From: Pseudomonas synxantha | Lineage (GTDB): Bacteria > Pseudomonadota > Gammaproteobacteria > Pseudomonadales > Pseudomonadaceae | Direction: 5' to 3' | NCBI RefSeq assembly: GCF_900105675.1 | Contig: NZ_LT629786.1 | Location: forward strand, 3,224,001-3,288,000 | Length of the DNA stretch: 64,000 nt | Shown here: one piece after another, positions 1-64,000 of the stretch | How positions within the stretch are numbered: position 1 is the first letter of the stretch | Layout: each line of letters begins with the position of its first letter | Notes under the pieces: model-generated | Seen by the model: only the letters and a program-made list of their open reading frames with translations | Told to the model about the DNA's origin: nothing | Database searches by the model: none | Program-made: the position numbers and the translations under genes

Positions 1-1
1 G

Positions 2-2077
2 CATCTGTTCCCCAGCACCGCCTTAGCTTTTTTCATTGGTCTCGGCTTCGCGTCAATGTCGACCAATACGTTCGCAGCCAACAGCTGGGACAATCTTCAG
101 CCTGATCGCGATGAGGTGATTGCCAGCCTCAACGTCGTCGAGTTGCTCAAGCGCCACCACTACAGCAAGCCGCCGCTGGACGACGCTCGCTCGGTGATCA
201 TCTACGACAGCTACCTCAAGCTGCTGGATCCGTCGCGCAGCTACTTCCTGGCCAGCGATATCGCTGAGTTCGACAAATGGAAGACGCAATTCGACGACTT
301 CCTCAAGAGTGGCGACCTGCAGCCCGGTTTCACCATCTACAAGCGTTACCTGGACCGCGTCAAGGCCCGTCTGGACTTCGCCCTGGGTGAGCTGGACAAA
401 GGCATCGACAAGCTCGACTTCACCCAGAAGGAAACCCTTCTGGTGGATCGCAAGGACGCTCCGTGGCTGACCAGCACCGCGGCCCTCGACGACCTGTGGC
501 GCAAACGCGTCAAGGACGAAGTGCTGCGCCTGAAGATCGCCGGCAAAGAGCCCAAGGCCATTCAGGAGCTGTTGACCAAGCGCTACAAGAATCAGTTGGC
601 GCGCCTGGACCAGACCCGTGCCGAAGATATCTTCCAGGCCTACATCAACACCTTTGCGATGTCCTACGACCCGCACACCAATTATCTGTCGCCAGATAAC
701 GCGGAAAATTTCGATATCAACATGAGTCTGTCCCTGGAAGGCATCGGTGCAGTCCTGCAAAGCGACAACGACCAGGTCAAGATCGTACGCCTGGTGCCGG
801 CAGGTCCGGCGGACAAGACCAAACAGGTCGCCCCGGCGGACAAGATCATCGGCGTGGCCCAGGCTGACAAAGAGATGGTCGATGTGGTCGGCTGGCGCCT
901 GGACGAAGTGGTCAAGCTGATCCGTGGGCCGAAAGGCAGCGTGGTGCGCCTCGAAGTGATTCCGCACACCAATGCACCGAACGACCAGACCAGCAAGATC
1001 GTGTCCATAACCCGCGAAGCGGTGAAGCTCGAAGACCAGGCCGTGCAGAAGAAAGTCCTCAACCTCAAGCAGGATGGCAAGGACTACAAGCTGGGCGTGA
1101 TTGAAATCCCGGCCTTCTACCTGGACTTCAAGGCCTTCCGTGCAGGTGATCCGGACTACAAGTCGACCACCCGCGACGTGAAGAAAATCCTCACGGAACT
1201 GCAGAAAGACAAAGTCGACGGCGTGGTCATCGACCTGCGCAACAACGGCGGCGGCTCCCTGCAGGAAGCCACCGAGCTGACCAGCCTGTTTATCGACAAG
1301 GGCCCGACCGTGTTGGTGCGCAACGCTGACGGCCGCGTCGACGTGCTGGAAGACGAGAACCCGGGCGCCTTCTACAAGGGGCCGATGGCGTTGCTGGTCA
1401 ACCGTCTCTCGGCCTCGGCCTCGGAAATTTTCGCCGGCGCCATGCAGGACTATCACCGTGCGATGATCATCGGCGGCCAGACCTTCGGCAAAGGTACCGT
1501 GCAGACCATCCAGCCGCTGAACCATGGTGAACTCAAGCTGACGCTGGCCAAGTTCTACCGGGTTTCCGGGCAGAGCACCCAGCACCAGGGCGTGCTGCCG
1601 GATATCGATTTCCCATCGATCATCGACACCAAGGAAATCGGCGAAAGCGCCCTGCCTGAAGCCATGCCATGGGACACCATCCGCCCTGCGATCAAGCCGG
1701 CATCGGATCCGTTCAAGCCGTTCCTGGCGCAGTTGAAGGCTGACCACGATACCCGCTCCGCCAAGGATGCCGAGTTCGTGTTTATCCGTGACAAGCTGGC
1801 CCTGGCCAAGAAGCTGATGGAAGAGAAAACCGTCAGCCTCAACGAAGCGGATCGCCGTGCACAGCACTCCAGCATCGAGAACCAGCAACTGGTGCTGGAA
1901 AACACCCGCCGCAAGGCCAAAGGTGAAGATCCGCTCAAAGAGCTGAAGAAAGAAGATGAAGACGCACTGCCGGCCGAAGCCGATAAAACCAAGCCGGAAG
2001 ATGACGCCTACTTGGCCGAAACCGGTCGGATCCTGCTCGATTACCTGAAAATCACCAAGCAGGTGGCCAAGCAGTAA
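2..2077 (+). CDS. prc: Carboxy-terminal (tail-specific) processing protease Prc, 5' end cut by window
   Basis: Periplasmic S41-family serine protease that degrades or trims proteins from their C-termini; the Pseudomonas orthologue (Prc/AlgO) acts in envelope stress and MucA turnover. The reading frame is open from base 2, so the start codon lies a few codons upstream. The first residues visible form a signal peptide (hydrophobic stretch ending Phe-Ala-Ala before Asn-Ser-Trp). A PDZ domain follows in the middle third, then the S41 domain. By alignment with E. coli Tsp the catalytic Ser is at codon 1415-1417 within SASASE, the supporting Asp at 1448-1450 and the Lys of FGKG at 1490-1492. The charged C-terminal region fits the family. 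The 691 codons seen match the usual length of about 680-700. A strong terminator follows. Confidence 0.97.
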   Translation, partial: HLFPSTALAFFIGLGFASMSTNTFAANSWDNLQPDRDEVIASLNVVELLKRHHYSKPPLDDARSVIIYDSYLKLLDPSRSYFLASDIAEFDKWKTQFDDFLKSGDLQPGFTIYKRYLDRVKARLDFALGELDKGIDKLDFTQKETLLVDRKDAPWLTSTAALDDLWRKRVKDEVLRLKIAGKEPKAIQELLTKRYKNQLARLDQTRAEDIFQAYINTFAMSYDPHTNYLSPDNAENFDINMSLSLEGIGAVLQSDNDQVKIVRLVPAGPADKTKQVAPADKIIGVAQADKEMVDVVGWRLDEVVKLIRGPKGSVVRLEVIPHTNAPNDQTSKIVSITREAVKLEDQAVQKKVLNLKQDGKDYKLGVIEIPAFYLDFKAFRAGDPDYKSTTRDVKKILTELQKDKVDGVVIDLRNNGGGSLQEATELTSLFIDKGPTVLVRNADGRVDVLEDENPGAFYKGPMALLVNRLSASASEIFAGAMQDYHRAMIIGGQTFGKGTVQTIQPLNHGELKLTLAKFYRVSGQSTQHQGVLPDIDFPSIIDTKEIGESALPEAMPWDTIRPAIKPASDPFKPFLAQLKADHDTRSAKDAEFVFIRDKLALAKKLMEEKTVSLNEADRRAQHSSIENQQLVLENTRRKAKGEDPLKELKKEDEDALPAEADKTKPEDDAYLAETGRILLDYLKITKQVAKQ

Positions 2078-2144
2078 ATGATGGCAATTTAATATGAGCG
2101 CTCCATGGAGTGTCATCATATAGACATCATTCTGTCGTGAAATG

Positions 2145-2182
2145 AAAGGACCGCAGGCTTAATGCCTGCGGTCCTTTTTTTT
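2145..2182 (+). terminator. Intrinsic terminator after prc
   Basis: A 14-bp GC-rich stem (AAAGGACCGCAGGC pairing with GCCTGCGGTCCTTT) around a five-base loop runs into a T tract. It sits 67 bp past the prc stop and just ahead of the next gene, so it separates the two transcription units. Confidence 0.9.
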
Positions 2183-2196
2183 CGATCGAGATCGCC

Positions 2197-3966
2197 ATGA
2201 CCATGACCGAACAGCTGAATGCATTGGGCTCAATCCTGGCTCAACGCAGCCTGCACAGCTTGTTCCAACCGATCATTTGCTTGTCGCAGCGGCGCATTCT
2301 CGGTTACGAAGCCCTCAGCCGCGGCCCGTCCAACAGCCCCCTGCACTCCCCCGTCGCGCTATTCTGCGTAGCCCGCCAGGCCGGGCGCCTGAGCGAGTTG
2401 GAAATGGCGTGTCGGGAGAGCGCGTGCCGGCGTTTCAGCGATCAGAAACTGCCGGGCAAGCTGTTTCTCAATATCTCACCAGAATCCTTGATGGAGACTG
2501 CGCATCAGCCGGGGCGCACCCTGCAACTGCTGCGCGACTTCGGTATTGCGCCCAGCCAGGTGGTGATCGAACTCACCGAGCAGACGCCCACCGATGATTT
2601 CGCCCTGCTGCAAACCGCCCTGCACCATTACCGCGACATGGGCTTTGCCATAGCCCTTGATGACCTGGGTGCCGGTTATTCCAGCCTGCGATTGTGGTCG
2701 GAGCTACGTCCGGACTACGTGAAGATCGACCGGCACTTTATCGACGGCATTCACCAGGACGCACTCAAGCGCGAATTTGTCGGCTCGATTCTGCAGATCG
2801 CCAGGGCATCCCGCGCCCAAGTGATTGCCGAGGGGATCGAACGAACGGAGGAACTGGCAGTGTTGACCGAGATGGGTGTCGACTTGATTCAAGGTTACCT
2901 GCTCTGCCGCCCGCAGGAGCATCCGCCTCAGGAAGCGCGCCTGATGCTGCCCAAACTCGATAACGCCGCCACTGCCCTCAATGACGAAGGCAGTGACCTC
3001 AGTGCCCTGCTCAATGAGCAACCAGCGGTGGATCAAGAGACTGCCACGGCCCAAGTGCTGGAATCGTTCCGTCGCCAGGCTAACCTCAATTCGCTGGCGG
3101 TGCTGGATGGCTGCGGTCGCCCCGTCGGTATTGTGCATCGGCATTCGTTGTCGGACGCGCTGCTCAAGCCGTTCGCAACGGATCTATTCGCGCGCAAACC
3201 CATCAGCCGCTTGATGAGCAGTGACTTCCTGGCGGTGGAGTTGAGCCAGTCCTTGCAACAGGTCAGTCGCTTGCTGACCAGTCGCGCGCGACAGCGCATC
3301 GAAGAAGATTTCATCATCACCTTGAACGGCGATTACCTGGGCTTGGGCCGGGTCATCGATGTGCTCAAGTTGATCACCGAACTGAAAATCCAGCAGGCAC
3401 GCTACGCCAACCCACTGACCTTGCTACCCGGCAACGTGCCGATCCAGCAGTGCCTGACGCGACTGTTACAGCAACAGCGCGAGTCAGTGATCTGCTATGT
3501 GGATATCGACAGTTTCAAGCCGTTCAATGACATCTACGGCTACGGGCGTGGAGATGAAGTGTTGCTATGTCTGGCACAATGCCTGAACGACCGGGTTGAC
3601 CCCAGCCGCGACTTTGTCGGGCATATCGGTGGCGATGATTTTCTGCTGGTGCTGGGCCCGCAAGACTGGCGCAAGCGGCTTAACCAGTTGCTGGATGATT
3701 TCCACACCCAATGTCGACGCTTTTACCGCCCCGAGCACGTTGATGCTGGCTGCTTTGTCGCACTCAACCGCCAAGGCGTGCGCCAGGAGTTCGCCCTGCT
3801 GTCGCTGTCCATTGGCGTGGTGCATCTGTACCCACAGGCCTGCGCAGAGCTCGATGCCAGCCAGTTGGCAGAGTTGGCCTCACAAGCCAAGCACCAGGCC
3901 AAGGACGTGGCCGGCTACAGCATCCATGTGATCGACAGCATGGACAGAGTCCCCCAGGCGCTTTAG
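2197..3966 (+). CDS. EAL-CBS-GGDEF protein, predicted c-di-GMP phosphodiesterase
   Basis: A 589-residue cytoplasmic signalling protein; no membrane segment or signal peptide is visible. Residues about 15-250 form an EAL domain with the catalytic set intact: YEALSRG (Glu38), the Asn of LFLNIS, VIELTE, the double Asp of ALDDLGAGYSS, the Lys of KIDRHF, VIAEGIE and IQGYLL. A CBS-type regulatory region follows (about 280-400). The C-terminal GGDEF-like domain has GGDDF near residue 478 instead of GGDEF. I therefore expect cyclic-di-GMP hydrolysis, with the GGDEF-like part perhaps sensing GTP; diguanylate cyclase activity is uncertain. The place next to prc matches PA3258 beside PA3257 in P. aeruginosa, from memory. 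The gene overlaps the convergent gene after it by 4 bp. Confidence 0.93.
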   Translation: MTMTEQLNALGSILAQRSLHSLFQPIICLSQRRILGYEALSRGPSNSPLHSPVALFCVARQAGRLSELEMACRESACRRFSDQKLPGKLFLNISPESLMETAHQPGRTLQLLRDFGIAPSQVVIELTEQTPTDDFALLQTALHHYRDMGFAIALDDLGAGYSSLRLWSELRPDYVKIDRHFIDGIHQDALKREFVGSILQIARASRAQVIAEGIERTEELAVLTEMGVDLIQGYLLCRPQEHPPQEARLMLPKLDNAATALNDEGSDLSALLNEQPAVDQETATAQVLESFRRQANLNSLAVLDGCGRPVGIVHRHSLSDALLKPFATDLFARKPISRLMSSDFLAVELSQSLQQVSRLLTSRARQRIEEDFIITLNGDYLGLGRVIDVLKLITELKIQQARYANPLTLLPGNVPIQQCLTRLLQQQRESVICYVDIDSFKPFNDIYGYGRGDEVLLCLAQCLNDRVDPSRDFVGHIGGDDFLLVLGPQDWRKRLNQLLDDFHTQCRRFYRPEHVDAGCFVALNRQGVRQEFALLSLSIGVVHLYPQACAELDASQLAELASQAKHQAKDVAGYSIHVIDSMDRVPQAL

Positions 3967-4334
3967 GCCTCGGCGGATTCCGGGTACTCGTACTCGAATA
4001 CCCGCACCACTTCCGAAGCATGCCAGGACGCAGCGGCCACACCATCAGACGGCCCGCTGAAACGCCCCAGCCGCTCCACACACTCAAAGAAACCGGTGCG
4101 CGGCAGGCGGCTGGCGCCCTGGCTTATCACCAGTGAACTGCGCAGCGGCTGCTCGGCCTTGGCATCCAGCGCCGCCAGATGTTCCAGGGCGGCGGCCAGG
4201 GTCTGCATGGCCGGGGTCGGGAACTGCAGGCGCTCCAGCAGCGCCCGGTACGTCAGCAAATGGCGCTGGCGACGTGCCTGGTCCAGTTCATTGAGTAACC
4301 CATCCCAGTGCTGACGGCTGATACGTAGGCTCAA
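3963..4334 (-). CDS. Conserved hypothetical protein, partner of an XRE gene
   Basis: A 123-residue soluble protein with a helical N-terminal half rich in Leu, Gln and Arg and an acidic C-terminus. I do not recognise a family. Its start overlaps the stop of the upstream XRE-type gene by 4 bp (ATGA), so translation is probably coupled and the two products may act together. That arrangement is compatible with a toxin-antitoxin-like or regulator-partner pair, but nothing in the sequence shows toxicity. The 3' end overlaps the convergent EAL gene. Confidence 0.7.
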   Translation of the reverse strand: MSLRISRQHWDGLLNELDQARRQRHLLTYRALLERLQFPTPAMQTLAAALEHLAALDAKAEQPLRSSLVISQGASRLPRTGFFECVERLGRFSGPSDGVAAASWHASEVVRVFEYEYPESAEA

Positions 4335-4669
4335 GACTCATCCCTCCAACCTGCAACGCCCAATTCCCAAGCCAGGCTGCGGCGAATGGCGGCATCCGGC
4401 TGGCGTTCACCACTTTCAATCAATCCAAGATACGAAGGGCTGATCCCCACCGTGCGTGACAAGGTCTCGATCGCCAGGCCCTTGGCTTCACGCAGGCCGC
4501 GCAGGTCTGCGAGCGGGCGCAGGTCCTGATCGGTGGCGATGGGGGCGACAGGTGAAGGAGCGAGTGTAGGTTGCTGCTGACCGGCAGCTTTTAGCAGCGC
4601 CTGGTACTGGTCCCATGGCAACACCGCATACTCGGGTTCGCCATTGCGTGAAATGATCTGGATATCCAT
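4331..4669 (-). CDS. XRE-type helix-turn-helix regulator
   Basis: A 112-residue DNA-binding protein. The N-terminal 30 residues (MDIQIISRNGEPEYAVLPW) resemble the short beta/helix lead-in seen in small antitoxin-type regulators. The C-terminal half is an XRE/Cro HTH (LRGLREAKGLAIETLS, then GISPSYLGLIESGERQP). The frame stays open to a GTG at 4693, but the ATG at 4669 is chosen because the conserved-looking sequence begins there and a weak GGGG ribosome site precedes it. An inverted repeat just upstream (4692-4706) is a likely autoregulatory operator. It is the first gene of a two-gene operon. Confidence 0.82.
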   Translation of the reverse strand: MDIQIISRNGEPEYAVLPWDQYQALLKAAGQQQPTLAPSPVAPIATDQDLRPLADLRGLREAKGLAIETLSRTVGISPSYLGLIESGERQPDAAIRRSLAWELGVAGWRDES

Positions 4670-4691
4670 GACTGCCCCGTAGGATAAAAAC

Positions 4692-4706
4692 ACTTACTAA
4701 GTAAGT
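4692..4706. promoter_or_regulatory. Inverted repeat upstream of the XRE gene, candidate operator
   Basis: The sequence ACTTAC-TAA-GTAAGT is a perfect 6-bp inverted repeat with a 3-bp centre, 22 bp upstream of the chosen ATG of the XRE gene. HTH regulators of this size usually repress themselves from such sites; the assignment is inference. Confidence 0.5.
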
Positions 4707-4765
4707 TCTTTCCTTAGAAGTGTAATCCTAACAGCCACAAAGGTCGTAGGGGATACCCAGCATCA

Positions 4766-5221
4766 TTAGTTTTTTTGCGGGTTTTCCTGGGCCAGCAGTT
4801 CAGGCGTTGCAGGCAGGCGCTCAACCACCGCCAGTTTTTCCGGACGCTGCGCCTCGCGCCAGGCCCGAAAGGCGCTCAGTTCGCCGCTCAGGGTCTTCAT
4901 GACCCATGCCAGCACTGCAATGTCGTCGAGCATGCCGAACATGGGGATAAAGTCCGGGATCGCATCAACCGGGCTGAGGAAGTACATCAGCCCCGCCACC
5001 ACCGAGATCAGCGCCTTGGGACTGATCGCCCGGTATTCGCCGCGCCAGTAAGCCAGGCACAGGGCCTGGAGCAATTTGAGATCATCCTTGAGCTGGCCCA
5101 GCCGGTTGCCTTGGCTTGAGCCTTTGGCGGCGACGGCAAACAGCAGGGTCGGTAAGCGCCCACGACCCAGCAGACGAGCCGCCATAGGCAGGAAACGGGT
5201 GAAATTGAAAGGTGGTTTCAT
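4766..5221 (-). CDS. DUF1232 (YkvA-type) membrane protein
   Basis: A 151-residue protein with the DUF1232 signature at about residues 80-105: a hydrophobic stretch followed by YFLSPVDAIPDFIPMFGMLDD, which continues into an IAVLAW segment. Members are small inner-membrane or membrane-associated proteins of unknown function. Basic residues at the N-terminus precede the hydrophobic region. The gene stands alone on the minus strand, with a 72-bp gap to the XRE pair. Confidence 0.85.
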   Translation of the reverse strand: MKPPFNFTRFLPMAARLLGRGRLPTLLFAVAAKGSSQGNRLGQLKDDLKLLQALCLAYWRGEYRAISPKALISVVAGLMYFLSPVDAIPDFIPMFGMLDDIAVLAWVMKTLSGELSAFRAWREAQRPEKLAVVERLPATPELLAQENPQKN

Positions 5222-5250
5222 CGGTCACTCCAGTTCCAGGCGATATAAAA

Positions 5251-5277
5251 GGTTATCCACACAAATTGTGGATAACC
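5251..5277. repeat. Inverted pair of DnaA-box-like sequences
   Basis: GGTTATCCACA and TGTGGATAACC form a perfect 11-bp inverted repeat around a 5-bp spacer. Each arm contains TTATCCACA, an exact match to the DnaA box consensus TTATNCACA. It lies 30 bp upstream of the DUF1232 start. No T tract follows, so a terminator is unlikely. It may be a DnaA-binding regulatory or titration site, or chance. Confidence 0.55.
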
Positions 5278-5357
5278 TTGTGAACAGAGCCTGTTTTATC
5301 GGCTGAAAGCCACGCTCTATAAGGCTTGCAGTCAGATCGGGCGTTTTTTGCGCACAT

Positions 5358-5386
5358 AAAAAAAACCCAAGATTTCATTGACTTGG
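5358..5386 (-). terminator. Terminator-like hairpin in the 5278-5520 intergenic stretch
   Basis: Read on the minus strand, CCAAG and CTTGG pair around a 10-base loop and are followed by GTTTTTTTT. The nearest minus-strand gene upstream (FKBP) already has its own terminator at 5521-5551, so this second one may end a small RNA started near 5470-5500, or be a relic. The rest of 5278-5520 holds no ORF I can support. A REP-like palindrome (GGGCAAGCTTGCCC) lies at about 5468-5481. Confidence 0.45.
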
Positions 5387-5520
5387 CATGCGCGTGCGGC
5401 TACCCGTGCTCGAGTCTTCTATCAGACTGTTTCCGCTGCCGTGGGTTCTATCGGATTTCACTGTAGGGGGCAAGCTTGCCCGCCACACTTAGCTCTGCGG
5501 CAACAAAAGTGAACCGGCAG

Positions 5521-5551
5521 AAACAACAACGCCCCGTCGAGACGGGGCGTT
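5521..5551 (-). terminator. Intrinsic terminator of the FKBP gene
   Basis: AACGCCCCGTC pairs with GACGGGGCGTT around a two-base core. On the minus strand this is followed by GTTGTTT. It lies 18 bp past the stop of the FKBP isomerase gene. Confidence 0.85.
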
Positions 5552-5568
5552 GTCTGTTCAGGCGCCGA

Positions 5569-6309
5569 TTACTTTTTGGCGGCTGGTGCAGCAGGTGCTT
5601 CAGCAGCGTCTGCCTTGGCTGGGTCCTTGATGGCCAGCAGTTCCAGGTCGAATACCAGCACGGAATTGGCTGGAATCGCCGGGCTCGGGCTCTGGGCGCC
5701 GTAGGCCAGGTCAGACGGGATGTACAGCTCGACCTTCTCGCCAACGTGCATCAGTTGCAGGCCTTCGACCCAACCCGGGATCACGCCGCTGACCGGCAGG
5801 TCAATCGGGCTACCGCGATCCACGGAGCTGTCAAAGGTGGTGCCGTTGGTGAGCTTGCCGGTGTAGTGCACAGTTACTACGTCGGTTGGCTTGGGCTGGG
5901 CGCCGTCGGCCTTCTTGACGATCTTGTACTGCAGGCCGGAAGCGGTGGTGACGACGCCATCTTTCTTGGCGTTGTCTTCGAGGAATTTCTTGCCGGCGGC
6001 TGCCGACTCTTCGCTCATCTTGGTCATGCGTTCTTCAGCACGCTTTTGCAGTGCGGCAAACGCCTCGACCAGTTCGTCATCCTTGAGCTTCTGTTCTTTC
6101 TTGCCGACGGCATCTTCAATGCCCTGGGCCACAGCTTTGGAGTCCAGGTCGTCCATGCCTTCCTGGGCAAGGCTCTTGCCCATGTTCAGGCCGATGCCAT
6201 AGGAAGCTTTCTGCGCCGGGGTTTTCAGCTCTACGCTGGTCTGCGAATCACAACCCGCAAGTACCAGGCTAACCAGGGCCACCGCCGCCGCCAACCGATG
6301 CTGTTTCAT
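5569..6309 (-). CDS. FKBP-type peptidyl-prolyl cis-trans isomerase, lipoprotein
   Basis: A 246-residue Mip/FkpA-like folding catalyst expected in the periplasm and anchored by lipid. The start at 6309 is preferred because it follows AAGGAAA and opens a lipoprotein signal, with the lipobox LAGC ending at Cys20. Residues about 30-115 are a charged helical dimerisation region. The FKBP domain follows, with recognisable stretches VTVHYTGKLTNGTTFDSS, VIPGWVEGLQLM, YIPSDLAYG and VFDLELL. The tail is rich in Ala, Pro and Lys. The gene is monocistronic with its own terminator. Confidence 0.93.
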   Translation of the reverse strand: MKQHRLAAAVALVSLVLAGCDSQTSVELKTPAQKASYGIGLNMGKSLAQEGMDDLDSKAVAQGIEDAVGKKEQKLKDDELVEAFAALQKRAEERMTKMSEESAAAGKKFLEDNAKKDGVVTTASGLQYKIVKKADGAQPKPTDVVTVHYTGKLTNGTTFDSSVDRGSPIDLPVSGVIPGWVEGLQLMHVGEKVELYIPSDLAYGAQSPSPAIPANSVLVFDLELLAIKDPAKADAAEAPAAPAAKK

Positions 6310-6556
6310 GCTATTTCCTTGTTCATGCGCCAAAAGGGCATTCGAATAAAGTCGCGAGCTTATCAGGCGGCCACGACCAATGGCTACCGGCATGTGAGCA
6401 GGAAACTTCTGATAAGTTCACGTGTTTAAAAGCATTTTCATTCATTATGGAGTACCGCGACGGATCGCGGGACCGCCTGCAACCAGGCTACTGGCTACTT
6501 GCCGCACCTGTGGTGTAGTGGCATAACAACGCGACAACTCGACAAGGATAGTTATC

Positions 6557-8365
6557 TTGCGCATTTTTTCCCGTGTTTTACTCCTGATACTCATCGCCCT
6601 CGGCCTGATCCTGGCCGTGGTGCTCTATTACACCATTAACCCCAAGCTGCCGGACTACGTGCCAGTGCAGCAGGTGCACTACCAGGATCAATGGAGTGCC
6701 GCTGACCGCCAGGTCTATTACTTCACGCCCCAAGGCACCCAGGTAAAAGGCCTGCACTACGACTGGTTCACGGCCCTGGAGTTGCCGTTCTCCGAGCAAC
6801 GCTTTGCCGCGCCGCAGTATCTGGCGCGCTTTGGCTTCCTGGTCGACCCCAAGCAGGTTCCCACCACGCAGAACCCAGGCAACCTGCCAGTGGGTTTCAC
6901 CCGACACCAGAACGCCGGCAGCAAGGTTCAGTACCTGGACGTCACCTGCGCCGCCTGCCACACCGGCGAACTGCACTTCAAAGGCCAGGCCCTGCGCATC
7001 GACGGTGGCTCTGCGCAACATGTATTACCCTCCAGCGTCCCGACCTTGCGCGGCGGCAGTTTCGGCCAGGCCCTGGTCGCCAGCCTTGCCGCTACCTACT
7101 ACAACCCCTGGAAGTTCGAGCGCTTTGCCCGCAGGGTCTTGGGTGACCGGTACGATGCCCAGCACGACCAACTGCGCAAGGACTTCAAGCAAGCGCTGGA
7201 CCAGTTCCTCAAGGTCGCCTGGAACGACACCCACCGCGGTCTTTATCCCACTGAAGAAGGCCCTGGCCGCACCGACGCCTTTGGCCGCATCGCCAATGCC
7301 AGCTTTGGCGACGCCATTTCCCCAGACAATTACCGCGTCGCCAACGCTCCAGTGGACTACCCGCAACTGTGGGATATCTGGACCTTCGACTGGGTGCAAT
7401 GGAACGGCTCGGCCCAGCAACCCATGGCGCGCAATATCGGTGAAGCCCTTGGCGTCGGTGCGACCTTGGCATTCTTCGACAGCGCCGGCCAACCGCTCCA
7501 GGGCGATGCCCGCTACCCGTCGAGCGTGCGGGTGGGCGACTTGCACCTGATCGAGGAAACCCTGCAACGCCTCAAGCCGCCAACCTGGCCGGAAGACTTG
7601 TTCGGCGCCATCGACAAACCCCTCGCCGCCCAGGGCCGTGCACTGTTCGCCGAAAACTGCGCTGGCTGCCACGTACCGACTGTTACCGAGGAAAATGGGC
7701 GCCCAGTACAGCAATTGAAAATGCTGCCTGTGGACTACATCGGCACCGACCCCGGCACCGCCAGCAACATTGCCGACCAGCGCTACGACCTCAGTGCCCT
7801 GCAATGGGACCCGGCCGAACTGGCCCAGCTGGATGTCCAATTGCACCCCACGCCCACCGCGCCGCTGGACCTGAAAAACATGTCCGTGGCCCAGGGCCTG
7901 GCCTACGTGACTGCCTTCGTCGAAGAACATGCCTACCGCGCTGCCGGCGTGACCCCAGCGCAGCGCCCGCAACTGGACGGATTCGGCCTGCCCATCGGCG
8001 TACGCGAATTACGTGCCTACAAAGCGCGGCCGCTGGCCGGCGTATGGGCCACCCCGCCGTTCCTGCACAACGGCTCGGTGCCGACGATCTACCAACTACT
8101 GTCGCCCCAGGACGAACGCAGCACTACCTTCTACAAGGGCACCTTCAATTACGACCCTCGCCACCTGGGCTTTGAAAGCGCCGCCTTCAAGAATGCCTTC
8201 CTGTTCGATACCCGGATCACCGGTAACCACAACAGCGGCCACGAATTCCGTGCAGGTGCACGCGGCAATGGCGTCATTGGCCGTGGCTTGCTGCCGCAGG
8301 AGCGCTGGTCGCTGCTCGAATACCTCAAAGTGCTGGGCGGCCCGCTGGAGCATCAACTGCCATGA
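6557..8365 (+). CDS. Periplasmic dihaem c-type protein, MauG/cytochrome c peroxidase superfamily, oxygenase-like
   Basis: A 602-residue exported haem protein. A TTG start follows AAGGATAG. An N-terminal hydrophobic segment (residues 7-25) acts as anchor or signal. Two c-type haem sites are visible, CAACH from residue 131 and CAGCH from residue 368. The C-terminal part carries LAGVWATPPFLHNGSVPTIY, the block typical of MauG-like dihaem proteins. About 600 residues is longer than normal dihaem peroxidases (about 330) and nearer to the rubber oxygenase RoxA and the oleate 10S-dioxygenase / diol synthase pair of P. aeruginosa (PA2077/PA2078). A fatty-acid or polyisoprenoid oxygenase role is inference. 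It is followed directly by a catalase-fold haem gene. Confidence 0.85.
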   Translation: MRIFSRVLLLILIALGLILAVVLYYTINPKLPDYVPVQQVHYQDQWSAADRQVYYFTPQGTQVKGLHYDWFTALELPFSEQRFAAPQYLARFGFLVDPKQVPTTQNPGNLPVGFTRHQNAGSKVQYLDVTCAACHTGELHFKGQALRIDGGSAQHVLPSSVPTLRGGSFGQALVASLAATYYNPWKFERFARRVLGDRYDAQHDQLRKDFKQALDQFLKVAWNDTHRGLYPTEEGPGRTDAFGRIANASFGDAISPDNYRVANAPVDYPQLWDIWTFDWVQWNGSAQQPMARNIGEALGVGATLAFFDSAGQPLQGDARYPSSVRVGDLHLIEETLQRLKPPTWPEDLFGAIDKPLAAQGRALFAENCAGCHVPTVTEENGRPVQQLKMLPVDYIGTDPGTASNIADQRYDLSALQWDPAELAQLDVQLHPTPTAPLDLKNMSVAQGLAYVTAFVEEHAYRAAGVTPAQRPQLDGFGLPIGVRELRAYKARPLAGVWATPPFLHNGSVPTIYQLLSPQDERSTTFYKGTFNYDPRHLGFESAAFKNAFLFDTRITGNHNSGHEFRAGARGNGVIGRGLLPQERWSLLEYLKVLGGPLEHQLP

Positions 8366-8394
8366 TTATCCGATCGCAAAACAAGGACCGTTCC

Positions 8395-9528
8395 ATGCTC
8401 GCTCGATTGTGGCTGCGTCTTGGCGCCTTTCTCGGCAAAACCCTGCTGTGGCTGCTGGGCCTGGGCCTAATAGGCTGGTTGTTGGCGACCCTCTGGTTCG
8501 CCTGGCAGCACAGTGGCCCGGTGTCAGCGGATGAGCAGATCCCACCGGGTGAAGCGGCCATGACCCAAGGCATCATCCAGACCGCAGTCCGCATCGTCGA
8601 CCAGCACCGCGAAGGCACCCGCTACCTGCGCGATGCCCACGCCAAGGCCCATGGCTGCGTGAAAGCCGAAGTCAGTGTGCTGGCCGATCTCGATCCAGCG
8701 TTGCGCCAGGGCGTGTTCGCCGAACCGGGCAAGACCTGGGAGGCGACCATGCGTCTGTCCAACGGCAACGCCTACCCGCAGTTCGACAGCATCCGCGACG
8801 CCCGCGGCATGGCGATCAAGCTGCTGGATGTGCCCGGCAAACAGCTGATGGCCGACCAGCAAACACGCACGGAGCAGGATTTCGTGATGTTCAGTCATCC
8901 GAATTTCTTCGTCAGCGATGTAGCGGAATATGCGCAGAACATCGGCGCGCAGGCGGACGGCAAGAAGGTCCTGGCTTTCTTCCCCACGCTCGACCCGCGC
9001 AGTTGGCAAGTGCGCCACCTGTTTATTGCCCTGGCCACCCTGGCGCCCGCACCCGCCAGCCCGACGCAGACCACCTACTTCTCAGTTTCGCCCTACAAGT
9101 TCGGCGCGGCCAACGCCAAGTTCCGCGTCGCGCCAGACCCGCAAAGCTGCCCGGACTATGTGCTGCCCAAACAGAATCAGGCCCTGCCGAACTTCCTGCG
9201 CAGCGCCCTCACACAACAACTGTCCACCGACCGTGTAGCCGCCTGTTTCGTGCTGCAGATCCAGCGCCAGAACCCGCAGAAGTTCATGCCGATCGAAGAC
9301 ACCAGCATCGAATGGAAGGAGAGCGACGCGCCATATGAGACGGTGGCGAAGGTCAGGATCCCCGCCCAGGACTTCGACACGCCCGCGCAGAACCTGGCCT
9401 GCGACAACCAGTCGTTCAACCCGTGGTTTGGTGTGGAAGCACACCGCCCTATTGGCGGCATCAACCGGTTGCGCAAGGCGGTGTATGAAGCAGTCAGCGA
9501 TTACCGGCACAGCCGCAACGCGCCGTAA
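8395..9528 (+). CDS. Catalase-related haem protein with N-terminal membrane anchor
   Basis: A 377-residue catalase-family protein of the short SrpA/catalase-related-peroxidase type. The ATG at 8395 is chosen because it follows AAGGA at good spacing; an in-frame ATG at 8362 would overlap the stop of the dihaem gene. A hydrophobic segment near residues 12-38 puts the domain in the periplasm. Expected catalase landmarks are present: the distal His region RDAHAKAHGC, RLSNGNA, DARGMAIKLLDV, DFVMFSHPNFF, and the proximal haem Tyr motif RLRKAVYEAVSDYR. Coupling with the upstream dihaem protein suggests that the two act on the same peroxide, for example a lipid hydroperoxide; this is inference. Confidence 0.85.
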   Translation: MLARLWLRLGAFLGKTLLWLLGLGLIGWLLATLWFAWQHSGPVSADEQIPPGEAAMTQGIIQTAVRIVDQHREGTRYLRDAHAKAHGCVKAEVSVLADLDPALRQGVFAEPGKTWEATMRLSNGNAYPQFDSIRDARGMAIKLLDVPGKQLMADQQTRTEQDFVMFSHPNFFVSDVAEYAQNIGAQADGKKVLAFFPTLDPRSWQVRHLFIALATLAPAPASPTQTTYFSVSPYKFGAANAKFRVAPDPQSCPDYVLPKQNQALPNFLRSALTQQLSTDRVAACFVLQIQRQNPQKFMPIEDTSIEWKESDAPYETVAKVRIPAQDFDTPAQNLACDNQSFNPWFGVEAHRPIGGINRLRKAVYEAVSDYRHSRNAP

Positions 9529-9639
9529 AGAGTGCGTAACAACAGGCCCGGCGGCGTAAGGATTGCGTCGGGCCTATTGAGCAGCTTCCGCCCCGTCTCT
9601 ACCGTGATGGCATACCCCATCATTGCGTAGGAAGTCAGC

Positions 9640-9756
9640 GTGGAAAGCTCAACCCTCGGCATGATCGTACTGACCATAATCGCTGTATTCGGCACAGCAT
9701 CTTTCTGCTTCGAACACTTGGCAAGACGCCAGCCGCGCAGGAAAAAAGCCGAATAG
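9640..9756 (+). CDS. Small predicted membrane protein, 38 residues
   Basis: A GTG codon at 9640 follows TAGGAAG at 7-8 bp and opens a 38-codon frame. Its product has one hydrophobic segment (LGMIVLTIIAVFGTASF) and a basic tail (ARRQPRRKKAE), the layout of a single-span small membrane protein. A terminator begins 15 bp after the stop. I know no family for it; the ribosome site and the membrane pattern are the only support. Confidence 0.5.
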   Translation: MESSTLGMIVLTIIAVFGTASFCFEHLARRQPRRKKAE

Positions 9757-9770
9757 AAAAAACGCAGACG

Positions 9771-9799
9771 AAAAAAAGCCCGCTCAATGAGCGGGCTTT
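9771..9799 (-). terminator. Bidirectional terminator downstream of tRNA-Asp
   Basis: AAGCCCGCTC and GAGCGGGCTT pair around a short AAT loop. The A tract on one side and TTT on the other let it work in both directions. On the minus strand it ends the tRNA-Val/tRNA-Asp transcript; on the plus strand it can end the small ORF. A diverged copy is present at about 12074-12102. Confidence 0.85.
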
Positions 9800-9839
9800 C
9801 TGTAGCGACCTGGCGTTCAGTGCTCCAGGTTGCCGAATA

Positions 9840-9916
9840 TGGCGCAGCGGACGGGACTCGAACCCGCGACCCCCGGCGTGACAGGCCGGTATTCTAACCG
9901 ACTGAACTACCGCTGC
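9840..9916 (-). tRNA. tRNA-Asp (anticodon GTC)
   Basis: The 77-nt minus-strand sequence folds as a cloverleaf: acceptor GCAGCGG pairs with CCGCTGC, the anticodon loop reads CTGTCAC, the T loop is TTCGAGT, and the CCA end is encoded. It lies 19 bp downstream of tRNA-Val on the same strand, so they are probably one transcript. Confidence 0.96.
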
Positions 9917-9935
9917 GCGTAACACTTGAAGCGAA

Positions 9936-10011
9936 TGGTGGGTGATGACGGGATCGAACCGCCGACCCTCTGCTTGTAAGGCAGATGCTCTCCCAGCTGA
10001 GCTAATCACCC
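9936..10011 (-). tRNA. tRNA-Val (anticodon TAC)
   Basis: A 76-nt minus-strand cloverleaf with acceptor GGGTGAT pairing with ATCACCC, anticodon loop CTTACAA, T loop TTCGATC and encoded CCA. It is the first of the two co-oriented tRNA genes. Confidence 0.96.
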
Positions 10012-10319
10012 TTCGTTTCGGTGTGGGCGCATCATACACCAATAATCCGCAATGTCTTGATTTAAATGCAATTTATTTGAAATATTTTCTTTATCCCCCA
10101 CAGAAGCTCTGGAACTGTCCAACCGCCGATGGTCGTCGCGCCCTAAACACCTGGGTAGTGAACCCGATTGGCGGGCGTGTTCGCCACGCGGCTTGGCCAC
10201 TTGTGGTTAACATCGGCAAGCTGTTTTCGTTCACGACATCACAGCAGTCTTCGACTTGATAATAGAACCCCCTCCAACAGGAGGGGTCTGCTCTTTATCA
10301 GATCTCGGGAATACATCGA
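10012..10319. other. Intergenic region before the DUF1206 gene
   Basis: The first part must hold the tRNA promoter on the minus strand; I cannot place its boxes with confidence. A 7-8 bp hairpin (ACCCCCTCC / GGAGGGGT) at 10267-10287 lies in the leader of the DUF1206 gene. No ORF or RNA gene is supported here. Confidence 0.4.
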
Positions 10320-11135
10320 ATGTCCGCGCAACATAGCCTGGTAATACTCGCTCGGGGAGGCTACGCCGCCCGGGGAGCGCTTTATTTGATCATCGGTATC
10401 TTCGCATTGCTCGCAGCACGAGACTCGACAAAACCGAAAGACAGCCACAAGAGCCTGGAAGCATTGCTAAGCCAACCATTCGGCTATTTTTTAGTTGGGC
10501 TTGTGGTGGCGGGTCTGCTCGCATTTGCGGCTTGGCGCGTCCTGCAAGCTACGCGTGATGTCGATCATCACGGCAAAGAGCTCAAAGGCCTGGTGATTCG
10601 CACGGGTCTATTTGCAGGAGGTATGGTCAACGGCGCTCTGGCGCTTTTCGCATTGGGCCTGCTCATTAGCGGCATTAGAAGCTCGGGCGATTCCGGAGGG
10701 CAGACCAAAGACTGGCTAGCGCATCTTTTGTCTTGGGAATACTCGAGTTTGCTGGTTTACCTGATCGCTCTCATTCCGCTTGGTGTGGGTATTGCTCACA
10801 TCATCAAGGGATGGAAGGCGTCGTTTGAGAAGTATTTCGAGGCTGACGAAGACATCATGCGGTACGTACGTCCAGTGTCGCGCTTCGGCCTGATAGCCCG
10901 TGGGGTTGTTTTTATAGAGATTGCGTTGCTGCTGGCAATCAGTGGCTCCGCTTATCAAGCCATGGATCCACCCGGTATGAAGGAAGCCCTGGACGCGCTT
11001 CAGAATCTACCAGCTGGGTGGTTGATTTTGATGGTGATGGCCTTGGGGCTGATTGCTTTCTCGGCTTACAGTTTCTCTGAAGCCTTCTGGCGCAGGATAA
11101 ATATGGATATGCCGGGAGTATCGAGATCGCGCTGA
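10320..11135 (+). CDS. DUF1206 multi-pass membrane protein
   Basis: A 271-residue inner-membrane protein with three related two-helix units, each beginning with an Arg-Gly turn (LARGGYAARGALYLIIG, IRTGLFAGGMVNGALALF, ARGVVFIEIALLLAIS). This is the pattern of DUF1206. Function is unknown. The gene lies in a slightly lower-GC accessory patch between the tRNAs and the catabolic cluster, beside a stress-type DUF892 gene on the other strand. Confidence 0.85.
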   Translation: MSAQHSLVILARGGYAARGALYLIIGIFALLAARDSTKPKDSHKSLEALLSQPFGYFLVGLVVAGLLAFAAWRVLQATRDVDHHGKELKGLVIRTGLFAGGMVNGALALFALGLLISGIRSSGDSGGQTKDWLAHLLSWEYSSLLVYLIALIPLGVGIAHIIKGWKASFEKYFEADEDIMRYVRPVSRFGLIARGVVFIEIALLLAISGSAYQAMDPPGMKEALDALQNLPAGWLILMVMALGLIAFSAYSFSEAFWRRINMDMPGVSRSR

Positions 11136-11269
11136 TAGCCGGAGTGACGTCCGGCTCACCACCGTAGGAAAAACGTCATGTACAGAAACCAGTATTAGAA
11201 ACAGGAAGGCCAATGTAAACCGAAGCGCTGGCGATCATTGAACTGCCATTCGGCCAGTAAATACTCACG

Positions 11270-11300
11270 TGAATAACAAACGGCGCCATTGCAGCGCCGT
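11270..11300 (-). terminator. Terminator downstream of the DUF892 gene
   Basis: ACGGCGC pairs with GCGCCGT around a 7-base loop. On the minus strand it is followed by TTTGTTATT, 20 bp past the stop of the DUF892 gene. Confidence 0.7.
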
Positions 11301-11319
11301 CTGACTACCACCCCTAGCG

Positions 11320-11820
11320 TCATTTGGACTCTAATGTTGCAGCTTGATTACCGCCCTGCTCTGCAATCTTGGATAGTTTTTCATCGGTCGCTTTTTCTTC
11401 AGCGAGAGTTTCTGCGAGCAGTTTCGCAGCATCAGGAAGGTTCAAGTGCTTTGCCATGGCAATGAGCGTTCCATAGCCAGCGATCTCGTAGTGTTCCACC
11501 TTTTGCGCTGCCCCAATCAAGCCAGCATCCAGAACAGCGCCTTTCTCGATCTCGTCAATTAATTCTTTTGACTCCTCGACCAGCCCTTCCATTGCTACGC
11601 ATTTCATTCTTTTGAGTTTTAAACCGGTCAGTTCCACGAGCCGATCTATCCGTTCAATCTGGCCCTGGGTTTCTTCAAGATGAGCATTGAATGCTTCTGC
11701 CAATAACGGGTTGGTTGCCGCTCGGGCCATACGAGGTAAGGCACGAGTGATCTGCTTTTCAGCACTGTAGATATCGGAAAGCTCGTGAATAAAAAGGTCT
11801 TGCACTGTTTTCCTAGCCAT
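11320..11820 (-). CDS. DUF892 (YciE-type) ferritin-like protein
   Basis: A 166-residue four-helix-bundle protein. Carboxylate and His residues expected at a ferritin-like dimetal site appear in order: FIHELSDIYSAEKQ in helix 1, NAHLEETQGQ in helix 2, KVEHYEIAGYGTL in helix 3 and LAEEKATDEKL in helix 4. YciE-type proteins are induced by stress in enterobacteria, but their reaction is not established. The start follows GAGGGCA. The gene is monocistronic. Confidence 0.9.
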   Translation of the reverse strand: MARKTVQDLFIHELSDIYSAEKQITRALPRMARAATNPLLAEAFNAHLEETQGQIERIDRLVELTGLKLKRMKCVAMEGLVEESKELIDEIEKGAVLDAGLIGAAQKVEHYEIAGYGTLIAMAKHLNLPDAAKLLAETLAEEKATDEKLSKIAEQGGNQAATLESK

Positions 11821-12651
11821 TTTAATGCCCTCACTGAATCAAAGATCGCCCCTTGCCAGGACGCAATTCAACGACACAGGGCGTGTCGCACATGAAAAAT
11901 GACTGGGTGATTTGTGCAGTTGTTCCAAAATTTTTCCGGGAGTACAACCCAGCGGTAGACGAACCAATACGAAAATTGATGTGCAGGGAATGGTAAAAGG
12001 CTGTGCCAGCGGTGAACTGATGTGTACTTGAAAAACCGTGGCTGGAGATGAGCTCCGGTGTATTCAGAAGACGAAAAAAAGCCCGCTCAATGAGCGGGCT
12101 TCTTGTGGCGACCTGACGTTCAGTGTTCCAGGTTACCGAATATGGCGCAGCGGACGGGATCATAACTCATCCTCCAAGTGTTTGAAAGCTCAAGATTTCC
12201 AAAGTATAGCGTTACGCTGATGGCCTTAATTGTGTACTCATTATTTGTGCTGGCGTTTTTACGTGGCTACGGCCGAATCACACGGGGCCAGGCCGGGTAA
12301 GACTTCTCATGCTATATCCGCATCGGTTTAACCAAAAAAATGGATTCGTACTCATTGGGGAGTCGCACAGGCGTACACCCAGCAGTGGGCACGTGAACTC
12401 TAAACAGGTTTCTGAATCGGCAAGATCTCGCCCTCTTCTGTTACCGATGACGCTGCATTGAGTAGCACATGATTTACTTCCGGATCGCCACGTCTGGGAC
12501 TTCGATCACCCGCATCTTGTATAACTTGATGGAAGTGCCACGCAAGCTATGATCGTACCTAAGGATTATTGCCTACCGCCCAACTCGCTGGTGATGGATC
12601 AAACGTCTAAGCGAGGCTAAAAATGCCCCACGATGTCTGCATTGGATTCTA
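11821..12651. other. 830-bp gene-free stretch with a decayed tRNA-Asp end
   Basis: No credible gene is visible here; short frames overlap the copied terminator. Base composition is lower in GC than the flanks. The only recognisable element is the tRNA-Asp relic and terminator copy at 12069-12159. It forms the junction between core genes and the catabolic cluster. Confidence 0.5.
12069..12159 (-). repeat. Diverged copy of tRNA-Asp 3' end plus its terminator
   Basis: This 91-bp stretch matches 9766-9856 without indels and with six mismatches by eye. It contains the terminator hairpin and the last 17 nt of tRNA-Asp (12143-12159: CCA, acceptor 3' strand and start of the T arm). Similarity stops in the T arm. 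The break point is typical of tRNA-targeted integration, but a decayed second tRNA-Asp copy would look similar. Confidence 0.75.
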
Positions 12652-13533
12652 TCACTGTCGACCACAGGCCTTCAGACCCACAATCGTGTAGCAACCCACC
12701 GCCACCACGTAACCATCAATTCGTTGTAGAAAGGTCTGTTTGAGCTCGTTCTGACCCGTCATAGGGTTACGCCACAAGTAAGTCATCTCGGCGTTGTCCT
12801 CAGTGCGCATCAGTTCAAGCATGGCTTCGCCAATGGGCTTGCCATCGGTGGAACGCAGCGACTTGAAGTCAGTGCCCACCAGCCTGGGCAAGAAGCCATG
12901 GGCGGCGAAGCGTTGGGTCTTCAGGTCCACCACAAAGGCATACAGATCATCTTCGGTGAGTTGCTTGTCGTGTTTGTTGATGCGATCCAGCGTAGAGGCC
13001 GGGTCGCTGGCCAGTTGTTCGGTCACCCGTTGCAGCAACTGCCTGGCCTGTTCAGCGCTGGCTCGGGGCATGTAGTAGCCCACCGAGATCACCCGATCGG
13101 CCACACGCTCGTAGAACACACGCTTGCGCTCCACTTTGCCGTGCTGCCAGTTCCACCAGCGGTATTCGGCGCTGCGCACCGTGCCGTCAGCCGGTTGCGA
13201 AATAGCGTGCTGGAAGGCGGCCTTGAGGTCGTCATCCAGCACGCTGACCACGGGCTTGCCCACCAATGACGCTGAAGGTCCGCCACTGGCTAGCATTACG
13301 CCGGCGGTGTCGATCACGTAGATGTATAGCTCACCATCCACATAGGCGCCCTGGCGACTGAACTCGGCGAGGGCACCATCACCCCGCGTCTTGTAATCGG
13401 CCACGGCCTTGGCCAGCAAGGCATTGGCGCGCTGGGCTTCGCCACCGTAGACATCCGTCGTCGCAGCTTGGGCCCCATTGATGAACGCGCTGCACCACAG
13501 GCACAGCAGCACGAAAGGTCGGTAAAGGCTCAT
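12652..13533 (-). CDS. Periplasmic Cache-domain protein
   Basis: A 293-residue exported protein with a cleavable signal (hydrophobic core, ending NGAQA-A). Two similar halves follow (about 30-150 and 155-285). Each has a helix then a Cache-like beta sheet, with parallel phrases GELYIYVIDTAGVMLASGG...LVGKPV and DLYAFVVDLKTQRFAAHG...LVGTDF. Proteins of this type bind small ligands in the periplasm. It has no transmembrane signalling part of its own. It is the last gene on the minus strand left of the catabolic genes, 38 bp past the acyl-CoA dehydrogenase stop, so it may be co-transcribed as a substrate sensor; that link is inference. Confidence 0.8.
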   Translation of the reverse strand: MSLYRPFVLLCLWCSAFINGAQAATTDVYGGEAQRANALLAKAVADYKTRGDGALAEFSRQGAYVDGELYIYVIDTAGVMLASGGPSASLVGKPVVSVLDDDLKAAFQHAISQPADGTVRSAEYRWWNWQHGKVERKRVFYERVADRVISVGYYMPRASAEQARQLLQRVTEQLASDPASTLDRINKHDKQLTEDDLYAFVVDLKTQRFAAHGFLPRLVGTDFKSLRSTDGKPIGEAMLELMRTEDNAEMTYLWRNPMTGQNELKQTFLQRIDGYVVAVGCYTIVGLKACGRQ

Positions 13534-13571
13534 TAATGGTGTTCCTCAAAAGGTGGCTGCGTCATCTGGTG

Positions 13572-14696
13572 TCACAGGGTCCGCCCGATGATCTCCTTCA
13601 TGATCTCCGAGGTGCCGCCGTAGATTCGCGCGACACGGGCATCCACCCACGCCCGGCTGATCTTGTACTCGCTCATGAACCCGTACCCACCGTGCAGTTG
13701 CAAAAACTCGTCGAGCAGCTTGCCCTGCATTTCCGAGCCCAGCAGTTTGGCCATCGCCGCGACATCCGGCGCCAGCTCGCCGCGCATGACCTTGGCCAGG
13801 CAATCATCGACAAACACACGCAACATGGTGAATTGCGCCTTGGCCTCGGCCAGCTTGAAGCGGGTGTTCTGGAAGTCCAGCACCGGCTTGCCGAATACCT
13901 TGCGCTCACGGGTGTACTCGATGGTTTCCGAGAGCAACGTGTCGATCGACTGCGCGGCGCGGATGGCAATGATCAAGCGTTCCCAGGCCAACTGGTGAGT
14001 CAGGTATTTGAAGCCCTGCCCTTCCTCGCCCAGGCGGTTGGCTGCGGGTACGCGCACCTCATCGAAAAACAGCTCGGCGGTGTCCTGGCCCTTGAGGCCG
14101 ATCTTTTCCAGCAGGCGCCCCTTGGCGAAGCCTGGACGGTCCTCCTCGATACAGATCAGGGTCAGTTCCTTGGCGCTGAGGTCAAGCTTGGTGGCGGTGA
14201 CCATCAACCCGGCGTTGCCGCCGTTGGTGATGAAGGTCTTCTGCCCGGAAACGATGTAGTCATCGCCGTCGGCGCGCGCCAGGGTGCGCATCGAGCGCAG
14301 GTCACTGCCGATTCCCGGCTCACTCATGGCGATCACGCCGACCAGCTCGCCACTGACCATTTTCGGCAACCAACGCTGCTTCTGTTCTTCGGTGCCGTAG
14401 GCAACGATGTACGGCGCGACGATTTCCGAGTGAGTGGTAAAACCCACTGCCGTGGCGTTGGCACGCGCCAGCTCCTCGATCATCACGGCGCTGTGGCCAA
14501 AATCGCCACCGGGGCCGCCATATTCCTCAGGCACTGTGGAGCACAACAGCCCGGTTTCCCCAGCCTTGAGCCAGACTTCCTTGGGAACGATGCCGGCCTT
14601 TTCCCATTCATGCAGGTAGGGCACGATCTCGCGATCGACAAACCGACGGGCTTGGTCGCGGAACATGCTGTGGTCTTCGCGAAAAACACTGCGCAT
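13572..14696 (-). CDS. Acyl-CoA dehydrogenase
   Basis: A 374-residue FAD enzyme that introduces a 2,3-double bond into an acyl-CoA. The start at 14696 follows GGAGAC and opens MRSVFREDHSMF; a longer frame upstream overlaps the crotonase gene and is rejected. Family landmarks: AMSEPGIGSD and FITNGGNAGL (FAD/substrate), RERKVFGKPVLDFQNTRF, the C-terminal YGGTSEIMKEIIGR. The usual MCAD catalytic Glu position is Gly here, and the likely base is the Glu of LAWERL, as in isovaleryl-CoA dehydrogenase-like members. It closes a four-gene CoA-ester operon. Confidence 0.93.
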   Translation of the reverse strand: MRSVFREDHSMFRDQARRFVDREIVPYLHEWEKAGIVPKEVWLKAGETGLLCSTVPEEYGGPGGDFGHSAVMIEELARANATAVGFTTHSEIVAPYIVAYGTEEQKQRWLPKMVSGELVGVIAMSEPGIGSDLRSMRTLARADGDDYIVSGQKTFITNGGNAGLMVTATKLDLSAKELTLICIEEDRPGFAKGRLLEKIGLKGQDTAELFFDEVRVPAANRLGEEGQGFKYLTHQLAWERLIIAIRAAQSIDTLLSETIEYTRERKVFGKPVLDFQNTRFKLAEAKAQFTMLRVFVDDCLAKVMRGELAPDVAAMAKLLGSEMQGKLLDEFLQLHGGYGFMSEYKISRAWVDARVARIYGGTSEIMKEIIGRTL

Positions 14697-14727
14697 TGTC
14701 AGTCTCCAGAATTGGGTCGATAAGCCA

Positions 14728-15528
14728 TCAACGGTCGCGGTAGTCGGGTGCGCGTTTTTCGACAAACGCCGACACGGCTTCGTGATGGTCTTCGGTGTGA
14801 TGAGCCAGCGATTGGTACGCGGCCGACAGCTCCAGCAAGGAGTCCAGGCGCATATGCTGGCCTTCGCGGAGCAGGCGTTTGCACAAGCGCAACGAATGCC
14901 CCGGGTTGCTGGCAATCCGTTCGGCGAGCGAGCGCGCTTCGGCCATCAAGGTCTGGTGCGTGCACACTTGCTCCACCAGCCCCCATTCCTGGGCCTTGAC
15001 GGCATTGATGGCGTCGCCGGTGAACGACATCAGGCTGGCCTTGGGAATGCCGATGATCCGCGGCAGCAACCAGGCGCCGCCGTCTCCCGGAACGATCCCC
15101 AAGCGCACGAAACTCTCGGCAAACACCGCCGAGGTCGAAGCCAGGCGAATGTCGCACATGCACGCAAGGTCAAGGCCGGCGCCGATTGCCGGACCGTTCA
15201 CGGCCGCAATCACGGGGATATCCAGCTCGTAGATCGCCAGGGGTATGCGCTGAATCCCATCGCGGTAGGTATTGCGCAGTTCATAGGGTGAGCCGGCGAA
15301 AATCCCGCCGCGCTCATGCATATCCTTGACGTTGCCACCGGCGCAGAAAGCGCTGCCATTGCCGGTAAGAATCATCACCCGCGCCGATTGGTCGCGGCGC
15401 AATTGGCTGCACAGCTCGACGAACTCCTGGATCTGCTCGGGGGTCGTCAAGGCATTGCGGGTGTCGGGATGGTCCATGCGCACGGTGACAATGCCGCCGT
15501 CGCGCTCGATCTGCAGAAACGGCTTCAT
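14728..15528 (-). CDS. Enoyl-CoA hydratase/isomerase family protein with altered catalytic residues
   Basis: A 266-residue crotonase-fold protein. The oxyanion-hole regions are present (FCAGGNVKDM and GPAIGAGLDLACMCDI). Aligned with rat enoyl-CoA hydratase, Glu144 corresponds to Asp120 and Glu164 to Phe140, with a Glu at 138 instead. Simple hydratase activity is thus doubtful; an isomerase, hydrolase or C-C lyase role is possible. Its start overlaps the stop of the small acyl-CoA dehydrogenase subunit gene by 4 bp, so these genes are translationally coupled. Confidence 0.9.
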   Translation of the reverse strand: MKPFLQIERDGGIVTVRMDHPDTRNALTTPEQIQEFVELCSQLRRDQSARVMILTGNGSAFCAGGNVKDMHERGGIFAGSPYELRNTYRDGIQRIPLAIYELDIPVIAAVNGPAIGAGLDLACMCDIRLASTSAVFAESFVRLGIVPGDGGAWLLPRIIGIPKASLMSFTGDAINAVKAQEWGLVEQVCTHQTLMAEARSLAERIASNPGHSLRLCKRLLREGQHMRLDSLLELSAAYQSLAHHTEDHHEAVSAFVEKRAPDYRDR

Positions 15529-16601
15529 GATGCATCACTCCCGGATGGGCACAAGGGTTGCCTGCCGTGGTCGGTCAGCAACGGCCAGAACCCATCGCTG
15601 CCACCCTGGCAGATGCGCTGGCCCAGACGTTGACTCCAGAGGCTGGCCGAGCCTGCCTCGCTGCGCCACGCCCATAGCCGGCGGGTCAGCAAGTGCAAAG
15701 GGTATTCCTCGGTAAAACCGATGGCGCCGTGCACGGAGTGAGCAAAGCCGGCGCCTATGCCGGCCGCCTCGGCGGTACTGATCTTCGCTGCAGCGATAGT
15801 CAATTCGGCCAGCCCGTCGCCTGATTCGGCAAACGCCGCTTCGGCAGCAATCCCGGCAGCAGCGGCCTGTTCGGCAAACACCGCCAGTTGCTGCTGGATA
15901 GCCTGGAACGACCCAATCGCCTTGCCAAACTGCTGGCGCTCGCGGGCATAGTTGGCGGTCATGTCCAGCAAGCCGTGCAGCGCCCCGGCAATCTGCGCCG
16001 AACGCAGCATGGCGGCGCCCAGTTCAAGTACGTTGCCGGCAAAACCCTCAGGCAAGGCTGCCTGCGCCAGCACCTGGGCACCGGTAAAGCCCAGGTCGTC
16101 GCGGGGCTCACCGGCGATATTCAAGCTGAGCGTCAACTCGCTGGCATCGCTGCGCTTCAACAGCACCACGCTCGGCTTGCCGGACGACGACTGGGTCGCC
16201 ACCGCCACCAGCGCTTCAACCTGACGGCCCCACGGCACCGCGTACGCCGAGCCGAATACCCGATCATCGTCGAGCAGCAAATCGGTGTCGGCCGCGATGC
16301 TCAAGCTCCCCGCGACCCCTTCCAACCCGGCCTCGCTCAACAGCCAGTTGCCAAGCAGGGCTTCAGCCAGTGGCGCCGGCACGCTATGACGCCCGGCCGC
16401 ACGTACCAGCACGTACATATCGGACCAGCTGGCACCGGCGCCACCGAGCGCCTCGCTGACGCCGGCCAAGGTAAAGCCGGATTCGTCCAGGGCTTGCCAC
16501 AACGCCGTAGGCCATTCGCCGCCGTCACACGCCATCACATAACTGGGCGTCGCCAGGTCGGCCAACAGGCGTTCAATTGTCGATTCAAATAGTTCGCGCA
16601 T
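15525..16601 (-). CDS. Acyl-CoA dehydrogenase-like protein, probable small subunit of a heteromer
   Basis: A 358-residue diverged acyl-CoA dehydrogenase. It keeps the C-terminal fold (YARERQQFGKAIGSFQAIQQ, HGAIGFTEEYPLH) but the N-terminal half is weakly conserved and the helix that bears the catalytic Glu in its partner reads AAMLRSAQIAG, without Glu. Such degenerate proteins encoded next to a full-length one form alpha2beta2 dehydrogenases in steroid side-chain degradation (ChsE1-ChsE2 type). Its ATG shares one base with the stop of the partner gene. A heteromer is inferred from this architecture. Confidence 0.85.
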   Translation of the reverse strand: MRELFESTIERLLADLATPSYVMACDGGEWPTALWQALDESGFTLAGVSEALGGAGASWSDMYVLVRAAGRHSVPAPLAEALLGNWLLSEAGLEGVAGSLSIAADTDLLLDDDRVFGSAYAVPWGRQVEALVAVATQSSSGKPSVVLLKRSDASELTLSLNIAGEPRDDLGFTGAQVLAQAALPEGFAGNVLELGAAMLRSAQIAGALHGLLDMTANYARERQQFGKAIGSFQAIQQQLAVFAEQAAAAGIAAEAAFAESGDGLAELTIAAAKISTAEAAGIGAGFAHSVHGAIGFTEEYPLHLLTRRLWAWRSEAGSASLWSQRLGQRICQGGSDGFWPLLTDHGRQPLCPSGSDAS

Positions 16602-17749
16602 TATCGCAACCCCAAGCCACGGGCAATGATGCCCCGCAGAATTTCACGCGTGCCGCCGCGCAATGAGAATGACGGCGCCATTTGTGTCAGGTAGGCCAGC
16701 ACTCGCGCGTGTTCACTCCCACCGTCCTGGCGCGGTTCGGTTTCCAACAGCAACTGGGCCACTTCGGGGATTTCCTGCTCGAAGGCATTCCCCAGGTCCT
16801 TGACGCAGGAGGCCGCCCACGTCGGTTGCGCCCCCGCCGCCAGTTGGGCAGTGACCGAAAGCGACATATTGCGCAGGGTCAACAGCTTGGCCGACATTCG
16901 GCCGATCTCCCGCGACTGCAAGGCGTCGGGATGGTTGCCCACCGCATCGATCAGGGTTTTCAACAGCGCGATGCAACTGAGAAAACGCTCCGGGCCGCTG
17001 CGTTCGAAGGCCAACTCGGCGGTGACCTGGTCCCAGCCTTTGCCCTCGCTGCCGATCAGGGCATCCACCGGCAAGCGCACGTTGTCGAAGAACACTTCAT
17101 TGAAATGCTCACCGCCAGCCAAGTCACGGATCGGCCGGATCGTGATGCCCGGCAGGCTCAGGTCGACAATAAATTGCGACATGCCCTCGTGGCGCGCCGC
17201 CTGTTTTTCCCCGGTGCGCAATAGAGCGATCATGTAGTGCGAATGGTGAGCGTTGGTCGTCCAGACCTTCTGCCCATTGAGCACCCAGCTGTCGCCGTCA
17301 CGCACCGCGCTGCTTTTGATCGACGCCAGGTCCGACCCCGAATTGGGCTCGCTCATGCCTATACAGAAGTAGCTTTCGCCGCGACAGATAGCCGGCAGGT
17401 AATGCTGTTTTTGCGCCTCGGTACCGAAGCGATTGATCAACGGACCGCTTTGCCGATCGGCAATCCAGTGCGCCGAAACCGGAGCCCCGGCCGCCAGCAG
17501 CTCCTCGATGATCACGTAGCGGGCAAAGGGCCCGGCCGCCGCCCCGCCATATGCCTTTGGCAAGGCCATGCCAACCCAGCCCTGGGCTCCGAGTTTTTGA
17601 CTGAAAGCCGCGTCGAACCCCATCCAGGATTCCGCCCGCAAGGTATTCGGGTATTCGGCCAGGTGCGTATGAATAAAGGCGCGGACGCTTGCGCGAAGCG
17701 CCTCGGCTTCGGCAGGAATACTACTGTAGGAAAATTGGCTGATAGGCAT
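16601..17749 (-). CDS. Acyl-CoA dehydrogenase, probable catalytic subunit of a heteromer
   Basis: A 382-residue acyl-CoA dehydrogenase. Motifs include YFCIGMSEPNSGSDLAS, VWTTNAHHSHY, the helix LAFERSGPERFL (probable catalytic Glu) and the C-terminal LRGGTREILRGIIARGLG. The start follows AGAGAACG. It is the first gene of the tight four-gene set (this gene, small subunit, crotonase, dehydrogenase). The 110-bp gap to the upstream amidohydrolase leaves open whether they share a promoter. Confidence 0.92.
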   Translation of the reverse strand: MPISQFSYSSIPAEAEALRASVRAFIHTHLAEYPNTLRAESWMGFDAAFSQKLGAQGWVGMALPKAYGGAAAGPFARYVIIEELLAAGAPVSAHWIADRQSGPLINRFGTEAQKQHYLPAICRGESYFCIGMSEPNSGSDLASIKSSAVRDGDSWVLNGQKVWTTNAHHSHYMIALLRTGEKQAARHEGMSQFIVDLSLPGITIRPIRDLAGGEHFNEVFFDNVRLPVDALIGSEGKGWDQVTAELAFERSGPERFLSCIALLKTLIDAVGNHPDALQSREIGRMSAKLLTLRNMSLSVTAQLAAGAQPTWAASCVKDLGNAFEQEIPEVAQLLLETEPRQDGGSEHARVLAYLTQMAPSFSLRGGTREILRGIIARGLGLR

Positions 17750-17859
17750 ATGCGTTCTCTTACGCTGAACACGAGCGCGACCGCCTCAAACGAGGCGACC
17801 ACGGAACCTCTACCGCCCCACTGCCGCCCTTGGTGGGCGACGGTGGGAGCAGCGGCAAC

Positions 17860-19167
17860 TTACAACGCGGTTTGCGCGTCAGCTTCGGCGAACATCGCGT
17901 TGATGTCGCCGGATGTCACCGGCTTGTTGTCTTGCCGACCGTGGTCGGCACCGCCCAGGCCCAGGGCCGGTTCGATGCTGACGTGAGTCGCCTTGGCCCG
18001 CAGCGCGGCGACCGTGCAGTCTTCGCGCTTATGGATCGAGAACGGGTCGTAGGAGAACTCGCGCATCGCGTTCAAGTGGGTGATCTTGTCGATCATCTCT
18101 TTATCCAAGTGCTGCAAGCCTTCCCACGCGGTTTCAGGCGAGTTCGGCCAGGTGCAGTCGGAGTGCGGGTAGTCGCTTTCCCAGGTGACCATCTCGGTGT
18201 TCAAGTATTTGAGGTTCTGCAGACCGAAATTGTCTTCGATAAAGCAGGTGACGAAATGTTTGTTGAAGATGTCGCTGGGCATCTTCCCGCCGAAGTTGGA
18301 GTTGGTCCATGCGTTGTGGTGGCGGTGCGTGAAGTCCGCACGCTCCAGCAGGTATGGAATCCAACCGATGCCGCCTTCGGAGAGTGCCATGCGCAGATCG
18401 GGGAATTTCTTCCACATCGGCGCCCAGATCCAGTCCGCCGCCGAGTTGGCGATGGAGATCGGCATCGAGGTGATCCAGGCGTCGATCGGTGACATGTCCG
18501 AGGCGTGATTGGCTTTGACGCCGGTGCCGATGTGGCAGCAAATAACCACCTTGTTATCGCTGCAGGCTTTCCACAACGGGTCCCAGTAATCGCTGTGGAT
18601 CGACGGGTAACCGTGAATCGCCGGGTTATCCGACAGCGACAGTGCATGCACGCCCTGCCTGGCCAGACGCTCGACTTCGGCAGCGGCGGCTTTCATGTCC
18701 CACCACGGCACGATCATCAACGGGATAAAACGCCCCGGTGCGGCATTGCACCAGTCGTGCAAGTGCCAGTCGTTGTACGCCTGGATCGCGGCCAGGGACA
18801 CATCGCGGTCGGCATGCACCTGGAAACGCTGCCCGGCAAAGCCCGGGAAGGTAGGAAAGCACAATGAGCCGAGCACGCCGTTGGCGTTCATGTCGTCGAC
18901 GCGGTCCTTGATATTCCAGGTACCACGACGCATCTGGTCGTAGCCCAGCGGCTCCATGCCGTATTCCTCTTTCGGCCGGCCAACCACAGAGTTCAACCCC
19001 ATGTAACCGGTGGCCTGCTCTTCGAACACCCACACATCACGGTCGCCCTTCTTGACCACATGAGGCTCACGCCCCTTGAAGCGCGCAGGCATGTGACGGG
19101 CAAAGGCATTCGGCGGCTCAATCGCGTGATCATCGACGCTGACGAGAATCAGATCTTCAACTTTCAT
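17860..19167 (-). CDS. Amidohydrolase-2 (ACMSD superfamily) metal-dependent hydrolase
   Basis: A 435-residue TIM-barrel enzyme. The start at 19167 follows AGGGG at good spacing. Metal-site regions of the amidohydrolase-2 family are visible: SVDDHAIEPP at the N-terminus, ICCHIGTG in the middle and TWESDYPHSD near residue 335. Proteins with the phrase VSVDDHxxEPP accompany CoA-ester catabolism of polycyclic compounds and may hydrolyse or decarboxylate ring-opened products; the exact reaction is not known. An operator-like site lies 66 bp upstream (19233-19257). Confidence 0.88.
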   Translation of the reverse strand: MKVEDLILVSVDDHAIEPPNAFARHMPARFKGREPHVVKKGDRDVWVFEEQATGYMGLNSVVGRPKEEYGMEPLGYDQMRRGTWNIKDRVDDMNANGVLGSLCFPTFPGFAGQRFQVHADRDVSLAAIQAYNDWHLHDWCNAAPGRFIPLMIVPWWDMKAAAAEVERLARQGVHALSLSDNPAIHGYPSIHSDYWDPLWKACSDNKVVICCHIGTGVKANHASDMSPIDAWITSMPISIANSAADWIWAPMWKKFPDLRMALSEGGIGWIPYLLERADFTHRHHNAWTNSNFGGKMPSDIFNKHFVTCFIEDNFGLQNLKYLNTEMVTWESDYPHSDCTWPNSPETAWEGLQHLDKEMIDKITHLNAMREFSYDPFSIHKREDCTVAALRAKATHVSIEPALGLGGADHGRQDNKPVTSGDINAMFAEADAQTAL

Positions 19168-19232
19168 TGTTTTTCCCCTTCGCATTCGGGCTTGTTGTTG
19201 TCCCTGAATCATAGAGCAGGATCTGCATTAAT

Positions 19233-19257
19233 TAAACACTTTTTTTAATTGTGTTCA
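19233..19257. promoter_or_regulatory. Operator-like site A (TAAACA-N13-TGTTCA)
   Basis: One of the shared 25-bp sites of this cluster, with a poly-T centre, 66 bp upstream of the amidohydrolase start. The right half-site is a full match to the consensus; the left differs at one base (TAAACA). Confidence 0.6.
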
Positions 19258-19259
19258 TT

Positions 19260-19686
19260 TAATGCAGTTTTTCAAGCGTTTGGCTGGCTCTTGATTTTGA
19301 TCTAGAGCGCCCCGTCAACCACGCTGGCCGAGGTACCGAGTGGTGGGGCGAAGACCTTTTGGTTACTTTTGGCTGGGCCGGCATTCCGGGCGGTTGCCAA
19401 AAGTGACCCGCCGTAAGGGCGGAACCAAAAGAGGCCATTACCGCAGAAACGGATATGTACTCCGACCGATATCTCTGGCGCCCAACACACAGCCATCGCA
19501 GGCAAGCCAGCTCCCACCTTTTGATACGGTTTACACCCGGCAAGTGAGCTGCTCGCCTGTAAGACCGCTTTCGCGAGCAAGCCCGCTCCCACAGGTGGGT
19601 CGCGGGGCATCAGTCACATCCCGGTCGACCTAGAGGCCGCTTTCGCGGGCAAGCCAGCTACCACAGTATGATCCGGTGTACGTCGG
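19260..19686. repeat. Intergenic repeat patch: long inverted repeat and REP-like motifs
   Basis: No gene is visible between the amidohydrolase promoter and the P450 stop. A 76-bp imperfect inverted repeat bounded by CTTTTGGTT and AACCAAAAG occupies 19356-19431. Three REP-like pieces of the type GCAAGCC(A/C)GCT(C/A)CCAC follow at about 19497, 19571 and 19645. These are common extragenic repeats of Pseudomonas and may also stop transcription or stabilise the mRNA 3' end. Confidence 0.65.
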
Positions 19687-20964
19687 TCAATCCCACAACA
19701 CATGCAGATAATGCGGCCCGCGCAACTGCGCCCCCACGATCTGCGGCCCAGGCTTGGACGGGTCAAGGCGAATGTTCGGCATCAAGTCAAGAATGGCATT
19801 CAGCGCGCAGTTGATCTCCGTCTTGGCCACAAACTGCCCGATGCACATGTGCGGGCCAAAACCGAAGCCAAACGAGGGCTTGGCCTTGCGATCGATATCG
19901 AAGGTATCAGCTCGTTCAAAGGCGTCTTCGTCGCGGTTCGCCGAGGTTACGATGCACTGCACCATGGCGCCCTTGGGAATCGCCACACCGCGAATCTCCA
20001 GGTCCTTGGCGGCCTGGCGTACCTTGAACGTGGCCACCGGTTCAAACCGCACCGCTTCATCGATGGCTTTGTTGACCAGGCTGCGATCGTTGCGTACCCG
20101 CTCCAGCACATCCGGGTGCTGCAACAGCAACGACATCAAGGTGCCAAAGGTGCGCGTCGTGGTTTCGCTGGCAGCTGGCAACAACGAGCGCACGAACGTG
20201 GCGATTTCGTGATCGTCCAGGGACCGGCCCTGGTACTCGGCATTGATCAGGCGACTGATCAAATCATCGCCGGTGGCGCCGTTGGCGCGGCGCTCAGCCA
20301 CCACCGTCTTGACCACATCGTAAAGCGCCTTGGCCGCTTCCATCGCGGCACCGCGTGCGGCGGCGGCCTTTTCCGGGTCGACCTGGGGGCCGGCGAGAAT
20401 GGCCAATGCCCAGGCGGCGTATTGCTCGATCTGTTCAGGGCGGTCTTCGGGAAAGCCGATCAGCGAATAGATCACGCGGATCGGGAAATACAGCGCGAAG
20501 TCCATCAGGTCGGCGCCCTTGGCCGGCACCATGGGCTTGAGGTATTCCTCACGAATGACGCGGTCGATCTTGGTTTCTTTCCAGCGGTTGACCGTCTCTG
20601 GCATGAACACCGGTTGCAGCAGGTTACGGATATTCTTGTGGGCATCACCGTCCATCGCGGTAAGGATCAAACCATCAAAGAATGCGCCCAGGCCCTCGGC
20701 AATAAACCCGCTGGTGAACGTCCCGGCATCGCGCATCACGGCCATGACGTCGTCGTATTTGAACAAGGTAAAGGTGGGCCGACTGGCGTCCAGACCGGCA
20801 ATCGTCGGCACACCCAAACGCGCCATGAAGTTGTCCTGGAGCACCGGGGAGTTTGCGCGCATGTCGCGGTAAGTCGCGTGCAGGTCAATGTCGCTGGTAC
20901 CCCGGTAATTACTGGCGACATCGTTGAATGCCTTGGTCAGGTCACTCTGTGCAGGTGTGGACAT
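19687..20964 (-). CDS. Cytochrome P450 (CYP226-like)
   Basis: A 425-residue soluble bacterial P450. The haem motif FGFGFGPHMCIG places the thiolate ligand at Cys374. The I-helix reads LLPAASETTTR and the ExxR motif is EAVR. The start at 20964 is chosen because GGAG stands six bases before it; earlier in-frame ATGs lack a site. It is collinear with the second P450 at 49055-50332 (same length, same Cys position, shared AEGLGAFFDGLI block), so they are paralogues. P450s of dit clusters hydroxylate the diterpenoid skeleton, for example at C7; the regiochemistry here cannot be read from sequence. Electrons probably come from the ferredoxin/reductase genes at 42.9-44.5 kb. Confidence 0.93.
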   Translation of the reverse strand: MSTPAQSDLTKAFNDVASNYRGTSDIDLHATYRDMRANSPVLQDNFMARLGVPTIAGLDASRPTFTLFKYDDVMAVMRDAGTFTSGFIAEGLGAFFDGLILTAMDGDAHKNIRNLLQPVFMPETVNRWKETKIDRVIREEYLKPMVPAKGADLMDFALYFPIRVIYSLIGFPEDRPEQIEQYAAWALAILAGPQVDPEKAAAARGAAMEAAKALYDVVKTVVAERRANGATGDDLISRLINAEYQGRSLDDHEIATFVRSLLPAASETTTRTFGTLMSLLLQHPDVLERVRNDRSLVNKAIDEAVRFEPVATFKVRQAAKDLEIRGVAIPKGAMVQCIVTSANRDEDAFERADTFDIDRKAKPSFGFGFGPHMCIGQFVAKTEINCALNAILDLMPNIRLDPSKPGPQIVGAQLRGPHYLHVLWD

Positions 20965-21056
20965 GAGCATCTCCGTCATTTTTGTCGTTATTGTTTGAGG
21001 CTGATCGCAGTCAGGTCGCTATCAGGCGACGGCAGCCGGACTGCTGCGCGAATATA

Positions 21057-21081
21057 TGGACGCTTTTTCGATAATTGATCA
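21057..21081. promoter_or_regulatory. Weak operator-like site K (TGGACG-N13-TGATCA)
   Basis: It lies 93 bp upstream of the P450 start. The half-sites are degraded, but the surrounding GCGAATATATG and TTTTTCGA align with site F at 34180, which supports a common origin. Confidence 0.35.
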
Positions 21082-21100
21082 GTTTCACATCCAAATGCAA

Positions 21101-21604
21101 TCAGTAAGCTTGTTGAACGACGGTCATACGTCCGCCTGCCAACATCAACGCACAGAACATACCCAGCTCCACCACCTGCTCCGGCGAGAAGAAGATAGCC
21201 AGTTGGGCAAAATGCGTATCGTCGATAGCCAGGTAGTCACCGGCGAACAGCTCGGCGTAGGCAAGTGCCGCCTGTTCAGCGGGTGTGAAGTGCGCGCTGT
21301 CCGAGTTCATGCAAACAATGTCCTGCTCGGTAACGCTGTCGGACTTGCGCGCCAGCCGGCAGGCCTGACAGGTGGTGATGCTGGCAATCTTCAGCCGCAC
21401 CAGTTCCCGCAAGCGCTCATCCAGCAGGCTTTCACTGTGCAGGGCCTCCATCAACCCCAGCCAGGCCAGGGCTGCCCGAGGCCGGTGAGCCCAGACTTGC
21501 ACCGGGGTGATGGCGCTGAGCATGCGGCTTTGCCGGCCGCGCGCGACCGCCTCCTGCAACGCAGCCGGCATCGCCTCCAACGTAATCAGCGGCAGGCGCG
21601 CCAC
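21101..21604 (-). CDS. Carboxymuconolactone decarboxylase / AhpD-like protein
   Basis: A 167-residue all-helical protein. The likely start is a GTG at 21604, directly after the thiolase stop, because the open frame further upstream only shadows the thiolase 3' end. The CMD helix pair is recognisable: LRELVRLKIASITTCQACRLARKSDS and later AALAYAELFAGDY. The CxxC pair is present but the His that normally follows four residues on is Arg. Such proteins act as decarboxylases, peroxidase-type reductants or isomerases; the role here is open. It is the last gene of the thiolase operon before the P450. Confidence 0.78.
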   Translation of the reverse strand: MARLPLITLEAMPAALQEAVARGRQSRMLSAITPVQVWAHRPRAALAWLGLMEALHSESLLDERLRELVRLKIASITTCQACRLARKSDSVTEQDIVCMNSDSAHFTPAEQAALAYAELFAGDYLAIDDTHFAQLAIFFSPEQVVELGMFCALMLAGGRMTVVQQAY

Positions 21605-21605
21605 C

Positions 21606-22781
21606 TCAGTCGAGCCGTTCGATAATGGTGGCGGTACCCATGCCACCGGCGCAGCAGATCGCTTGCAAACCGTAACGCGCGCCACGTCGCTCAAGTTCGT
21701 TGAGCAAGGTGGTCATCAACCTCGCGCCACTGGCGCCCAATGGGTGACCAAGGGCAATCGCGCCGCCATTGACGTTGAGCTTGCTGTGGGGCACACCTGT
21801 TTCCTGCATCCAGGCCAGCGGCACCGAGGCGAACGCCTCATTGACTTCGAACAGGTCGATATCCGCAAGACTCAACCCGGCCTTGGCGAGCACCTTGTCG
21901 GTCGCGGCGATGGGCCCGGTGAGCATCAGCGTCGGGTCCGAGCCCACCGTGGTGAAGGCCACGATGCGCGCCCGTGTCTTGAGCCCGAGCTGACGCGCAG
22001 TATCGGCCCCCATGATCAGCAGGGCCGCGGCGCCGTCGCTGATCTGCGACGAATTGCCGGCGGTGATACGCCCGCTTTCCGGGCGAAAGCTGGTCTTGAG
22101 AGTCGCGAGTTTTTCCAGCGAAGTATCACGACGAATGGTCTCGTCGCGACTTAGCGTCGTGGCAGGCTCCTCCAGCGCCTTTTCCCGCAATGCCTCGACA
22201 GGTACGCCGACGATTTCGTTATCGAAATGGCCGGCATCGCTCGCGGCGGCCGCGCGCTGCTGGCTGGCCAAGGCAAACGCATCCAGCGCTTCGCGGCTCA
22301 GCGCCCACTTGTCGGCAATGCGCTCGGCGGCCTCACCCTGGCTGGTCAGTTCATAGTGCTGCGCTGCCATCCAACCGAATGCCTCGCCGTGGATCTCGCG
22401 GTTACTGCCCATGGGCACGCGGCTCATGTTTTCCGCGCCGCCCGCCACCACGATGTCGGCAGAGCCTGCGGCAATCATACCGGCCGCCAGGTGCACTGCG
22501 ACTTCACCGGAGCCGCATTTGCGGTCAATGGTCAGCCCTGGAATGGTCACCGGCCACCCAGCCCCAAGCAACGCGGTACGGGCAATGTTGGCCGATTGCT
22601 CGCCAATTTGCGTGACACAGCCAAAAATCACGTCGTCGACGCGCGTCGGTGACAGATCATTGCGCTTGAGCAACTGGTCGATCACCCACGCACCGAGGTG
22701 ATCGGCACGCACCCCCGCCAGGCCGCCGCGAAACCGGCCGATAGGCGTGCGCACCGCATCCACAATCACGATGTCGTTCAT
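21606..22781 (-). CDS. Acetyl-CoA acyltransferase (3-ketoacyl-CoA thiolase)
   Basis: A 391-residue thiolase of degradative type. The nucleophile is Cys89 in TIDRKCGSG. The His of GGAIALGHPLGASG and the second Cys in AICCAGGMG complete the active site. It cleaves a 3-ketoacyl-CoA with CoA to release acetyl- or propionyl-CoA. Its start overlaps the stop of the 3-hydroxyacyl-CoA dehydrogenase gene by 4 bp, so two sequential beta-oxidation steps are translationally coupled. Confidence 0.95.
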   Translation of the reverse strand: MNDIVIVDAVRTPIGRFRGGLAGVRADHLGAWVIDQLLKRNDLSPTRVDDVIFGCVTQIGEQSANIARTALLGAGWPVTIPGLTIDRKCGSGEVAVHLAAGMIAAGSADIVVAGGAENMSRVPMGSNREIHGEAFGWMAAQHYELTSQGEAAERIADKWALSREALDAFALASQQRAAAASDAGHFDNEIVGVPVEALREKALEEPATTLSRDETIRRDTSLEKLATLKTSFRPESGRITAGNSSQISDGAAALLIMGADTARQLGLKTRARIVAFTTVGSDPTLMLTGPIAATDKVLAKAGLSLADIDLFEVNEAFASVPLAWMQETGVPHSKLNVNGGAIALGHPLGASGARLMTTLLNELERRGARYGLQAICCAGGMGTATIIERLD

Positions 22782-23680
22782 AGCGCACTCGCCTTGAGCC
22801 CGGAACCCGCGACCGGCTTACCTTCTTCGTAGCGGTAAACCCCGTGCCCGGTCTTGCGCCCCAGGCGCCCGGCCGCGACCATTTTGATGATCAGTGGGCA
22901 CGGCCTGAATTTCTCCCCGAGGGTCTGGTGCAAGTAGCGCAGCACTGACAACCGCGTGTCCCAGCCCGTCAGGTCGCCCAACTCCAGCGGCCCCATGGGA
23001 TGGTTGAAGCCAAGGCGCAGCGCGGTGTCGATGTCTTCGGCGGTGGCGGTGCCTTCCTGCAGCATCCACATCGCCTCATTGCCCAGCAGGGCCGACATAC
23101 GGCTGGTGGTGAGCCCCGGGGACTCATTGACCACAATCGATGTTTTGCCCAACTGATCGCACAGGGTGCGCGTGCGGGCCACCACCTCATCGCTGGTCGC
23201 CAGGCCACGTACCAGCTCGATGAGCTTCATCTTGTGCACGGGGTTGAAGAAATGCATGCCGATCACCCGTTCGGCGCCCGGTACCGAGGCGGCAATCTCG
23301 GTGACGCTGAGCGCCGAGGTGTTGGTTGCAATGATTGCATCCGGCGCCAGCAGCGGTGCCGCCAGGCCGATCACCGCCTTCTTTACCGCCAGTTGCTCGG
23401 AGACCGTCTCCACCAGCCAGTTTGCGCCGGCGGCGGCTTCACTCAAGTCGCCGCCGGTCAGCAGGTTCGCCAGAGAAGCCTTGGCTTGCTCTTCGCTGAC
23501 CTTGCCCAGGCGCACGCCGTCGCTGAGGATTTTTTCGATACTCGCTCGGGCCTGGGTCAACGAGGCGGCATTGGTGTCGACCAGCAGCGTTGTAAAACCC
23601 GAACTGGCGAACGCGTGTGCGATACCGGTTCCCATCAAACCGGCACCGACGACCACTATTTTTTCTTGTTTGGCGTTCAT
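22778..23680 (-). CDS. 3-hydroxyacyl-CoA dehydrogenase
   Basis: A 300-residue NAD-dependent enzyme. The start at 23680 follows GAGAGA and opens the Rossmann motif VVVGAGLMGTGIA. Further landmarks are HFFNPVHKMKLIELV (catalytic His region), VVNESPGL, and the C-terminal domain with LGFNHPMGPLELGDLTGWD. It oxidises a 3-hydroxyacyl-CoA to the 3-keto ester used by the next gene, the thiolase. It lies 13 bp after an FAH-fold hydrolase gene. Confidence 0.95.
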   Translation of the reverse strand: MNAKQEKIVVVGAGLMGTGIAHAFASSGFTTLLVDTNAASLTQARASIEKILSDGVRLGKVSEEQAKASLANLLTGGDLSEAAAGANWLVETVSEQLAVKKAVIGLAAPLLAPDAIIATNTSALSVTEIAASVPGAERVIGMHFFNPVHKMKLIELVRGLATSDEVVARTRTLCDQLGKTSIVVNESPGLTTSRMSALLGNEAMWMLQEGTATAEDIDTALRLGFNHPMGPLELGDLTGWDTRLSVLRYLHQTLGEKFRPCPLIIKMVAAGRLGRKTGHGVYRYEEGKPVAGSGLKASAL

Positions 23681-23693
23681 TTTTGTCTCTCGA

Positions 23694-24545
23694 TTAAGCG
23701 TGGATTTTTCGCCCGACAACATTACGTAACGTGCCAATGCCTTCGACACTGGCCTCCACCACATCGCCCTCTTTAAGAAACAACCCGGTGCCCATGCCGA
23801 CGCCTGCGGGTGAACCCGTGAACAGCACGTCGCCACAGGCAAAGCTGGAGCGCTGCTGCACAAAGCGAATCAACTGGCCTACATCCCACGTCATTTCGGC
23901 GGTCGAGCCGTCCTGGCGCGTTTCGCCATTGACCTTCAACGTCAGGCGCAGCTTGGGCGAGCCCTCAGGGAACTCGTCCTTGGTGACGATCCAGGGGCCG
24001 AGGCCCGTGGTCTGGTCCTGGCTCTTGGCCGCGAATAAATCCATGCCGATCCCGGCCGCACCGCTGCGCTGCAGGTCGCGGGCACTGACATCATTGCCAA
24101 CGGTGTAACCCAGCACGCAGGCCAGCGGGTCTTCCAGATCGATTTCATGGGTGCCGATCACCGCCACCAATTCCACTTCGTGATCGAGCTCTTCGGTCAG
24201 TGGCGGAAAACGGATCGGATCATGGGCGCCTATCAGTGCGCCGTAGGCCTTGAGAAAGGCCACCGGCTGAGCCGGTGCCCCCAAGCCGAACTCCACCAAG
24301 TGCTTGGCGTAATTGGCGCCCGCGACCACTACGCGATTGACCGGCTCGATCGGCGGCAGCAAGCGCACCTTGGACAGCGGCAACGCAGGGCCGGCAATGC
24401 GCACCGAGCTGATCCCGCGTCCGGCAGCCACCGCCGGCGCCCAATCCTTGAACTCACCGGAAATCGGCGTCACTTCGTTCTGCGCAACATCCACCACGGC
24501 CCAGAACACGCCGGACGCGAAATATTCACAACGCGCCAGCTTCAT
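23694..24545 (-). CDS. Fumarylacetoacetate hydrolase-fold protein (1 of 3)
   Basis: A 283-residue FAH/hydratase-fold protein. The metal-binding Glu residues are in LDHEVELVAVIG, with GNDVSARD and FTGSPAGVGMG further on. Family members hydrolyse C-C bonds in diketo acids, decarboxylate, or hydrate/isomerise ring-fission products. Its start shares one base with the stop of the preceding amidohydrolase gene. Two further members are in this window (32421 and 38351). The third is closest in layout, so several ring-cleavage products may be handled in parallel. Confidence 0.9.
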   Translation of the reverse strand: MKLARCEYFASGVFWAVVDVAQNEVTPISGEFKDWAPAVAAGRGISSVRIAGPALPLSKVRLLPPIEPVNRVVVAGANYAKHLVEFGLGAPAQPVAFLKAYGALIGAHDPIRFPPLTEELDHEVELVAVIGTHEIDLEDPLACVLGYTVGNDVSARDLQRSGAAGIGMDLFAAKSQDQTTGLGPWIVTKDEFPEGSPKLRLTLKVNGETRQDGSTAEMTWDVGQLIRFVQQRSSFACGDVLFTGSPAGVGMGTGLFLKEGDVVEASVEGIGTLRNVVGRKIHA

Positions 24546-25609
24546 CAGGCACCTACCTTGCCCAACTTGGCGGGATCCAGGTGCAGCAGGCGGCAGGCAT
24601 TTTCATAGCGGATCTTGCGCAGGTCGGAATCCGACAGACGCAGCCCGTCGGTCAGGTCGTGACGCACCGCATCGCTACCACCGAAGTTGCTGCCGTACAG
24701 CACATGGTCGGCGCCAATGATGTCGACCAGGGCCTGGCGCATCGGCACTTCATGCAGCTCGACATCAAAGTAGAAGTTCTTCATGTATTCCAGCAGCGGC
24801 TTCTTGTTGAATTTGACGTCGAGGTTTTCGTTGGTCTTGGCCAGGCGTCCCAACTGGTACGGCACATAACCGCCACCGTGGGTGATGTACACCTTCAGAT
24901 TAGGGAAACGGTCGAGCACGCCACCGCAGATCAGGTTCCAGAAGCAGCGGCTCTCGTCGTACTGCATGCCGACGATGGCAGTCGTTTCATAGCGGTCGTC
25001 ATTGGCGTTCTTGCCCCAGGTGACCGACTGGTTGTAGCCGTGGATGAACATCGGCAGGTCGAGGTCGCAGAGAGTTCTCCAGACCACGTCGAGTTCCGGC
25101 GAGTCGAACTCCAGGCCACCAAAGTTGGCGCCACCGGCAACCATGCCTTTGGCTCCCAACTCGGTGCAGGCATAGCGCAATTCGGCGGCTGCGGCCTCGG
25201 GCGAATTCAATGGCACATGCGCCCAGAACATCAGGCGGTCAGGAGCGGCCGAGCAGTATTCGGCCAGGGTGTTATTGACGGTGCGCGCAAACGGCACCGC
25301 GAACTCGGCTTCCGTCCAGTACATGTAGCAATGGGACGGGACGGACACCACTTGCAGGTTTTGCCCCGCCTTGTCCATGCCGGCCAGGCGCACTTTCGGA
25401 TCGGCCCAGCGCGACAGGTACTCTTCAAGCTTTGGCCCGTTACCGGAACGTACGGCGGCTTTGCGCTCAGGCGAGCCCAGGCCCAGGATCCAGTCCCCGA
25501 CACGCAGTTTGATATCGCCGTCGGAATGTTGCTCGAAGAAAGGCCCCCAGTGCGGGTGCTGGTTGTAGTAGCCCGGATGGGGAGCATGAGCGTGGAGATC
25601 GATGAGCAT
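24545..25609 (-). CDS. ACMSD-type amidohydrolase-2
   Basis: A 354-residue TIM-barrel metallohydrolase or decarboxylase. The start at 25609 follows GAGG and opens MLIDLHAH, which holds the two metal His residues (His6 and His8). A third His is in MFIHGYNQ. The family's final Asp, usually in GSDxP, reads YGSNFGGSD here, so Asn stands where Asp is expected. The family carries out non-oxidative decarboxylation or hydrolysis. It is the first gene of the operon running to the CMD and P450 genes, 130 bp from operator-like site B. Confidence 0.87.
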   Translation of the reverse strand: MLIDLHAHAPHPGYYNQHPHWGPFFEQHSDGDIKLRVGDWILGLGSPERKAAVRSGNGPKLEEYLSRWADPKVRLAGMDKAGQNLQVVSVPSHCYMYWTEAEFAVPFARTVNNTLAEYCSAAPDRLMFWAHVPLNSPEAAAAELRYACTELGAKGMVAGGANFGGLEFDSPELDVVWRTLCDLDLPMFIHGYNQSVTWGKNANDDRYETTAIVGMQYDESRCFWNLICGGVLDRFPNLKVYITHGGGYVPYQLGRLAKTNENLDVKFNKKPLLEYMKNFYFDVELHEVPMRQALVDIIGADHVLYGSNFGGSDAVRHDLTDGLRLSDSDLRKIRYENACRLLHLDPAKLGKVGA

Positions 25610-25738
25610 GTCTAGGTACCTCGAAGTTGGCACTTTTTGTTGGGGATTAGCGCGGTGCCTTCACGCGACAAGGTCGGTCTGCCGCGAAAAGGGGAAGCCG
25701 TACGGCTCGCTGCTAAGGCTTGAGCTTAAATTTAATTT

Positions 25739-25763
25739 GAGCATAAATCAAAAAACTGTTCAT
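25739..25763. promoter_or_regulatory. Operator-like site B (TGAGCA-N13-TGTTCA)
   Basis: A shared 25-bp site with one mismatch in the left half, 130 bp upstream of the ACMSD-type gene that starts a six-gene catabolic operon. Confidence 0.6.
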
Positions 25764-25901
25764 ATTAATTTCAATCAGGCGTGCGAACGCCCGAGCCAGA
25801 GCGCTCGAGCGGCGTGAGAAGCAAAGAAAAAGCACACGCAATTGCCCGCGAATCGAAAAAAACGCCGCTTAAGATTGCGATTAGTCAGCCATGCAGAAAC
25901 A

Positions 25902-25926
25902 CAAAGCCCCCCGAAATTCGGGGGCT
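25902..25926 (-). terminator. Terminator of the TetR gene
   Basis: AGCCCC...GAA pairs with TTCGGGGGCT. On the minus strand the stem is followed by a short T run (CTTTG). It lies 30 bp past the TetR stop. Confidence 0.75.
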
Positions 25927-25955
25927 CTAAAGGTGGTGCGGGAAAAACGCGGGGT

Positions 25956-26696
25956 TTAACGGCGGGTGCGCGACGTGGAGCCCATGATCAAGGCCCCGAG
26001 CAGTTTTTTCACGCGGATCGGGAACAGACGTCGCCCTGCCGCTTCCGGCACCAGAATTTCGCTGAGCACGTAGCGGATGATCATTTCACAGACCAACTCC
26101 CGGTCCAGGCGAACGCCCAACCGGTCGTCCCAATCGTCGAACACGATGCTCAGGCCGTCCTGAAAACGCACGATCGAGTCATGAAAAATTCGCCGGAAGA
26201 AGCCCAGGGCGTAATCCGGCGCCACGACCAGCAGGCGTCGTGCCCGGCTTTGTTCCAGGTAATTGTCGAGGTAAGCGAACAAGGCGTTGAGGCGCGCTTC
26301 GGGGTCGGTGATCGGGCCCAGTTCCTGGGACAGCGAACTGTGGAAGCTTTCGCGCTTGTGTCGCGAAAACGTGTCCAAAAGGTCTTCTTGTGAGGCGAAA
26401 TACCGATAAAAAGTCCCCCGCGAAACCCCCGCGACCTGACACACATCGAGAATCGAAATGCGCTCGGCGCCGGACATCAACACCACTTCTTCAGTGGCCT
26501 TGAGGATATTCGCGATGGTTTCTTCCGAGCGCCGGTTCGGCTTGACCGGTGCACCGGACACGGCTTTGTTCCCGGCGCGCCGCTCGACGGGCTTGACCGC
26601 ACGGGGAGCCGCTTCTGCCACTGCGGCTTTTTTAATTTTTGGGGTTTTCGCAGCTGGCTTAGGCGTTTCGGCTTTCTGCGGCGCAGTTTTTGGCAT
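25956..26696 (-). CDS. TetR-family regulator with basic N-terminal tail
   Basis: A 246-residue regulator. The HTH is at about residues 80-105 (ISILDVCQVAGVSRGTFYRYF), followed by a helical ligand-binding domain. The first 55 residues are unusual: rich in Lys, Ala and Pro, like the histone-H1-like tails of some Pseudomonas DNA-binding proteins, and probably disordered. It is divergent from the CoA-ligase gene across 182 bp, so it likely controls that promoter and itself. It is a candidate reader of the shared TGAACA-N13-TGTTCA sites; a CoA-ester ligand would fit the neighbourhood. Confidence 0.88.
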   Translation of the reverse strand: MPKTAPQKAETPKPAAKTPKIKKAAVAEAAPRAVKPVERRAGNKAVSGAPVKPNRRSEETIANILKATEEVVLMSGAERISILDVCQVAGVSRGTFYRYFASQEDLLDTFSRHKRESFHSSLSQELGPITDPEARLNALFAYLDNYLEQSRARRLLVVAPDYALGFFRRIFHDSIVRFQDGLSIVFDDWDDRLGVRLDRELVCEMIIRYVLSEILVPEAAGRRLFPIRVKKLLGALIMGSTSRTRR

Positions 26697-26783
26697 GGAT
26701 TGGCAGGCTCATGAAGAGAAAAGATGGCCAACATTAGCACAGGATCTATGCATAAATAACACAACATGTTCAACTTATTCCTA

Positions 26784-26808
26784 AAGACATTTTATTAGTT
26801 TGTATTTA
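26784..26808. promoter_or_regulatory. Weak operator-like site C in the TetR/ligase divergent region
   Basis: AAGACA-N13-TATTTA has the same left half as site E and the same spacing but a poor right half. A separate perfect 8-bp palindrome, AACATGTT, lies nearby at 26763-26770. Either could be the TetR operator. Confidence 0.3.
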
Positions 26809-26878
26809 GAATCAAATTCTCTCACCAAAATAAAATCAGGTAACCCCTTCGCTGCGGGCGCCTAAACGGAGAACCGAT

Positions 26879-28510
26879 ATGGGTAGCACTGGAAATCCCG
26901 AGACCTGGGCCGTCGGAGATCGAGACACGGTCATCGATGCGCTTGAACGTGCAGTGGCAAGGCATCCAGACAAAATATTGCTGGATTTCAGTGGTGAGTT
27001 ATACACATACGCCGAGGTTGACTCACTTTCCACAAAAATGGCCAATGCGCTCACGGTGCTGGGGGTCAAGGCCGGTGAAACCGTACTGACGATGCTGGAC
27101 AACAACATCGACGCGGTAACCACCTGGCTCGCGATCAACAAGTTGTGCGCGGTCAGCGTGCCCATCAACACGGCGCTCAAGGGCGAGTTTCTGCGACATC
27201 AGATCGCCGATACCGGCACTTCGGTGGTGATTTGCGAAGCCGCTTACCTGGCGCGTATCACGCCGCTGGCGGAACAACTGCATGACGTGCACCACATTCT
27301 CCATCGCGGCCTGCTGCAGAACGCTCCAGACTGTCGGATTCGCATCGCGCCGCTGGATGCGTTTCGTGGCCACGATGCCACCCCGCTGCCGACCAAACCG
27401 CAGCCATCCGACCTTGCCTGCCTGATCTACACCTCCGGCACCACCGGCGCATCTAAGGGCTGCATGATCAGCTACAACTTCATGTGCAACCTGGCGCGCC
27501 TGCAATTGCGTGCCGGGCCGGCCAGCGCCGATGACATCACCATCACCCCGCTGCCGTTGTTCCATATGAACGCGCTGTGCGTGTCGATCATTGCCAGCAT
27601 CCTGGTGGGTGCGCGGGCGGCAATCCTGCCACGGTTCTCGGTGTCGAACTTCTGGCCGGAAGTGGAACGCTCGGGTGCCACCATCGCCTCGATCCTCGGC
27701 GGCATGGGCGGCCTGCTGGCACAAGCGCCGGATAACGATGCGATGCTGCGCTGCGTCGGGCAGATCCATACCGCGCGTGGCAACCCTTACACCGAAGAGA
27801 CCAAGCAGCTCTGGCGCGAACGTTTCGGCACGCGGCTGGTTGGCGGCAATGGCTACGGCCTTACCGAAGCGTGCGTGATCACTTCCCTGGCGGCCGGCGA
27901 ATACGCCGCACCGGGTTCGTCAGGCAAACGCATTGCCGACTTTGACGTGCGCATCGTTGATGAATTCGACCAGGAGTTGCCCGCCAACTGCGCCGGCGAG
28001 ATCGTGGTACGCCCGCTGCGCCCGGACATCATGTTCCAGGGTTACTGGAAGCGTCCCGAAGACACCCAAAAATTGATGCGCAACATGTGGTTCCACAGCG
28101 GCGACATCGGCAAGTTCGACGACGAGGGTTTTTTCTACTTCGTCGACCGCAAAAAGGATTACCTGCGGCGCCGTGGCGAAAACATCTCCAGCTTCGAGAT
28201 GGAAGCTGCGTTCGCGGTTCACCCTGCACTGGCGGAAGTGGCGGTGCACGCGGTGCCATCCGACAAGGGCGAGGACGATGTGAAAGTCACGGCGGTGTTG
28301 CATGAAGGCGCAGCGCTGCAGCCCGAAGATCTGTTCCAGTGGGCGACGGATTCGGTGCCTTACTATGCCCTGCCGCGCTACATCGAGTTTCGCAGCAGCT
28401 TGCCGAAAAACCCTCAGGGCCGGGTGCTCAAGTATTTGCTGCGGGACGAAGGCAAGACCGCGACCACCTGGGACCTGGAAACCACATCTATCGTGGTCTC
28501 CAAGAAATAG
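26879..28510 (+). CDS. Acyl-CoA synthetase (AMP-binding family)
   Basis: A 543-residue adenylate-forming ligase that activates a carboxylic acid to its CoA thioester. The P-loop motif is IYTSGTTGASKGCMIS, the A4/A5 region NGYGLTEACV, the A7 motif SGDIGKFDDEGFFYFVDRKK, A8 YLRRRGENISSFEME, and the catalytic Lys stands in NPQGRVLKY near the C-terminus. It is expected to activate the substrate carboxyl or a ring-degraded acid before beta-oxidation. The start follows GGAGA. It is the only plus-strand gene in this part and is divergent from TetR. Confidence 0.93.
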   Translation: MGSTGNPETWAVGDRDTVIDALERAVARHPDKILLDFSGELYTYAEVDSLSTKMANALTVLGVKAGETVLTMLDNNIDAVTTWLAINKLCAVSVPINTALKGEFLRHQIADTGTSVVICEAAYLARITPLAEQLHDVHHILHRGLLQNAPDCRIRIAPLDAFRGHDATPLPTKPQPSDLACLIYTSGTTGASKGCMISYNFMCNLARLQLRAGPASADDITITPLPLFHMNALCVSIIASILVGARAAILPRFSVSNFWPEVERSGATIASILGGMGGLLAQAPDNDAMLRCVGQIHTARGNPYTEETKQLWRERFGTRLVGGNGYGLTEACVITSLAAGEYAAPGSSGKRIADFDVRIVDEFDQELPANCAGEIVVRPLRPDIMFQGYWKRPEDTQKLMRNMWFHSGDIGKFDDEGFFYFVDRKKDYLRRRGENISSFEMEAAFAVHPALAEVAVHAVPSDKGEDDVKVTAVLHEGAALQPEDLFQWATDSVPYYALPRYIEFRSSLPKNPQGRVLKYLLRDEGKTATTWDLETTSIVVSKK

Positions 28511-28529
28511 GCGCTACGGCAACATCAGA

Positions 28530-28558
28530 AAAAGCGCGGCACTCGCCGCGCTATTTTT
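28530..28558. terminator. Bidirectional terminator between convergent genes
   Basis: AGCGCGGC pairs with GCCGCGCT around ACTC, with an A tract on the left and ATTTTT on the right. It serves both the ligase (plus) and the SDR (minus). Confidence 0.85.
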
Positions 28559-28570
28559 ATCGCGCCAGGC

Positions 28571-29371
28571 TCAGTATTCCCGCACCGGCACCGCTTTGGG
28601 GCGGGAGTTGTAGCCGGGCAAATGCAGCCCACCGTCCACGTGGATGGTTTCCCCAGTGATATAGCGCGACATCTCCGACGCCAGGAAGACCACGGCCGGG
28701 CCGATATCAGCCTCTGGCTCGCCACAGCGACCCAATGGACGCATCGAGGCAGACATTTCGGCAAAACCCGGGTTTTCCGCCGCAAGCTTGTGGAACGTCG
28801 CGCCCATGGCGGTCGGCGCTATGGCGTTGACGCGTACATTGAAGCGTCCCCACTCCGATGCCGCGCTGCGCGTCAGCCCGACGATCGCCGCTTTCGCAGT
28901 GTTGTAGTCGCCATGCAGCCAGGCGCCGATTTCAACATCGATGGAGTAAAAGTTGACGATCTTGCCACCGCCGCGCGCCTTCATGTGCGGCAGCGCGGCA
29001 CGCATCGCCCACCAGGCCGCCCACACGGTGGAACCCAAGGTCTGTTCAAGCATCGCATCGGTCTTGTCTTCCAACAGCACATTGGGCGTGGGGGCGAAGG
29101 CATTGTTGATGAGGATATCCAGGCCGCCGAATTCATCCACCGCCAACTGCACGGCCGCCTCGACCTGCGCCTTGACGCACACGTCGGTCTTGATGAACAC
29201 CGCCCTGGCGCCCAGGGCCTTGAGCTCGGCGACAACGGCTTCGCCACTGGCGACATCCAGCTCCGCCACCACGACTGCCGCCCCCTCTTTAGCGAAATTG
29301 AGCGCAATACCGCGGCCAATGCCGCCCCCTGCGCCAGTGATCAGCGCGACCTGTTCGGTTAGCAGTGCCAT
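28571..29371 (-). CDS. Short-chain dehydrogenase/reductase (SDR 1)
   Basis: A 266-residue NAD(P)-dependent oxidoreductase. The start at 29371 is chosen over a TTG-adjacent longer frame because GGAG stands six bases upstream. Motifs: TGAGGGIGRG (cofactor), NNAF, and the active-site YNTAK with Ser in VNFYS. The C-terminus ends with a longer tail (LPGYNSRPKAVPVREY). It likely oxidises a hydroxyl introduced by a P450 or hydratase. The promoter region is shared with the divergent DUF2889 gene and contains the best operator-like site, D. Confidence 0.92.
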   Translation of the reverse strand: MALLTEQVALITGAGGGIGRGIALNFAKEGAAVVVAELDVASGEAVVAELKALGARAVFIKTDVCVKAQVEAAVQLAVDEFGGLDILINNAFAPTPNVLLEDKTDAMLEQTLGSTVWAAWWAMRAALPHMKARGGGKIVNFYSIDVEIGAWLHGDYNTAKAAIVGLTRSAASEWGRFNVRVNAIAPTAMGATFHKLAAENPGFAEMSASMRPLGRCGEPEADIGPAVVFLASEMSRYITGETIHVDGGLHLPGYNSRPKAVPVREY

Positions 29372-29396
29372 GAGCCACTCCATTTTTTGTTTTTAG

Positions 29397-29421
29397 TGAA
29401 CATTTTTGGTTATAGTGTTCA
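29397..29421. promoter_or_regulatory. Operator-like site D (perfect TGAACA-N13-TGTTCA)
   Basis: The only site in which both half-sites are perfect and symmetric. It lies 26 bp from the SDR start and 53 bp from the DUF2889 start, so it can control both divergent genes. Confidence 0.7.
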
Positions 29422-29473
29422 AATATAACCGATTTCTTACGCCTGAACAGCTGTAGTACAAAGGATATTGAGG

Positions 29474-30229
29474 ATGACTGCATTTCGCCGCCGCGTGGAT
29501 ATCATCGCCAGCCGCCGCCATGGCTCTGGTGAAGTGCGCGCCGCCCTGGAAGACGACTTTCACCACTTTCGCGTTTGGGTCCGGCATGCAGACGCCACAG
29601 TCATCGCCATCGGTGGCGAAGCGCTGCGGTATCCGTACTCGATGTGCCCGCAGGCTTGCGATCAATTACAGCAGTTGGTTGGCATGCCGCTGGATCGCGT
29701 GGCGCATTCGGTCACCCGGCAAACCGACGCCAGCCATCAGTGCACCCATTTGCTCGATCTGGCCGGCCTGGCCATTGCCACCGCAGCACGCGGCACCACC
29801 GCGCGACGCTATGACATCCAGGTGGACCGCCGCGTCAATCAGCGTACACGCCCCACGCTGGTACGGGATAACCATGAGGAACTGGTCTGGGAAGTCAACG
29901 GTGCCCTGATCGAAGGGCCCTCCCCCTACGCCGGTGTCAACTTGCGTGAAGGCATGGCGCGCTGGGCGCTGGCGACCCTTAACGAAGAAGCCGCAGAGGC
30001 GGCGCTGCTGTTGCGGCGTTGCACGCTGATTTCGATGGGCCGAGCATTCAACCTCGATGACCAGGCACACGCCGAGAACAGCAACCGGTGTTACAGCCAG
30101 CAGGCGGTGAGGGCCGAACAGGCCCTGCGGATAAAAGGTTCGACCCTGGATTTCAGCGACCGACGAGAACGCCTGTGCGCCGACGACCAGGCATGGCTGC
30201 AAGCGGTCAATGCACGTCCTGTGCATTGA
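29474..30229 (+). CDS. DUF2889-family protein
   Basis: A 251-residue protein. The N-terminal half carries the DUF2889 pattern: RRRVDIIASR, LEDDFHHFRVWVRHADATV, RYPYSMCPQACDQL and SHQCTHLLDLAGLA. Conserved Cys and His residues in those last blocks could bind metal. Its biochemical role is unknown, but members recur beside aromatic and polycyclic catabolic genes. The ATG at 29474 follows AAGGA at eight bases. It runs convergent to the dioxygenase beta subunit with a 9-bp gap. Confidence 0.85.
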   Translation: MTAFRRRVDIIASRRHGSGEVRAALEDDFHHFRVWVRHADATVIAIGGEALRYPYSMCPQACDQLQQLVGMPLDRVAHSVTRQTDASHQCTHLLDLAGLAIATAARGTTARRYDIQVDRRVNQRTRPTLVRDNHEELVWEVNGALIEGPSPYAGVNLREGMARWALATLNEEAAEAALLLRRCTLISMGRAFNLDDQAHAENSNRCYSQQAVRAEQALRIKGSTLDFSDRRERLCADDQAWLQAVNARPVH

Positions 30230-30238
30230 CCCTGTGCC

Positions 30239-30814
30239 TTAGAGAAACACCGCCAGGTTTGGCGTACCCAAGACCGCCTGGTCGAGAATGACCTCACGGC
30301 GCGCCAGCTTGAACCCGGTTTCACCCAGGCGCAGCACATCACGACGTTCGCCACTGATGACATCGACATGAGTGTCCTTGAAGCGGCTGCGGGTCAGCAG
30401 CAGATAGCTGGTCACCACGAACTCATCCGGCTTGGCGGTTTCCTCGACGAACACGTTGGTCACCAGACGACGCGTACGCGAGGGCGGATCTTCGGCCCAG
30501 GCGCTTTTGCCGGACAGGCGCAACACCCGGCCCATGATCGAACGATAATCGTCGTGGTAATGCTGCACCGTACGCACGATGGTGGTTTTCAGCTCGGCGG
30601 CCAGGCGCGTCTGGCGCAATGGCACGGTGTACACCAAGTCGGTATCCAGGCGCTCGGACCATTCCTGCAGGCGGATCTGGTCGAGCAGCGTGGCTTCCTC
30701 GTACAGAAAGGTCACCACGTCGTTATAGATCGGCGAACCCACCGGCACCCGTTTGGTGCCCACCGGAGAACCCGGCTGGATGTCTTCCTCGCCGCGTTGT
30801 TGAACCTGAGCCAT
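30239..30814 (-). CDS. ditA2: Ring-hydroxylating dioxygenase beta subunit
   Basis: A 191-residue small subunit of the SnoaL/cystatin fold. Typical features are FLYEEATLLDQIRLQEWSERLDTDLVYTVPLRQ, the central RTRRLVTNVFVEET, and SGERRDVLRL. It forms alpha3beta3 hexamers with the alpha subunit encoded 87 bp upstream and has mainly a structural role. The start follows GAGGAAA. The symbol is assigned by context with the alpha subunit and the unusual ferredoxin. Confidence 0.87.
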   Translation of the reverse strand: MAQVQQRGEEDIQPGSPVGTKRVPVGSPIYNDVVTFLYEEATLLDQIRLQEWSERLDTDLVYTVPLRQTRLAAELKTTIVRTVQHYHDDYRSIMGRVLRLSGKSAWAEDPPSRTRRLVTNVFVEETAKPDEFVVTSYLLLTRSRFKDTHVDVISGERRDVLRLGETGFKLARREVILDQAVLGTPNLAVFL

Positions 30815-30901
30815 GAGTCATTTCCTCACTGTTATTGTTGTGCTGATAGAGAGCGCTGCCAGCGAGCGCGGCCTGCAAGGGCCGCGCCGCCTGGCACGGG
30901 C

Positions 30902-32302
30902 TTACTGCTCGTCCGAAGCCGTCATCAATTCATGCCAGTACAACCACCAGTGCCATTGGGTGTCGTCCTTGGTGAAGCCTTCGTTGACGATCCCTGGGCC
31001 CGGCCAGCCTTCCGGCGCACCGGTTTCAAAGCAGGCCTGGTATTTGAGCGTGCTCTTGCGGCCCATGGCGCCTTTGGCGGCCAGGGTCATGTGCGGCCAG
31101 GTGTCGGAGTCATCCTGTTCAACCATGCCCGACGTGCCGAACAGCTGAATGGTCTGCTTGAGCATTTTGTCGCGCAGTTCCGGCGAAGCGTCCTTCTCGG
31201 CGAACACCCAGTTGACGAATTCCAGCTGGTCCGGCCCACGCGGCACGTAGGCGTGCAAGGTCATGGAGCCGACTACGCTGCCGTCCGGCTGCGGGATGTA
31301 GACAAAGCCGAAGAGAATGTTCGGGAACATCCCACCCACTTGCGGGGGCATGGTGGTGAGGACTTTCAGTTGATCCTCGCTGAGGTTGCGCGCCAACTGT
31401 TCAACCATGTCGGCGGTCATGCCGGCCGGAGGCAGTGCCTGGAGTTTCTGCTCCACGCTCAACTCCGCCGGATCGAGCCCGGTGAGGCGCTTGATCTTGC
31501 GCGCCAGGTCGATGCAGCGCAGCGCATGGCCATGGGGCGAGCTGATCTCAACGCCGATCATCTCCGGGCTCAGGTCGGCGGTCTCGCCTTCACCTTTCTT
31601 GGCATAGTTGCCCACTTCACCCAACCAGCGGTGCAGCGTCAGGGTGTGAAAGCCATCGGCAGCCGATTGCTCGCCGGCGGTTTTCCAGTTGGCGTTGACC
31701 ACGAAGCGCTGCGGCGGGCCAAGCACTTCCATGCCCTTGTCCGAACGGCAAAAGAGCATGTCGTAATACCACTTGGCGTCACCGAGGAACTCGTCGAACG
31801 AAGGCCCGTCGATGTTCCAGGTAGCGAATACCAGGCCGCCGTACAACGTGACCCGGGCCTTCTTCAGGCCCAGCTCTTCCTTGGGCAGCGTCTTGCCGTG
31901 CATGCATTCGCGCTCGACCGGCGAACCGACGAAGTCACCGTTGGGACGGAAGGCCCAGCCGTGATAGATGCATTTATGAATTTGCGTGTTGCCGCAGTCA
32001 GCGGTGCTGATGCGCATACCACGGTGCGGGCAGACGTTAAGCGTGACGAAGACTTCGCCTTCTTTGCCGCGCGCAACAATGACCGAATCGGAGCCCAGGT
32101 CACGCACCATGAAATCCCCGGAATTCGGAATTTCCGACTCGTGCCCCAGCAGCACCCAAATCTTGCCGAAGATCTTCTCCATCTCCAGGTCGTAAATCTC
32201 GCGGTCAGACAACACGCGCATCTGTACTTCACGGCTGGAGGGGTAGATGAGGTCAGAGACCTTGGTTCCATCAGACAACACGGGGCTTGTTATTGTTAGC
32301 AT
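30902..32302 (-). CDS. ditA1: Ring-hydroxylating dioxygenase alpha subunit (diterpenoid type)
   Basis: A 466-residue catalytic subunit. The Rieske [2Fe-2S] ligands are Cys91, His93, Cys111 and His114 (CPHRG and CIYHGW). The mononuclear iron ligands are His219 and His224, with bridging Asp216 (NWKTAGEQSAADGFH). It is predicted to dihydroxylate an aromatic ring; in P. abietaniphila the DitA dioxygenase acts on ring C of 7-oxodehydroabietate. The match to DitA1 rests on the surrounding genes (beta subunit, [3Fe-4S]-type ferredoxin, extradiol dioxygenase, IclR), not on an alignment. The start has a strong AGGAGG, and operator-like site E lies 49 bp upstream. Confidence 0.9.
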   Translation of the reverse strand: MLTITSPVLSDGTKVSDLIYPSSREVQMRVLSDREIYDLEMEKIFGKIWVLLGHESEIPNSGDFMVRDLGSDSVIVARGKEGEVFVTLNVCPHRGMRISTADCGNTQIHKCIYHGWAFRPNGDFVGSPVERECMHGKTLPKEELGLKKARVTLYGGLVFATWNIDGPSFDEFLGDAKWYYDMLFCRSDKGMEVLGPPQRFVVNANWKTAGEQSAADGFHTLTLHRWLGEVGNYAKKGEGETADLSPEMIGVEISSPHGHALRCIDLARKIKRLTGLDPAELSVEQKLQALPPAGMTADMVEQLARNLSEDQLKVLTTMPPQVGGMFPNILFGFVYIPQPDGSVVGSMTLHAYVPRGPDQLEFVNWVFAEKDASPELRDKMLKQTIQLFGTSGMVEQDDSDTWPHMTLAAKGAMGRKSTLKYQACFETGAPEGWPGPGIVNEGFTKDDTQWHWWLYWHELMTASDEQ

Positions 32303-32350
32303 GCTTGCCTCCTACTCTTGGCTTCACGGCGGTAAGCCGCAAGATAATAT

Positions 32351-32375
32351 AAGACACTTTTCAGATTTGTGTATA
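32351..32375. promoter_or_regulatory. Operator-like site E (AAGACA-N13-TGTATA)
   Basis: It lies 49 bp upstream of the dioxygenase alpha start. Its ACACTTTTC core is identical to site F. The right half is weaker (TGTATA). Confidence 0.5.
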
Positions 32376-32420
32376 CTAAATTCACGCACAATTTGTGGGT
32401 GAAATCACTCGAATCCGCTT

Positions 32421-33416
32421 TCACTGGGCAGGCTTTAGGCCCACTTGGGTACGCAGTACGCCGATACCGTCAATTTCCAGCTCAACCACATCACCGCGTT
32501 TCAGATACCGCAACTGCTCCAGGCCGCAACCGTTACCCACGGTGCCGGAACCCAGGAACTCACCGGCGTGAAGCGTTTCATCACGCGAAACGTGGGCGAT
32601 CACATCTTCAAATTGCCAGCGCATGTCACGGGTATTGCCACGCCCCCATTCCTCACCATTGACCCGGGCAATCATGTTCAGGTCATAGGGGTCGCCCAGC
32701 TCATCAGCGGTGACCAGGCACGGGCCCATGATGTTCGCCGTATCGAAGTCCTTGCTTTTGGCCGGCCCGAGCATCCCGGGCATTTCCAGGGCCTGGGCAT
32801 CGCGGGCGCTCATGTCGTTGAAAATCGTGTAGCCGACGATGTGTCCGCGGGCCGCCTCGCGGCTGATGTCCTTGCCACGCTTGCCGATGTAGCAGCCGAA
32901 CTCCAACTCGAAATCCAGCGCCCGGGTGAAGCTCGGCCATTGGAATTCATCATCGATACCGACCACCGCAAAGCGGTTGCCCTTGTAGTAGATCGGTTGC
33001 TCGTTGAAGGTCTCGATCACGCGGTCATCGGCGCGGGTGTTCATGGCTTTCAAGGTGGCTTCTGGGTCGTCGGTACGCAGGGCGCGCGCGCGACGGGCGG
33101 CGGCGAAGCTCTGGCGCAGGTGCAGTTCGAAGCAGGAGCAGTCACGCATTTGCGGTGGCGGCTGGATCGGTGCGCGCAGCTTCACATGGGCACGCTCCAG
33201 CACCGCGTCGGCCGGTGCTTTGGCCAGCAGGCCACGCGCCAGCTCCAACGCCGGCTCGCCAGCCTCCACCAGCCCGAGAATGCTGCCCAGCGCCGCGCTG
33301 TCACGCCCTTGCACCGCGCGGTAGGCGCGTTGCAGGTCCAGCACCTGCTGATCGTCGTTGAACAAGGCTCCCGCGCGATCAATGCCCTCGGCATCGGTGT
33401 AGGTCACCAGCCTCAT
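32421..33416 (-). CDS. Fumarylacetoacetate hydrolase-fold protein (2 of 3)
   Basis: A 331-residue FAH-fold enzyme, longer at the N-terminus than the other two. Metal-binding acids are in FELEFGCYIG and the family blocks FNDMSARDAQ and GSGTVGNGCG are clear. It includes an insert, PIYYKGNRFAVVG, common in homologues that act on ring-fission acids. Its start overlaps the stop of the SDR before it by 4 bp. It probably hydrolyses or hydrates the product of extradiol cleavage; which of the three FAH proteins acts at which step is unknown. Confidence 0.9.
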   Translation of the reverse strand: MRLVTYTDAEGIDRAGALFNDDQQVLDLQRAYRAVQGRDSAALGSILGLVEAGEPALELARGLLAKAPADAVLERAHVKLRAPIQPPPQMRDCSCFELHLRQSFAAARRARALRTDDPEATLKAMNTRADDRVIETFNEQPIYYKGNRFAVVGIDDEFQWPSFTRALDFELEFGCYIGKRGKDISREAARGHIVGYTIFNDMSARDAQALEMPGMLGPAKSKDFDTANIMGPCLVTADELGDPYDLNMIARVNGEEWGRGNTRDMRWQFEDVIAHVSRDETLHAGEFLGSGTVGNGCGLEQLRYLKRGDVVELEIDGIGVLRTQVGLKPAQ

Positions 33417-34114
33417 ACGCGGCCACTCACCGGCAACAGCGCGCCGGTCACCGCTGCCGCGTCATCCGACAACAGGAACGCCACCACCGCTGCCAGCGCC
33501 TCGGGTGTAACCCAGCGGCTGCTGTCGGCGTCGGGCATATCGGCGCGGTTGGTCGGTGTATCGATAATGCTCGGCAACACCGCATTCACGGTCACGCCAC
33601 GGTCTTTCAGTTCTTCCGCCAGGGCTTCGGTAAAGCGTGCCACGCCGGCCTTGGAGGCGGCGTACGCGCCCATGCCGGCCGACGCCTTGACCGAGGCCAG
33701 CGCGCCAATGTTGACGATGCGCCCGGCGTTGCCCGCCACCAGGTGCGCCAGCGCCGATTGGGCGCTGACCACGGCAGTGCGCAGATTGATCTGGTACAGG
33801 CGGTCCCAGGTCTCCAACTGCCCTTCCTCGACCGTCTCCCAGGCAAAGCCGCCCGCCACGTTGACCAGGCCGTCAATGCCGCCCCACTGCGCGGCGACCC
33901 GTTCAAAGGCAACGCCGGCCGACGCTGCCGACGTCAGGTCTACCCCATCCAGGCACAGCAAGCCTTGTGTGTCCAACAGCGTGGCAGGTGCCTCACTGCG
34001 ATCGAGCAAGGCCACCTGCGCACCGCGCGCCAGTAAATACTTGCCCAGCGTGCTGCCCAACACACCGAACCCACCGGTGACGACTATCCTCTTGCCCTGT
34101 AATGGCTGGGACAT
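33413..34114 (-). CDS. Short-chain dehydrogenase/reductase (SDR 2)
   Basis: A 233-residue SDR. The cofactor motif is TGGFGVLGS and the active site reads GALASV...YAASK. The start follows AGAGGA. This short SDR precedes an FAH hydrolase in a two-gene operon. A cis-dihydrodiol dehydrogenase role (forming a catechol from the dioxygenase product) is plausible but not distinguishable from other alcohol oxidations. Site F lies 66 bp upstream, shared with the divergent DUF35 gene. Confidence 0.9.
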   Translation of the reverse strand: MSQPLQGKRIVVTGGFGVLGSTLGKYLLARGAQVALLDRSEAPATLLDTQGLLCLDGVDLTSAASAGVAFERVAAQWGGIDGLVNVAGGFAWETVEEGQLETWDRLYQINLRTAVVSAQSALAHLVAGNAGRIVNIGALASVKASAGMGAYAASKAGVARFTEALAEELKDRGVTVNAVLPSIIDTPTNRADMPDADSSRWVTPEALAAVVAFLLSDDAAAVTGALLPVSGRV

Positions 34115-34179
34115 AGCGCAATCCTCTTGTTGTTTTTAGTGCGCGAACAGTCGATTCGCGCATTCACTACGGCGAATAT

Positions 34180-34204
34180 ATGACACTTTTCGAAAATATG
34201 TTCA
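34180..34204. promoter_or_regulatory. Operator-like site F (ATGACA-N13-TGTTCA)
   Basis: It lies in the divergent region between SDR 2 (66 bp) and the DUF35 gene (49 bp). The right half-site is perfect and the centre contains the palindrome TTTTCGAAAA. Confidence 0.6.
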
Positions 34205-34252
34205 AATGATACCGTACGACTTCGAGTCAAACACTTCGCAGCGGACTACGTC

Positions 34253-34651
34253 ATGCCTAGAAAACTTCCCGCACTCAACGCCGATAACCGCGCCTTCTGG
34301 CAAGGCGGTGAACAGGGCACCTTGTTCGCTCACCATTGCGCGGCGTGCAGCCTGTACTTTCACCCGCCCGCCCCACTCTGCCCGCATTGCGCCAGCCTTG
34401 ACGTGGCGCCCAGGGCGGTGAGCGGCAAGGGCAAGGTGCTCAGTTACACCGTCAACCACCAACCCTGGACGCCGGGGCTGGAGGTGCCGTATGTGGTGGC
34501 GATCATCGAACTGGTGGAACAGGCCGGCTTGCAGTTCGTCAGCAATGTGGTGGGCATGCCAGTTGATGAAGTGCACATCGACATGCCGGTGCGGGTCAGC
34601 TTCCTCAATATCGAGGATGTGTGGTTGCCTCTGTTCGAGAAGGATCAATGA
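34253..34651 (+). CDS. DUF35 OB-fold zinc-ribbon protein, probable aldolase partner
   Basis: A 132-residue protein with a rubredoxin-like zinc ribbon (Cys29, Cys32, Cys43, Cys46) followed by an OB-fold domain (VLSYTVNHQPWTPGL...VPYVVAIIEL). In steroid degraders a DUF35 domain pairs with the thiolase-fold aldolase Ltp2 and is needed for activity. Here the thiolase-fold gene follows with a one-base overlap, so the pair probably forms such a complex. Confidence 0.9.
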   Translation: MPRKLPALNADNRAFWQGGEQGTLFAHHCAACSLYFHPPAPLCPHCASLDVAPRAVSGKGKVLSYTVNHQPWTPGLEVPYVVAIIELVEQAGLQFVSNVVGMPVDEVHIDMPVRVSFLNIEDVWLPLFEKDQ

Positions 34652-35841
34652 TGTTCGATCATCGGTATGAAAAAGACGTGGCAATCACCGGCGTCGGCCA
34701 ATCCGAAGTCGGCCGACCGTCGAGCCTGTCGGCCATGCGCCTGACGGTCGACGCCTGCCTTGAAGCGATCGCCGACGCTGGCCTGCAGCGCAGTGACATC
34801 GACGGCGTGGCCTGCTGGCCGGGCGACAACAACAACGGCGATGCATTCTCGCCGGTGGGCCCGAGCGCATTGAAAAACGCGCTGGGCCTTAACGTGAACT
34901 GGTTCGGCGGCGGTTATGAAGGCCCGGGGCCGCTCGCCGGGGTGATCAACGGCGCCATGTCGATTGCAGCCGGGCTGTGCAAGCACGTGCTGGTGTTTCG
35001 CACCATCACCGAGGCCTCGGCACGCGTGGTCGACAAACAAGCCGGAGCCTTGACCAACAAGACCCAGGGCCGCGACAGCAGCTTCGCGTGGCAATGGTTT
35101 ACCCCGTTCAACGTGCAGTCAGGCATCAACTTGATGGCGTTGTATGCGCAACGGCATTTTCATGAGTACGGCACCCGGCCGGAGCAGTTGGCGCAAATTG
35201 CCCTGACCTGCCGCCGCAACGCCATGCGCAACCCGAAGGCGGTGTACCGCACGCCAATGAGAATGGATGACTACATGGCGTCCCGGATGATTTCGTCACC
35301 GCTGCGTATGTTCGACTGTGACGTGCACTGCGACGCGTCCACGGCCATCGTGCTGTCGCGGCGGGACATTGCCAAGGACCTGCCCAACCGCCCTATCCGC
35401 ATCGAGGCCATGGGCGCGGCACTCAACCAGCCCTGGTCGTGGGACCAGATCTCGCTGACGAAGATGGCCGCGTTCGATGTCGGCCAGATGATGTGGGCGC
35501 GCACCGACTACACCCCGCAGGATGTCGGCTCTGCGCAGCTGTATGACGGCTTTTCGATTCTGACGCTGATCTGGCTGGAGGCGCTGGGGCTGTGCCCCAC
35601 CGGTGAAAGCGGCGCGTTTGTCGAGGGCGGTACCCGCATCGCGCTGGAGGGCGCCCTGCCGATCAACACCAATGGCGGCCAACTGTCCGGTGGCCGAACC
35701 CATGGCCTGGGCTATGTGCATGAGGCTTGCCAGCAACTGTGGGGGCGCGCCGAGGGCAGGCAGACGCGCGACCACGAGGTGAGCACCGTGGCTGCCGGCG
35801 GCGGCCCGCTGGGTGGCAGTTTGCTGTTGGTGCGCGAGTAA
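34651..35841 (+). CDS. Thiolase-fold protein of the SCP-x/Ltp2 type, probable retro-aldolase
   Basis: A 396-residue thiolase-superfamily protein lacking the thiolase cysteines: the region of the nucleophile reads GGYEGPGPLAG and the C-terminal Cys position reads VAAGGG. It keeps LYDGFSILTLIWLE and NTNGGQLSGGRTHG, typical of Ltp2-like proteins, where tyrosines rather than cysteines do the chemistry. The predicted reaction is retro-aldol cleavage of a beta-hydroxyacyl-CoA. The start at 34651 is favoured over 34648 because AAGGA is then six bases away. It is comparable to DitF of dit clusters. Confidence 0.88.
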   Translation: MFDHRYEKDVAITGVGQSEVGRPSSLSAMRLTVDACLEAIADAGLQRSDIDGVACWPGDNNNGDAFSPVGPSALKNALGLNVNWFGGGYEGPGPLAGVINGAMSIAAGLCKHVLVFRTITEASARVVDKQAGALTNKTQGRDSSFAWQWFTPFNVQSGINLMALYAQRHFHEYGTRPEQLAQIALTCRRNAMRNPKAVYRTPMRMDDYMASRMISSPLRMFDCDVHCDASTAIVLSRRDIAKDLPNRPIRIEAMGAALNQPWSWDQISLTKMAAFDVGQMMWARTDYTPQDVGSAQLYDGFSILTLIWLEALGLCPTGESGAFVEGGTRIALEGALPINTNGGQLSGGRTHGLGYVHEACQQLWGRAEGRQTRDHEVSTVAAGGGPLGGSLLLVRE

Positions 35842-35850
35842 CCGCGCGCC

Positions 35851-36636
35851 TCAGTACAGCACGCAGGCCACCTCGCTGCAGAACTCGATCAACGCCTTGC
35901 CCAGTTCGGCAAGGCCTTCCTCGTCGCGCTGCCCGCGAAACATCACGGCCGAGACGGTGAAGTCGATGCTGTCGGACGGCGAATAGATCGGCGCCGCCAC
36001 CGCCAGGATGCCGACCGAAAAATGCCCGTCGTCCATGGCCCAGCCGCGCTCGGCCGCCAGTTTGACCTCCTCGCGATAAGTCGCCAGCGGCAACGGTCGG
36101 GCCCAGCGGATGGTCTCGTAACCGCTTTGCACCAGAGGGTCTTCCATGTCGATCTGGGTCGCGAACATGCGTCCGCTGGCGCCCATCAGCAGTGGCAAGC
36201 GTTGGCCTTCGGCCATGTCGATGCGCACGTCGGTCGGGCTGGCGGCGGAGCTGACGATCACGATCCGATCCGGGCTGGTGCGGCGCCACAGGGTGATCGT
36301 CACCCGCAGGCGCGCGGCCAGGTTCTGCAGCAGCGGCTTGGCCATCTGCACACGATGGCCCTGGGTCACTTGCTGTTCCACCAACCGCGCCAGGCCCAGG
36401 CCGACCGAGTAGCGCTTGGACATGGCACTGAAATCCACCACATCCTCCTGCACCAGCGTGCGCAGGATGTTAAAGCAGGTGCTGGGGTTGATTGCCAATT
36501 GTCGGGCGATGTCCACCGAACGTTCGGGCGTGCCGACCTGGCTGAGGTAGCGCAGGATGCGTATGGCATTGGAAACCGGCTTGACGGTAACCGCTGTGCC
36601 CAATTTAGTGCTGTCGTTGACGTCGGAAGAGTCCAT
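35851..36636 (-). CDS. ditR: IclR-family transcriptional regulator
   Basis: A 261-residue regulator. The winged HTH spans about residues 20-85 (AIRILRYLSQVGTPERSVDIARQLAINPSTCFNILRTLV). The IclR effector domain follows with RIVIVSSAAS, LMGASGRMFAT, RGWAMDDGHFSVGILAVAAPI. The published dit cluster encodes an IclR activator, DitR, of the ferredoxin gene; family and position agree, so the symbol is used with caution. It is convergent with the thiolase-fold gene and lies downstream of the MFS gene. Its own ribosome site is weak. Confidence 0.85.
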   Translation of the reverse strand: MDSSDVNDSTKLGTAVTVKPVSNAIRILRYLSQVGTPERSVDIARQLAINPSTCFNILRTLVQEDVVDFSAMSKRYSVGLGLARLVEQQVTQGHRVQMAKPLLQNLAARLRVTITLWRRTSPDRIVIVSSAASPTDVRIDMAEGQRLPLLMGASGRMFATQIDMEDPLVQSGYETIRWARPLPLATYREEVKLAAERGWAMDDGHFSVGILAVAAPIYSPSDSIDFTVSAVMFRGQRDEEGLAELGKALIEFCSEVACVLY

Positions 36637-36717
36637 GCCCAGTCCAGGTAACCAAAGATTGCTGGCATTCTAGCTTGAGAATGAAACCCTACGTGAAAGT
36701 TTTATCTGGGAATTTTC

Positions 36718-38310
36718 CTACGCATCGCTGACCGACGCCAAGGGCGGCTGGTAAATCAGCCGACGCGTCTGCAGGTCTTCACAGCGATAGCGCTCTATCA
36801 GGCGTTCCTGGGCGTGGTCCGCCTGTGTGACGCGTAACTGCTGGCGCAAATAGTCGAGCCAGGATTCAACCGTAAACCGCTCGACATATAGCTGCGGCTG
36901 CGCCATGTCGCGGTAAAGCCGCCAGTTCTGCGCGCCGTTGCGCCGACGCGCCTTGCCCACTGCGTAGACGCTGTTCAGGAAGTCCGCGCGCTGCGCATCC
37001 GTGACCTGATAGACGATCTCTACCGACACCGGTCCGTCGGCGTGGGCGACCGTAGCGGTCAGCAGGGGTTTTTCGGTCAGGGCCACCAGGGCGAAATCCG
37101 CTTCCTGGCCCAGCTCGAACTGCCCCTTGCGAGTGAGCATCAGCCCGCCGATCAACAACAGTGTCGCCAGTAGCAAGCTCTGCTCGAGCCCCACGTACTC
37201 GGCCAGTGCGCCCCATAGCACGCCACCGGCCGCCATGGCGCCCATCAACGTCAGCACGTACACCGAGGCCACGCGCGCGCGCACCCAGTTGGCCGCGTAG
37301 GTCTGCACAACCGTGGAAATGGTCGCGTTGACTGCCATCCAGCCAAAACCTGCCAACAACATCATGGCGCAGACCACCGCGCGGTTATGCGACAACGCTG
37401 CGCTGAGGGTGGCGGCGCTGAAGGCGATCACACCGCAGACGATCAGGCGTCGCAGGCTCAAGGTTCGGTACAGCTTTGGCAGGCAGATGGCCGACAACAC
37501 CGCGCCAGCGCCGAGAAATGCCATCAGCAGGCCGTAACCACCGGCATCCATGCCCAGCTCCTGCTTGGCAACCAACGGCATCAATGCCCATAACGCACTG
37601 GCGCAACTGGTGAACACCAACACCTGTCGCAGCGCGCTGGATAAAACCGCCGAATGCCGGATATAGCGCAGCCCGCTGCGCATACCGCCCGCCAGGGTTT
37701 CCGGCGGCAAGCCAAACTCGGGCGGCGCGGGTGCCAGGCGAAACAGAAACAACATGACCACAAACATGCACAAGGCGATCACCACGAATACCAGAGTGGT
37801 GCTCCAGTAGGCAATCAACGCGCCTGCCAACGCGGGGCCCAATGCCCGTGTGGCATTGATGGCAATGCCAATCAAGGAGACGGCTGCAGGCACCTGGTCA
37901 CGCGGCAGCACACCCACCATGGTCACCATCCACGCCGACATGCCCAAGGCACTGCCGGTACCCAGCACAAAGGTAAAGGCCAGCAACCCCAGTGCTTCAA
38001 GGTGTGCGGTCCATGCAAGGAGGCTGAGGACCACGGCGGCGAACAGCATCATGCACTGGGTGATGATCAGCCAGTTTCGGCGATCCACGCGGTCTGCGAT
38101 CACCCCGCCCGGCAAGGCAAACAGGAACACCGGCAAGGTCACGGCCGTTTGTACCAGTGAAACCATGGTGGCGGATGGGGTCAGCGTGGTCATGATCCAC
38201 GCCGCTCCCACGGTGTGCATCCAGATCGCCAAGTTGACCAGCGCACCGCCCAGCCATAAGCCACGGAACGCCTTGTTACGAAACGGCGCCCACGCCGAGC
38301 CATCGCTCAT
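36718..38310 (-). CDS. MFS transporter with C-terminal soluble domain
   Basis: A 530-residue protein. Residues 1-405 form a 12-helix MFS carrier of the MFS_3/EntS type (GVIADRVDRRNWL is the loop 2-3 motif). The last 110 residues are soluble and resemble the antibiotic-biosynthesis-monooxygenase (ABM) ferredoxin-like fold (VSVEIVYQVTDAQRADFLN, YVERFTVESWLDYLRQQ). The start at 38310 follows AGGAG. EntS-like carriers are exporters, so efflux of a toxic intermediate is as likely as uptake. It sits 40 bp after an FAH gene in the extradiol operon. Confidence 0.88.
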   Translation of the reverse strand: MSDGSAWAPFRNKAFRGLWLGGALVNLAIWMHTVGAAWIMTTLTPSATMVSLVQTAVTLPVFLFALPGGVIADRVDRRNWLIITQCMMLFAAVVLSLLAWTAHLEALGLLAFTFVLGTGSALGMSAWMVTMVGVLPRDQVPAAVSLIGIAINATRALGPALAGALIAYWSTTLVFVVIALCMFVVMLFLFRLAPAPPEFGLPPETLAGGMRSGLRYIRHSAVLSSALRQVLVFTSCASALWALMPLVAKQELGMDAGGYGLLMAFLGAGAVLSAICLPKLYRTLSLRRLIVCGVIAFSAATLSAALSHNRAVVCAMMLLAGFGWMAVNATISTVVQTYAANWVRARVASVYVLTLMGAMAAGGVLWGALAEYVGLEQSLLLATLLLIGGLMLTRKGQFELGQEADFALVALTEKPLLTATVAHADGPVSVEIVYQVTDAQRADFLNSVYAVGKARRRNGAQNWRLYRDMAQPQLYVERFTVESWLDYLRQQLRVTQADHAQERLIERYRCEDLQTRRLIYQPPLASVSDA

Positions 38311-38350
38311 AGTTACTCCTGCCAGGAATTCATTGTTTAGGAACGCCGGT

Positions 38351-39232
38351 TTACGCCAGCGGTTGACCCAACCTGCCCTTTGCCCGCGCGCCACTCAGGG
38401 CGCGCGGCGCGGCAATGGTGTTGCGCAAACGGCCGACACCGCTGATCTGCGCATCGACGCGATCGCCTGGCTGCAGGAAGCGCCCTGTTTCCAGCCCGAC
38501 ACCATGGCTGGACCCGGTAAACACCAGGTCTCCGGGGCGCAGGGTGATGCGCGCATCGAGGTAGTTGAGCAGCTCGTCCAGCGGGAAAATCATCTGCCGG
38601 GTGTTGTCCTGCTGGCGTAGCTCATCGTTGACAGTCAGTTGCATGTTCAACATCGGCTGCCCTCTCACACCCAACTCGTCAGGCGTGACGATCCACGGGC
38701 CGACGGGTGTGGTGCGGTCCATGGCCTTCTGGGTCAGCAAGTCCAGGCGGCCGATCTGTTTGCCGGCGTCCCGTGCGCTGATGTCGTTGCCGACCGTGTA
38801 GCCCAACAGGCAATGGCTGGCGCGCGGCTCATCGAGCAGCGGCCGGCCAATCACGGCGACAAGTTCGACTTCGTAATCGAGCTGGGTGGTCAGGGGTGGA
38901 TAGTGGATCTCATCATTGGCCCCCACCAGAGCCGATTCAGGCTTCATGTAGGCCAAGGGGTGGGCCGGCACCGTGCTGCCCAGGCGTTGCAAATGGCTGG
39001 GGTAATTCAAACCGACGCCAAACACCCGCCCGCCAGGCTCCAGGGGTGGAAGCAGCCGAGCGGCGGACCGGGGCAGGCGTTCAGGCCCCAGGTCCAGGGC
39101 ATCCAACGCCTGCGCCCCCGTTAACCCGGCCCAGTGTGCGAACGGTGCATTAATGGGCCGCAGGCGGTGGGTCTCATCTTCAAGCAGCGCCCAGAATGCC
39201 CTGCCGCCCACCTCGACCCGCGCAATGCGCAT
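38351..39232 (-). CDS. Fumarylacetoacetate hydrolase-fold protein (3 of 3)
   Basis: A 293-residue FAH-fold enzyme. LDYEVELVAVIG holds the metal Glu residues; YTVGNDISARD and FTGSSHGVGLE are conserved blocks. It resembles the protein at 23694 more than the one at 32421. The ATG at 39232 is one base after the stop of the extradiol dioxygenase gene, so it is the natural candidate to act on the meta-cleavage product. Hydrolysis versus tautomerisation cannot be told apart here. Confidence 0.9.
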   Translation of the reverse strand: MRIARVEVGGRAFWALLEDETHRLRPINAPFAHWAGLTGAQALDALDLGPERLPRSAARLLPPLEPGGRVFGVGLNYPSHLQRLGSTVPAHPLAYMKPESALVGANDEIHYPPLTTQLDYEVELVAVIGRPLLDEPRASHCLLGYTVGNDISARDAGKQIGRLDLLTQKAMDRTTPVGPWIVTPDELGVRGQPMLNMQLTVNDELRQQDNTRQMIFPLDELLNYLDARITLRPGDLVFTGSSHGVGLETGRFLQPGDRVDAQISGVGRLRNTIAAPRALSGARAKGRLGQPLA

Positions 39233-39233
39233 G

Positions 39234-40184
39234 TCAGCGCTTGGCCAGGTAGATGGGCAAGTACTCGGCGTCGAGCACCTCTTCGGGCGTCTTGACACTG
39301 GCACCCAGGATCGGCCCGACCATTTCATGCCCCCACAGGCTGAGCTTTTCAGGGTTCAGCTCGTAGGGATCGCCCTGCCACGGCTCGATTTCGGCAATGG
39401 TTTCGAAGGCAAAACCCGAGGGGGTGAAATGGTAGAACGACAGGTGCGGGTCCTGGGCATGCTGGCCCAGGGTCATCATCATCGGCAGTTCGCGCTGGCG
39501 CACAATGTCGTAGGTTTCGCCGACATCGCGCACATTGCGCACAAACAAGCCCACGTGTTGCACGCCCATCCGCCCCGGCCCGTGGCCATAGGCAATGTCG
39601 TGGCTGGTGTGGTGGTTGAGCTTGGAGCGAAAGAACCCGGTGCGGCCCTTGCCCGCACCCGCGCCATACCAACTGAACCCCATCACGTTGAGCAGAAAGT
39701 CTTCCAGCTCGTGGGTGTAGTCCGGCGTGATCAACACCACATGGCCGGCGCCCCGCTCATCGGCGAGAAAACCACTGTGCGGGCGCCCGGGCTGGAACGA
39801 ACGTGGCAGCCATTTCTGCCCGTAGAACAGCTCGTGCCGATAGCCGACCGGGTCGCGAAAACGCACCACCTCGCGCACACCGCGCAGCTCGCAGAATTGC
39901 GCATCGCCGCGCGTGTATTCGACCTTGGCAGCCTCAAGTTTCTTGATACCGGCCTCGAACGCCATACGACCGATGGCCTCCCAACCGATATAGGCGATAC
40001 GGTCGACCTCACCGGGGTGGAATGCAAACCGGTGGCGACGATCGTCGATCTTGAAGTACAGCGAATCCGGGTCGCTCTCGGGGTTTTTGCCTATGCCGAA
40101 GCCCATCACCTGCGGGCCGTATTCACGCCACGCGTCCAGGTGCGGGGTTTCGAAACCCATGTAACCGATGCCGATGATGTCCAC
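39234..40184 (-). CDS. ditC: Type I extradiol ring-cleavage dioxygenase
   Basis: A 316-residue two-module VOC-fold enzyme of the BphC/HsaC type. The iron ligands are His148 (GAGHVVL), His210 (GVQHVGLF) and Glu261 (GFAFETIAE). His195 and Tyr251 match the usual second-sphere residues. It cleaves a catechol next to the hydroxyls; in the abietane pathway DitC acts after the ring C dioxygenase. A GTG start at 40184 is supported by AAGGTGA upstream. It is followed without gap by an FAH hydrolase. Confidence 0.92.
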   Translation of the reverse strand: MDIIGIGYMGFETPHLDAWREYGPQVMGFGIGKNPESDPDSLYFKIDDRRHRFAFHPGEVDRIAYIGWEAIGRMAFEAGIKKLEAAKVEYTRGDAQFCELRGVREVVRFRDPVGYRHELFYGQKWLPRSFQPGRPHSGFLADERGAGHVVLITPDYTHELEDFLLNVMGFSWYGAGAGKGRTGFFRSKLNHHTSHDIAYGHGPGRMGVQHVGLFVRNVRDVGETYDIVRQRELPMMMTLGQHAQDPHLSFYHFTPSGFAFETIAEIEPWQGDPYELNPEKLSLWGHEMVGPILGASVKTPEEVLDAEYLPIYLAKR

Positions 40185-40230
40185 GTTTTTTCACCTTTTT
40201 ATTGTTCGAGATGAAACGGTGCGGCGCTGG

Positions 40231-40989
40231 CTAGACCGCCAGTAAGCCGCCGTCGATGACAAAGTCCGAGCCGGTAATGAAGGACGCCTCATCGGACGCC
40301 ACGAAGACCGCCAGCGCCACCACTTCCTCGGGTTCACCGGGACGGTCCATCAGCACGCCGTCCAGCAGCATCGCGCGCAGCTTGGCGTCTTCCAGGAACG
40401 GACGGGTGCCGGGGGTAGCGACGAATCCGGGGCTCAGGCTGACCGCCCGTATGCCGAACGGTGCGCCCTCTACGGCAAGCTGCCGGGTGAACGACACCAC
40501 CGCGCCTTTGGCGGCCGAGTGGGCACTGATGCCCGCGACCTTCGAGCCGCCCCAGGCGGCAGTGGACGACACATTGATGATCACCCCGCGCTGCTCGGCC
40601 AAGTGGTTCCAGGCGTATTTGGTGGTGTAGAACAGCAGGTCGATTTCGTTACGCATTGTGTACTGCCAATCTTCGATCGACAGTTCGCTGACCAGCCCGA
40701 AACGCGCGGCCGAAGCGTTGTTGTAGAGGATATCGATACGCCCGTGCTCGGCGACGGCGGCATCGATCCAGGCCTTGGCTTGCTCGTGGTCGCCCAGGTC
40801 GACCGGGGCACTGCCGTAAAGGGTGAAACCTTCGGCGCGCATCAATTCGGCGGTCTGCTCATGGCCCTCGGCGACAAAGTCGCAACCGACCACGATGGCG
40901 CCCTCGCGGGCAAAGCGCAGTGCTGCAGCACGCCCTTGGCCGCCGCCGGTACCGGTGATCAAGGCCACCTTATTGTGTAAACGTCCCAT
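40231..40989 (-). CDS. SDR-fold protein with His replacing the catalytic Tyr (SDR 3)
   Basis: A 252-residue SDR. The cofactor motif is TGTGGGQGRA and the active-site Ser142 (NVSSTAAWGG) and Lys161 are present. The expected YxxxK reads HSAAK, with His157 (codon 40519-40521) in place of Tyr. Classical SDR proton transfer would be changed, so the enzyme may be a specialised dehydrogenase or have another role. The start follows GAGGAGAGG. It is upstream of the extradiol gene and 47 bp after the ferredoxin gene, in the position expected for a dihydrodiol dehydrogenase. Confidence 0.9.
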   Translation of the reverse strand: MGRLHNKVALITGTGGGQGRAAALRFAREGAIVVGCDFVAEGHEQTAELMRAEGFTLYGSAPVDLGDHEQAKAWIDAAVAEHGRIDILYNNASAARFGLVSELSIEDWQYTMRNEIDLLFYTTKYAWNHLAEQRGVIINVSSTAAWGGSKVAGISAHSAAKGAVVSFTRQLAVEGAPFGIRAVSLSPGFVATPGTRPFLEDAKLRAMLLDGVLMDRPGEPEEVVALAVFVASDEASFITGSDFVIDGGLLAV

Positions 40990-41036
40990 CGACCTCTCCT
41001 CAGCGTGTGGTTATCCCAAAGCGCATGCGCGCCGAT

Positions 41037-41273
41037 TCAAACGGCGTCGTCTGCGGCGGTGATGGGCTCCAGCCAGATGGCTTCGGCCGGACACGCTGCG
41101 GCACCTTCGCGTGCTTCTTCTTCAAGCTCCACAGGCACGCGGGCATCGTCGAAGTACACCAGGCCATCGGCGTCGAGTTTGTAGACACTGGGGCAGATCG
41201 TGGCACACAAGCCATAACCACAGCAGCGGCTACGGTCTGCCACGGCCTTGAACTGCGCAGGTTCTGAACTCAT
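41037..41273 (-). CDS. ditA3: [3Fe-4S]/[4Fe-4S]-type ferredoxin of the ring-hydroxylating dioxygenase
   Basis: A 78-residue ferredoxin. Cysteines 17, 23 and 61 match cluster ligands in CxxYxxC...CP; Tyr20 stands at the second Cys slot, as in [3Fe-4S] ferredoxins, with extra Cys18 and Cys27 nearby. Most dioxygenases use Rieske or plant-type ferredoxins; the published DitA system is known for this other type. It probably feeds electrons to the dioxygenase at 30.2-32.3 kb, or to a P450. AAGGAG precedes the ATG, and operator-like site H lies 37 bp upstream. Confidence 0.9.
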   Translation of the reverse strand: MSSEPAQFKAVADRSRCCGYGLCATICPSVYKLDADGLVYFDDARVPVELEEEAREGAAACPAEAIWLEPITAADDAV

Positions 41274-41309
41274 TTTTTTCTCCTTATCAGGTTCAGTTTC
41301 GGCAAATTA

Positions 41310-41334
41310 TGAACACTTATTTATTTTATGTGCA
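41310..41334. promoter_or_regulatory. Operator-like site H (TGAACA-N13-TGTGCA)
   Basis: It lies 37 bp upstream of the ferredoxin start and 274 bp upstream of the divergent MFS gene. The left half is perfect and the right has one mismatch. The rest of 41335-41607 has no gene; a long frame runs into the MFS gene from 41431 but lacks a ribosome site. Confidence 0.6.
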
Positions 41335-41607
41335 ATTAATTTTTAGCGCGGATATGCTGGTGATCAGCCCCGGGGGCAAAACAACCCGGCCGGCTGCCTG
41401 CGACGAGGGCTTGAATACAGTCAAGCCAGCTTGATCCAACGTCGCCTGCGGCGCAGGTATTTTCGTTTGTCTGTCAGTCACATGGCGATGCTGGACAAAC
41501 CCAGATGGGCAATTTTAGTCTCCACCCGGTATCCGGTTCTGAATACAGAACCAAACAGTTTCCCCAGCAGCGCTTGGCTCAACAAAACCTATAAGGAAGC
41601 CAACCCC

Positions 41608-42870
41608 ATGCAGCCTTCGAAAAACGAAGCGGCTATTGATTTTCATGAATTCCGTCAGGGCTGGAAAATCCTGATCCTGTCGGTCGCCGGTGTCGCCATC
41701 AGCATCAATGCCGCGCTGTTGTATGGCTTCGGCACGTTGGTGGTGCCGCTGGGCGACGCCTTCGGCTGGAGCAGAAGCGAACTGCAGGCGTGCATCACCT
41801 TCCTGTTCGGCGGCGCCGTGGTATCGCTGCAATTGGTGGGCTGGTTCAACCTGCGCTACGGGATGAAACGCGTCACCGTGATTTCGCTGCTGCTGCTCTC
41901 CCTCGGCTACCTGGCCACCACCCAACTGACTGCCTCCATCTGGTCGATGTACTTTGCCTTTGCGGTACTGCCGATCATCGGTATGGGCGCCTTGGCGGTC
42001 ACCTGGACCCAACTGCTGAGCTTGTGGTTCGACCGCAATCGCGGGCTCGCGCTGGCCATCGGGCTGTCCGGTACTGGCGTCACCGCAGCCACCATTCCAC
42101 GCCTGATGGCCTGGGGCATCGAGCAATGGGACTGGCGTGCAGCCTTCGTCATCCTCGCGTTGCTTAACCTGCTGGTATTGCTGCCCCTGATTTTGCTGTG
42201 GTTCAAGCTGCCGATGGCCCAGGGCGATGGCGACAGAAAGCAGGCGCTGGCGGCCCTGCCCGGCATGAGCTTTCGCGAAGGCATGGGCTCGCTGAAGTTC
42301 TGGACCTGCAACCTGGCGCTCAGCCTGGTGATTTCCTCGATTGTGGGGATGGTCACCAGCACCGTGCCCATGCTGCAAGCCAAAGGGCTGTCGGCGGGTG
42401 ACGCGGCCACGGTATTCAGTTGCTTCGGGATTTCGCTGATCTTCGGCCGGCTGTTGATTGGCTACCTGCTCGATCGCCTGTGGCCGCCTGCGGTGTCGGC
42501 GATCAGCCTGATCCTGCCTGCCGTGGGGTGTTTCATTTACCTGAACACCTCCACCGAAATCGCCCCGTTGATGCTGGCGGCCGTGCTGGTGGGTTTTGGT
42601 GCAGGCGCAGAATTCGATATCGCCGCCTTCCTCATTGCGCGTTATTTCGGCTTGCGCGAGTACGGCCGCCTGTTTGGTGTGCACCAAGGCCTGAACACCG
42701 TGGCCTCGGCCCTGGCGCCACTGTTGTTCGCCGTGATGCTCGCACGTACCGGTTCCTACACCGCGATGCTGGTGTACAGCGCCGCCTGCTGCCTGATCGG
42801 CCCGCTGTTGCTACTGACCCTGGGCCGCGTGCCGCGCTTTACCGCGCAGGCGCTGCCCCATCAATCCTGA
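41608..42870 (+). CDS. MFS transporter (MCT/OFA type), paralogue 1
   Basis: A 420-residue, 12-helix carrier. The ATG at 41608 follows AAGGAAG; the upstream open frame is non-coding in character. The opening DFHEFRQGWKILIL and FGTLVVPLGDAFGWSRSELQA match the MFS protein at 45755-47065, so they are paralogues. Family members carry monocarboxylates, which suits uptake of a resin acid or export of an acid intermediate. It leads an operon with a [2Fe-2S] ferredoxin and a reductase, 18 bp apart. Confidence 0.92.
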   Translation: MQPSKNEAAIDFHEFRQGWKILILSVAGVAISINAALLYGFGTLVVPLGDAFGWSRSELQACITFLFGGAVVSLQLVGWFNLRYGMKRVTVISLLLLSLGYLATTQLTASIWSMYFAFAVLPIIGMGALAVTWTQLLSLWFDRNRGLALAIGLSGTGVTAATIPRLMAWGIEQWDWRAAFVILALLNLLVLLPLILLWFKLPMAQGDGDRKQALAALPGMSFREGMGSLKFWTCNLALSLVISSIVGMVTSTVPMLQAKGLSAGDAATVFSCFGISLIFGRLLIGYLLDRLWPPAVSAISLILPAVGCFIYLNTSTEIAPLMLAAVLVGFGAGAEFDIAAFLIARYFGLREYGRLFGVHQGLNTVASALAPLLFAVMLARTGSYTAMLVYSAACCLIGPLLLLTLGRVPRFTAQALPHQS

Positions 42871-42888
42871 GAAGAACCGGAGCAGAAC

Positions 42889-43209
42889 ATGCCCACATTG
42901 ACGTTTATTGAACACAACGGCACCGAACACCGGGTCAACGGCAGCATCGGCCAGTCGGTGATGCAGGCGGCGACCTTCGCTTCGGTGCCCGGCATCCCTG
43001 CCGATTGCGGGGGTGCGTGCAGTTGCGCCACCTGCCACGCCTATGTCGACGAGGCTTGGCTGGCCAAGGTGGCGCAACCGGAAAGCATGGAGACCGACAT
43101 GCTCGAGTACGCCTTCGAGCGCCAGGACAACAGCCGCCTGAGCTGCCAGTTAATCATCAGCGAAGACATGGACGGCATGGTCTTGCGCCTGCCGTCGTCG
43201 CAATTCTGA
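42889..43209 (+). CDS. [2Fe-2S] ferredoxin (putidaredoxin/adrenodoxin type)
   Basis: A 106-residue ferredoxin. Cluster ligands are Cys40, Cys46, Cys49 and Cys86 (C-x5-C-x2-C...C), the adrenodoxin pattern. Such proteins pass electrons from a flavin reductase to P450s. The reductase gene follows 20 bp later. They probably serve both P450s of this window. RBS: GAGAAGAACCGGAGCAGAAC, with GGAG before the ATG. Confidence 0.95.
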   Translation: MPTLTFIEHNGTEHRVNGSIGQSVMQAATFASVPGIPADCGGACSCATCHAYVDEAWLAKVAQPESMETDMLEYAFERQDNSRLSCQLIISEDMDGMVLRLPSSQF

Positions 43210-43229
43210 ATACGCGCCAAGGAGCTGTC

Positions 43230-44465
43230 ATGACCCTCGCCTCTGTCGTTATCGTCGGTGCTGGCCAGGCCGGTTTTCAAGTTGCGGCGTCCCTGCGCCA
43301 GGAAGGCTTTGAAGGCCGTATCACGCTGATTGGCGATGAGCCCGGCCTGCCCTATCAACGCCCGCCGCTCTCGAAGGCCTACTTGCTGGGCAAGATCCAG
43401 GCAACCAACTTGCTGTTTCGCCCTGAAGAGTTCTACGCCACCCAACGCATTGAACTGGTGCATGACCAGGCAACGGCCATCGACCGCCTGAACCGCCGCG
43501 TACTGCTTGCGTCTGGAGAAGCCGTGGGCTACGACCACCTGGTGCTCGCCACTGGTGCTCACAACCGCCCGCTGCCGGTGCCTGGCGCAGAGCTGCCGCA
43601 GGTGTTCGGCATCAAGACCAGGGCCGACGCCGACGCCCTGGCGCCACTGGCCAAGGCGGCGCGCAACGTGGTGGTCATCGGCGCGGGGTTCATTGGCCTG
43701 GAATTCGCGGCCGTGGCCGCCGCCCTCGGCGCCAATGTACATGTGCTGGAGCTGGGTGAACGGCCGATGGCGCGGGCGGTCTCGCGGGAGATGTCCGAGC
43801 TGTTTCGCCAGGCCCATGAAGCCTGGGGCGTGCATTTCGACTTCCGCCAGGGCCTGAGCAGCATCGAAGCCGACAATGGCAACGTGTGCGCGGTGCACAC
43901 CAACGACGGGCGCCGCTTGCCGGCGGACCTGGTGGTGTTCGGCATCGGCGTGATCGCCAATGCCCAGCTGGCGACCGAAGCCGGGCTGGCGATCGAGAAC
44001 GGGATCAAGGTCGACGCCAATCTGCTCACCTCTGATGCGCAGATCTCTGCGCTGGGCGATGTCGCCAGCTTCCCGTGCCTGCAAAACGACGAACAGCACA
44101 CCCGCCTGGAATCCGTGCAGAACGCCATTGATCAGGCGCGCGCCGTGGCAGCACGTTTGATGGGCAAGCCTGCACCTTACGCGGCCCTGCCTTGGTTCTG
44201 GACTGACCAGGGCGACCTCAAGCTGCAAATCGCCGGGCTTTCCACCGGTTACGACAGCACCGTAGTGCTGGGCTCTGCCGAAAACCGGCAACTGTCTGTG
44301 TTGTGCTTTCGCAATGAGCGGCTGGTGGCAGTGGAATCATGCAACCGCATGGGTGACCACATGGCCGCGCGCAAGATCCTGGCCCGTGCTCCCCGCTTGA
44401 CGGCTGTCGAAGCCGCCGCCGAAGGCTTCGACTTGAAAACCTGGGAAGCGGCCAACCGCGACTGA
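43230..44465 (+). CDS. Ferredoxin reductase (putidaredoxin-reductase type)
   Basis: A 411-residue FAD/NAD(P)H oxidoreductase. FAD-binding GAGQAGFQVA is at the N-terminus, NAD-binding GAGFIGLEFA in the middle, and ALGDVASF (FAD) near residue 275. PYQRPPLSKAYL is typical of the family. The start at 43230 follows AAGGAG at the right distance. With the ferredoxin before it, it forms the two-component electron chain for P450s, and may also reduce the other ferredoxin at 41037. Confidence 0.95.
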   Translation: MTLASVVIVGAGQAGFQVAASLRQEGFEGRITLIGDEPGLPYQRPPLSKAYLLGKIQATNLLFRPEEFYATQRIELVHDQATAIDRLNRRVLLASGEAVGYDHLVLATGAHNRPLPVPGAELPQVFGIKTRADADALAPLAKAARNVVVIGAGFIGLEFAAVAAALGANVHVLELGERPMARAVSREMSELFRQAHEAWGVHFDFRQGLSSIEADNGNVCAVHTNDGRRLPADLVVFGIGVIANAQLATEAGLAIENGIKVDANLLTSDAQISALGDVASFPCLQNDEQHTRLESVQNAIDQARAVAARLMGKPAPYAALPWFWTDQGDLKLQIAGLSTGYDSTVVLGSAENRQLSVLCFRNERLVAVESCNRMGDHMAARKILARAPRLTAVEAAAEGFDLKTWEAANRD

Positions 44466-44479
44466 TCCATTCCCCTTGC

Positions 44480-44514
44480 GCCGCATCCGCGCCTGGCGTG
44501 AGTGCGGCTTTTTT
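44480..44514 (+). terminator. Terminator after the ferredoxin reductase gene
   Basis: GCCGCA pairs with TGCGGC, with partial inner pairing, followed by TTTTTT. It lies 15 bp past the reductase stop and 26 bp before the next gene's ATG, so the SDR after it may depend on read-through. Confidence 0.75.
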
Positions 44515-44539
44515 ATGCGCAGAGCGCAGGAGCCATCCC

Positions 44540-45373
44540 ATGAACAAAACCTGGTTTATCACCGGCGCGGCACGTGGCCTTGGCGCGGCCATCGCCCGCG
44601 CCGCCCTGGATGCGGGCGACAACGTAGTGGTCAGCGGTCGACGCCTTGAGGTCTTGCAAGGCGTCTTCGCCCCCTACGGCGAGCGCGTCCTGGCGGTGGA
44701 GTTGGACGTGAGCGACGAAGCCCAGGCACTGGCGGCGGTCGATGCCGCGGTGGCGCAGTTTGGCCGCATCGATGTGCTGGTCAATAACGCCGGTTATGGC
44801 CAACTGGCGCCCTTCGAAGAAAACCTCGCCGCCGAAGCCCAACAACAGTTCGCCACCAATGTGTTCGGGGTGTTCAATGTGTGCCGCGCCGTGCTGCCGG
44901 TCATGCGCCGCCAACGCAGTGGCCGCGTGTTCAACCTGTCGTCGATGGGAGGCCTGCTGGGCATGGGCGGCGCAGCGCTGTACTGCGCGTCGAAGTTTGC
45001 GGTGGAAGGCTTTTCCGAATCCCTGGCCCAGGAGGTCGCGGGGTTCGGCATCAAGGTCACGCTGGTTGAGCCGGGGGTGTTTCGCACCGACTTCCTCGAC
45101 CCAAGCTCGGCAGTGTTTGGCAGCCGCGGCCTGGCGGACTACGAGGTGTTCACCGCCAAGGTCAAGGGCGCCTCGGCCGCCTACAACCATCAGCAGACCG
45201 GCAACCCAGCCAAACTGGGCGCGGCTCTTGTAGGCCTGGCCAACCATGAACAGCCGCCCCTGCGTTATCTGGCGGGTTCGGATGCGTACCAGCAAGTCAG
45301 CACCAAGCTGACCGACATGCTCACGCACATTGAACAATGGCGCGAGCTGTCGTTTTCGACCGACGGGGTATGA
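44540..45373 (+). CDS. Short-chain dehydrogenase/reductase (SDR 4)
   Basis: A 277-residue SDR. The cofactor motif is TGAARGLGAA, the structural NNAGYG is present, and the active site is SSMGGLLG...YCASK. It is of the type with an extended C-terminus (VKGASAAYNHQQTGNPAKL) seen in carbonyl reductase-like members. The ATG at 44540 follows GCAGGAGCC. It ends 5 bp from the convergent NTF2-like gene. The substrate is unknown. Confidence 0.9.
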   Translation: MNKTWFITGAARGLGAAIARAALDAGDNVVVSGRRLEVLQGVFAPYGERVLAVELDVSDEAQALAAVDAAVAQFGRIDVLVNNAGYGQLAPFEENLAAEAQQQFATNVFGVFNVCRAVLPVMRRQRSGRVFNLSSMGGLLGMGGAALYCASKFAVEGFSESLAQEVAGFGIKVTLVEPGVFRTDFLDPSSAVFGSRGLADYEVFTAKVKGASAAYNHQQTGNPAKLGAALVGLANHEQPPLRYLAGSDAYQQVSTKLTDMLTHIEQWRELSFSTDGV

Positions 45374-45377
45374 ACGG

Positions 45378-45728
45378 CTACAGGTCGATGAAGTAACGCA
45401 CCGACAATTTGCCCTCTTCGAACCGATACAACTCAATGGTCTCGATACCGCCTTCCAGCTCGCGGAAGGCGTTGAGGTGATGACAGGCAGCCTCGCTACC
45501 GTTGACGATGCACTGGCGCACCTCGACACGGATCTTGGGCTGCTGCTGCGCCCACATGCCCTCCAATACCTGCCAGCCATCCTGCACTGGCCTGCCGACG
45601 TATTCGATGCTCAAGCCGTTGGGCGACACGCTGCGGTAGTGGGCAAAAAATCCCTGCTTGTCACCCTTGTTCCAACAGTCGACCTGTCCATGCAGGAAAC
45701 GCTCGATAGCTTGTCTGTCCATGCTCAT
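45378..45728 (-). CDS. SnoaL/NTF2-like small protein
   Basis: A 116-residue alpha+beta-barrel protein: an N-terminal helix (IERFLHGQVDCWNKGDKQGFFAHY) then beta strands (RVEVRQCIVNGSEAACHHLNAF, ETIELYRFEEGKLSVRYFIDL). Members are isomerases, hydratases or cyclases acting on polycyclic ketones, or have no known activity. The start at 45728 gives the natural N-terminus; the longer open frame shadows the MFS 3' end. It is the last gene of the operon begun by the second P450. Confidence 0.75.
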   Translation of the reverse strand: MSMDRQAIERFLHGQVDCWNKGDKQGFFAHYRSVSPNGLSIEYVGRPVQDGWQVLEGMWAQQQPKIRVEVRQCIVNGSEAACHHLNAFRELEGGIETIELYRFEEGKLSVRYFIDL

Positions 45729-45754
45729 AAACTCGATGTCCTCAGGGAAAGACT

Positions 45755-47065
45755 TCAGGCGGGTTGCTGCTGTTGCCAGGCATACCGGCGCGCCAGGAAT
45801 GCCGGTTCCATCTTCAGGCACAGCAGGATGGTCGGGCCGATGATCGCGCAGCAGAAACAGCACACCAACACGGCTGAATAGCTGCCGTACACGTCGTAGA
45901 GATGCCCGAACAAGATCGGCACCAGCCCGGACACGATGGTGATCAGGCACAGGTGCAGGCCGAAGATCCGTGCGTAATCCTTGAGCCCGAAATAACGCGC
46001 CATCAGGAACGCCGCCAGATCAAACTCGGCCCCGGCACTCGCGCCGATGCACAGGGTGGCAAGCACCAGCAACGGCAGGCTTTGCCCGCCGCTGAAATAG
46101 AAAATTGCGCAGCCCAGCGCCGGCAGCACCAGGCTGACCGCCGCCACCATCGACGGCGAATAACGGTCCAGCAAGTAGCCCACCAACAGGCGCCCGGCGA
46201 TGATCGAGATACCGAAGGTACTGAATACCTGGGCCGCCTCCTGCGGGCTGAGCCCTTTGCTTTGCAACATCGGCACCATGTTGGTGACCATGCCGACGGT
46301 CAACGACACCGACAGGATCAGCGCCACGTTGAAGCCCCAGTACATGCCGCTGCGCAAGGCTTGCCGGAAACTCATGCCGGACAGCTCCAGCGGTTTGCCC
46401 TGCTCGGCCGAATGGCTGCCGGTGGCAGGCCTTGAAAAGTCAGTCGGCAGGCGCAACCACCACAGCGCCAACGGCAATGTGAACAGCAATGGCATCGCAC
46501 CCAGGGCGAAGAACCCGGCCTGCCAGCCATAGGCCGCAATCAGCCGAGACAACAACGGCGGCAGCACCATGGCCATCAACCCGGTGCCGCACAAGATAAT
46601 CGCCAGCGCCAGGCCACGGTTGCGCTCGAACCACAGGTTGACCAATTGGGTCCAGGTAATGGCGATGGTGCCGGCACAGACGATCGGCATGGCAAAGAAC
46701 GCCAGGTACAGCCAGCCAATCGAACCCTGGATCTGGGTGATTGCGAAATAGCCGACGATCTGCAGCACAATCGAAACAATTGCCACGCGACGCAGGCCAT
46801 AACGCCGATACAACCAACCGACGACCTGGGTGGAAATCGCCACGCCCGCGAAGAGGAACGTGATCGACGCTTGCAAGTCGCCGCGGCTCCAGCCAAACGC
46901 TTGTTCCAGCGGAATCACCAGGGTGCCGAAGGCATACAGCAATGCCGCAGTAATACTGGTGCAGATGCCGAACAGTCCGAGCAGGACCACGCGCCAGCCG
47001 CGCTTGAATTCGGAAAAATCACTGCCCTGCCGAGGCGCAGTTTTGGTGCGTGTATCAGTCGTCAT
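45755..47065 (-). CDS. MFS transporter (MCT/OFA type), paralogue 2
   Basis: A 436-residue carrier with 12 predicted helices. FSEFKRGWRVVLLG and FGTLVIPLEQAFGWSRGDLQAS align with the MFS protein at 41608. The start follows GGGAG. It is in an operon with the second P450, an unknown protein and an SDR. Two related permeases in one cluster suggest two related substrates or uptake paired with export. Confidence 0.92.
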   Translation of the reverse strand: MTTDTRTKTAPRQGSDFSEFKRGWRVVLLGLFGICTSITAALLYAFGTLVIPLEQAFGWSRGDLQASITFLFAGVAISTQVVGWLYRRYGLRRVAIVSIVLQIVGYFAITQIQGSIGWLYLAFFAMPIVCAGTIAITWTQLVNLWFERNRGLALAIILCGTGLMAMVLPPLLSRLIAAYGWQAGFFALGAMPLLFTLPLALWWLRLPTDFSRPATGSHSAEQGKPLELSGMSFRQALRSGMYWGFNVALILSVSLTVGMVTNMVPMLQSKGLSPQEAAQVFSTFGISIIAGRLLVGYLLDRYSPSMVAAVSLVLPALGCAIFYFSGGQSLPLLVLATLCIGASAGAEFDLAAFLMARYFGLKDYARIFGLHLCLITIVSGLVPILFGHLYDVYGSYSAVLVCCFCCAIIGPTILLCLKMEPAFLARRYAWQQQQPA

Positions 47066-47096
47066 GGTCTAACTCCCGGCGCAATGCGCGACATGC

Positions 47097-47885
47097 TTAG
47101 TGGCCCTTGAGGATGTCTTCGACCTTGGGCAGTGCGATCATCGTGGCACCACCGTCCACCAGCAGCGACGTGCCGGTGATATAGGAGGCTTCGTTGGAGG
47201 TGAGGAACAGCACGGCGTTGGCAATGTCGGCGGACTCACCCAGGCGGCTTACCGGAAAATGCGCGGCCAGTTGATGCGGCAATTCGTTGCCCAGGGTTTC
47301 CAGCATATGGTCAGTGCCAATCAGGCCCGGCTCGACCACATTGACCAGGATGCCCAGCGCGCCAAACTCCACCGCCAGGCCACGGGCAAAGGCATTCATG
47401 AACGCCTTGCTCGCGCCGTAGGCAATCAGGCGGGGGGTGTATTTGCGGTTGGCTTCGCCGGACGAAATAAAGATCAGCCGGCCCTTGTCGACTGCCTTGG
47501 ACAGGTACGGCGCACTGTCTTTGGCCAGCCAGAACAACGACTGGATATTGCTGCGTACGATGTGATCGAAGGTGTCATCGGCCATCTCGGCCATCAGCCC
47601 GTGGCTGGTGTCGGCGGCGCAATGCACGACGATGTCCAGTTGGCCAAAGCCGTCGACAGCGCCTTGCACCATGGCCTTGATCGCTTCACGGTCGGCGATG
47701 TCACCGCCGACCAGGCAGGCTTGTGCACCCAGGGCCTGGATTTGCCCGACGGTTTCTTCGCCATAACGCGCGGTGCGCGCCGATACGACCACCTTGGCGC
47801 CCTCGCGGGCATACGCCAGTGCGATTGCACGGCCCATGCCGCGTCCGCCACCGGTGACCAGCACTACTTTGTCGCGATATTTCAT
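47097..47885 (-). CDS. Short-chain dehydrogenase/reductase (SDR 5)
   Basis: A 262-residue SDR. The cofactor motif is TGGGRGMGRA; the active site is FISSGEAN...YGASK; the C-terminus has LLVDGGATM. The start follows GAGGATCC. It sits between the MFS and the CrtC-like/P450 genes, so oxidation of the alcohol made by that P450 is a fair guess. Confidence 0.9.
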   Translation of the reverse strand: MKYRDKVVLVTGGGRGMGRAIALAYAREGAKVVVSARTARYGEETVGQIQALGAQACLVGGDIADREAIKAMVQGAVDGFGQLDIVVHCAADTSHGLMAEMADDTFDHIVRSNIQSLFWLAKDSAPYLSKAVDKGRLIFISSGEANRKYTPRLIAYGASKAFMNAFARGLAVEFGALGILVNVVEPGLIGTDHMLETLGNELPHQLAAHFPVSRLGESADIANAVLFLTSNEASYITGTSLLVDGGATMIALPKVEDILKGH

Positions 47886-47962
47886 CGCCGGATCCTCATT
47901 GTTTTTATTAGTCGAGGCGGGTGTCGCGGCGGCCGGGCCTGTTGGGCCCGGCCGCCTGGAGG

Positions 47963-48994
47963 TTACAAGTCCTGGCCCTTGACGTTGCGCGCCGAACCGT
48001 TGCGCCGGTCCGACTCACCCCAGCCCAGCCAGTGCGACGGCTCACGGGTATCGCCAACCCGGCGCCAGCGGCCTTCTTGCTGGGCAGTAATCGGGAAGCC
48101 GCCGACGAAGTCGATCATCTCGCCTTTCTCGTCCGGCAGGAACTCCCATTGTTCCTTGCCTTCCAGGGTGATCTTCGCGGACTTGAGGAAGTAGCTGCCG
48201 TCTTTGTGTTCGGTGAGGCCCTCGATGTCGGTCGTCACCCGCACTTCGCCCTTTTCGTTGTTGAAGATCGCGTAGCCCAGGTGGTCGTGCCCGACCATGA
48301 AGGAGCCGGTGTCCCAGGTGCCATCCTTGTACACCGTGACGAACGACCACCAGATCACATGCTTGTTGTTGTTCACCACCAAGTCTTTCTTGAAGTGGAT
48401 GGCGCCGCCTTCGGCCATGTAGAACTGGTCCAGTGCCATGGCGCCCTTCACCGGGCGGCCTTCGCACACACCGGACAGCTCCCACAGCTGCGACACGTAG
48501 AACGTGCCCCACTCCACGCCGGGCAGGTACCACTGCAACCCCGGGCCGAGCAGGCGGCCTTCGAGATGGAACAGGCCCTCTTCCTTCCAGGTCAGGCGTT
48601 CGCTGTTGGCGGTGATTTCCCAGGCATTGCCCGGCTCGCCCGGTTGGCTGGCCCAGCGCGCGGTGTCGCCGTCCAGGCTGTGCACCGGCAGTGGCGTCAA
48701 CGCCTGCCTGGCCATTTTCTCGTGGTCCATGCGCAGGTTGACGTGATCCACGTGGTTGTTCAGGTAGAAGAATTTGGTCGGGTTGGGGGTGCCGTTGGGC
48801 GCCATCAGTGAGCGCACGAAGGAGTAGATATTGCCCTCCTCGTCACGGACCGAGCCGAACGGCGAACTCTTGCTCAGGTGCAGGCCGAAGAACCCGCGCT
48901 CGGCGGCCATCGATGCGCCCGTGACCTTGTGCGGGCCGACCAATTGTTGAAAGCCGAAATCACCGCGTTCTGGAATGGTTTTAAACGTTCTCAT
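47963..48994 (-). CDS. Uncharacterised beta-rich protein next to P450
   Basis: A 343-residue protein without signal peptide or membrane segment. It is rich in Trp, Gly and aromatic pairs (GLQWYLPGVEWGTFYVSQLW, NNKHVIWWSFVTVYKDG), which suggests a two-lobed lipocalin-like beta barrel as in CrtC carotenoid hydratases and related DUF7064/7065 proteins. I cannot confirm the family. A role in binding or hydrating a terpenoid would fit the place directly after P450 2 in an operon. The start follows AGAGGGC. Confidence 0.65.
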   Translation of the reverse strand: MRTFKTIPERGDFGFQQLVGPHKVTGASMAAERGFFGLHLSKSSPFGSVRDEEGNIYSFVRSLMAPNGTPNPTKFFYLNNHVDHVNLRMDHEKMARQALTPLPVHSLDGDTARWASQPGEPGNAWEITANSERLTWKEEGLFHLEGRLLGPGLQWYLPGVEWGTFYVSQLWELSGVCEGRPVKGAMALDQFYMAEGGAIHFKKDLVVNNNKHVIWWSFVTVYKDGTWDTGSFMVGHDHLGYAIFNNEKGEVRVTTDIEGLTEHKDGSYFLKSAKITLEGKEQWEFLPDEKGEMIDFVGGFPITAQQEGRWRRVGDTREPSHWLGWGESDRRNGSARNVKGQDL

Positions 48995-49054
48995 GCTGCC
49001 CTCTATTGTTTTTGTAGGGATGCTTTTGCAGGGATGTTTTGTAGAAAGGTGTGT

Positions 49055-50332
49055 TCAGTCCCAGATAACCGGGAGTGTCGAAACCCCACGCAACTGCGCG
49101 CCGTTGATCTGCGGCACGGGCTGGCTCGGGTCCAGGCGCAGGTTGGGAAACAGGTCGAGAATCGCGTTCACCGCGCTGCTGATCTCGACCTTGGCCACGA
49201 ACTGGCCGATGCACATGTGCGGGCCAAAACCGAAACCGAAAGACGGTTTTGGCTTGCGGTCGATGTCGAAGACGTCGGGGTGTTCGAACGCGGCTTCGTC
49301 ACGGTTGGCAGACACCACCATGCATTGCACGAAGGAGCCTTTGGGAATCTTCACACCGTGGAATTCCACGTCCTTGGCGGTCTCACGCACCTTGAAGGTG
49401 GCGACCGGCTCGAAGCGCGTGGTTTCGTCCATCAACCTGGCGATCAACGAGCGGTCGGCTTTCACGCGTTCCAGCAGGCCTGGAGTAGTCAACAGCAAGG
49501 TCATCACCGAGCCGAACATGCGCGTGGTGGTTTCACCGGCTGCCGGCAACAGCGAACGCGTGAAGGTGATGACTTCGTGGTCATCCAGGGTCCGCCCCTC
49601 GTATTCGGCACGCAGCAGGCGCCCCACGACGTCATCGCCCTGGCTGCCCTCGGCGCGACGTTGCACCACGACTTCCTGCAGCGCGTCGTACAAACCCTTG
49701 ACCGCAATGCCGGCCTGGCGGCGTGCTTCGACCATTTTGGTCGGGTCAATCTGGTTGCCTCCGACGATGGCCAGCGCCCAGGCAGCGTATTGCTTGTATT
49801 TGGAGGGATCATCCGAGGGGAACCCCATCAAGGCGTACATCACCCGAATGGGCAGTTCGAGGCCGAACTTCATCAGGTCGGCCTTTTTGGCCGCCAGCAT
49901 GGGCTGGATGTATTCCTCGCGGATCACCTGGTCGATCTGCGGGCGCCACTTGTTGACGGTTTCCGGCATGAACGCCGGTTGCAACAGCGCGCGTACCTTG
50001 CGGTGCTCGTCGCCATCCATCGCGAGGATGATCAAACCGTCGAAGAATGCGCCGAGGCCTTCGGCAATGAACCCGCTGGTGAAGGTCGCGCCATCGCGCA
50101 ACACGCTCATCACATCCTGATAGTTGAACAAGGCGAAGGTCGGACGCGTACCCTGCTGCGTGCCAGCATTGGTCGGCACACCGAACTGGGTGATGAAGTC
50201 GCCTTCGTAGATCGGCGACTTGAGGCGCTGCTCACGGCACACCTCGTGAATATCCAGGTCGGTACCGCGGTACAGCTGCGACACCGCGGAATATGCGGTG
50301 GCCAGGTCCAACGCTGCGCTCTCGTTGCTCAT
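49055..50332 (-). CDS. Cytochrome P450 (CYP226-like), paralogue 2
   Basis: A 425-residue P450. The haem thiolate is Cys374 in FGFGFGPHMCIG; the I-helix is LLPAAGETTTR; ExxR reads ETTR. AGGAG stands six bases before the ATG at 50332. It is collinear with the P450 at 19687-20964. Two P450s are known in dit clusters (DitQ and DitU), and I cannot say which this one matches. It starts an operon with the CrtC-like protein, SDR 5, the MFS and the NTF2-like gene. A TetR gene is divergent from it. Confidence 0.93.
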   Translation of the reverse strand: MSNESAALDLATAYSAVSQLYRGTDLDIHEVCREQRLKSPIYEGDFITQFGVPTNAGTQQGTRPTFALFNYQDVMSVLRDGATFTSGFIAEGLGAFFDGLIILAMDGDEHRKVRALLQPAFMPETVNKWRPQIDQVIREEYIQPMLAAKKADLMKFGLELPIRVMYALMGFPSDDPSKYKQYAAWALAIVGGNQIDPTKMVEARRQAGIAVKGLYDALQEVVVQRRAEGSQGDDVVGRLLRAEYEGRTLDDHEVITFTRSLLPAAGETTTRMFGSVMTLLLTTPGLLERVKADRSLIARLMDETTRFEPVATFKVRETAKDVEFHGVKIPKGSFVQCMVVSANRDEAAFEHPDVFDIDRKPKPSFGFGFGPHMCIGQFVAKVEISSAVNAILDLFPNLRLDPSQPVPQINGAQLRGVSTLPVIWD

Positions 50333-50436
50333 CAATATCTCCTATCTCTTGTTTTTATTGTCCGGGCACCGGCTTTACGTGCAGTGTCCGGGCTGCCAAC
50401 CTATGGTATGCGCTCGTCCAGGTACGGGCAGTCCGA

Positions 50437-50461
50437 TTCGTTTGACCCGGGGTCAAACGAA
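50437..50461. promoter_or_regulatory. Perfect 25-bp palindrome between P450 2 and TetR 2, probable TetR operator
   Basis: Arms TTCGTTTGACCC and GGGTCAAACGAA are perfect inverted repeats around a single G. It is 105 bp from the P450 start and 39 bp from the TetR start. It is unlike the TGAACA-N13-TGTTCA sites, so this unit has its own switch. Confidence 0.75.
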
Positions 50462-50499
50462 GTCCCGCAAACAACACATGCCGGCAGAAGGAACAGAAG

Positions 50500-51144
50500 G
50501 TGGCGACAAAGACAGCTGAAGGTGGCGAACAGGGCAAACGCAGCACAATGAATCGCCTGCTCGCCGCCGCACGCATCGAATTCGCCCGCAAAGGCCTGGC
50601 AGGCGCGCGCGTCGAAGCCATCGCCATTGACGCCGGGGTTACCAAGCAACTGGTCTATCACTACTACGGGTCGAAAGAAGGCTTGTTCGTGGCGGTATTG
50701 GACGAGTCTTCGGACAACATCATGTCCGAGCTGGTCAACCTCAACGTGGAGTCGTTGCCACCGCCGCTGGCCATGCGCAGCGTGCTCAATCACTTCTTCG
50801 ATCAGTACCGCTTCGATCCCTTCCTGGGTAGCCTGGCGCTGGAAGGGATCCGCTATCACGACGTCCATGAAACACCGCGTAACCATTTCCTTGAGCTGGC
50901 GCCGGCGCTGATTGCCAAGTTGGACGCGATCCTCAAGCGCGGTGCTGCCAGCGGTGATTTCCGTGCCGATATCAACCCGCGCCTGCTGCTTGCCAGTGCG
51001 TCCCTGGTGACCACCGGCTGGTTTACCAACAGCTATTCCATGTCAGCCCTGGCGGGCCTGGATACCGACTCCGAAGAAGGCCTGTCGACCTGGCGTCAAT
51101 ATTCGGCTGATTTCGTCCTGGCGGGGATTTCACTGCGCACATAA
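50500..51144 (+). CDS. TetR-family regulator 2
   Basis: A 214-residue regulator. HTH: GLAGARVEAIAIDAGVTKQL, then VYHYYGSKEGLF. The C-terminal domain is of the TetR_C_41-like type (LEGIRYHDVHETPRNHF). The likely start is a GTG at 50500 with GAAGG upstream; a nearby ATG at 50478 is out of frame. The palindrome at 50437-50461 lies between it and the P450 operon, so autorepression and repression of that operon are expected, with a diterpenoid-like or CoA-ester ligand as inducer. Confidence 0.87.
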   Translation: MATKTAEGGEQGKRSTMNRLLAAARIEFARKGLAGARVEAIAIDAGVTKQLVYHYYGSKEGLFVAVLDESSDNIMSELVNLNVESLPPPLAMRSVLNHFFDQYRFDPFLGSLALEGIRYHDVHETPRNHFLELAPALIAKLDAILKRGAASGDFRADINPRLLLASASLVTTGWFTNSYSMSALAGLDTDSEEGLSTWRQYSADFVLAGISLRT

Positions 51145-51861
51145 GATTTTTTGTATGAGCGCGCTTCAAGACCCCGCCGGGTGCAAGACATTGTGGCGAG
51201 GGAGCGGTTGTTTGGCTTGCCATGGTGAAGGATGCAGCGCGCCTCAAGACCCCGGCGTACACCGCGCCGGGTGCAACACATTGTGGCGAGGGAGCGGTTG
51301 TTTGGCTTGCCATTGGTGGAGGACGCAGTGCGCTTCAAGACCCCGGCGTACACCGCGCCGGGTGCAAGACATTGTGGCGAGGGAGCTTGCTCCCGCTGGA
51401 GTGCGCAGCGCTCCCGCTTTTTGGGGGCCGCTTCGCGACCCAGTGGGAGCAAGCTCCCTCGCCACAGGGAGCGGTTTTTTGGCTTGCCATTGGCGAAGAA
51501 CGCAGCGCGCTTCAAGCGCTCCGGCGTAAATCGCGTCGAGTGCAAAACATTGTGGCGAGGGAGCTTGCTCCCGCTGGAGTGCGCAGCGCTCCCGCTTTTT
51601 TGGGGCCGCTTCGCGACCCAACGGGAGCAAGCTCCCTCGCCACAGGGGAGCGGTTGTTTGGCTTGCCATTGGTGGAGGACGCAGTGCGCTTCAAGACCCC
51701 GGCGTACACCGCGCCGGGTGCAAGACATTGTGGCGAGGGAGCTTGCTCCCGCTGGAGTGCGCAGCGCTCCCGCTTTTTGGGGGCCGCTTCGCGACCCAGC
51801 GGGAGCAAGCTCCCTCGCCACAGGGGAGCCGTCGCGCCTACAGGCGTGCGTCGGGTGTGGT
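51145..51861. repeat. Tandem REPIN array
   Basis: Between convergent TetR 2 and the FAD oxidoreductase lie five tandem units, each starting TTGTGGCGAG, at 51191, 51281, 51372, 51550 and 51728. The spacings are 90, 91, 178 and 178 bp. Long units hold an inverted pair of P. fluorescens-type REPs (GTGGCGAGGGAGC ... GCTCCCTCGCCAC), that is, a REPIN, plus a spacer of about 80 bp. Short units lack the hairpin. The frames that cross the array (up to 250 codons) follow the repeats and are not genes. Confidence 0.9.
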
Positions 51862-53466
51862 TCAGCGAGCGGTTTTCTTCAGGTACGCGCTCACTCGTCG
51901 GGCCGCCAGCCGTCCTGCCATGCCATTGACCCCGCCACCCGGATGAATGCCCGCGCTGCCCAGGTACAGGCCTGCGACCGGTAACGTATCGCCGCCCAAG
52001 CCATGGGCCGGGCGCATCGTGCTGGAGCGCAGTGACGTGGTGTCGATATGCACCACGCAACCGTTGACGGTGTTCAAGCGCGCCGTAAAGTCCGGTGCCG
52101 CTTCGATGTGCCGGCCAATCACCTGGCCCTCAATGCCGTCGATATAGTCATACAACTGCGTCATCACCTGGTCAGCCACTTGCTCGCGCAGGCCATCCCA
52201 ACCCTGGGTCGGGTTCACCGGCATCACCGGCGGGTAGATGTACAACACATCCTGCCCCGCCGGGGCCTGGGAAGGGTCCGCAGCACTCGGCGCAGCCACG
52301 GTGATATACGGCAATTTCGGCACCTCGCCGCGTGAAGAAGTAGCAAAATTCTCCAGCACCGCTTCCTCGGTTCCGATCAACAGGCAGGTATTGCGCAGGT
52401 CCACACCATCACCGCGCCACGCTTCAAAACGCGGCAGCGAGATCTGCCCGCGCAGGGCCACGTCCACTTTCAACGGGCCCGAACCCTTGGCGTTGGCCGG
52501 CGCCATGGCGATGCGCGTGAGCAGATGCCGGGGGATTTCGCCGGCGGTGACCATTTCCAGCGCCGGCTTGGGGTGACAGCCCGCGATCACCGCGCGCGCA
52601 GTGAAGCTGCGGCCATCGGCGAGTTTCACACCCTTGACCTGCCCGTCCTTGGACACGATTTCACTGACGCTGGCCGACACCAGCACCTGCCCGCCCAATT
52701 CCTCCAGGCGTGCCTGCAAGGCATTGCTCAACTGTTGCATCCCGCCCAGCACCCGACCTACCCCGAAGCGATGAAGGAAGCCGAGCAACGCGTAGTAAAT
52801 GCCACCGCCATCGGCACTGATATCCCCGGCCAGGCCGGTCAGCGCACACATCGCGGAAATAGTCACCGGGTGCTCGAAACGCTCACGCGCCGCCTGCAAC
52901 GCCGAGCCTGTCATCAATGCCATCAGCTCGGGCTTGAGCGCCTTGCGCTTGATCGCCGTGCCGAGAATTTTAAGCTTGGTGCCCAGGTTGGTCTGTGCCG
53001 GGTCGACGCGCATCATCGGCAGCGCAATGTCCAGGAACAGGTCGATGACCTTCATGAACTGCAGAAATGCGTCGGCGTCCTTGCTGCTGAAGCGGCGAAT
53101 TTCGGCGGCGGTTTTCTCGCGGTCACGCCAGAACACCAGCGAGGTGCCGTCCGGGTGCAGGTACACATACCCCGGCGCCATTTCCACCGATTTGAAGCCG
53201 TGCCGTGCCAGTTCCAGTTCAACCGGTACATGGGCGTGCACGCGCATGGACATCATGTCCAACGCACACGGGTGCACCAAGTGCTGTGGCGCCTCGGGGA
53301 TCAGGTAGCCCGAAGAGGCCATGCCGCCGACCTTGTCGAGTGCCTCGAGCACCAGGACTTTCTTGCCTTCCATGCCCAGGTAGCAGCCCGCCGACAGGCC
53401 ATTGCTGCCGCCACCGACCACGATCACATCAAAGTCATTGTTCAGCGCATGTGGGTTCTGATTCAT
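51862..53466 (-). CDS. FAD-dependent oxidoreductase, phytoene desaturase/CrtI-like
   Basis: A 534-residue flavoenzyme. The N-terminal dinucleotide-binding motif is VIVVGGGSNGLSAGCYLGMEGKKVLVLE, and the C-terminal FAD motif reads GLYLGSAGIHPGGGVNGMAGRLAA. Overall layout is that of CrtI-type desaturases and isomerases. In this setting it could dehydrogenate a non-aromatic abietane ring towards the aromatic dehydroabietane skeleton; that is inference. The ATG at 53466 opens the conserved part. It is the last gene of the operon from 63.1 kb, or of a shorter unit starting at the SDR before it. Confidence 0.87.
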   Translation of the reverse strand: MNQNPHALNNDFDVIVVGGGSNGLSAGCYLGMEGKKVLVLEALDKVGGMASSGYLIPEAPQHLVHPCALDMMSMRVHAHVPVELELARHGFKSVEMAPGYVYLHPDGTSLVFWRDREKTAAEIRRFSSKDADAFLQFMKVIDLFLDIALPMMRVDPAQTNLGTKLKILGTAIKRKALKPELMALMTGSALQAARERFEHPVTISAMCALTGLAGDISADGGGIYYALLGFLHRFGVGRVLGGMQQLSNALQARLEELGGQVLVSASVSEIVSKDGQVKGVKLADGRSFTARAVIAGCHPKPALEMVTAGEIPRHLLTRIAMAPANAKGSGPLKVDVALRGQISLPRFEAWRGDGVDLRNTCLLIGTEEAVLENFATSSRGEVPKLPYITVAAPSAADPSQAPAGQDVLYIYPPVMPVNPTQGWDGLREQVADQVMTQLYDYIDGIEGQVIGRHIEAAPDFTARLNTVNGCVVHIDTTSLRSSTMRPAHGLGGDTLPVAGLYLGSAGIHPGGGVNGMAGRLAARRVSAYLKKTAR

Positions 53467-53561
53467 CACAGGTTTCCAGGTGGTTCCAGCCATGGCAGCG
53501 TCTGGCGGCAATGGCGGCAAAAGAGACCGCGACGCGCCCGACGGACGCATCGCGCCAGGCG

Positions 53562-54383
53562 TTACATGCCGGTGCGGCCCATTTGCGCGAACAGCGCACG
53601 CATGGCCACCAACGACGGTGTATGGCTGCTGAAACCGCCATCGGCCACCAGCGTGGTGCCGGTCACGAAAGACGACTCATCACTGGCCAGGAACGCCACC
53701 ACGTCGGCGATCTGCCGGGGCGTGCCCAATTCGGCGGTGCAGTGGTTGTCCCGCAGGATATCCAGCAGTGCGGCGGGCATCGCGTGCTCGGAGGGCGCCA
53801 GGCCGATCTGCACGGCATTGCCGCGAATGCCCTGCTTGCCGTACTGCGAAGCGACCATGCGCGGCAACATCATCAAGCCGGCCTTGGACGTGGCGTAGCC
53901 GGTCAACGACATGTCGCCCTGCATGCCCAGGCCCGAGGTGGCAAAGATGATCGAGCCCTGGCCGTGTTCCAGCATCACCGGGATCACATGCTTGGTGCAC
54001 AGCACGGCGCCGCGCAGGTTGACCGCAATGGCGCGGTCCCAGGCCTGCATGTCGAGGTTGACGAAATCACGGTCCAGCTGGCGTTGTTCGGCGTTGAGAA
54101 TGGCCGCGTTGTTGTGCAGCACATCGATACGCCCAAAGTGTTGGCGCACCTGGGCGACCATGGCTTTGACGTCGTCTTCGGAGGACACATCGGTGCAAAT
54201 CGCCAGCGCCTGATGCCCTTCGGCCAGCAGCGCCTGGGCTACCGCGCTGGCGCCTTCGAAATTGATGTCGACTACCGCGATGCTTGCGCCATGGGACGCC
54301 AGCACCCGCGCGCACTCGGCGCCCAGGCCGCCACCTGCGCCGGTGATGATCGCCACGCGCCCTGCCAGTTTTCCTGTACTCAT
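53562..54383 (-). CDS. Short-chain dehydrogenase/reductase (SDR 6)
   Basis: A 273-residue SDR. The cofactor motif is TGAGGGLGAE, the active site FATSGLG...YATSK, the C-terminal phrase TLVADGGFSSHTPS. It is followed by the FAD oxidoreductase (95 bp later) and preceded by a crotonase. The substrate is unknown. Confidence 0.9.
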   Translation of the reverse strand: MSTGKLAGRVAIITGAGGGLGAECARVLASHGASIAVVDINFEGASAVAQALLAEGHQALAICTDVSSEDDVKAMVAQVRQHFGRIDVLHNNAAILNAEQRQLDRDFVNLDMQAWDRAIAVNLRGAVLCTKHVIPVMLEHGQGSIIFATSGLGMQGDMSLTGYATSKAGLMMLPRMVASQYGKQGIRGNAVQIGLAPSEHAMPAALLDILRDNHCTAELGTPRQIADVVAFLASDESSFVTGTTLVADGGFSSHTPSLVAMRALFAQMGRTGM

Positions 54384-54422
54384 GTCCTGTTCCTTATGGT
54401 TGTCTCGGCACGCCTCTGCGGC

Positions 54423-55241
54423 TTATTCGCCGGTGAACTGCGCTTCGCGTCGTTCGCTGAACGCCAGCGCCGCCTCGCGGGCATCCCCGGTCGGGGCCAG
54501 CAAGGCGAACAGGTCCAGCTCCAGGTTCAGGCCGCTCTTGAGGTCCAGTTCCAGCGCTGCCCGCGCTGCCCGTTTGACAAACGCCGACGCGGTCGGTGGT
54601 TTGCCGGCAATACGCTGGGCAAAGTCGCGCACTTCGCTCTGCAACGAGGCGCTGTCACTGGCCAAACGGCTGACCAGGCCAATGCGCTGGGCCTGCTCGG
54701 CGCTCACGCGATCGCCGGTGAGCAGCATGTCCAGTGCCTGGCCCGGCGCAACCACCCGCGACAGCCGTTGCGTACCGCCACCGCCGGGAATCAGCCCCAG
54801 GCCGGTTTCCGGCAGCGCGAACACCGCGTCAGGCGCGGCGAAGCGAATGTCACAAGCCAATGCCAGCTCCAGCCCGCCGCCCATGCAATAACCATGAATG
54901 GCGGCGATCACCGGCTTGCTCACCGCGTCGAGCGATTCGATCCAGCGCAGTTTCTCCATGCGCTGGCGCACCTGCAGGCTGGACTCGGTACCACGGCGCT
55001 CCTTGATGTCGGCGCCGGCACAGAAGCCCCGCTCGCCTTCTCCGCGGATCACAATCACGCGGATCGCCGGGTCCTGTTGCAACAGGCTCAGCGCCTGGGG
55101 TACGCCCAGGCGGATAGCGTCGTTGATCGCGTTGATTTGCCCCGGGCGCGTCAGAACGATCCAGCCGACCCTGGCCTCGCGCTCCAGGCGCACCGCCTCG
55201 TTGATCTGCACGACTGTTTGCTCAGGGTGCGTGGTGGTCAT
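54423..55241 (-). CDS. Enoyl-CoA hydratase (canonical)
   Basis: A 272-residue crotonase. Unlike the protein at 14728, both catalytic Glu residues are present: GGGLELALACDI and LPETGLGLIPGGGGTQRL. The oxyanion-hole region is FCAGADIKE. The ATG at 55241 follows GAGGAG. Its start overlaps the stop of the VOC gene by 4 bp. It hydrates a 2-enoyl-CoA. Confidence 0.93.
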   Translation of the reverse strand: MTTTHPEQTVVQINEAVRLEREARVGWIVLTRPGQINAINDAIRLGVPQALSLLQQDPAIRVIVIRGEGERGFCAGADIKERRGTESSLQVRQRMEKLRWIESLDAVSKPVIAAIHGYCMGGGLELALACDIRFAAPDAVFALPETGLGLIPGGGGTQRLSRVVAPGQALDMLLTGDRVSAEQAQRIGLVSRLASDSASLQSEVRDFAQRIAGKPPTASAFVKRAARAALELDLKSGLNLELDLFALLAPTGDAREAALAFSERREAQFTGE

Positions 55242-56209
55242 GCAGGGCACTCCTCGAACTCAAAGACCTGGCCGTTGAATTCCTGAGGGTCGACCTTGAT
55301 CAGCGACCGACCGTCCACCGCCTGCGACGACTCGATCCACTGGAATCGCGTGCCACGCGCCCGCAAGTCTTCGGCCTTGGCGGCCAAGTCGTTGACGCCG
55401 ATCCGAATGTAATACGGTCCTGGGCCCCAGTTGTTGACGTAGTGGCCGGCGTCGGTATTCCAGTAAGTCGCTTCCAGCACATCGAGGGTCGCGCTGTTGG
55501 GCACCGTAAAGCCCATCCGCGCGCGGCGGTAGCCTTCACTCTGGATGTTTTGGACCGGGCCGCTTGGCTCCCAGTCGAGGTTGGTCGAGACCTTGCGCAG
55601 GGTTTCATCCAGGTCGCGTACCAGGAAGCCACGGGCGGTGACGCGCACCATCTCGCCGGGCTTGAGGTCGCGCGGCTGTGCAGGTGGCAACTGGTAGGTT
55701 TCCGCCGGCATCTGCAACGGCTCGGTGGGCATGATCTCGATGCACAGGCCGCCATCCACCGACGGCTGGTAATACGGTTGCTCCGGGGTGGCGCCCAGCC
55801 ACAGCCGGTCGAACGGCATTTCCGGGGTGCGCTGGGCCATGCGGAACGGCAGGCGCCGGCGCATCAGCTTGGCCACCAGGGCGTCGAACTTGTCGCCATG
55901 CAGGGCCAGCACGATGGAGTGGGTCAACATCGGCCGGTGATGGCCCTGGAAATCCTTCAGGCTTTCAAGAAAGTCATGGAACAGCGGGTCGCCGGGGTTC
56001 GGTCGATCCAGGTGCCATTGCGGTTCAATGCGTGTCGGCGACACGGCCAGGGACTTGTGCACGCGCAAGAAATGCGCAATGTACGGGTGGTTATCGAACG
56101 CCTGGCGCCAGCGTTCATGTTTGTAGATCCCCAGCTTGTCGACCAGCATCTCGGTCATGCCGTCCGGGTCTGGCACCATCATGTCGGCACTCAGCAATAA
56201 CTCGAACAT
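55238..56209 (-). CDS. VOC-superfamily (glyoxalase/bleomycin-resistance fold) protein
   Basis: A 323-residue protein built from two VOC modules (residues 1-165 and about 185-320; GPYYIRIGVNDLAAKAEDLRARG and NGQVFEFEE are recognisable in the second). The metal-ligand pattern of extradiol dioxygenases seen at 39234 is not evident, so it is not a clear second ring-cleavage enzyme. An epimerase, isomerase or binding role is possible. It is coupled by overlap to the crotonase. Confidence 0.75.
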   Translation of the reverse strand: MFELLLSADMMVPDPDGMTEMLVDKLGIYKHERWRQAFDNHPYIAHFLRVHKSLAVSPTRIEPQWHLDRPNPGDPLFHDFLESLKDFQGHHRPMLTHSIVLALHGDKFDALVAKLMRRRLPFRMAQRTPEMPFDRLWLGATPEQPYYQPSVDGGLCIEIMPTEPLQMPAETYQLPPAQPRDLKPGEMVRVTARGFLVRDLDETLRKVSTNLDWEPSGPVQNIQSEGYRRARMGFTVPNSATLDVLEATYWNTDAGHYVNNWGPGPYYIRIGVNDLAAKAEDLRARGTRFQWIESSQAVDGRSLIKVDPQEFNGQVFEFEECPA

Positions 56210-56256
56210 TTTTCTCTCCTGGCAATGTGCGGCCGGGGCCTGCCCCGGCGATTAAG

Positions 56257-58788
56257 TCAGCGGGCGCGCCGGGGTAAGGCGGCCTTGGTCAATGCGTGAT
56301 TACGCGGCTGGGCCGCCGGCCTGCGGCTGTCTTGCTGCTGGCGTGTGTCCTCCAGGTCGAGGGCGGCCCCGCCCTTGGAGTTGCCCTTGGGGTTAAGCAA
56401 AAAGTGCGACAGCGCCGGGATCAGCACCAGTGCGCCGAGCATGTTCCACAGGAACATGAAGGTCAGCAGGATGCCCATGTCGGCCTGGAATTTGATCGGC
56501 GACCAGGCCCAGGTGATCACGCCGGCGGCCATGGTCAGGCCGACCAGCGCGACGACGCGGCCGGTGAAGTCCAGCGAACGCCGGTACGCCACGGCCAGGC
56601 TGCCGCCACGGGCCTGCACGGCCAGTTGCACGCTGAGCAGGTACAACGCGTAATCGACCCCGACCCCCACGCCCACCGCAATCACCGGCAGAGTGGCAAC
56701 CTTGAGGCCGATGCCCAGCCAGACCATCAGCGCCTTGCAGATAATCGTGGTCATCAGCAGCGGGATCAGCGCCACCAGGGTCGCGCGCCAACTGCGGAAG
56801 GTCAGCAGGCACAACAGCGCAGTGGCGCCGTACACCGCCAGGTACATGGTGATAATGCCCTTCTCGACTTCGATATTGGTCGCCGCCTCGATGCCGGCAT
56901 TACCCGCCGCCAGCAGGAACTCTACCGGATGCTCGGCGCCCGCGGCGGTGTTGTGGGTGTTGGCGAAATCTTCGGCCACCTTCAATACGCGGTTCAGCGT
57001 GTCCGCCTTGTGGTCGGCCAGGTAGGCAATGATCGGCGTCACCGAACACTGCTGGTTGGTGATGCCCGGCGCGGAAATCATCGCGGCATCCACGGCCGAG
57101 TTGGTGATCGCCTGGTCACGGCTGATGCTCAGCCATTTCGGGCTGCCCTCGGCCATGCCCGAGCTGATCATGCGCACGGTTTCGCCAAGGGACTGGGTGG
57201 TCTGCACCCCCGGGGTCTGCCGCAGGCGCCAGGCCAGTTGGTCCATGCTTTGCAACGACTGGTAGAGGCGGCAGCTGTCTTCGTTGGTCTTGACGATGAC
57301 CACGAACTGATCGCTCGACAGCCCGTAGTTTGCAGTGATGTAGGCGTTGTCGCGGTTATACCGCGAGTCGGCGCGCAGCTCCGGCGCGCCGGGGTCCAGG
57401 TCGCCCACCTTGAGGTGCATCATCACCGCGGTGCCCGCCAGCGTCACGACCAGCGAAAGCGCGATCACCGCCGTGGCCATCGGCCGCTCGGTAAAGCGGT
57501 CAAGGCCATGCCAGACGCGCCCAAGCACGCCGCGATTGGCTTCACCCGCCTGGTCCTTGGCGATCGCGATACGCGCCGCTTTTTGGCTCACGCCCAGGTA
57601 TGAAAGCGCCACCGGGATCAGCAACAGCTTGGTGAAGATCAATACCGCGACGCCGATACTGGTGGTCAGCGCCAGGTCGCGAATCACCGGGATATCGATG
57701 ATCACGAGCACCGCGAACCCGACGATATTGGTCAACAGTGCTGTCAGGCCGGTGAGGAACAGCCGGCGAAAGGTGTAGCGTGCCGCGACGTATTTATGGG
57801 TGCCACGGCCGATATCCTGGAGGATGCCGTTCATCTTCTGCGTGCCATGGGAGATGCCGATGGCGAAGATCAAAAACGGTACCAGAATCGAGTACGGGTC
57901 CAGGTCGTAACCCAGGATCTGCATCAACCCCAGCAGCCATACCACCCCGGCCACTGCCACACCCACCAGCAGCAGCGTGCTGCGCAGGCAGCGGGTATAG
58001 AAATACACAAACAGACCGGCGATCACCACCGAGGCCCCGAAAAACAGCATCACCGAATACAGGCCGTCGATCAGGTCGCCGACCAGCTTGCTGAAGCCGA
58101 CGATATGAATCGCCACCTTGGGGCTTTCGAGAACGCGAATCTTGTCTTCGAGCTGTTTGGAGAAGTCGCCGTAGTCCAGCGGTTTGCCGGTCTGCGGGTT
58201 GGTATCCAGCAGCGGCGCGACAATCATGCTCGACTTGCCGTCATTGGCCACCAGGTTACCAATGATGCCAGCGCGCATGATGTTACTGCGCAGCGCCTGG
58301 ATCGACTTCGGGCTGCCGTCATAGTCAGACGGCATCACCGCACCACCGTCGATGCCCTCCTCCGTGACTTCCTTCCAGCGCACGATGGGCATCCACAACG
58401 ACTTCATCCAGGACCGATCCACGCCGGGTATCAGGTAGAGGGTGTCGTTGACCTTTTGCAGGGCGAGCAGATAGTCGGCGTCGTAAATATCACCGGTCTT
58501 GTTTTCCACCACTACGCGAATGCTGTTACCCAGGCCTGGCAACTGACTTTTGTAGGCCATGTAGTTCTTGATGTAGGGGCTGGAGCCGGGAATCATTTTT
58601 TCGAAGCTGGCATTGACCTGCAGGCGCGTGGCGAAAAAGCCCAGCGTCACGGTTGCAAGCAAGCAGGCAACGATAACCAACATGCGGTTTTTGAAAATGA
58701 CCCGCTCAAACCAGCCGCCGGAGTTCTTGTCGAAGTCCTCCAGGTTGGCAATCACTGGCATCCCGCTGTTGAATTTTTGCTCGACCAT
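56257..58788 (-). CDS. RND-superfamily (MMPL-type) transporter
   Basis: An 843-residue inner-membrane protein. One helix near residues 33-53 is followed by a large periplasmic loop, a five- to six-helix bundle (about 240-415), a further helix near 435, a second loop and the last bundle (about 675-815). This two-fold repeat is the RND/MMPL layout. The C-terminal tail is basic. No membrane-fusion or TolC-type partner is encoded nearby; instead the operon has YCF48-like, DUF1329 and DUF1302 proteins. Such sets accompany the use of hydrophobic substrates, so transport of diterpenoid or lipid across the envelope is likely, direction unknown. Confidence 0.92.
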   Translation of the reverse strand: MVEQKFNSGMPVIANLEDFDKNSGGWFERVIFKNRMLVIVACLLATVTLGFFATRLQVNASFEKMIPGSSPYIKNYMAYKSQLPGLGNSIRVVVENKTGDIYDADYLLALQKVNDTLYLIPGVDRSWMKSLWMPIVRWKEVTEEGIDGGAVMPSDYDGSPKSIQALRSNIMRAGIIGNLVANDGKSSMIVAPLLDTNPQTGKPLDYGDFSKQLEDKIRVLESPKVAIHIVGFSKLVGDLIDGLYSVMLFFGASVVIAGLFVYFYTRCLRSTLLLVGVAVAGVVWLLGLMQILGYDLDPYSILVPFLIFAIGISHGTQKMNGILQDIGRGTHKYVAARYTFRRLFLTGLTALLTNIVGFAVLVIIDIPVIRDLALTTSIGVAVLIFTKLLLIPVALSYLGVSQKAARIAIAKDQAGEANRGVLGRVWHGLDRFTERPMATAVIALSLVVTLAGTAVMMHLKVGDLDPGAPELRADSRYNRDNAYITANYGLSSDQFVVIVKTNEDSCRLYQSLQSMDQLAWRLRQTPGVQTTQSLGETVRMISSGMAEGSPKWLSISRDQAITNSAVDAAMISAPGITNQQCSVTPIIAYLADHKADTLNRVLKVAEDFANTHNTAAGAEHPVEFLLAAGNAGIEAATNIEVEKGIITMYLAVYGATALLCLLTFRSWRATLVALIPLLMTTIICKALMVWLGIGLKVATLPVIAVGVGVGVDYALYLLSVQLAVQARGGSLAVAYRRSLDFTGRVVALVGLTMAAGVITWAWSPIKFQADMGILLTFMFLWNMLGALVLIPALSHFLLNPKGNSKGGAALDLEDTRQQQDSRRPAAQPRNHALTKAALPRRAR

Positions 58789-58823
58789 GTTTTCTGTCTC
58801 GTAGGGGAATCGTGCCGACCGCG

Positions 58824-59942
58824 TTAATCAGCCTTGGCGATATCGATGACCTTGGCGCCGTTGAAGCGCGCAACGACCAGGCTCCCGGCCTGCTCGGTGG
58901 CGCTGGCGGCGTACACCTCGCCCACTCGCCCATTGGCCAGTTTGGTGACGTGCAGGGTCTGGCGATCCACCTTGACCAGTTGCCCGCCCTGGCTCACCAC
59001 GATCAGGGCTGCGCCCTGTTCGACAATGCTCACCAGGCTGCCATTGAGTTGAGTGTCCAGGGCCTGCCAGCTCTGGCCGTCATCGCGACTGGCAAACAGA
59101 TTGCCGCGTAGCCCGAACGCCAGCAGCAGCTGGTCGAAAGCACGCACGCCGAAATAGGTCCCGGTGTACGGGGTGTCGATTTTCACGAAACGTTGCTGTT
59201 GGTTGTCCAGGCGCAGCAACAGCCCCTGTTCACCACTGATGTAGAACGTACCGTTGTGCTCAGCCAAGCCATACAGGTGCATGCGCTTGGGGTTGTCCGC
59301 CCGTTCGATCCACGGCAGCCAGGTTTTCCCGGCATCCTCGCTGCGCAGGATCATGCCGAAGGCGCCGACCGCAAAGCCGTGGCCTTGTGCGTCAAACAGC
59401 ACGTCGAGCAATGGCACCGGCAGTACATCAGCCGTCGCCGACGAGCCCATCGCGCGGCTGACTTCCTGGACCATATCCGCCGCGTCCTGGTCACCGCTCT
59501 CGGCGCGTTGGCCATAGACGCTATTGAGGACGCCGAGCAATTGCCGGCCATCCATTTGCACCGCCCAACTGAGGCCACCATCGGTGCTGTGCAGTACCAC
59601 GCAATCGTGGCCGACAATCCAACCGTTTTGCGCGTCACTGAAACGCACTTGCACAAAGTCACTGGAGACCGGGCTGGGCACTTGCTCCCAGGTCTGGCCG
59701 TTGTCGCGCGAGCGCTGGATCAGGCCGTGCAGGCCCACACTCACCAACGCATCGCCGGCACGTGCAACGCCCAGCAACGGCGACGCCAGTGGGCCTTCGA
59801 GCAGGCTGGCCGGCTCTTGCAGCGGGTCGATCAGCGCAGCGGCTGCCTGCGCATGACCTGCCGCCATCAGCGCGGCGATCAGGGCAATGTTCAGCACTCG
59901 CGTGAGCGGGTTGGAAAGTCGTACAAGGCGTTGGCTAATCAT
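58824..59942 (-). CDS. Exported YCF48/BNR-repeat beta-propeller protein
   Basis: A 372-residue protein. The start at 59942 follows GAGGATA; the signal peptide ends near GHAQA-A. Repeats of the BNR/YCF48 kind are clear: SRDNGQTWEQV, STDGGLSWAVQ, SEDAGKTWLPW and SRDDGQSWQAL, giving a six- to seven-bladed propeller. It is annotated in many genomes as photosystem II stability-like, which has no meaning here. It probably works as a periplasmic adaptor of the MMPL transporter encoded next. Confidence 0.9.
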   Translation of the reverse strand: MISQRLVRLSNPLTRVLNIALIAALMAAGHAQAAAALIDPLQEPASLLEGPLASPLLGVARAGDALVSVGLHGLIQRSRDNGQTWEQVPSPVSSDFVQVRFSDAQNGWIVGHDCVVLHSTDGGLSWAVQMDGRQLLGVLNSVYGQRAESGDQDAADMVQEVSRAMGSSATADVLPVPLLDVLFDAQGHGFAVGAFGMILRSEDAGKTWLPWIERADNPKRMHLYGLAEHNGTFYISGEQGLLLRLDNQQQRFVKIDTPYTGTYFGVRAFDQLLLAFGLRGNLFASRDDGQSWQALDTQLNGSLVSIVEQGAALIVVSQGGQLVKVDRQTLHVTKLANGRVGEVYAASATEQAGSLVVARFNGAKVIDIAKAD

Positions 59943-60073
59943 TATTTTTATCCTCACCAGGCCGGGGTCCCGGCGCCGGCGCGCATCTGACGATTGACGC
60001 GCTGGCGACAGGACCACCTCTTCAACTGCGCGCACCTCCAGGGTGCGCGCAGGTCACCGCATGCCGCTTGATG

Positions 60074-61438
60074 CTAGCGCTGGGTTTCGCGCGCCACGAT
60101 CGCCTCGGGGTTCATATCCCGTTCGGAGCGGGGTTTATCGACGAACTTGTAGCCGCCCTTCAGGCCGTCGTTGAGCAGTGCCCACATGCCTTTGTTGAAG
60201 TCGTACACCACGTTCTTGACGTTGTACGGCAGGGTCTTGTCGTACAGCTGCACGCCACTGAGGAAGATCGCACGGTACAACGCGCCGCTCTGGTCCCAGG
60301 CGTCATACAGGCCGATGCCGTAGGTGTCTTCATCCAGGTAATAGGTACGCTTGCTGTAGACGTGACGCTTGCCCGGTTTCAACGTGGCTTCCACTACCCA
60401 CACGCGGTGCAGCTCCCAACGCTCGCACGCCGGGTTGGCGTGGTGGGTGAGAAACTGGTCGTCCTGCTTGCACTCGAAGTAGAACTTGTAGGCGTTGTAC
60501 GGGATGTACATTTCCTTGCGGCCCACCAGCTTGTAGTCGAAGCGGTCCTGGCTGCCGGAGAACATTTGCAGTTCGTCGAACAGGGTCACGCCGCCCTGGC
60601 TTGCCACCGGGGTATCGAAGGAAAACTCGGGGGCCAGTTTCACCCGGCGTTGACCCGGTGAATAACTGAACGCACGACGCGGCTTGGTGGTGGGGTCCAT
60701 GTAGTCGTTGATGCCGGTCACTTCGCCAGAACGCCGCGCCGGGTAGTTATTCAGCGAGTACACCCGCGCATACATGTTCGGGTCACGGTCCGGCTGCTCG
60801 GTCTGGTAGTACGGCTGCTCCTCGAACGTCGCCTGTTCGGCGGCCTTGGTCCGCGAGCCATTGGCGTCTATCACCCAGCTGTTGGACGAGCTGGTGGTGG
60901 AGTAGCCATGGCCGATCTTGTAGCGCAGTTGCTGGTTCCAGATCACCTCGTTGCCGGTCTTGGGGATCGGGAACGGCAAGCCGCCACGGCAGGCGACGTC
61001 CACTGCCAGGCCTTCCTTGGTGGTGTTGCAGCCGGTGGCATTGCGCGTGGTTGCAGCCAGCACATCCTGCGGGTAGGCCGTGGTGCGATGGCTGGGGTAA
61101 ATATCGAAGTAATAATCGGGGTATTTCTTCAGGACTTCTTTTTGCCCTTCGCTGAGCTTGTCGGCGTATTGCGCCACGTTCTGCGCGGTAATCCGGAACA
61201 GGGGTTTCTCATCACGGAACGGGTCGGCCCAAAAGCCACTTTCGGGCTTGAAGTCTGCAGGAGCCTTGGTCAGGCCACCGGTGTAGGCCGGAATGGTGCC
61301 TTCGGCATTACCTGCCTGAATCGACCCAAATGCAGTGAGGGTTTTACCGATCTGCGCCGCTTCTTCCGGGCTGACGGCGGCGATGCTGCTGGCAGCAAAG
61401 CCAAGCAGTGCGATGGACAAGGCAATTTGTCGTTTCAT
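60074..61438 (-). CDS. DUF1329 exported protein
   Basis: A 454-residue protein with a signal peptide (MKRQIALSIALLGFAASSIA) and the DUF1329 fold, likely a LolA/LolB-like curved beta sheet that binds lipids. Recognisable blocks are GTIPAYTGGL, FFRITAQN-like PLFRITAQNVAQYADKL, YPDYYFDIYPSHRTTAYP and the Trp/Tyr-rich C-terminus. It lies between the DUF1302 and YCF48 genes; DUF1302 and DUF1329 nearly always occur together. A periplasmic carrier of the hydrophobic substrate is a fair inference. Confidence 0.9.
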   Translation of the reverse strand: MKRQIALSIALLGFAASSIAAVSPEEAAQIGKTLTAFGSIQAGNAEGTIPAYTGGLTKAPADFKPESGFWADPFRDEKPLFRITAQNVAQYADKLSEGQKEVLKKYPDYYFDIYPSHRTTAYPQDVLAATTRNATGCNTTKEGLAVDVACRGGLPFPIPKTGNEVIWNQQLRYKIGHGYSTTSSSNSWVIDANGSRTKAAEQATFEEQPYYQTEQPDRDPNMYARVYSLNNYPARRSGEVTGINDYMDPTTKPRRAFSYSPGQRRVKLAPEFSFDTPVASQGGVTLFDELQMFSGSQDRFDYKLVGRKEMYIPYNAYKFYFECKQDDQFLTHHANPACERWELHRVWVVEATLKPGKRHVYSKRTYYLDEDTYGIGLYDAWDQSGALYRAIFLSGVQLYDKTLPYNVKNVVYDFNKGMWALLNDGLKGGYKFVDKPRSERDMNPEAIVARETQR

Positions 61439-61468
61439 TCAGACAGGCTCCGTTTTTATTGGATTTGT

Positions 61469-63121
61469 TCAGAAGGAGGTTTTGAACGTGAATGCCAGCC
61501 AGCCACGGTCGGTATTACCGACGCCGCCGTTGCCTCCCACGGTACCGTTGGACAGGTTCTTGGACTGGGCATGGGTGTCGGCGTAGCGCAGGCCAAACTC
61601 GTACTGCTGCTGGTAGGTGAACTTGACCCCGGTAGACCAGGCCAAGGCACCTTCACTGCCACCGCCGGCGGAAGCGGCGTTACCGTGAATGCCGTAGTTG
61701 ACGGTCAATGGGACTTCCAGATCCCACGACGGGAAAATGTTCAGGTATTGCGGCGTGTAGTTGACCGCAGCGGCATAGTAGTTACGGGTAGAGCAACCGT
61801 CCGACTCATCGCCGGAATTGGCAACAGCTGGGCTGCGCCCGCTGGTACAGGCAGCGTTGCCCTTGTATTTGAACAGTTCCTCGTGCTCGGTGACTTTGGC
61901 CAGGTGGCTGAAAGCGAACTCTGCGACCAGCGTGGCATTCTCGGCAATGAAGTTACGCGGCACGCCATACACGGCGTTGGCGATGAAGTGGATGGTGTCG
62001 CCGCGAGGGCCTTCGTCATCCAGGGTGCTGACGCCGGTCGCGTTCAGTGCGCCGTTCATGCGATAGGACAATTCACTGCCCACGGCGATCGAGTCGAACA
62101 CCCGCGCGAAGCTGACGCCGGCCAGTTTCACCCCACGTGGGTACACCACGCGGTACTCACCCAGGTTCGCCTTGATTTGCGGGGCCAGCCACGGCTGGTA
62201 ATCGTCGAACTGGCGGTAGTAGGCGCCGAAGGTCGACTCGATGGCCTCCAGGTTGTATTTGGCCATCACGCCCCAGTTGGCGCCGTCGCGGCCAAATTTG
62301 GAGTTCTGGCGCTTGAACGCGCCAGCACCGGCAGGTAACTGGTCCGGGCCTTCAAACAGGAAGTCCGCGCCGCCGAAATAGGTGCCACCGTAAGGGATAC
62401 GGGTGTTGTCCCATTCATAGAAATACTGCCCGGAAATCGACAGAGAATCGGTGACTTGCGCTTTCGCCGAGACTTGGCCAACAGGCAAAAATACTTCTTT
62501 TGTCTCAATACCAGGGCTTGTGGCGGCTTTTACCCCATCACTTGGCGCCTGGGAGTAGGAAACGGAGTGGGCACCGAACAGCAGGCCTTCACCCCAATAG
62601 TTGGTGTGCCGACCAACCTTGACGTTGACCGGCGTGTCGCCCAGCTGGAAATTCTTCCAGATGAATGCGTCCAGGATTTCGCCCGATGGCCCCCGCACGT
62701 AGCGCTTTACTTCGTCGCTGTACCGGTCGTTTTCATAACTGGTCTGGCCACCCACCTGACTTTTTACGCCAGTGTCGCGATAAGCATTGTCGTACCAGCC
62801 GGCGAGGCTCAGGCGTGCGCCCCACTCGTTCAAGTATGAAAAATCGACTTCGGTAAACAGATCGACCCGATTTGTCACGATGTCGTGTTTGCCGAACTTG
62901 CCGTCGGATTCGTCGTAGGTAGGGTTATTCATGATGTGACTGTCCTGGCCATCCATACGCATGCCCAGGTTGTAACGCACGGTGTTGTCCCAACGCAGGC
63001 GGTAGTCGGGGTTACTCAGGTCGAACGAAACTGCGTGGGCACAGCTCATGCCGCTGAGCACCGCCAGCGCGACAGCGCTACGGCTGAACACCTGCCGACC
63101 GTGCTTGGTCATGTCTTTCAT
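61469..63121 (-). CDS. DUF1302 outer-membrane beta-barrel protein
   Basis: A 550-residue protein. The ATG at 63121 follows AAGG; a GTG nine bases upstream is less likely. The signal peptide ends CAHA-V. The mature protein has alternating aromatic strands (YRLRWDNTVRYNLGMRM, YGLRYADTHAQSK-like EFGLRYADTHAQS) and ends in FKTSF, the C-terminal Phe signature of barrel proteins. It is thought to be a porin-like uptake or export channel. It is the first gene of the operon. Operator-like site J lies 286 bp upstream. Confidence 0.9.
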   Translation of the reverse strand: MKDMTKHGRQVFSRSAVALAVLSGMSCAHAVSFDLSNPDYRLRWDNTVRYNLGMRMDGQDSHIMNNPTYDESDGKFGKHDIVTNRVDLFTEVDFSYLNEWGARLSLAGWYDNAYRDTGVKSQVGGQTSYENDRYSDEVKRYVRGPSGEILDAFIWKNFQLGDTPVNVKVGRHTNYWGEGLLFGAHSVSYSQAPSDGVKAATSPGIETKEVFLPVGQVSAKAQVTDSLSISGQYFYEWDNTRIPYGGTYFGGADFLFEGPDQLPAGAGAFKRQNSKFGRDGANWGVMAKYNLEAIESTFGAYYRQFDDYQPWLAPQIKANLGEYRVVYPRGVKLAGVSFARVFDSIAVGSELSYRMNGALNATGVSTLDDEGPRGDTIHFIANAVYGVPRNFIAENATLVAEFAFSHLAKVTEHEELFKYKGNAACTSGRSPAVANSGDESDGCSTRNYYAAAVNYTPQYLNIFPSWDLEVPLTVNYGIHGNAASAGGGSEGALAWSTGVKFTYQQQYEFGLRYADTHAQSKNLSNGTVGGNGGVGNTDRGWLAFTFKTSF

Positions 63122-63533
63122 ACGAGCCACCTTTTATTTTTATTTTTCAGTCGTTTATGTGAGATCGGTAGAACGCTTTCTGCTGTATTGCGGGCAGGTG
63201 TCGCGCACCTTGCCCCAAGCGCCTCAGCCCTATCTGTCCAACTTCCCAACAGCTGCAGGCCCAGCGGCTTGGAAATCAAATTAACCGAGAAAAACAAATA
63301 ATTCCATATAAAGATTTCAATTCTATATTCAGAATCACAAGCTTCAGTACCCCATCGGTTCACACCTTCACAACCTACAGAGCTCGGCACATCCACGCAG
63401 ACATATTGCACATAAAAAACTTAACTGTTCAATTGTGTTTTGATCCGGCGTCGGTTTGCGTTCTAATGGGCCTTGCCGGACGCGGCCGCCGCGTCGTCGC
63501 AACGCCCATAAAAACAAGAGGAAAAAGCCGCGA
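63122..63533. other. Divergent intergenic region between DUF1302 and SDR 7
   Basis: A 412-bp AT-rich region without genes. It must carry promoters for both the envelope operon (minus) and SDR 7 (plus). Operator-like site J is at 63407-63431. Confidence 0.5.
63407..63431. promoter_or_regulatory. Operator-like site J (TGCACA-N13-TGTTCA)
   Basis: A shared 25-bp site with one mismatch in the left half. It lies 103 bp upstream of SDR 7 and 286 bp upstream of the DUF1302 gene, linking the envelope operon to the catabolic regulon. Confidence 0.6.
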
Positions 63534-64000
63534 ATGAACATCGATCTGAGGGGAAAACGAGTCATCATCACGGGTGCTTCAAGGGGCATCGGCCTTGCTA
63601 TAGCAAGCGCGTTCGCCCTTGAAGGTGCTCGTGTAGCGATTTGCGCGCGCAGCCAGGATGCCGTCGACGCCGCCGCCGCCAAATTGCGCGAATCTGCCGA
63701 ACAGGTGCTGGCGCGCGTTGTGGATGTCACCGACACACAGGGTGTTCAACACTTCGTCAGTGAAGTGGCCGAGGCATGGGGTGGCGTGGACATTTTGGTC
63801 AATAACGCCGGTCAAGGGCGTGGCGGCAGCCTCGAAACGCTCACCCCGGAGGCCATTCTTGAACACGCAAATGTGCTGCAAATGGGCCATTTCCGTTTCG
63901 TCCAGGCGGTAGTGCCGCATATGCGCAAGCAGCAGTGGGGGCGGATTATCGAAATCAATGCGCTCGCCGGCACGGTCCCGACGCCGGACGGCATTCCCTC
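63534..64000 (+). CDS. Short-chain dehydrogenase/reductase (SDR 7), cut by window end
   Basis: The first 155 codons of an SDR. The ATG at 63534 follows AGAGGAAAAAG. The cofactor motif TGASRGIGLA and NNAGQG are clear. The segment where the catalytic Ser is expected reads IIEINALAGTVP, so Ser appears to be replaced by Ala/Leu; the YxxxK motif lies beyond the window. It is divergent from the DUF1302 operon and under site J. Confidence 0.88.
   Translation, partial: MNIDLRGKRVIITGASRGIGLAIASAFALEGARVAICARSQDAVDAAAAKLRESAEQVLARVVDVTDTQGVQHFVSEVAEAWGGVDILVNNAGQGRGGSLETLTPEAILEHANVLQMGHFRFVQAVVPHMRKQQWGRIIEINALAGTVPTPDGIP

Follow-up and report, generated by a model that had tools for sequence, protein, structure and literature searches.

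What joins the scattered catabolic operons of this Pseudomonas synxantha locus, and which regulator reads the sequence that they share? The window (the whole stretch of DNA analysed, 64,000 nucleotides) carries a dit cluster, comprising the ring-hydroxylating dioxygenase ditA1A2A3 with ditB, C, D, F, H and R as neighbours (identified by Pfam, ditA3 by eye), and the gene order from ditR to amido1 is common to the window and Pseudomonas abietaniphila ATCC 700689 (L107), which we take to be strain BKME-9. An earlier note had listed nine strings of the type TGAACA-N13-TGTTCA as the operators of a single regulon. All nine exist, one of them starting at 25738 rather than 25739, and the constant spacing of 13 and the AT-rich centre both hold. 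The 25-bp palindrome (T-site) has the extended half-site A-N2-TGAACA-N-WWWW, and its half-sites lie 19 bp apart, i.e., two helical turns.

The loose form of the motif (up to three mismatches) was not enriched in the window, with 19 occurrences against 17.7 expected. When the AT-rich centre was included and up to two mismatches were allowed, the whole genome (6.84 Mb) held the pattern at 14 separate positions, and 12 of these fell in a stretch of 83 kb (3243233–3326171). At up to three mismatches there were 30 forward matches genome-wide, compared with 14 and 13 when the pattern was reversed as a control. This pattern was derived from the window's own sites; the independent test was a matrix trained on other genomes, from which 109 25-mers had been collected; 3 identical to own sites were dropped, leaving 106 distinct ones. 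A first matrix iteration had drifted to plain AT-richness and was superseded by matrices from cross-species sites. Over the window and its surroundings, 224 kb in all, the other-genome matrix found exactly 13 sites scoring at least 11.7, the next best being 7.1. Eight lie inside the window (11.7 to 27.7) and five past its right end:

19233–19257: T-site upstream of an amidohydrolase gene (17860–19212, minus strand); matrix score 27.7; counterpart (amido1) in 46 loci
21057–21081: T-site, weak copy, upstream of a cytochrome P450 gene (19687–20979, minus strand); 12.0; sites before P450 in 9 loci only
25738–25762: T-site upstream of amidohydrolase, FAA-hydrolase, HCDH and thiolase genes (21606–25633, minus strand); 24.6; amido2 group, 51 loci
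29397–29421: T-site between the divergent SDR gene (28571–29383, minus strand) and DUF2889 gene (29468–30229, plus strand); 25.6; 52 and 51 loci
32351–32375: T-site upstream of ditA1A2 (30239–32302, minus strand); 11.7; counterpart in 6 loci
34180–34204: T-site between ditG/ditH (minus strand) and OB-fold/thiolase-like ditF (plus strand); 13.7; 11 loci per side
41310–41334: T-site upstream of ditA3, and of ditB, C, D, E and ditR on the same strand (35851–41273, minus strand), facing an MFS gene at 41431 (plus strand); 22.9
41037–41273, minus strand: ditA3, a 78-aa ferredoxin (read by eye)
63407–63431: T-site upstream of DUF1302/DUF1329/BNR/MMPL envelope genes (56257–63130, minus strand; Pfam); 18.7
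68822, 75234, 79424, 100521 and 102147 (window numbering): five T-sites right of the window, found by the matrix

The highest score in 240 kb sampled from the rest of the genome was 7.7, with only three scores above 5. The proposal of one regulon thus survived the check for equal frequency elsewhere, made with the matrix in these sampled stretches and with the pattern genome-wide. As the earlier note had also remarked, the core genes to the left are free of sites (nothing above 6.4 from -40000 to 19232). Of its two weaker copies, the one at 21057 passed at 12.0, whereas the one at 26784 scored 5.3, which is chance level; that promoter does have a conserved palindrome, but a different one, AGAAT-N3-ATTCT at 26808–26820. 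Candidate third half-sites at 100502 and 25721 (7.1 and 5.3) likewise could not be told from chance. Across 80 DitK loci, near-duplicates counted in, spacing 13 gave 156 motif matches, compared with 0–3 for each other spacing from 6 to 23. The palindrome is thus genuine, and the regulon that it marks spans the cluster, a reading that is well supported and reaches 38 kb past the window. At many T-sites the downstream half adjoins a -10-like TATAWT stretch, and the left half is -35-like; the sites lie where a core promoter would be expected, and are predicted to overlap it. The genes behind them probably serve the breakdown of conifer resin acids (abietane diterpenoids).

Two regulators and a second palindrome bear on the question of the reader:

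25956–26696, minus strand: DitK, a TetR-family regulator with a 53-aa basic N-terminal extension (Pfam TetR_N); proposed T-site reader
35851–36636, minus strand: DitR, an IclR-family regulator (Pfam IclR_C and HTH_IclR); proposed reader of AGAAT-N3-ATTCT
26808–26820: A-site AGAATCAAATTCT, the conserved palindrome in the divergent promoter of ditK and a CoA-ligase gene

DitK, whose name is borne by a 74% relative, has a TetR_N helix-turn-helix (PF00440, 35.9 bits against a cutoff of 24), and its structure model of moderate confidence (13 helices, mean pLDDT 73.4, pTM 0.61) shows an all-helical fold with a ligand domain, TetR regulators leading the 50 fold matches listed. DitR (HTH_IclR PF09339, 29.5 bits; IclR_C PF01614, 60.6 bits) is 75% identical to DitR of P. 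abietaniphila (L107/G398).

The motif tracks the dit cluster and DitK across genomes. Both DitK and DitR were carried by 20 of 398 Pseudomonas genomes, all of which had 3–14 T-site strand matches, compared with at most 2 in the other 378 (1–2 in 26 of these); 6 of the 80 DitK loci had no T match at up to two mismatches in the DNA examined. One Massilia and one Caulobacter plasmid carry both regulator types. One Croceicoccus and one Novosphingobium plasmid with a DitA1 relative matched neither DitR (E 1e-40) nor DitK (E 1e-25) and showed zero T-sites in about 31 kb each; distant TetR genes were present. In a search for DitR without DitK, samples of 350 genomes of the class (380 requested) and 180 of the order of G411 gave a DitR match only in the two centre genomes (E 1e-50).

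The earlier note had named the TetR at 25956 or the IclR at 35851 as the reader. DitK is favoured, because Pseudomaricurvus alcaniphilus (G423) keeps T-sites while lacking a DitR match, the A-site looks like a DitR operator, and the second TetR (TetR2, 50500) owns another palindrome. In the Pseudomaricurvus genome, ditA1, A2, B, C, F, OB, H, amido2 and further genes gave matches, as did DitK (52%). A search for DitR at E up to 1 came back empty (13 first-look candidates scored), and ditD, ditE and ditG were likewise without a match in this genome of unstated completeness. Its contig has 10 T-sites scoring 9.9–23.1, against a reversed-sequence maximum of 6.1, and five of them stand at counterpart promoters (P450, amido2, DUF2889/SDR, OB side, ditB side); no top A-site precedes any recognised dit gene. 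DitK and DitR are separated mainly by this one genome, Zoogloea oleivorans Buc adding a little weight, because DitR was present in 26 of the 28 DitK genomes tested.

The degenerate A-site AGAA[TC]N3[AG]TTCT was found in 61 of the 80 ditK loci, in 60 of them as a single copy. Two Massilia and Aromatoleum also have A-sites ahead of ditR, as does Marinobacter in weak form; most ditR promoters tested have neither palindrome. In a dit-like plasmid cluster of Caulobacter the multi-promoter motif is the A-site, with one T-like match; against DitR as its reader, the DitK-like TetR of that plasmid (35%) could read the A-sites there. Among FAO-type loci (10 fetched and 8 tested, including three close Zoogloea relatives), every tested ditK promoter itself carries a T-site, none of 300 shuffles being as good; the ditK promoters of the window and of the 15 dit-type loci tested carry none. 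Recognition-helix covariation was uninformative about the reader, since both helices are nearly invariant.

It is improbable, though still the strongest competitor, that the roles are reversed: DitR would read the T-sites, perhaps in tetrameric form with two turns between the half-sites, and activate or repress the regulon, and DitK would read AGAAT-N3-ATTCT and control only itself and the ligase. DitR accompanies the motif in those 26 of the 28 distant genomes and in each of the 20 Pseudomonas genomes, which would fit such an arrangement, as would the A-site in ditK's own promoter and the T-sites, rather than A-sites, ahead of ditR in three betaproteobacteria (L183, L184 and L190). DitR of P. 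abietaniphila is an inducer-dependent activator of ditA3, which also speaks for it; the ditA3 promoter has a T-site, and under the DitK model this effect would therefore be indirect. The retention of T-sites in Pseudomaricurvus, the T-sites in FAO-type ditK promoters and the A-sites before ditR in several lineages argue against DitR as T-site reader, and the predicted -10 overlap fits a repressor better than an activator.

That TetR2, or another cluster regulator such as the AraC at L003:13508 (a gene considered in this genome alone), reads the T-sites is quite unlikely. Close TetR2 orthologs (best match at least 49%) occur in most genomes tested, Pseudomaricurvus included. They are missing from G406–G412, G416, G418 and G419, and among these G407, G408, G411 and G418 retain T-sites (4–8 forward matches, compared with 0–1 in the control). 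TetR2 moreover has a conserved promoter palindrome of its own, which bears out the earlier claim of a different palindrome at this gene; of 26 rows, 20 matched its pattern, the window among them and one only loosely:

50437–50461: palindrome TTCGTTTGACCCGGGGTCAAACGAA in the promoter of TetR2 (50500–51144, plus strand)

That the T-site is a mere AT-rich symmetric promoter shape can practically be dismissed: many sites do adjoin a -10-like sequence with a -35-like left half, and the loose form is not enriched, but spacing 13 is unique among 6–23, the matrix stays at or below 7.7 in the sampled 240 kb, and three or more strand matches were confined, among 398 Pseudomonas genomes, to the 20 with DitK.

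We therefore return to DitK, and consider it likely, from the comparisons above, that the 25-bp palindrome is its operator, that no fewer than 13 promoters of the resin-acid (abietane diterpenoid) regulon, in the window and the 38 kb beyond, are under DitK, and that DitR reads AGAAT-N3-ATTCT. The most likely mode of action of DitK is repression of the pathway through occupation of core promoters: the T-site lies where the core promoter is expected, often adjoining TATAWT, and bound DitK would therefore block RNA polymerase. A single symmetric site could serve two divergent genes. DitK may be released by a pathway metabolite, perhaps a diterpenoyl-CoA from the ligase divergent from ditK. A half-site spacing of 19 bp is long for a single TetR dimer, and half-sites two helical turns apart suggest two DitK dimers or arms per operator. 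DitR would act on the ditK/ligase promoter, and ditR itself lies downstream of the ditA3 T-site in the same orientation as ditA3, which would make the control of DitK and DitR mutual. More tentatively, and less likely than not, DitK and DitR might form an interlocked circuit whose wiring was swapped between lineages (A-sites before ditK in dit-type loci and T-sites in FAO-type loci; before ditR, T-sites in certain dit-type betaproteobacteria and A-sites in certain FAO-type genomes), with DitK half-sites two full turns apart and the basic N-terminal tail helping.

The enzymes of dit-cluster resin-acid breakdown are already mapped. No dit operator or DitK regulon was found in the literature searched, which did not include Martin and Mohn 2000 and Smith et al. 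2007, where an earlier description is possible. The transferable matrix points to likely flank genes of the pathway, namely the envelope operon, a CoA-transferase, a glutathione peroxidase, a GMC oxidoreductase and a zinc-binding dehydrogenase, and the three palindromes open the control circuit to direct testing.

Among known systems, KstR is a TetR-family repressor of cholesterol catabolism in Mycobacterium whose operator is a short palindrome. DitK resembles it as a TetR-family regulator over a large polycyclic-terpenoid catabolic cluster, and KstR structures (5fmp, 3mnl, 5cxg) rank among the folds closest to that modelled for DitK; DitK differs in sequence (18–21% identity in the fold matches), in a candidate operator with half-sites 13 bp apart and in its 53-residue basic extension. 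DitR of P. abietaniphila belongs to the IclR family; DitR is the proposed reader of the other palindrome rather than the 25-bp site. QacR/TtgR-type repressors bind palindromes of at least 25 bp as pairs of dimers. TtgR is among the sequence and fold matches of DitK and QacR is not among the matches listed; these are drug-efflux regulators, however, and double-dimer binding by DitK is a prediction. The TetR-family FadR of Bacillus has a fatty-acid regulon and only 16–20% identity in the fold matches, but it is among the best of these (5gpc, 5gp9, and 3whc with stearoyl-CoA), which suggests an acyl-CoA-type ligand for DitK.

A 25-bp palindrome of the TGAACA-N13-TGTTCA type with an AT-rich centre (T-site) had been proposed in an earlier note to tie scattered operons into one regulon. 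All site strings quoted there are present in the window, with a single correction of one base (25738 instead of 25739). The half-site pattern without the centre showed no enrichment (19 in the window vs 17.7 expected). When the AT-rich centre was included and up to two mismatches were allowed, 14 distinct places were matched genome-wide (6.84 Mb), 12 of them inside 83 kb, from 19233 to 38 kb beyond the window's right end. An independent matrix, trained on 106 distinct 25-mers, all from other genomes, was judged a cleaner test than the pattern count. Scanning of 224 kb (the window and its surroundings) revealed 13 sites scoring at least 11.7, the next score being 7.1, vs a maximum of 7.7 in 240 kb from twelve other places in the genome (4.2 when reversed) and 6.2 in the reversed region; the outcome that the earlier note named as refuting it, matches just as common elsewhere, did not appear in these sampled stretches or in the genome-wide pattern search. 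The site at 32351 clears this test at 11.7. Of two weaker copies previously listed, that at 21057 was retained (score 12.0), while that at 26784 (score 5.3) was rejected, falling below the 7.7 maximum of the genomic background. The site at 19233 is enclosed by a larger inverted repeat at 19223-19267 (CTGCATTAA ... TTAATGCAG).

Judging from Pfam families and neighbourhood, the surrounding genes are an abietane diterpenoid (dit) cluster, encoding ditA1, ditA2, a 78-aa ferredoxin (ditA3), an extradiol dioxygenase, FAA hydrolases, SDRs, a CoA ligase and P450s, together with MFS carriers and the envelope genes DUF1302, DUF1329, BNR/YCF48 and MMPL transporter. The dit gene names are putative, given by likeness of family and gene order. 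The DUF1302/DUF1329 envelope pair occurs three times in about 28 kb (window 60074-63130; loci L003:4925-8295 and L004:301-4317). Five T-sites past the window precede genes for an amidohydrolase, a GMC oxidoreductase, a zinc-binding dehydrogenase, a CoA-transferase and a glutathione peroxidase; the last and the zinc-binding dehydrogenase are also annotated within dit-like clusters of a Massilia and a Caulobacter plasmid. The dit genes are described in passages of PMC10710418, PMC12628601, PMC3570484 and PMC13063091, the second of which names ditR as IclR-type; those passages make no mention of a dit operator, the primary dit papers lying outside this comparison.

The regulators in the window and the palindrome of the second TetR are as follows:
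25956-26696, minus strand: DitK, TetR-family regulator
35851-36636, minus strand: DitR, IclR-family regulator
50437-50461: palindrome TTCGTTTGACCCGGGGTCAAACGAA in the TetR2 promoter, before TetR2 (50500); conserved, distinct from the T-site and from the A-site (AGAAT-N3-ATTCT)
50500-51144, plus strand: TetR2, second TetR-family regulator

Among the best 80 of 128 confirmed DitK loci, a set extending to Betaproteobacteria, a spacing of 13 was found in 156 cases at 66 loci (at most one mismatch), vs 0 to 3 for any of the other spacings between 6 and 23, and 0 at spacing 13 in the reversed control. With the centre defined slightly more strictly, 150 matches in 65 loci remained; these comprised only 74 different 25-mers, the total being inflated by near-duplicate loci. 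When as many as two mismatches were allowed, a T match was present in 74 of the 80 loci (control, 1). The profile of 116 unique sites, own genome included, revealed an extended half-site, A(-15)nnTGAACAnWWW, numbered from the dyad; T(-12), C(-8) and A(-7) are conserved at 95-98%, and positions -5 to -3 are nearly without G or C. Both strands were counted, which makes the profile symmetric by construction, and the core half-sites and AT-rich centre served to select the sites; independent information therefore comes only from the flank, such as the A at -15 (75%). At many own-genome sites a TATAWT-like stretch lies directly 3' of the downstream half, and the median distance from T-site end to coding match is 26-105 bp, by gene group.

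We propose that DitK reads the T-sites and DitR the A-sites, binding in both cases being predicted from sequence. TetR2 had been credited with a palindrome of its own, and this was borne out, TTTGACC-GGTCAAA being matched in 20 of 26 rows, window included (one loosely; some rows are from the same genome). Close TetR2 orthologs are missing from genomes G406-G413, G416, G418 and G419 (best match at most 37% identity, or none); G407, G408, G411 and G418 nevertheless carry 4-8 forward T matches vs 0-1 in the control, and G409, G410 and G419 carry 1-3 only.

The earlier note had left the choice between DitK and DitR open, and co-occurrence cannot separate them in Pseudomonas, since both are present in the same 20 of 398 genomes. 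The T-motif (at most one mismatch) gave 3-14 strand hits in all 20, and 1-2 in 26 of the 378 others. In Pseudomonas sp. 14P_8.1_Bac3 (loci L078 and L083) the two genes lie about 1 kb apart, with no match to ditA1, ditF, ditG or ditH in the surrounding 20 kb. DitR was found at E 1e-15 in 26 of the 28 genomes of DitK loci searched. In one of the two exceptions, Pseudomaricurvus alcaniphilus, DitK is present and most dit genes have a match, but ditD, ditE and ditG do not. A search of this genome for DitR yielded nothing with the cutoff relaxed to E 1 (13 first-look candidates scored), and no IclR-like frame was recognised by eye among the long open frames in the ditB-ditF interval, where ditR could lie. 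This genome carries 10 T-sites scoring 9.9-23.1 (control maximum 6.1, 200 kb): five, at P450, amido2, DUF2889/SDR, OB/ditH and ditB, are counterparts of T-site promoters in P. synxantha, a sixth precedes the ligase, and the remaining four are without counterpart. Its top A scores were 11.7, for a site within a coding match, then 8.3 and 7.3 (control 7.0), with none of these top scorers ahead of a recognised dit gene. The other exception, Zoogloea oleivorans Buc, keeps the T-site at ditK; its genome may be incomplete, as a conspecific MAG (G415) has DitR. In a Burkholderiaceae MAG, three DitK-like TetR genes stand in tandem (L160:10001-11900).

The A palindrome was found by aligning ditK/ligase promoters, where a slightly degenerate form is present at 61 of 80 loci, in single copy at 60 and with a second copy at L148. 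On the Caulobacter sp. FWC26 plasmid cluster it had 12 matches (at most one mismatch, 80 kb; reversed control 0), 11 of them between annotated genes, and the T-motif had one. In this dit-like cluster (L175, L176) it stands before TonB receptors, a P450 and other catabolic genes. A-like sites precede ditR in Massilia putida, M. timonae and Aromatoleum (0/300 shuffles as good), with a weaker one in Marinobacter (p 0.11-0.13). Since A lies before ditR in several lineages, is a multi-promoter motif in FWC26 and has the same GAA-N5-TTC layout as the IclR box of E. coli, we assigned it to DitR as its predicted operator. The ditG/OB divergent promoter of Zoogloea-type dit clusters (L187, L188, L191, L193) has an A-like site in place of the T-site.

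Shuffle tests of ditK promoters covered 23 loci chosen from the 80 (8 FAO-type and 15 dit-type clusters, two further FAO-type being left out), and at none did T and A both reach 0/300. T reached 0/300 in all 8 FAO-type loci (three being close Zoogloea relatives). Of the 15 dit-type loci, 11 reached it for A, the other four having p 0.01, 0.05, 0.05 and 0.25. Among 31 rows of ditR promoters, T reached 0/300 in L183, L184 and L190, and A in L173, L186, L189 and L194; L189 is a dit-type locus in which T, too, scores well (p 0.003), and this blurs the T/A swap between cluster types. Neither motif is seen in most of the pseudomonad rows, which fits the position of ditR behind ditA3-ditE on the same strand, with a T-site at 41310.

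DitK, named from database record P0034 (74% identical), is predicted to be a TetR-type helical protein, in which residues 1-53 form a basic stretch without helix, modelled at low confidence (net charge +10 in this protein, between +2 and +13 across the 21 aligned sequences). It would repress by occluding the core promoter, the long operator being occupied by two dimers or one arm-assisted dimer, and an acid of the pathway, or the corresponding CoA thioester, might release it. The nearest folds to the model include EthR2, FadR of Bacillus and KstR, the latter two of which respond to acyl-CoA. In P. abietaniphila BKME-9, DitR reportedly activates ditA3, which is the main fact against a simple DitK-repression model; this effect could run through the ditK/ligase promoter, which carries an A-site.
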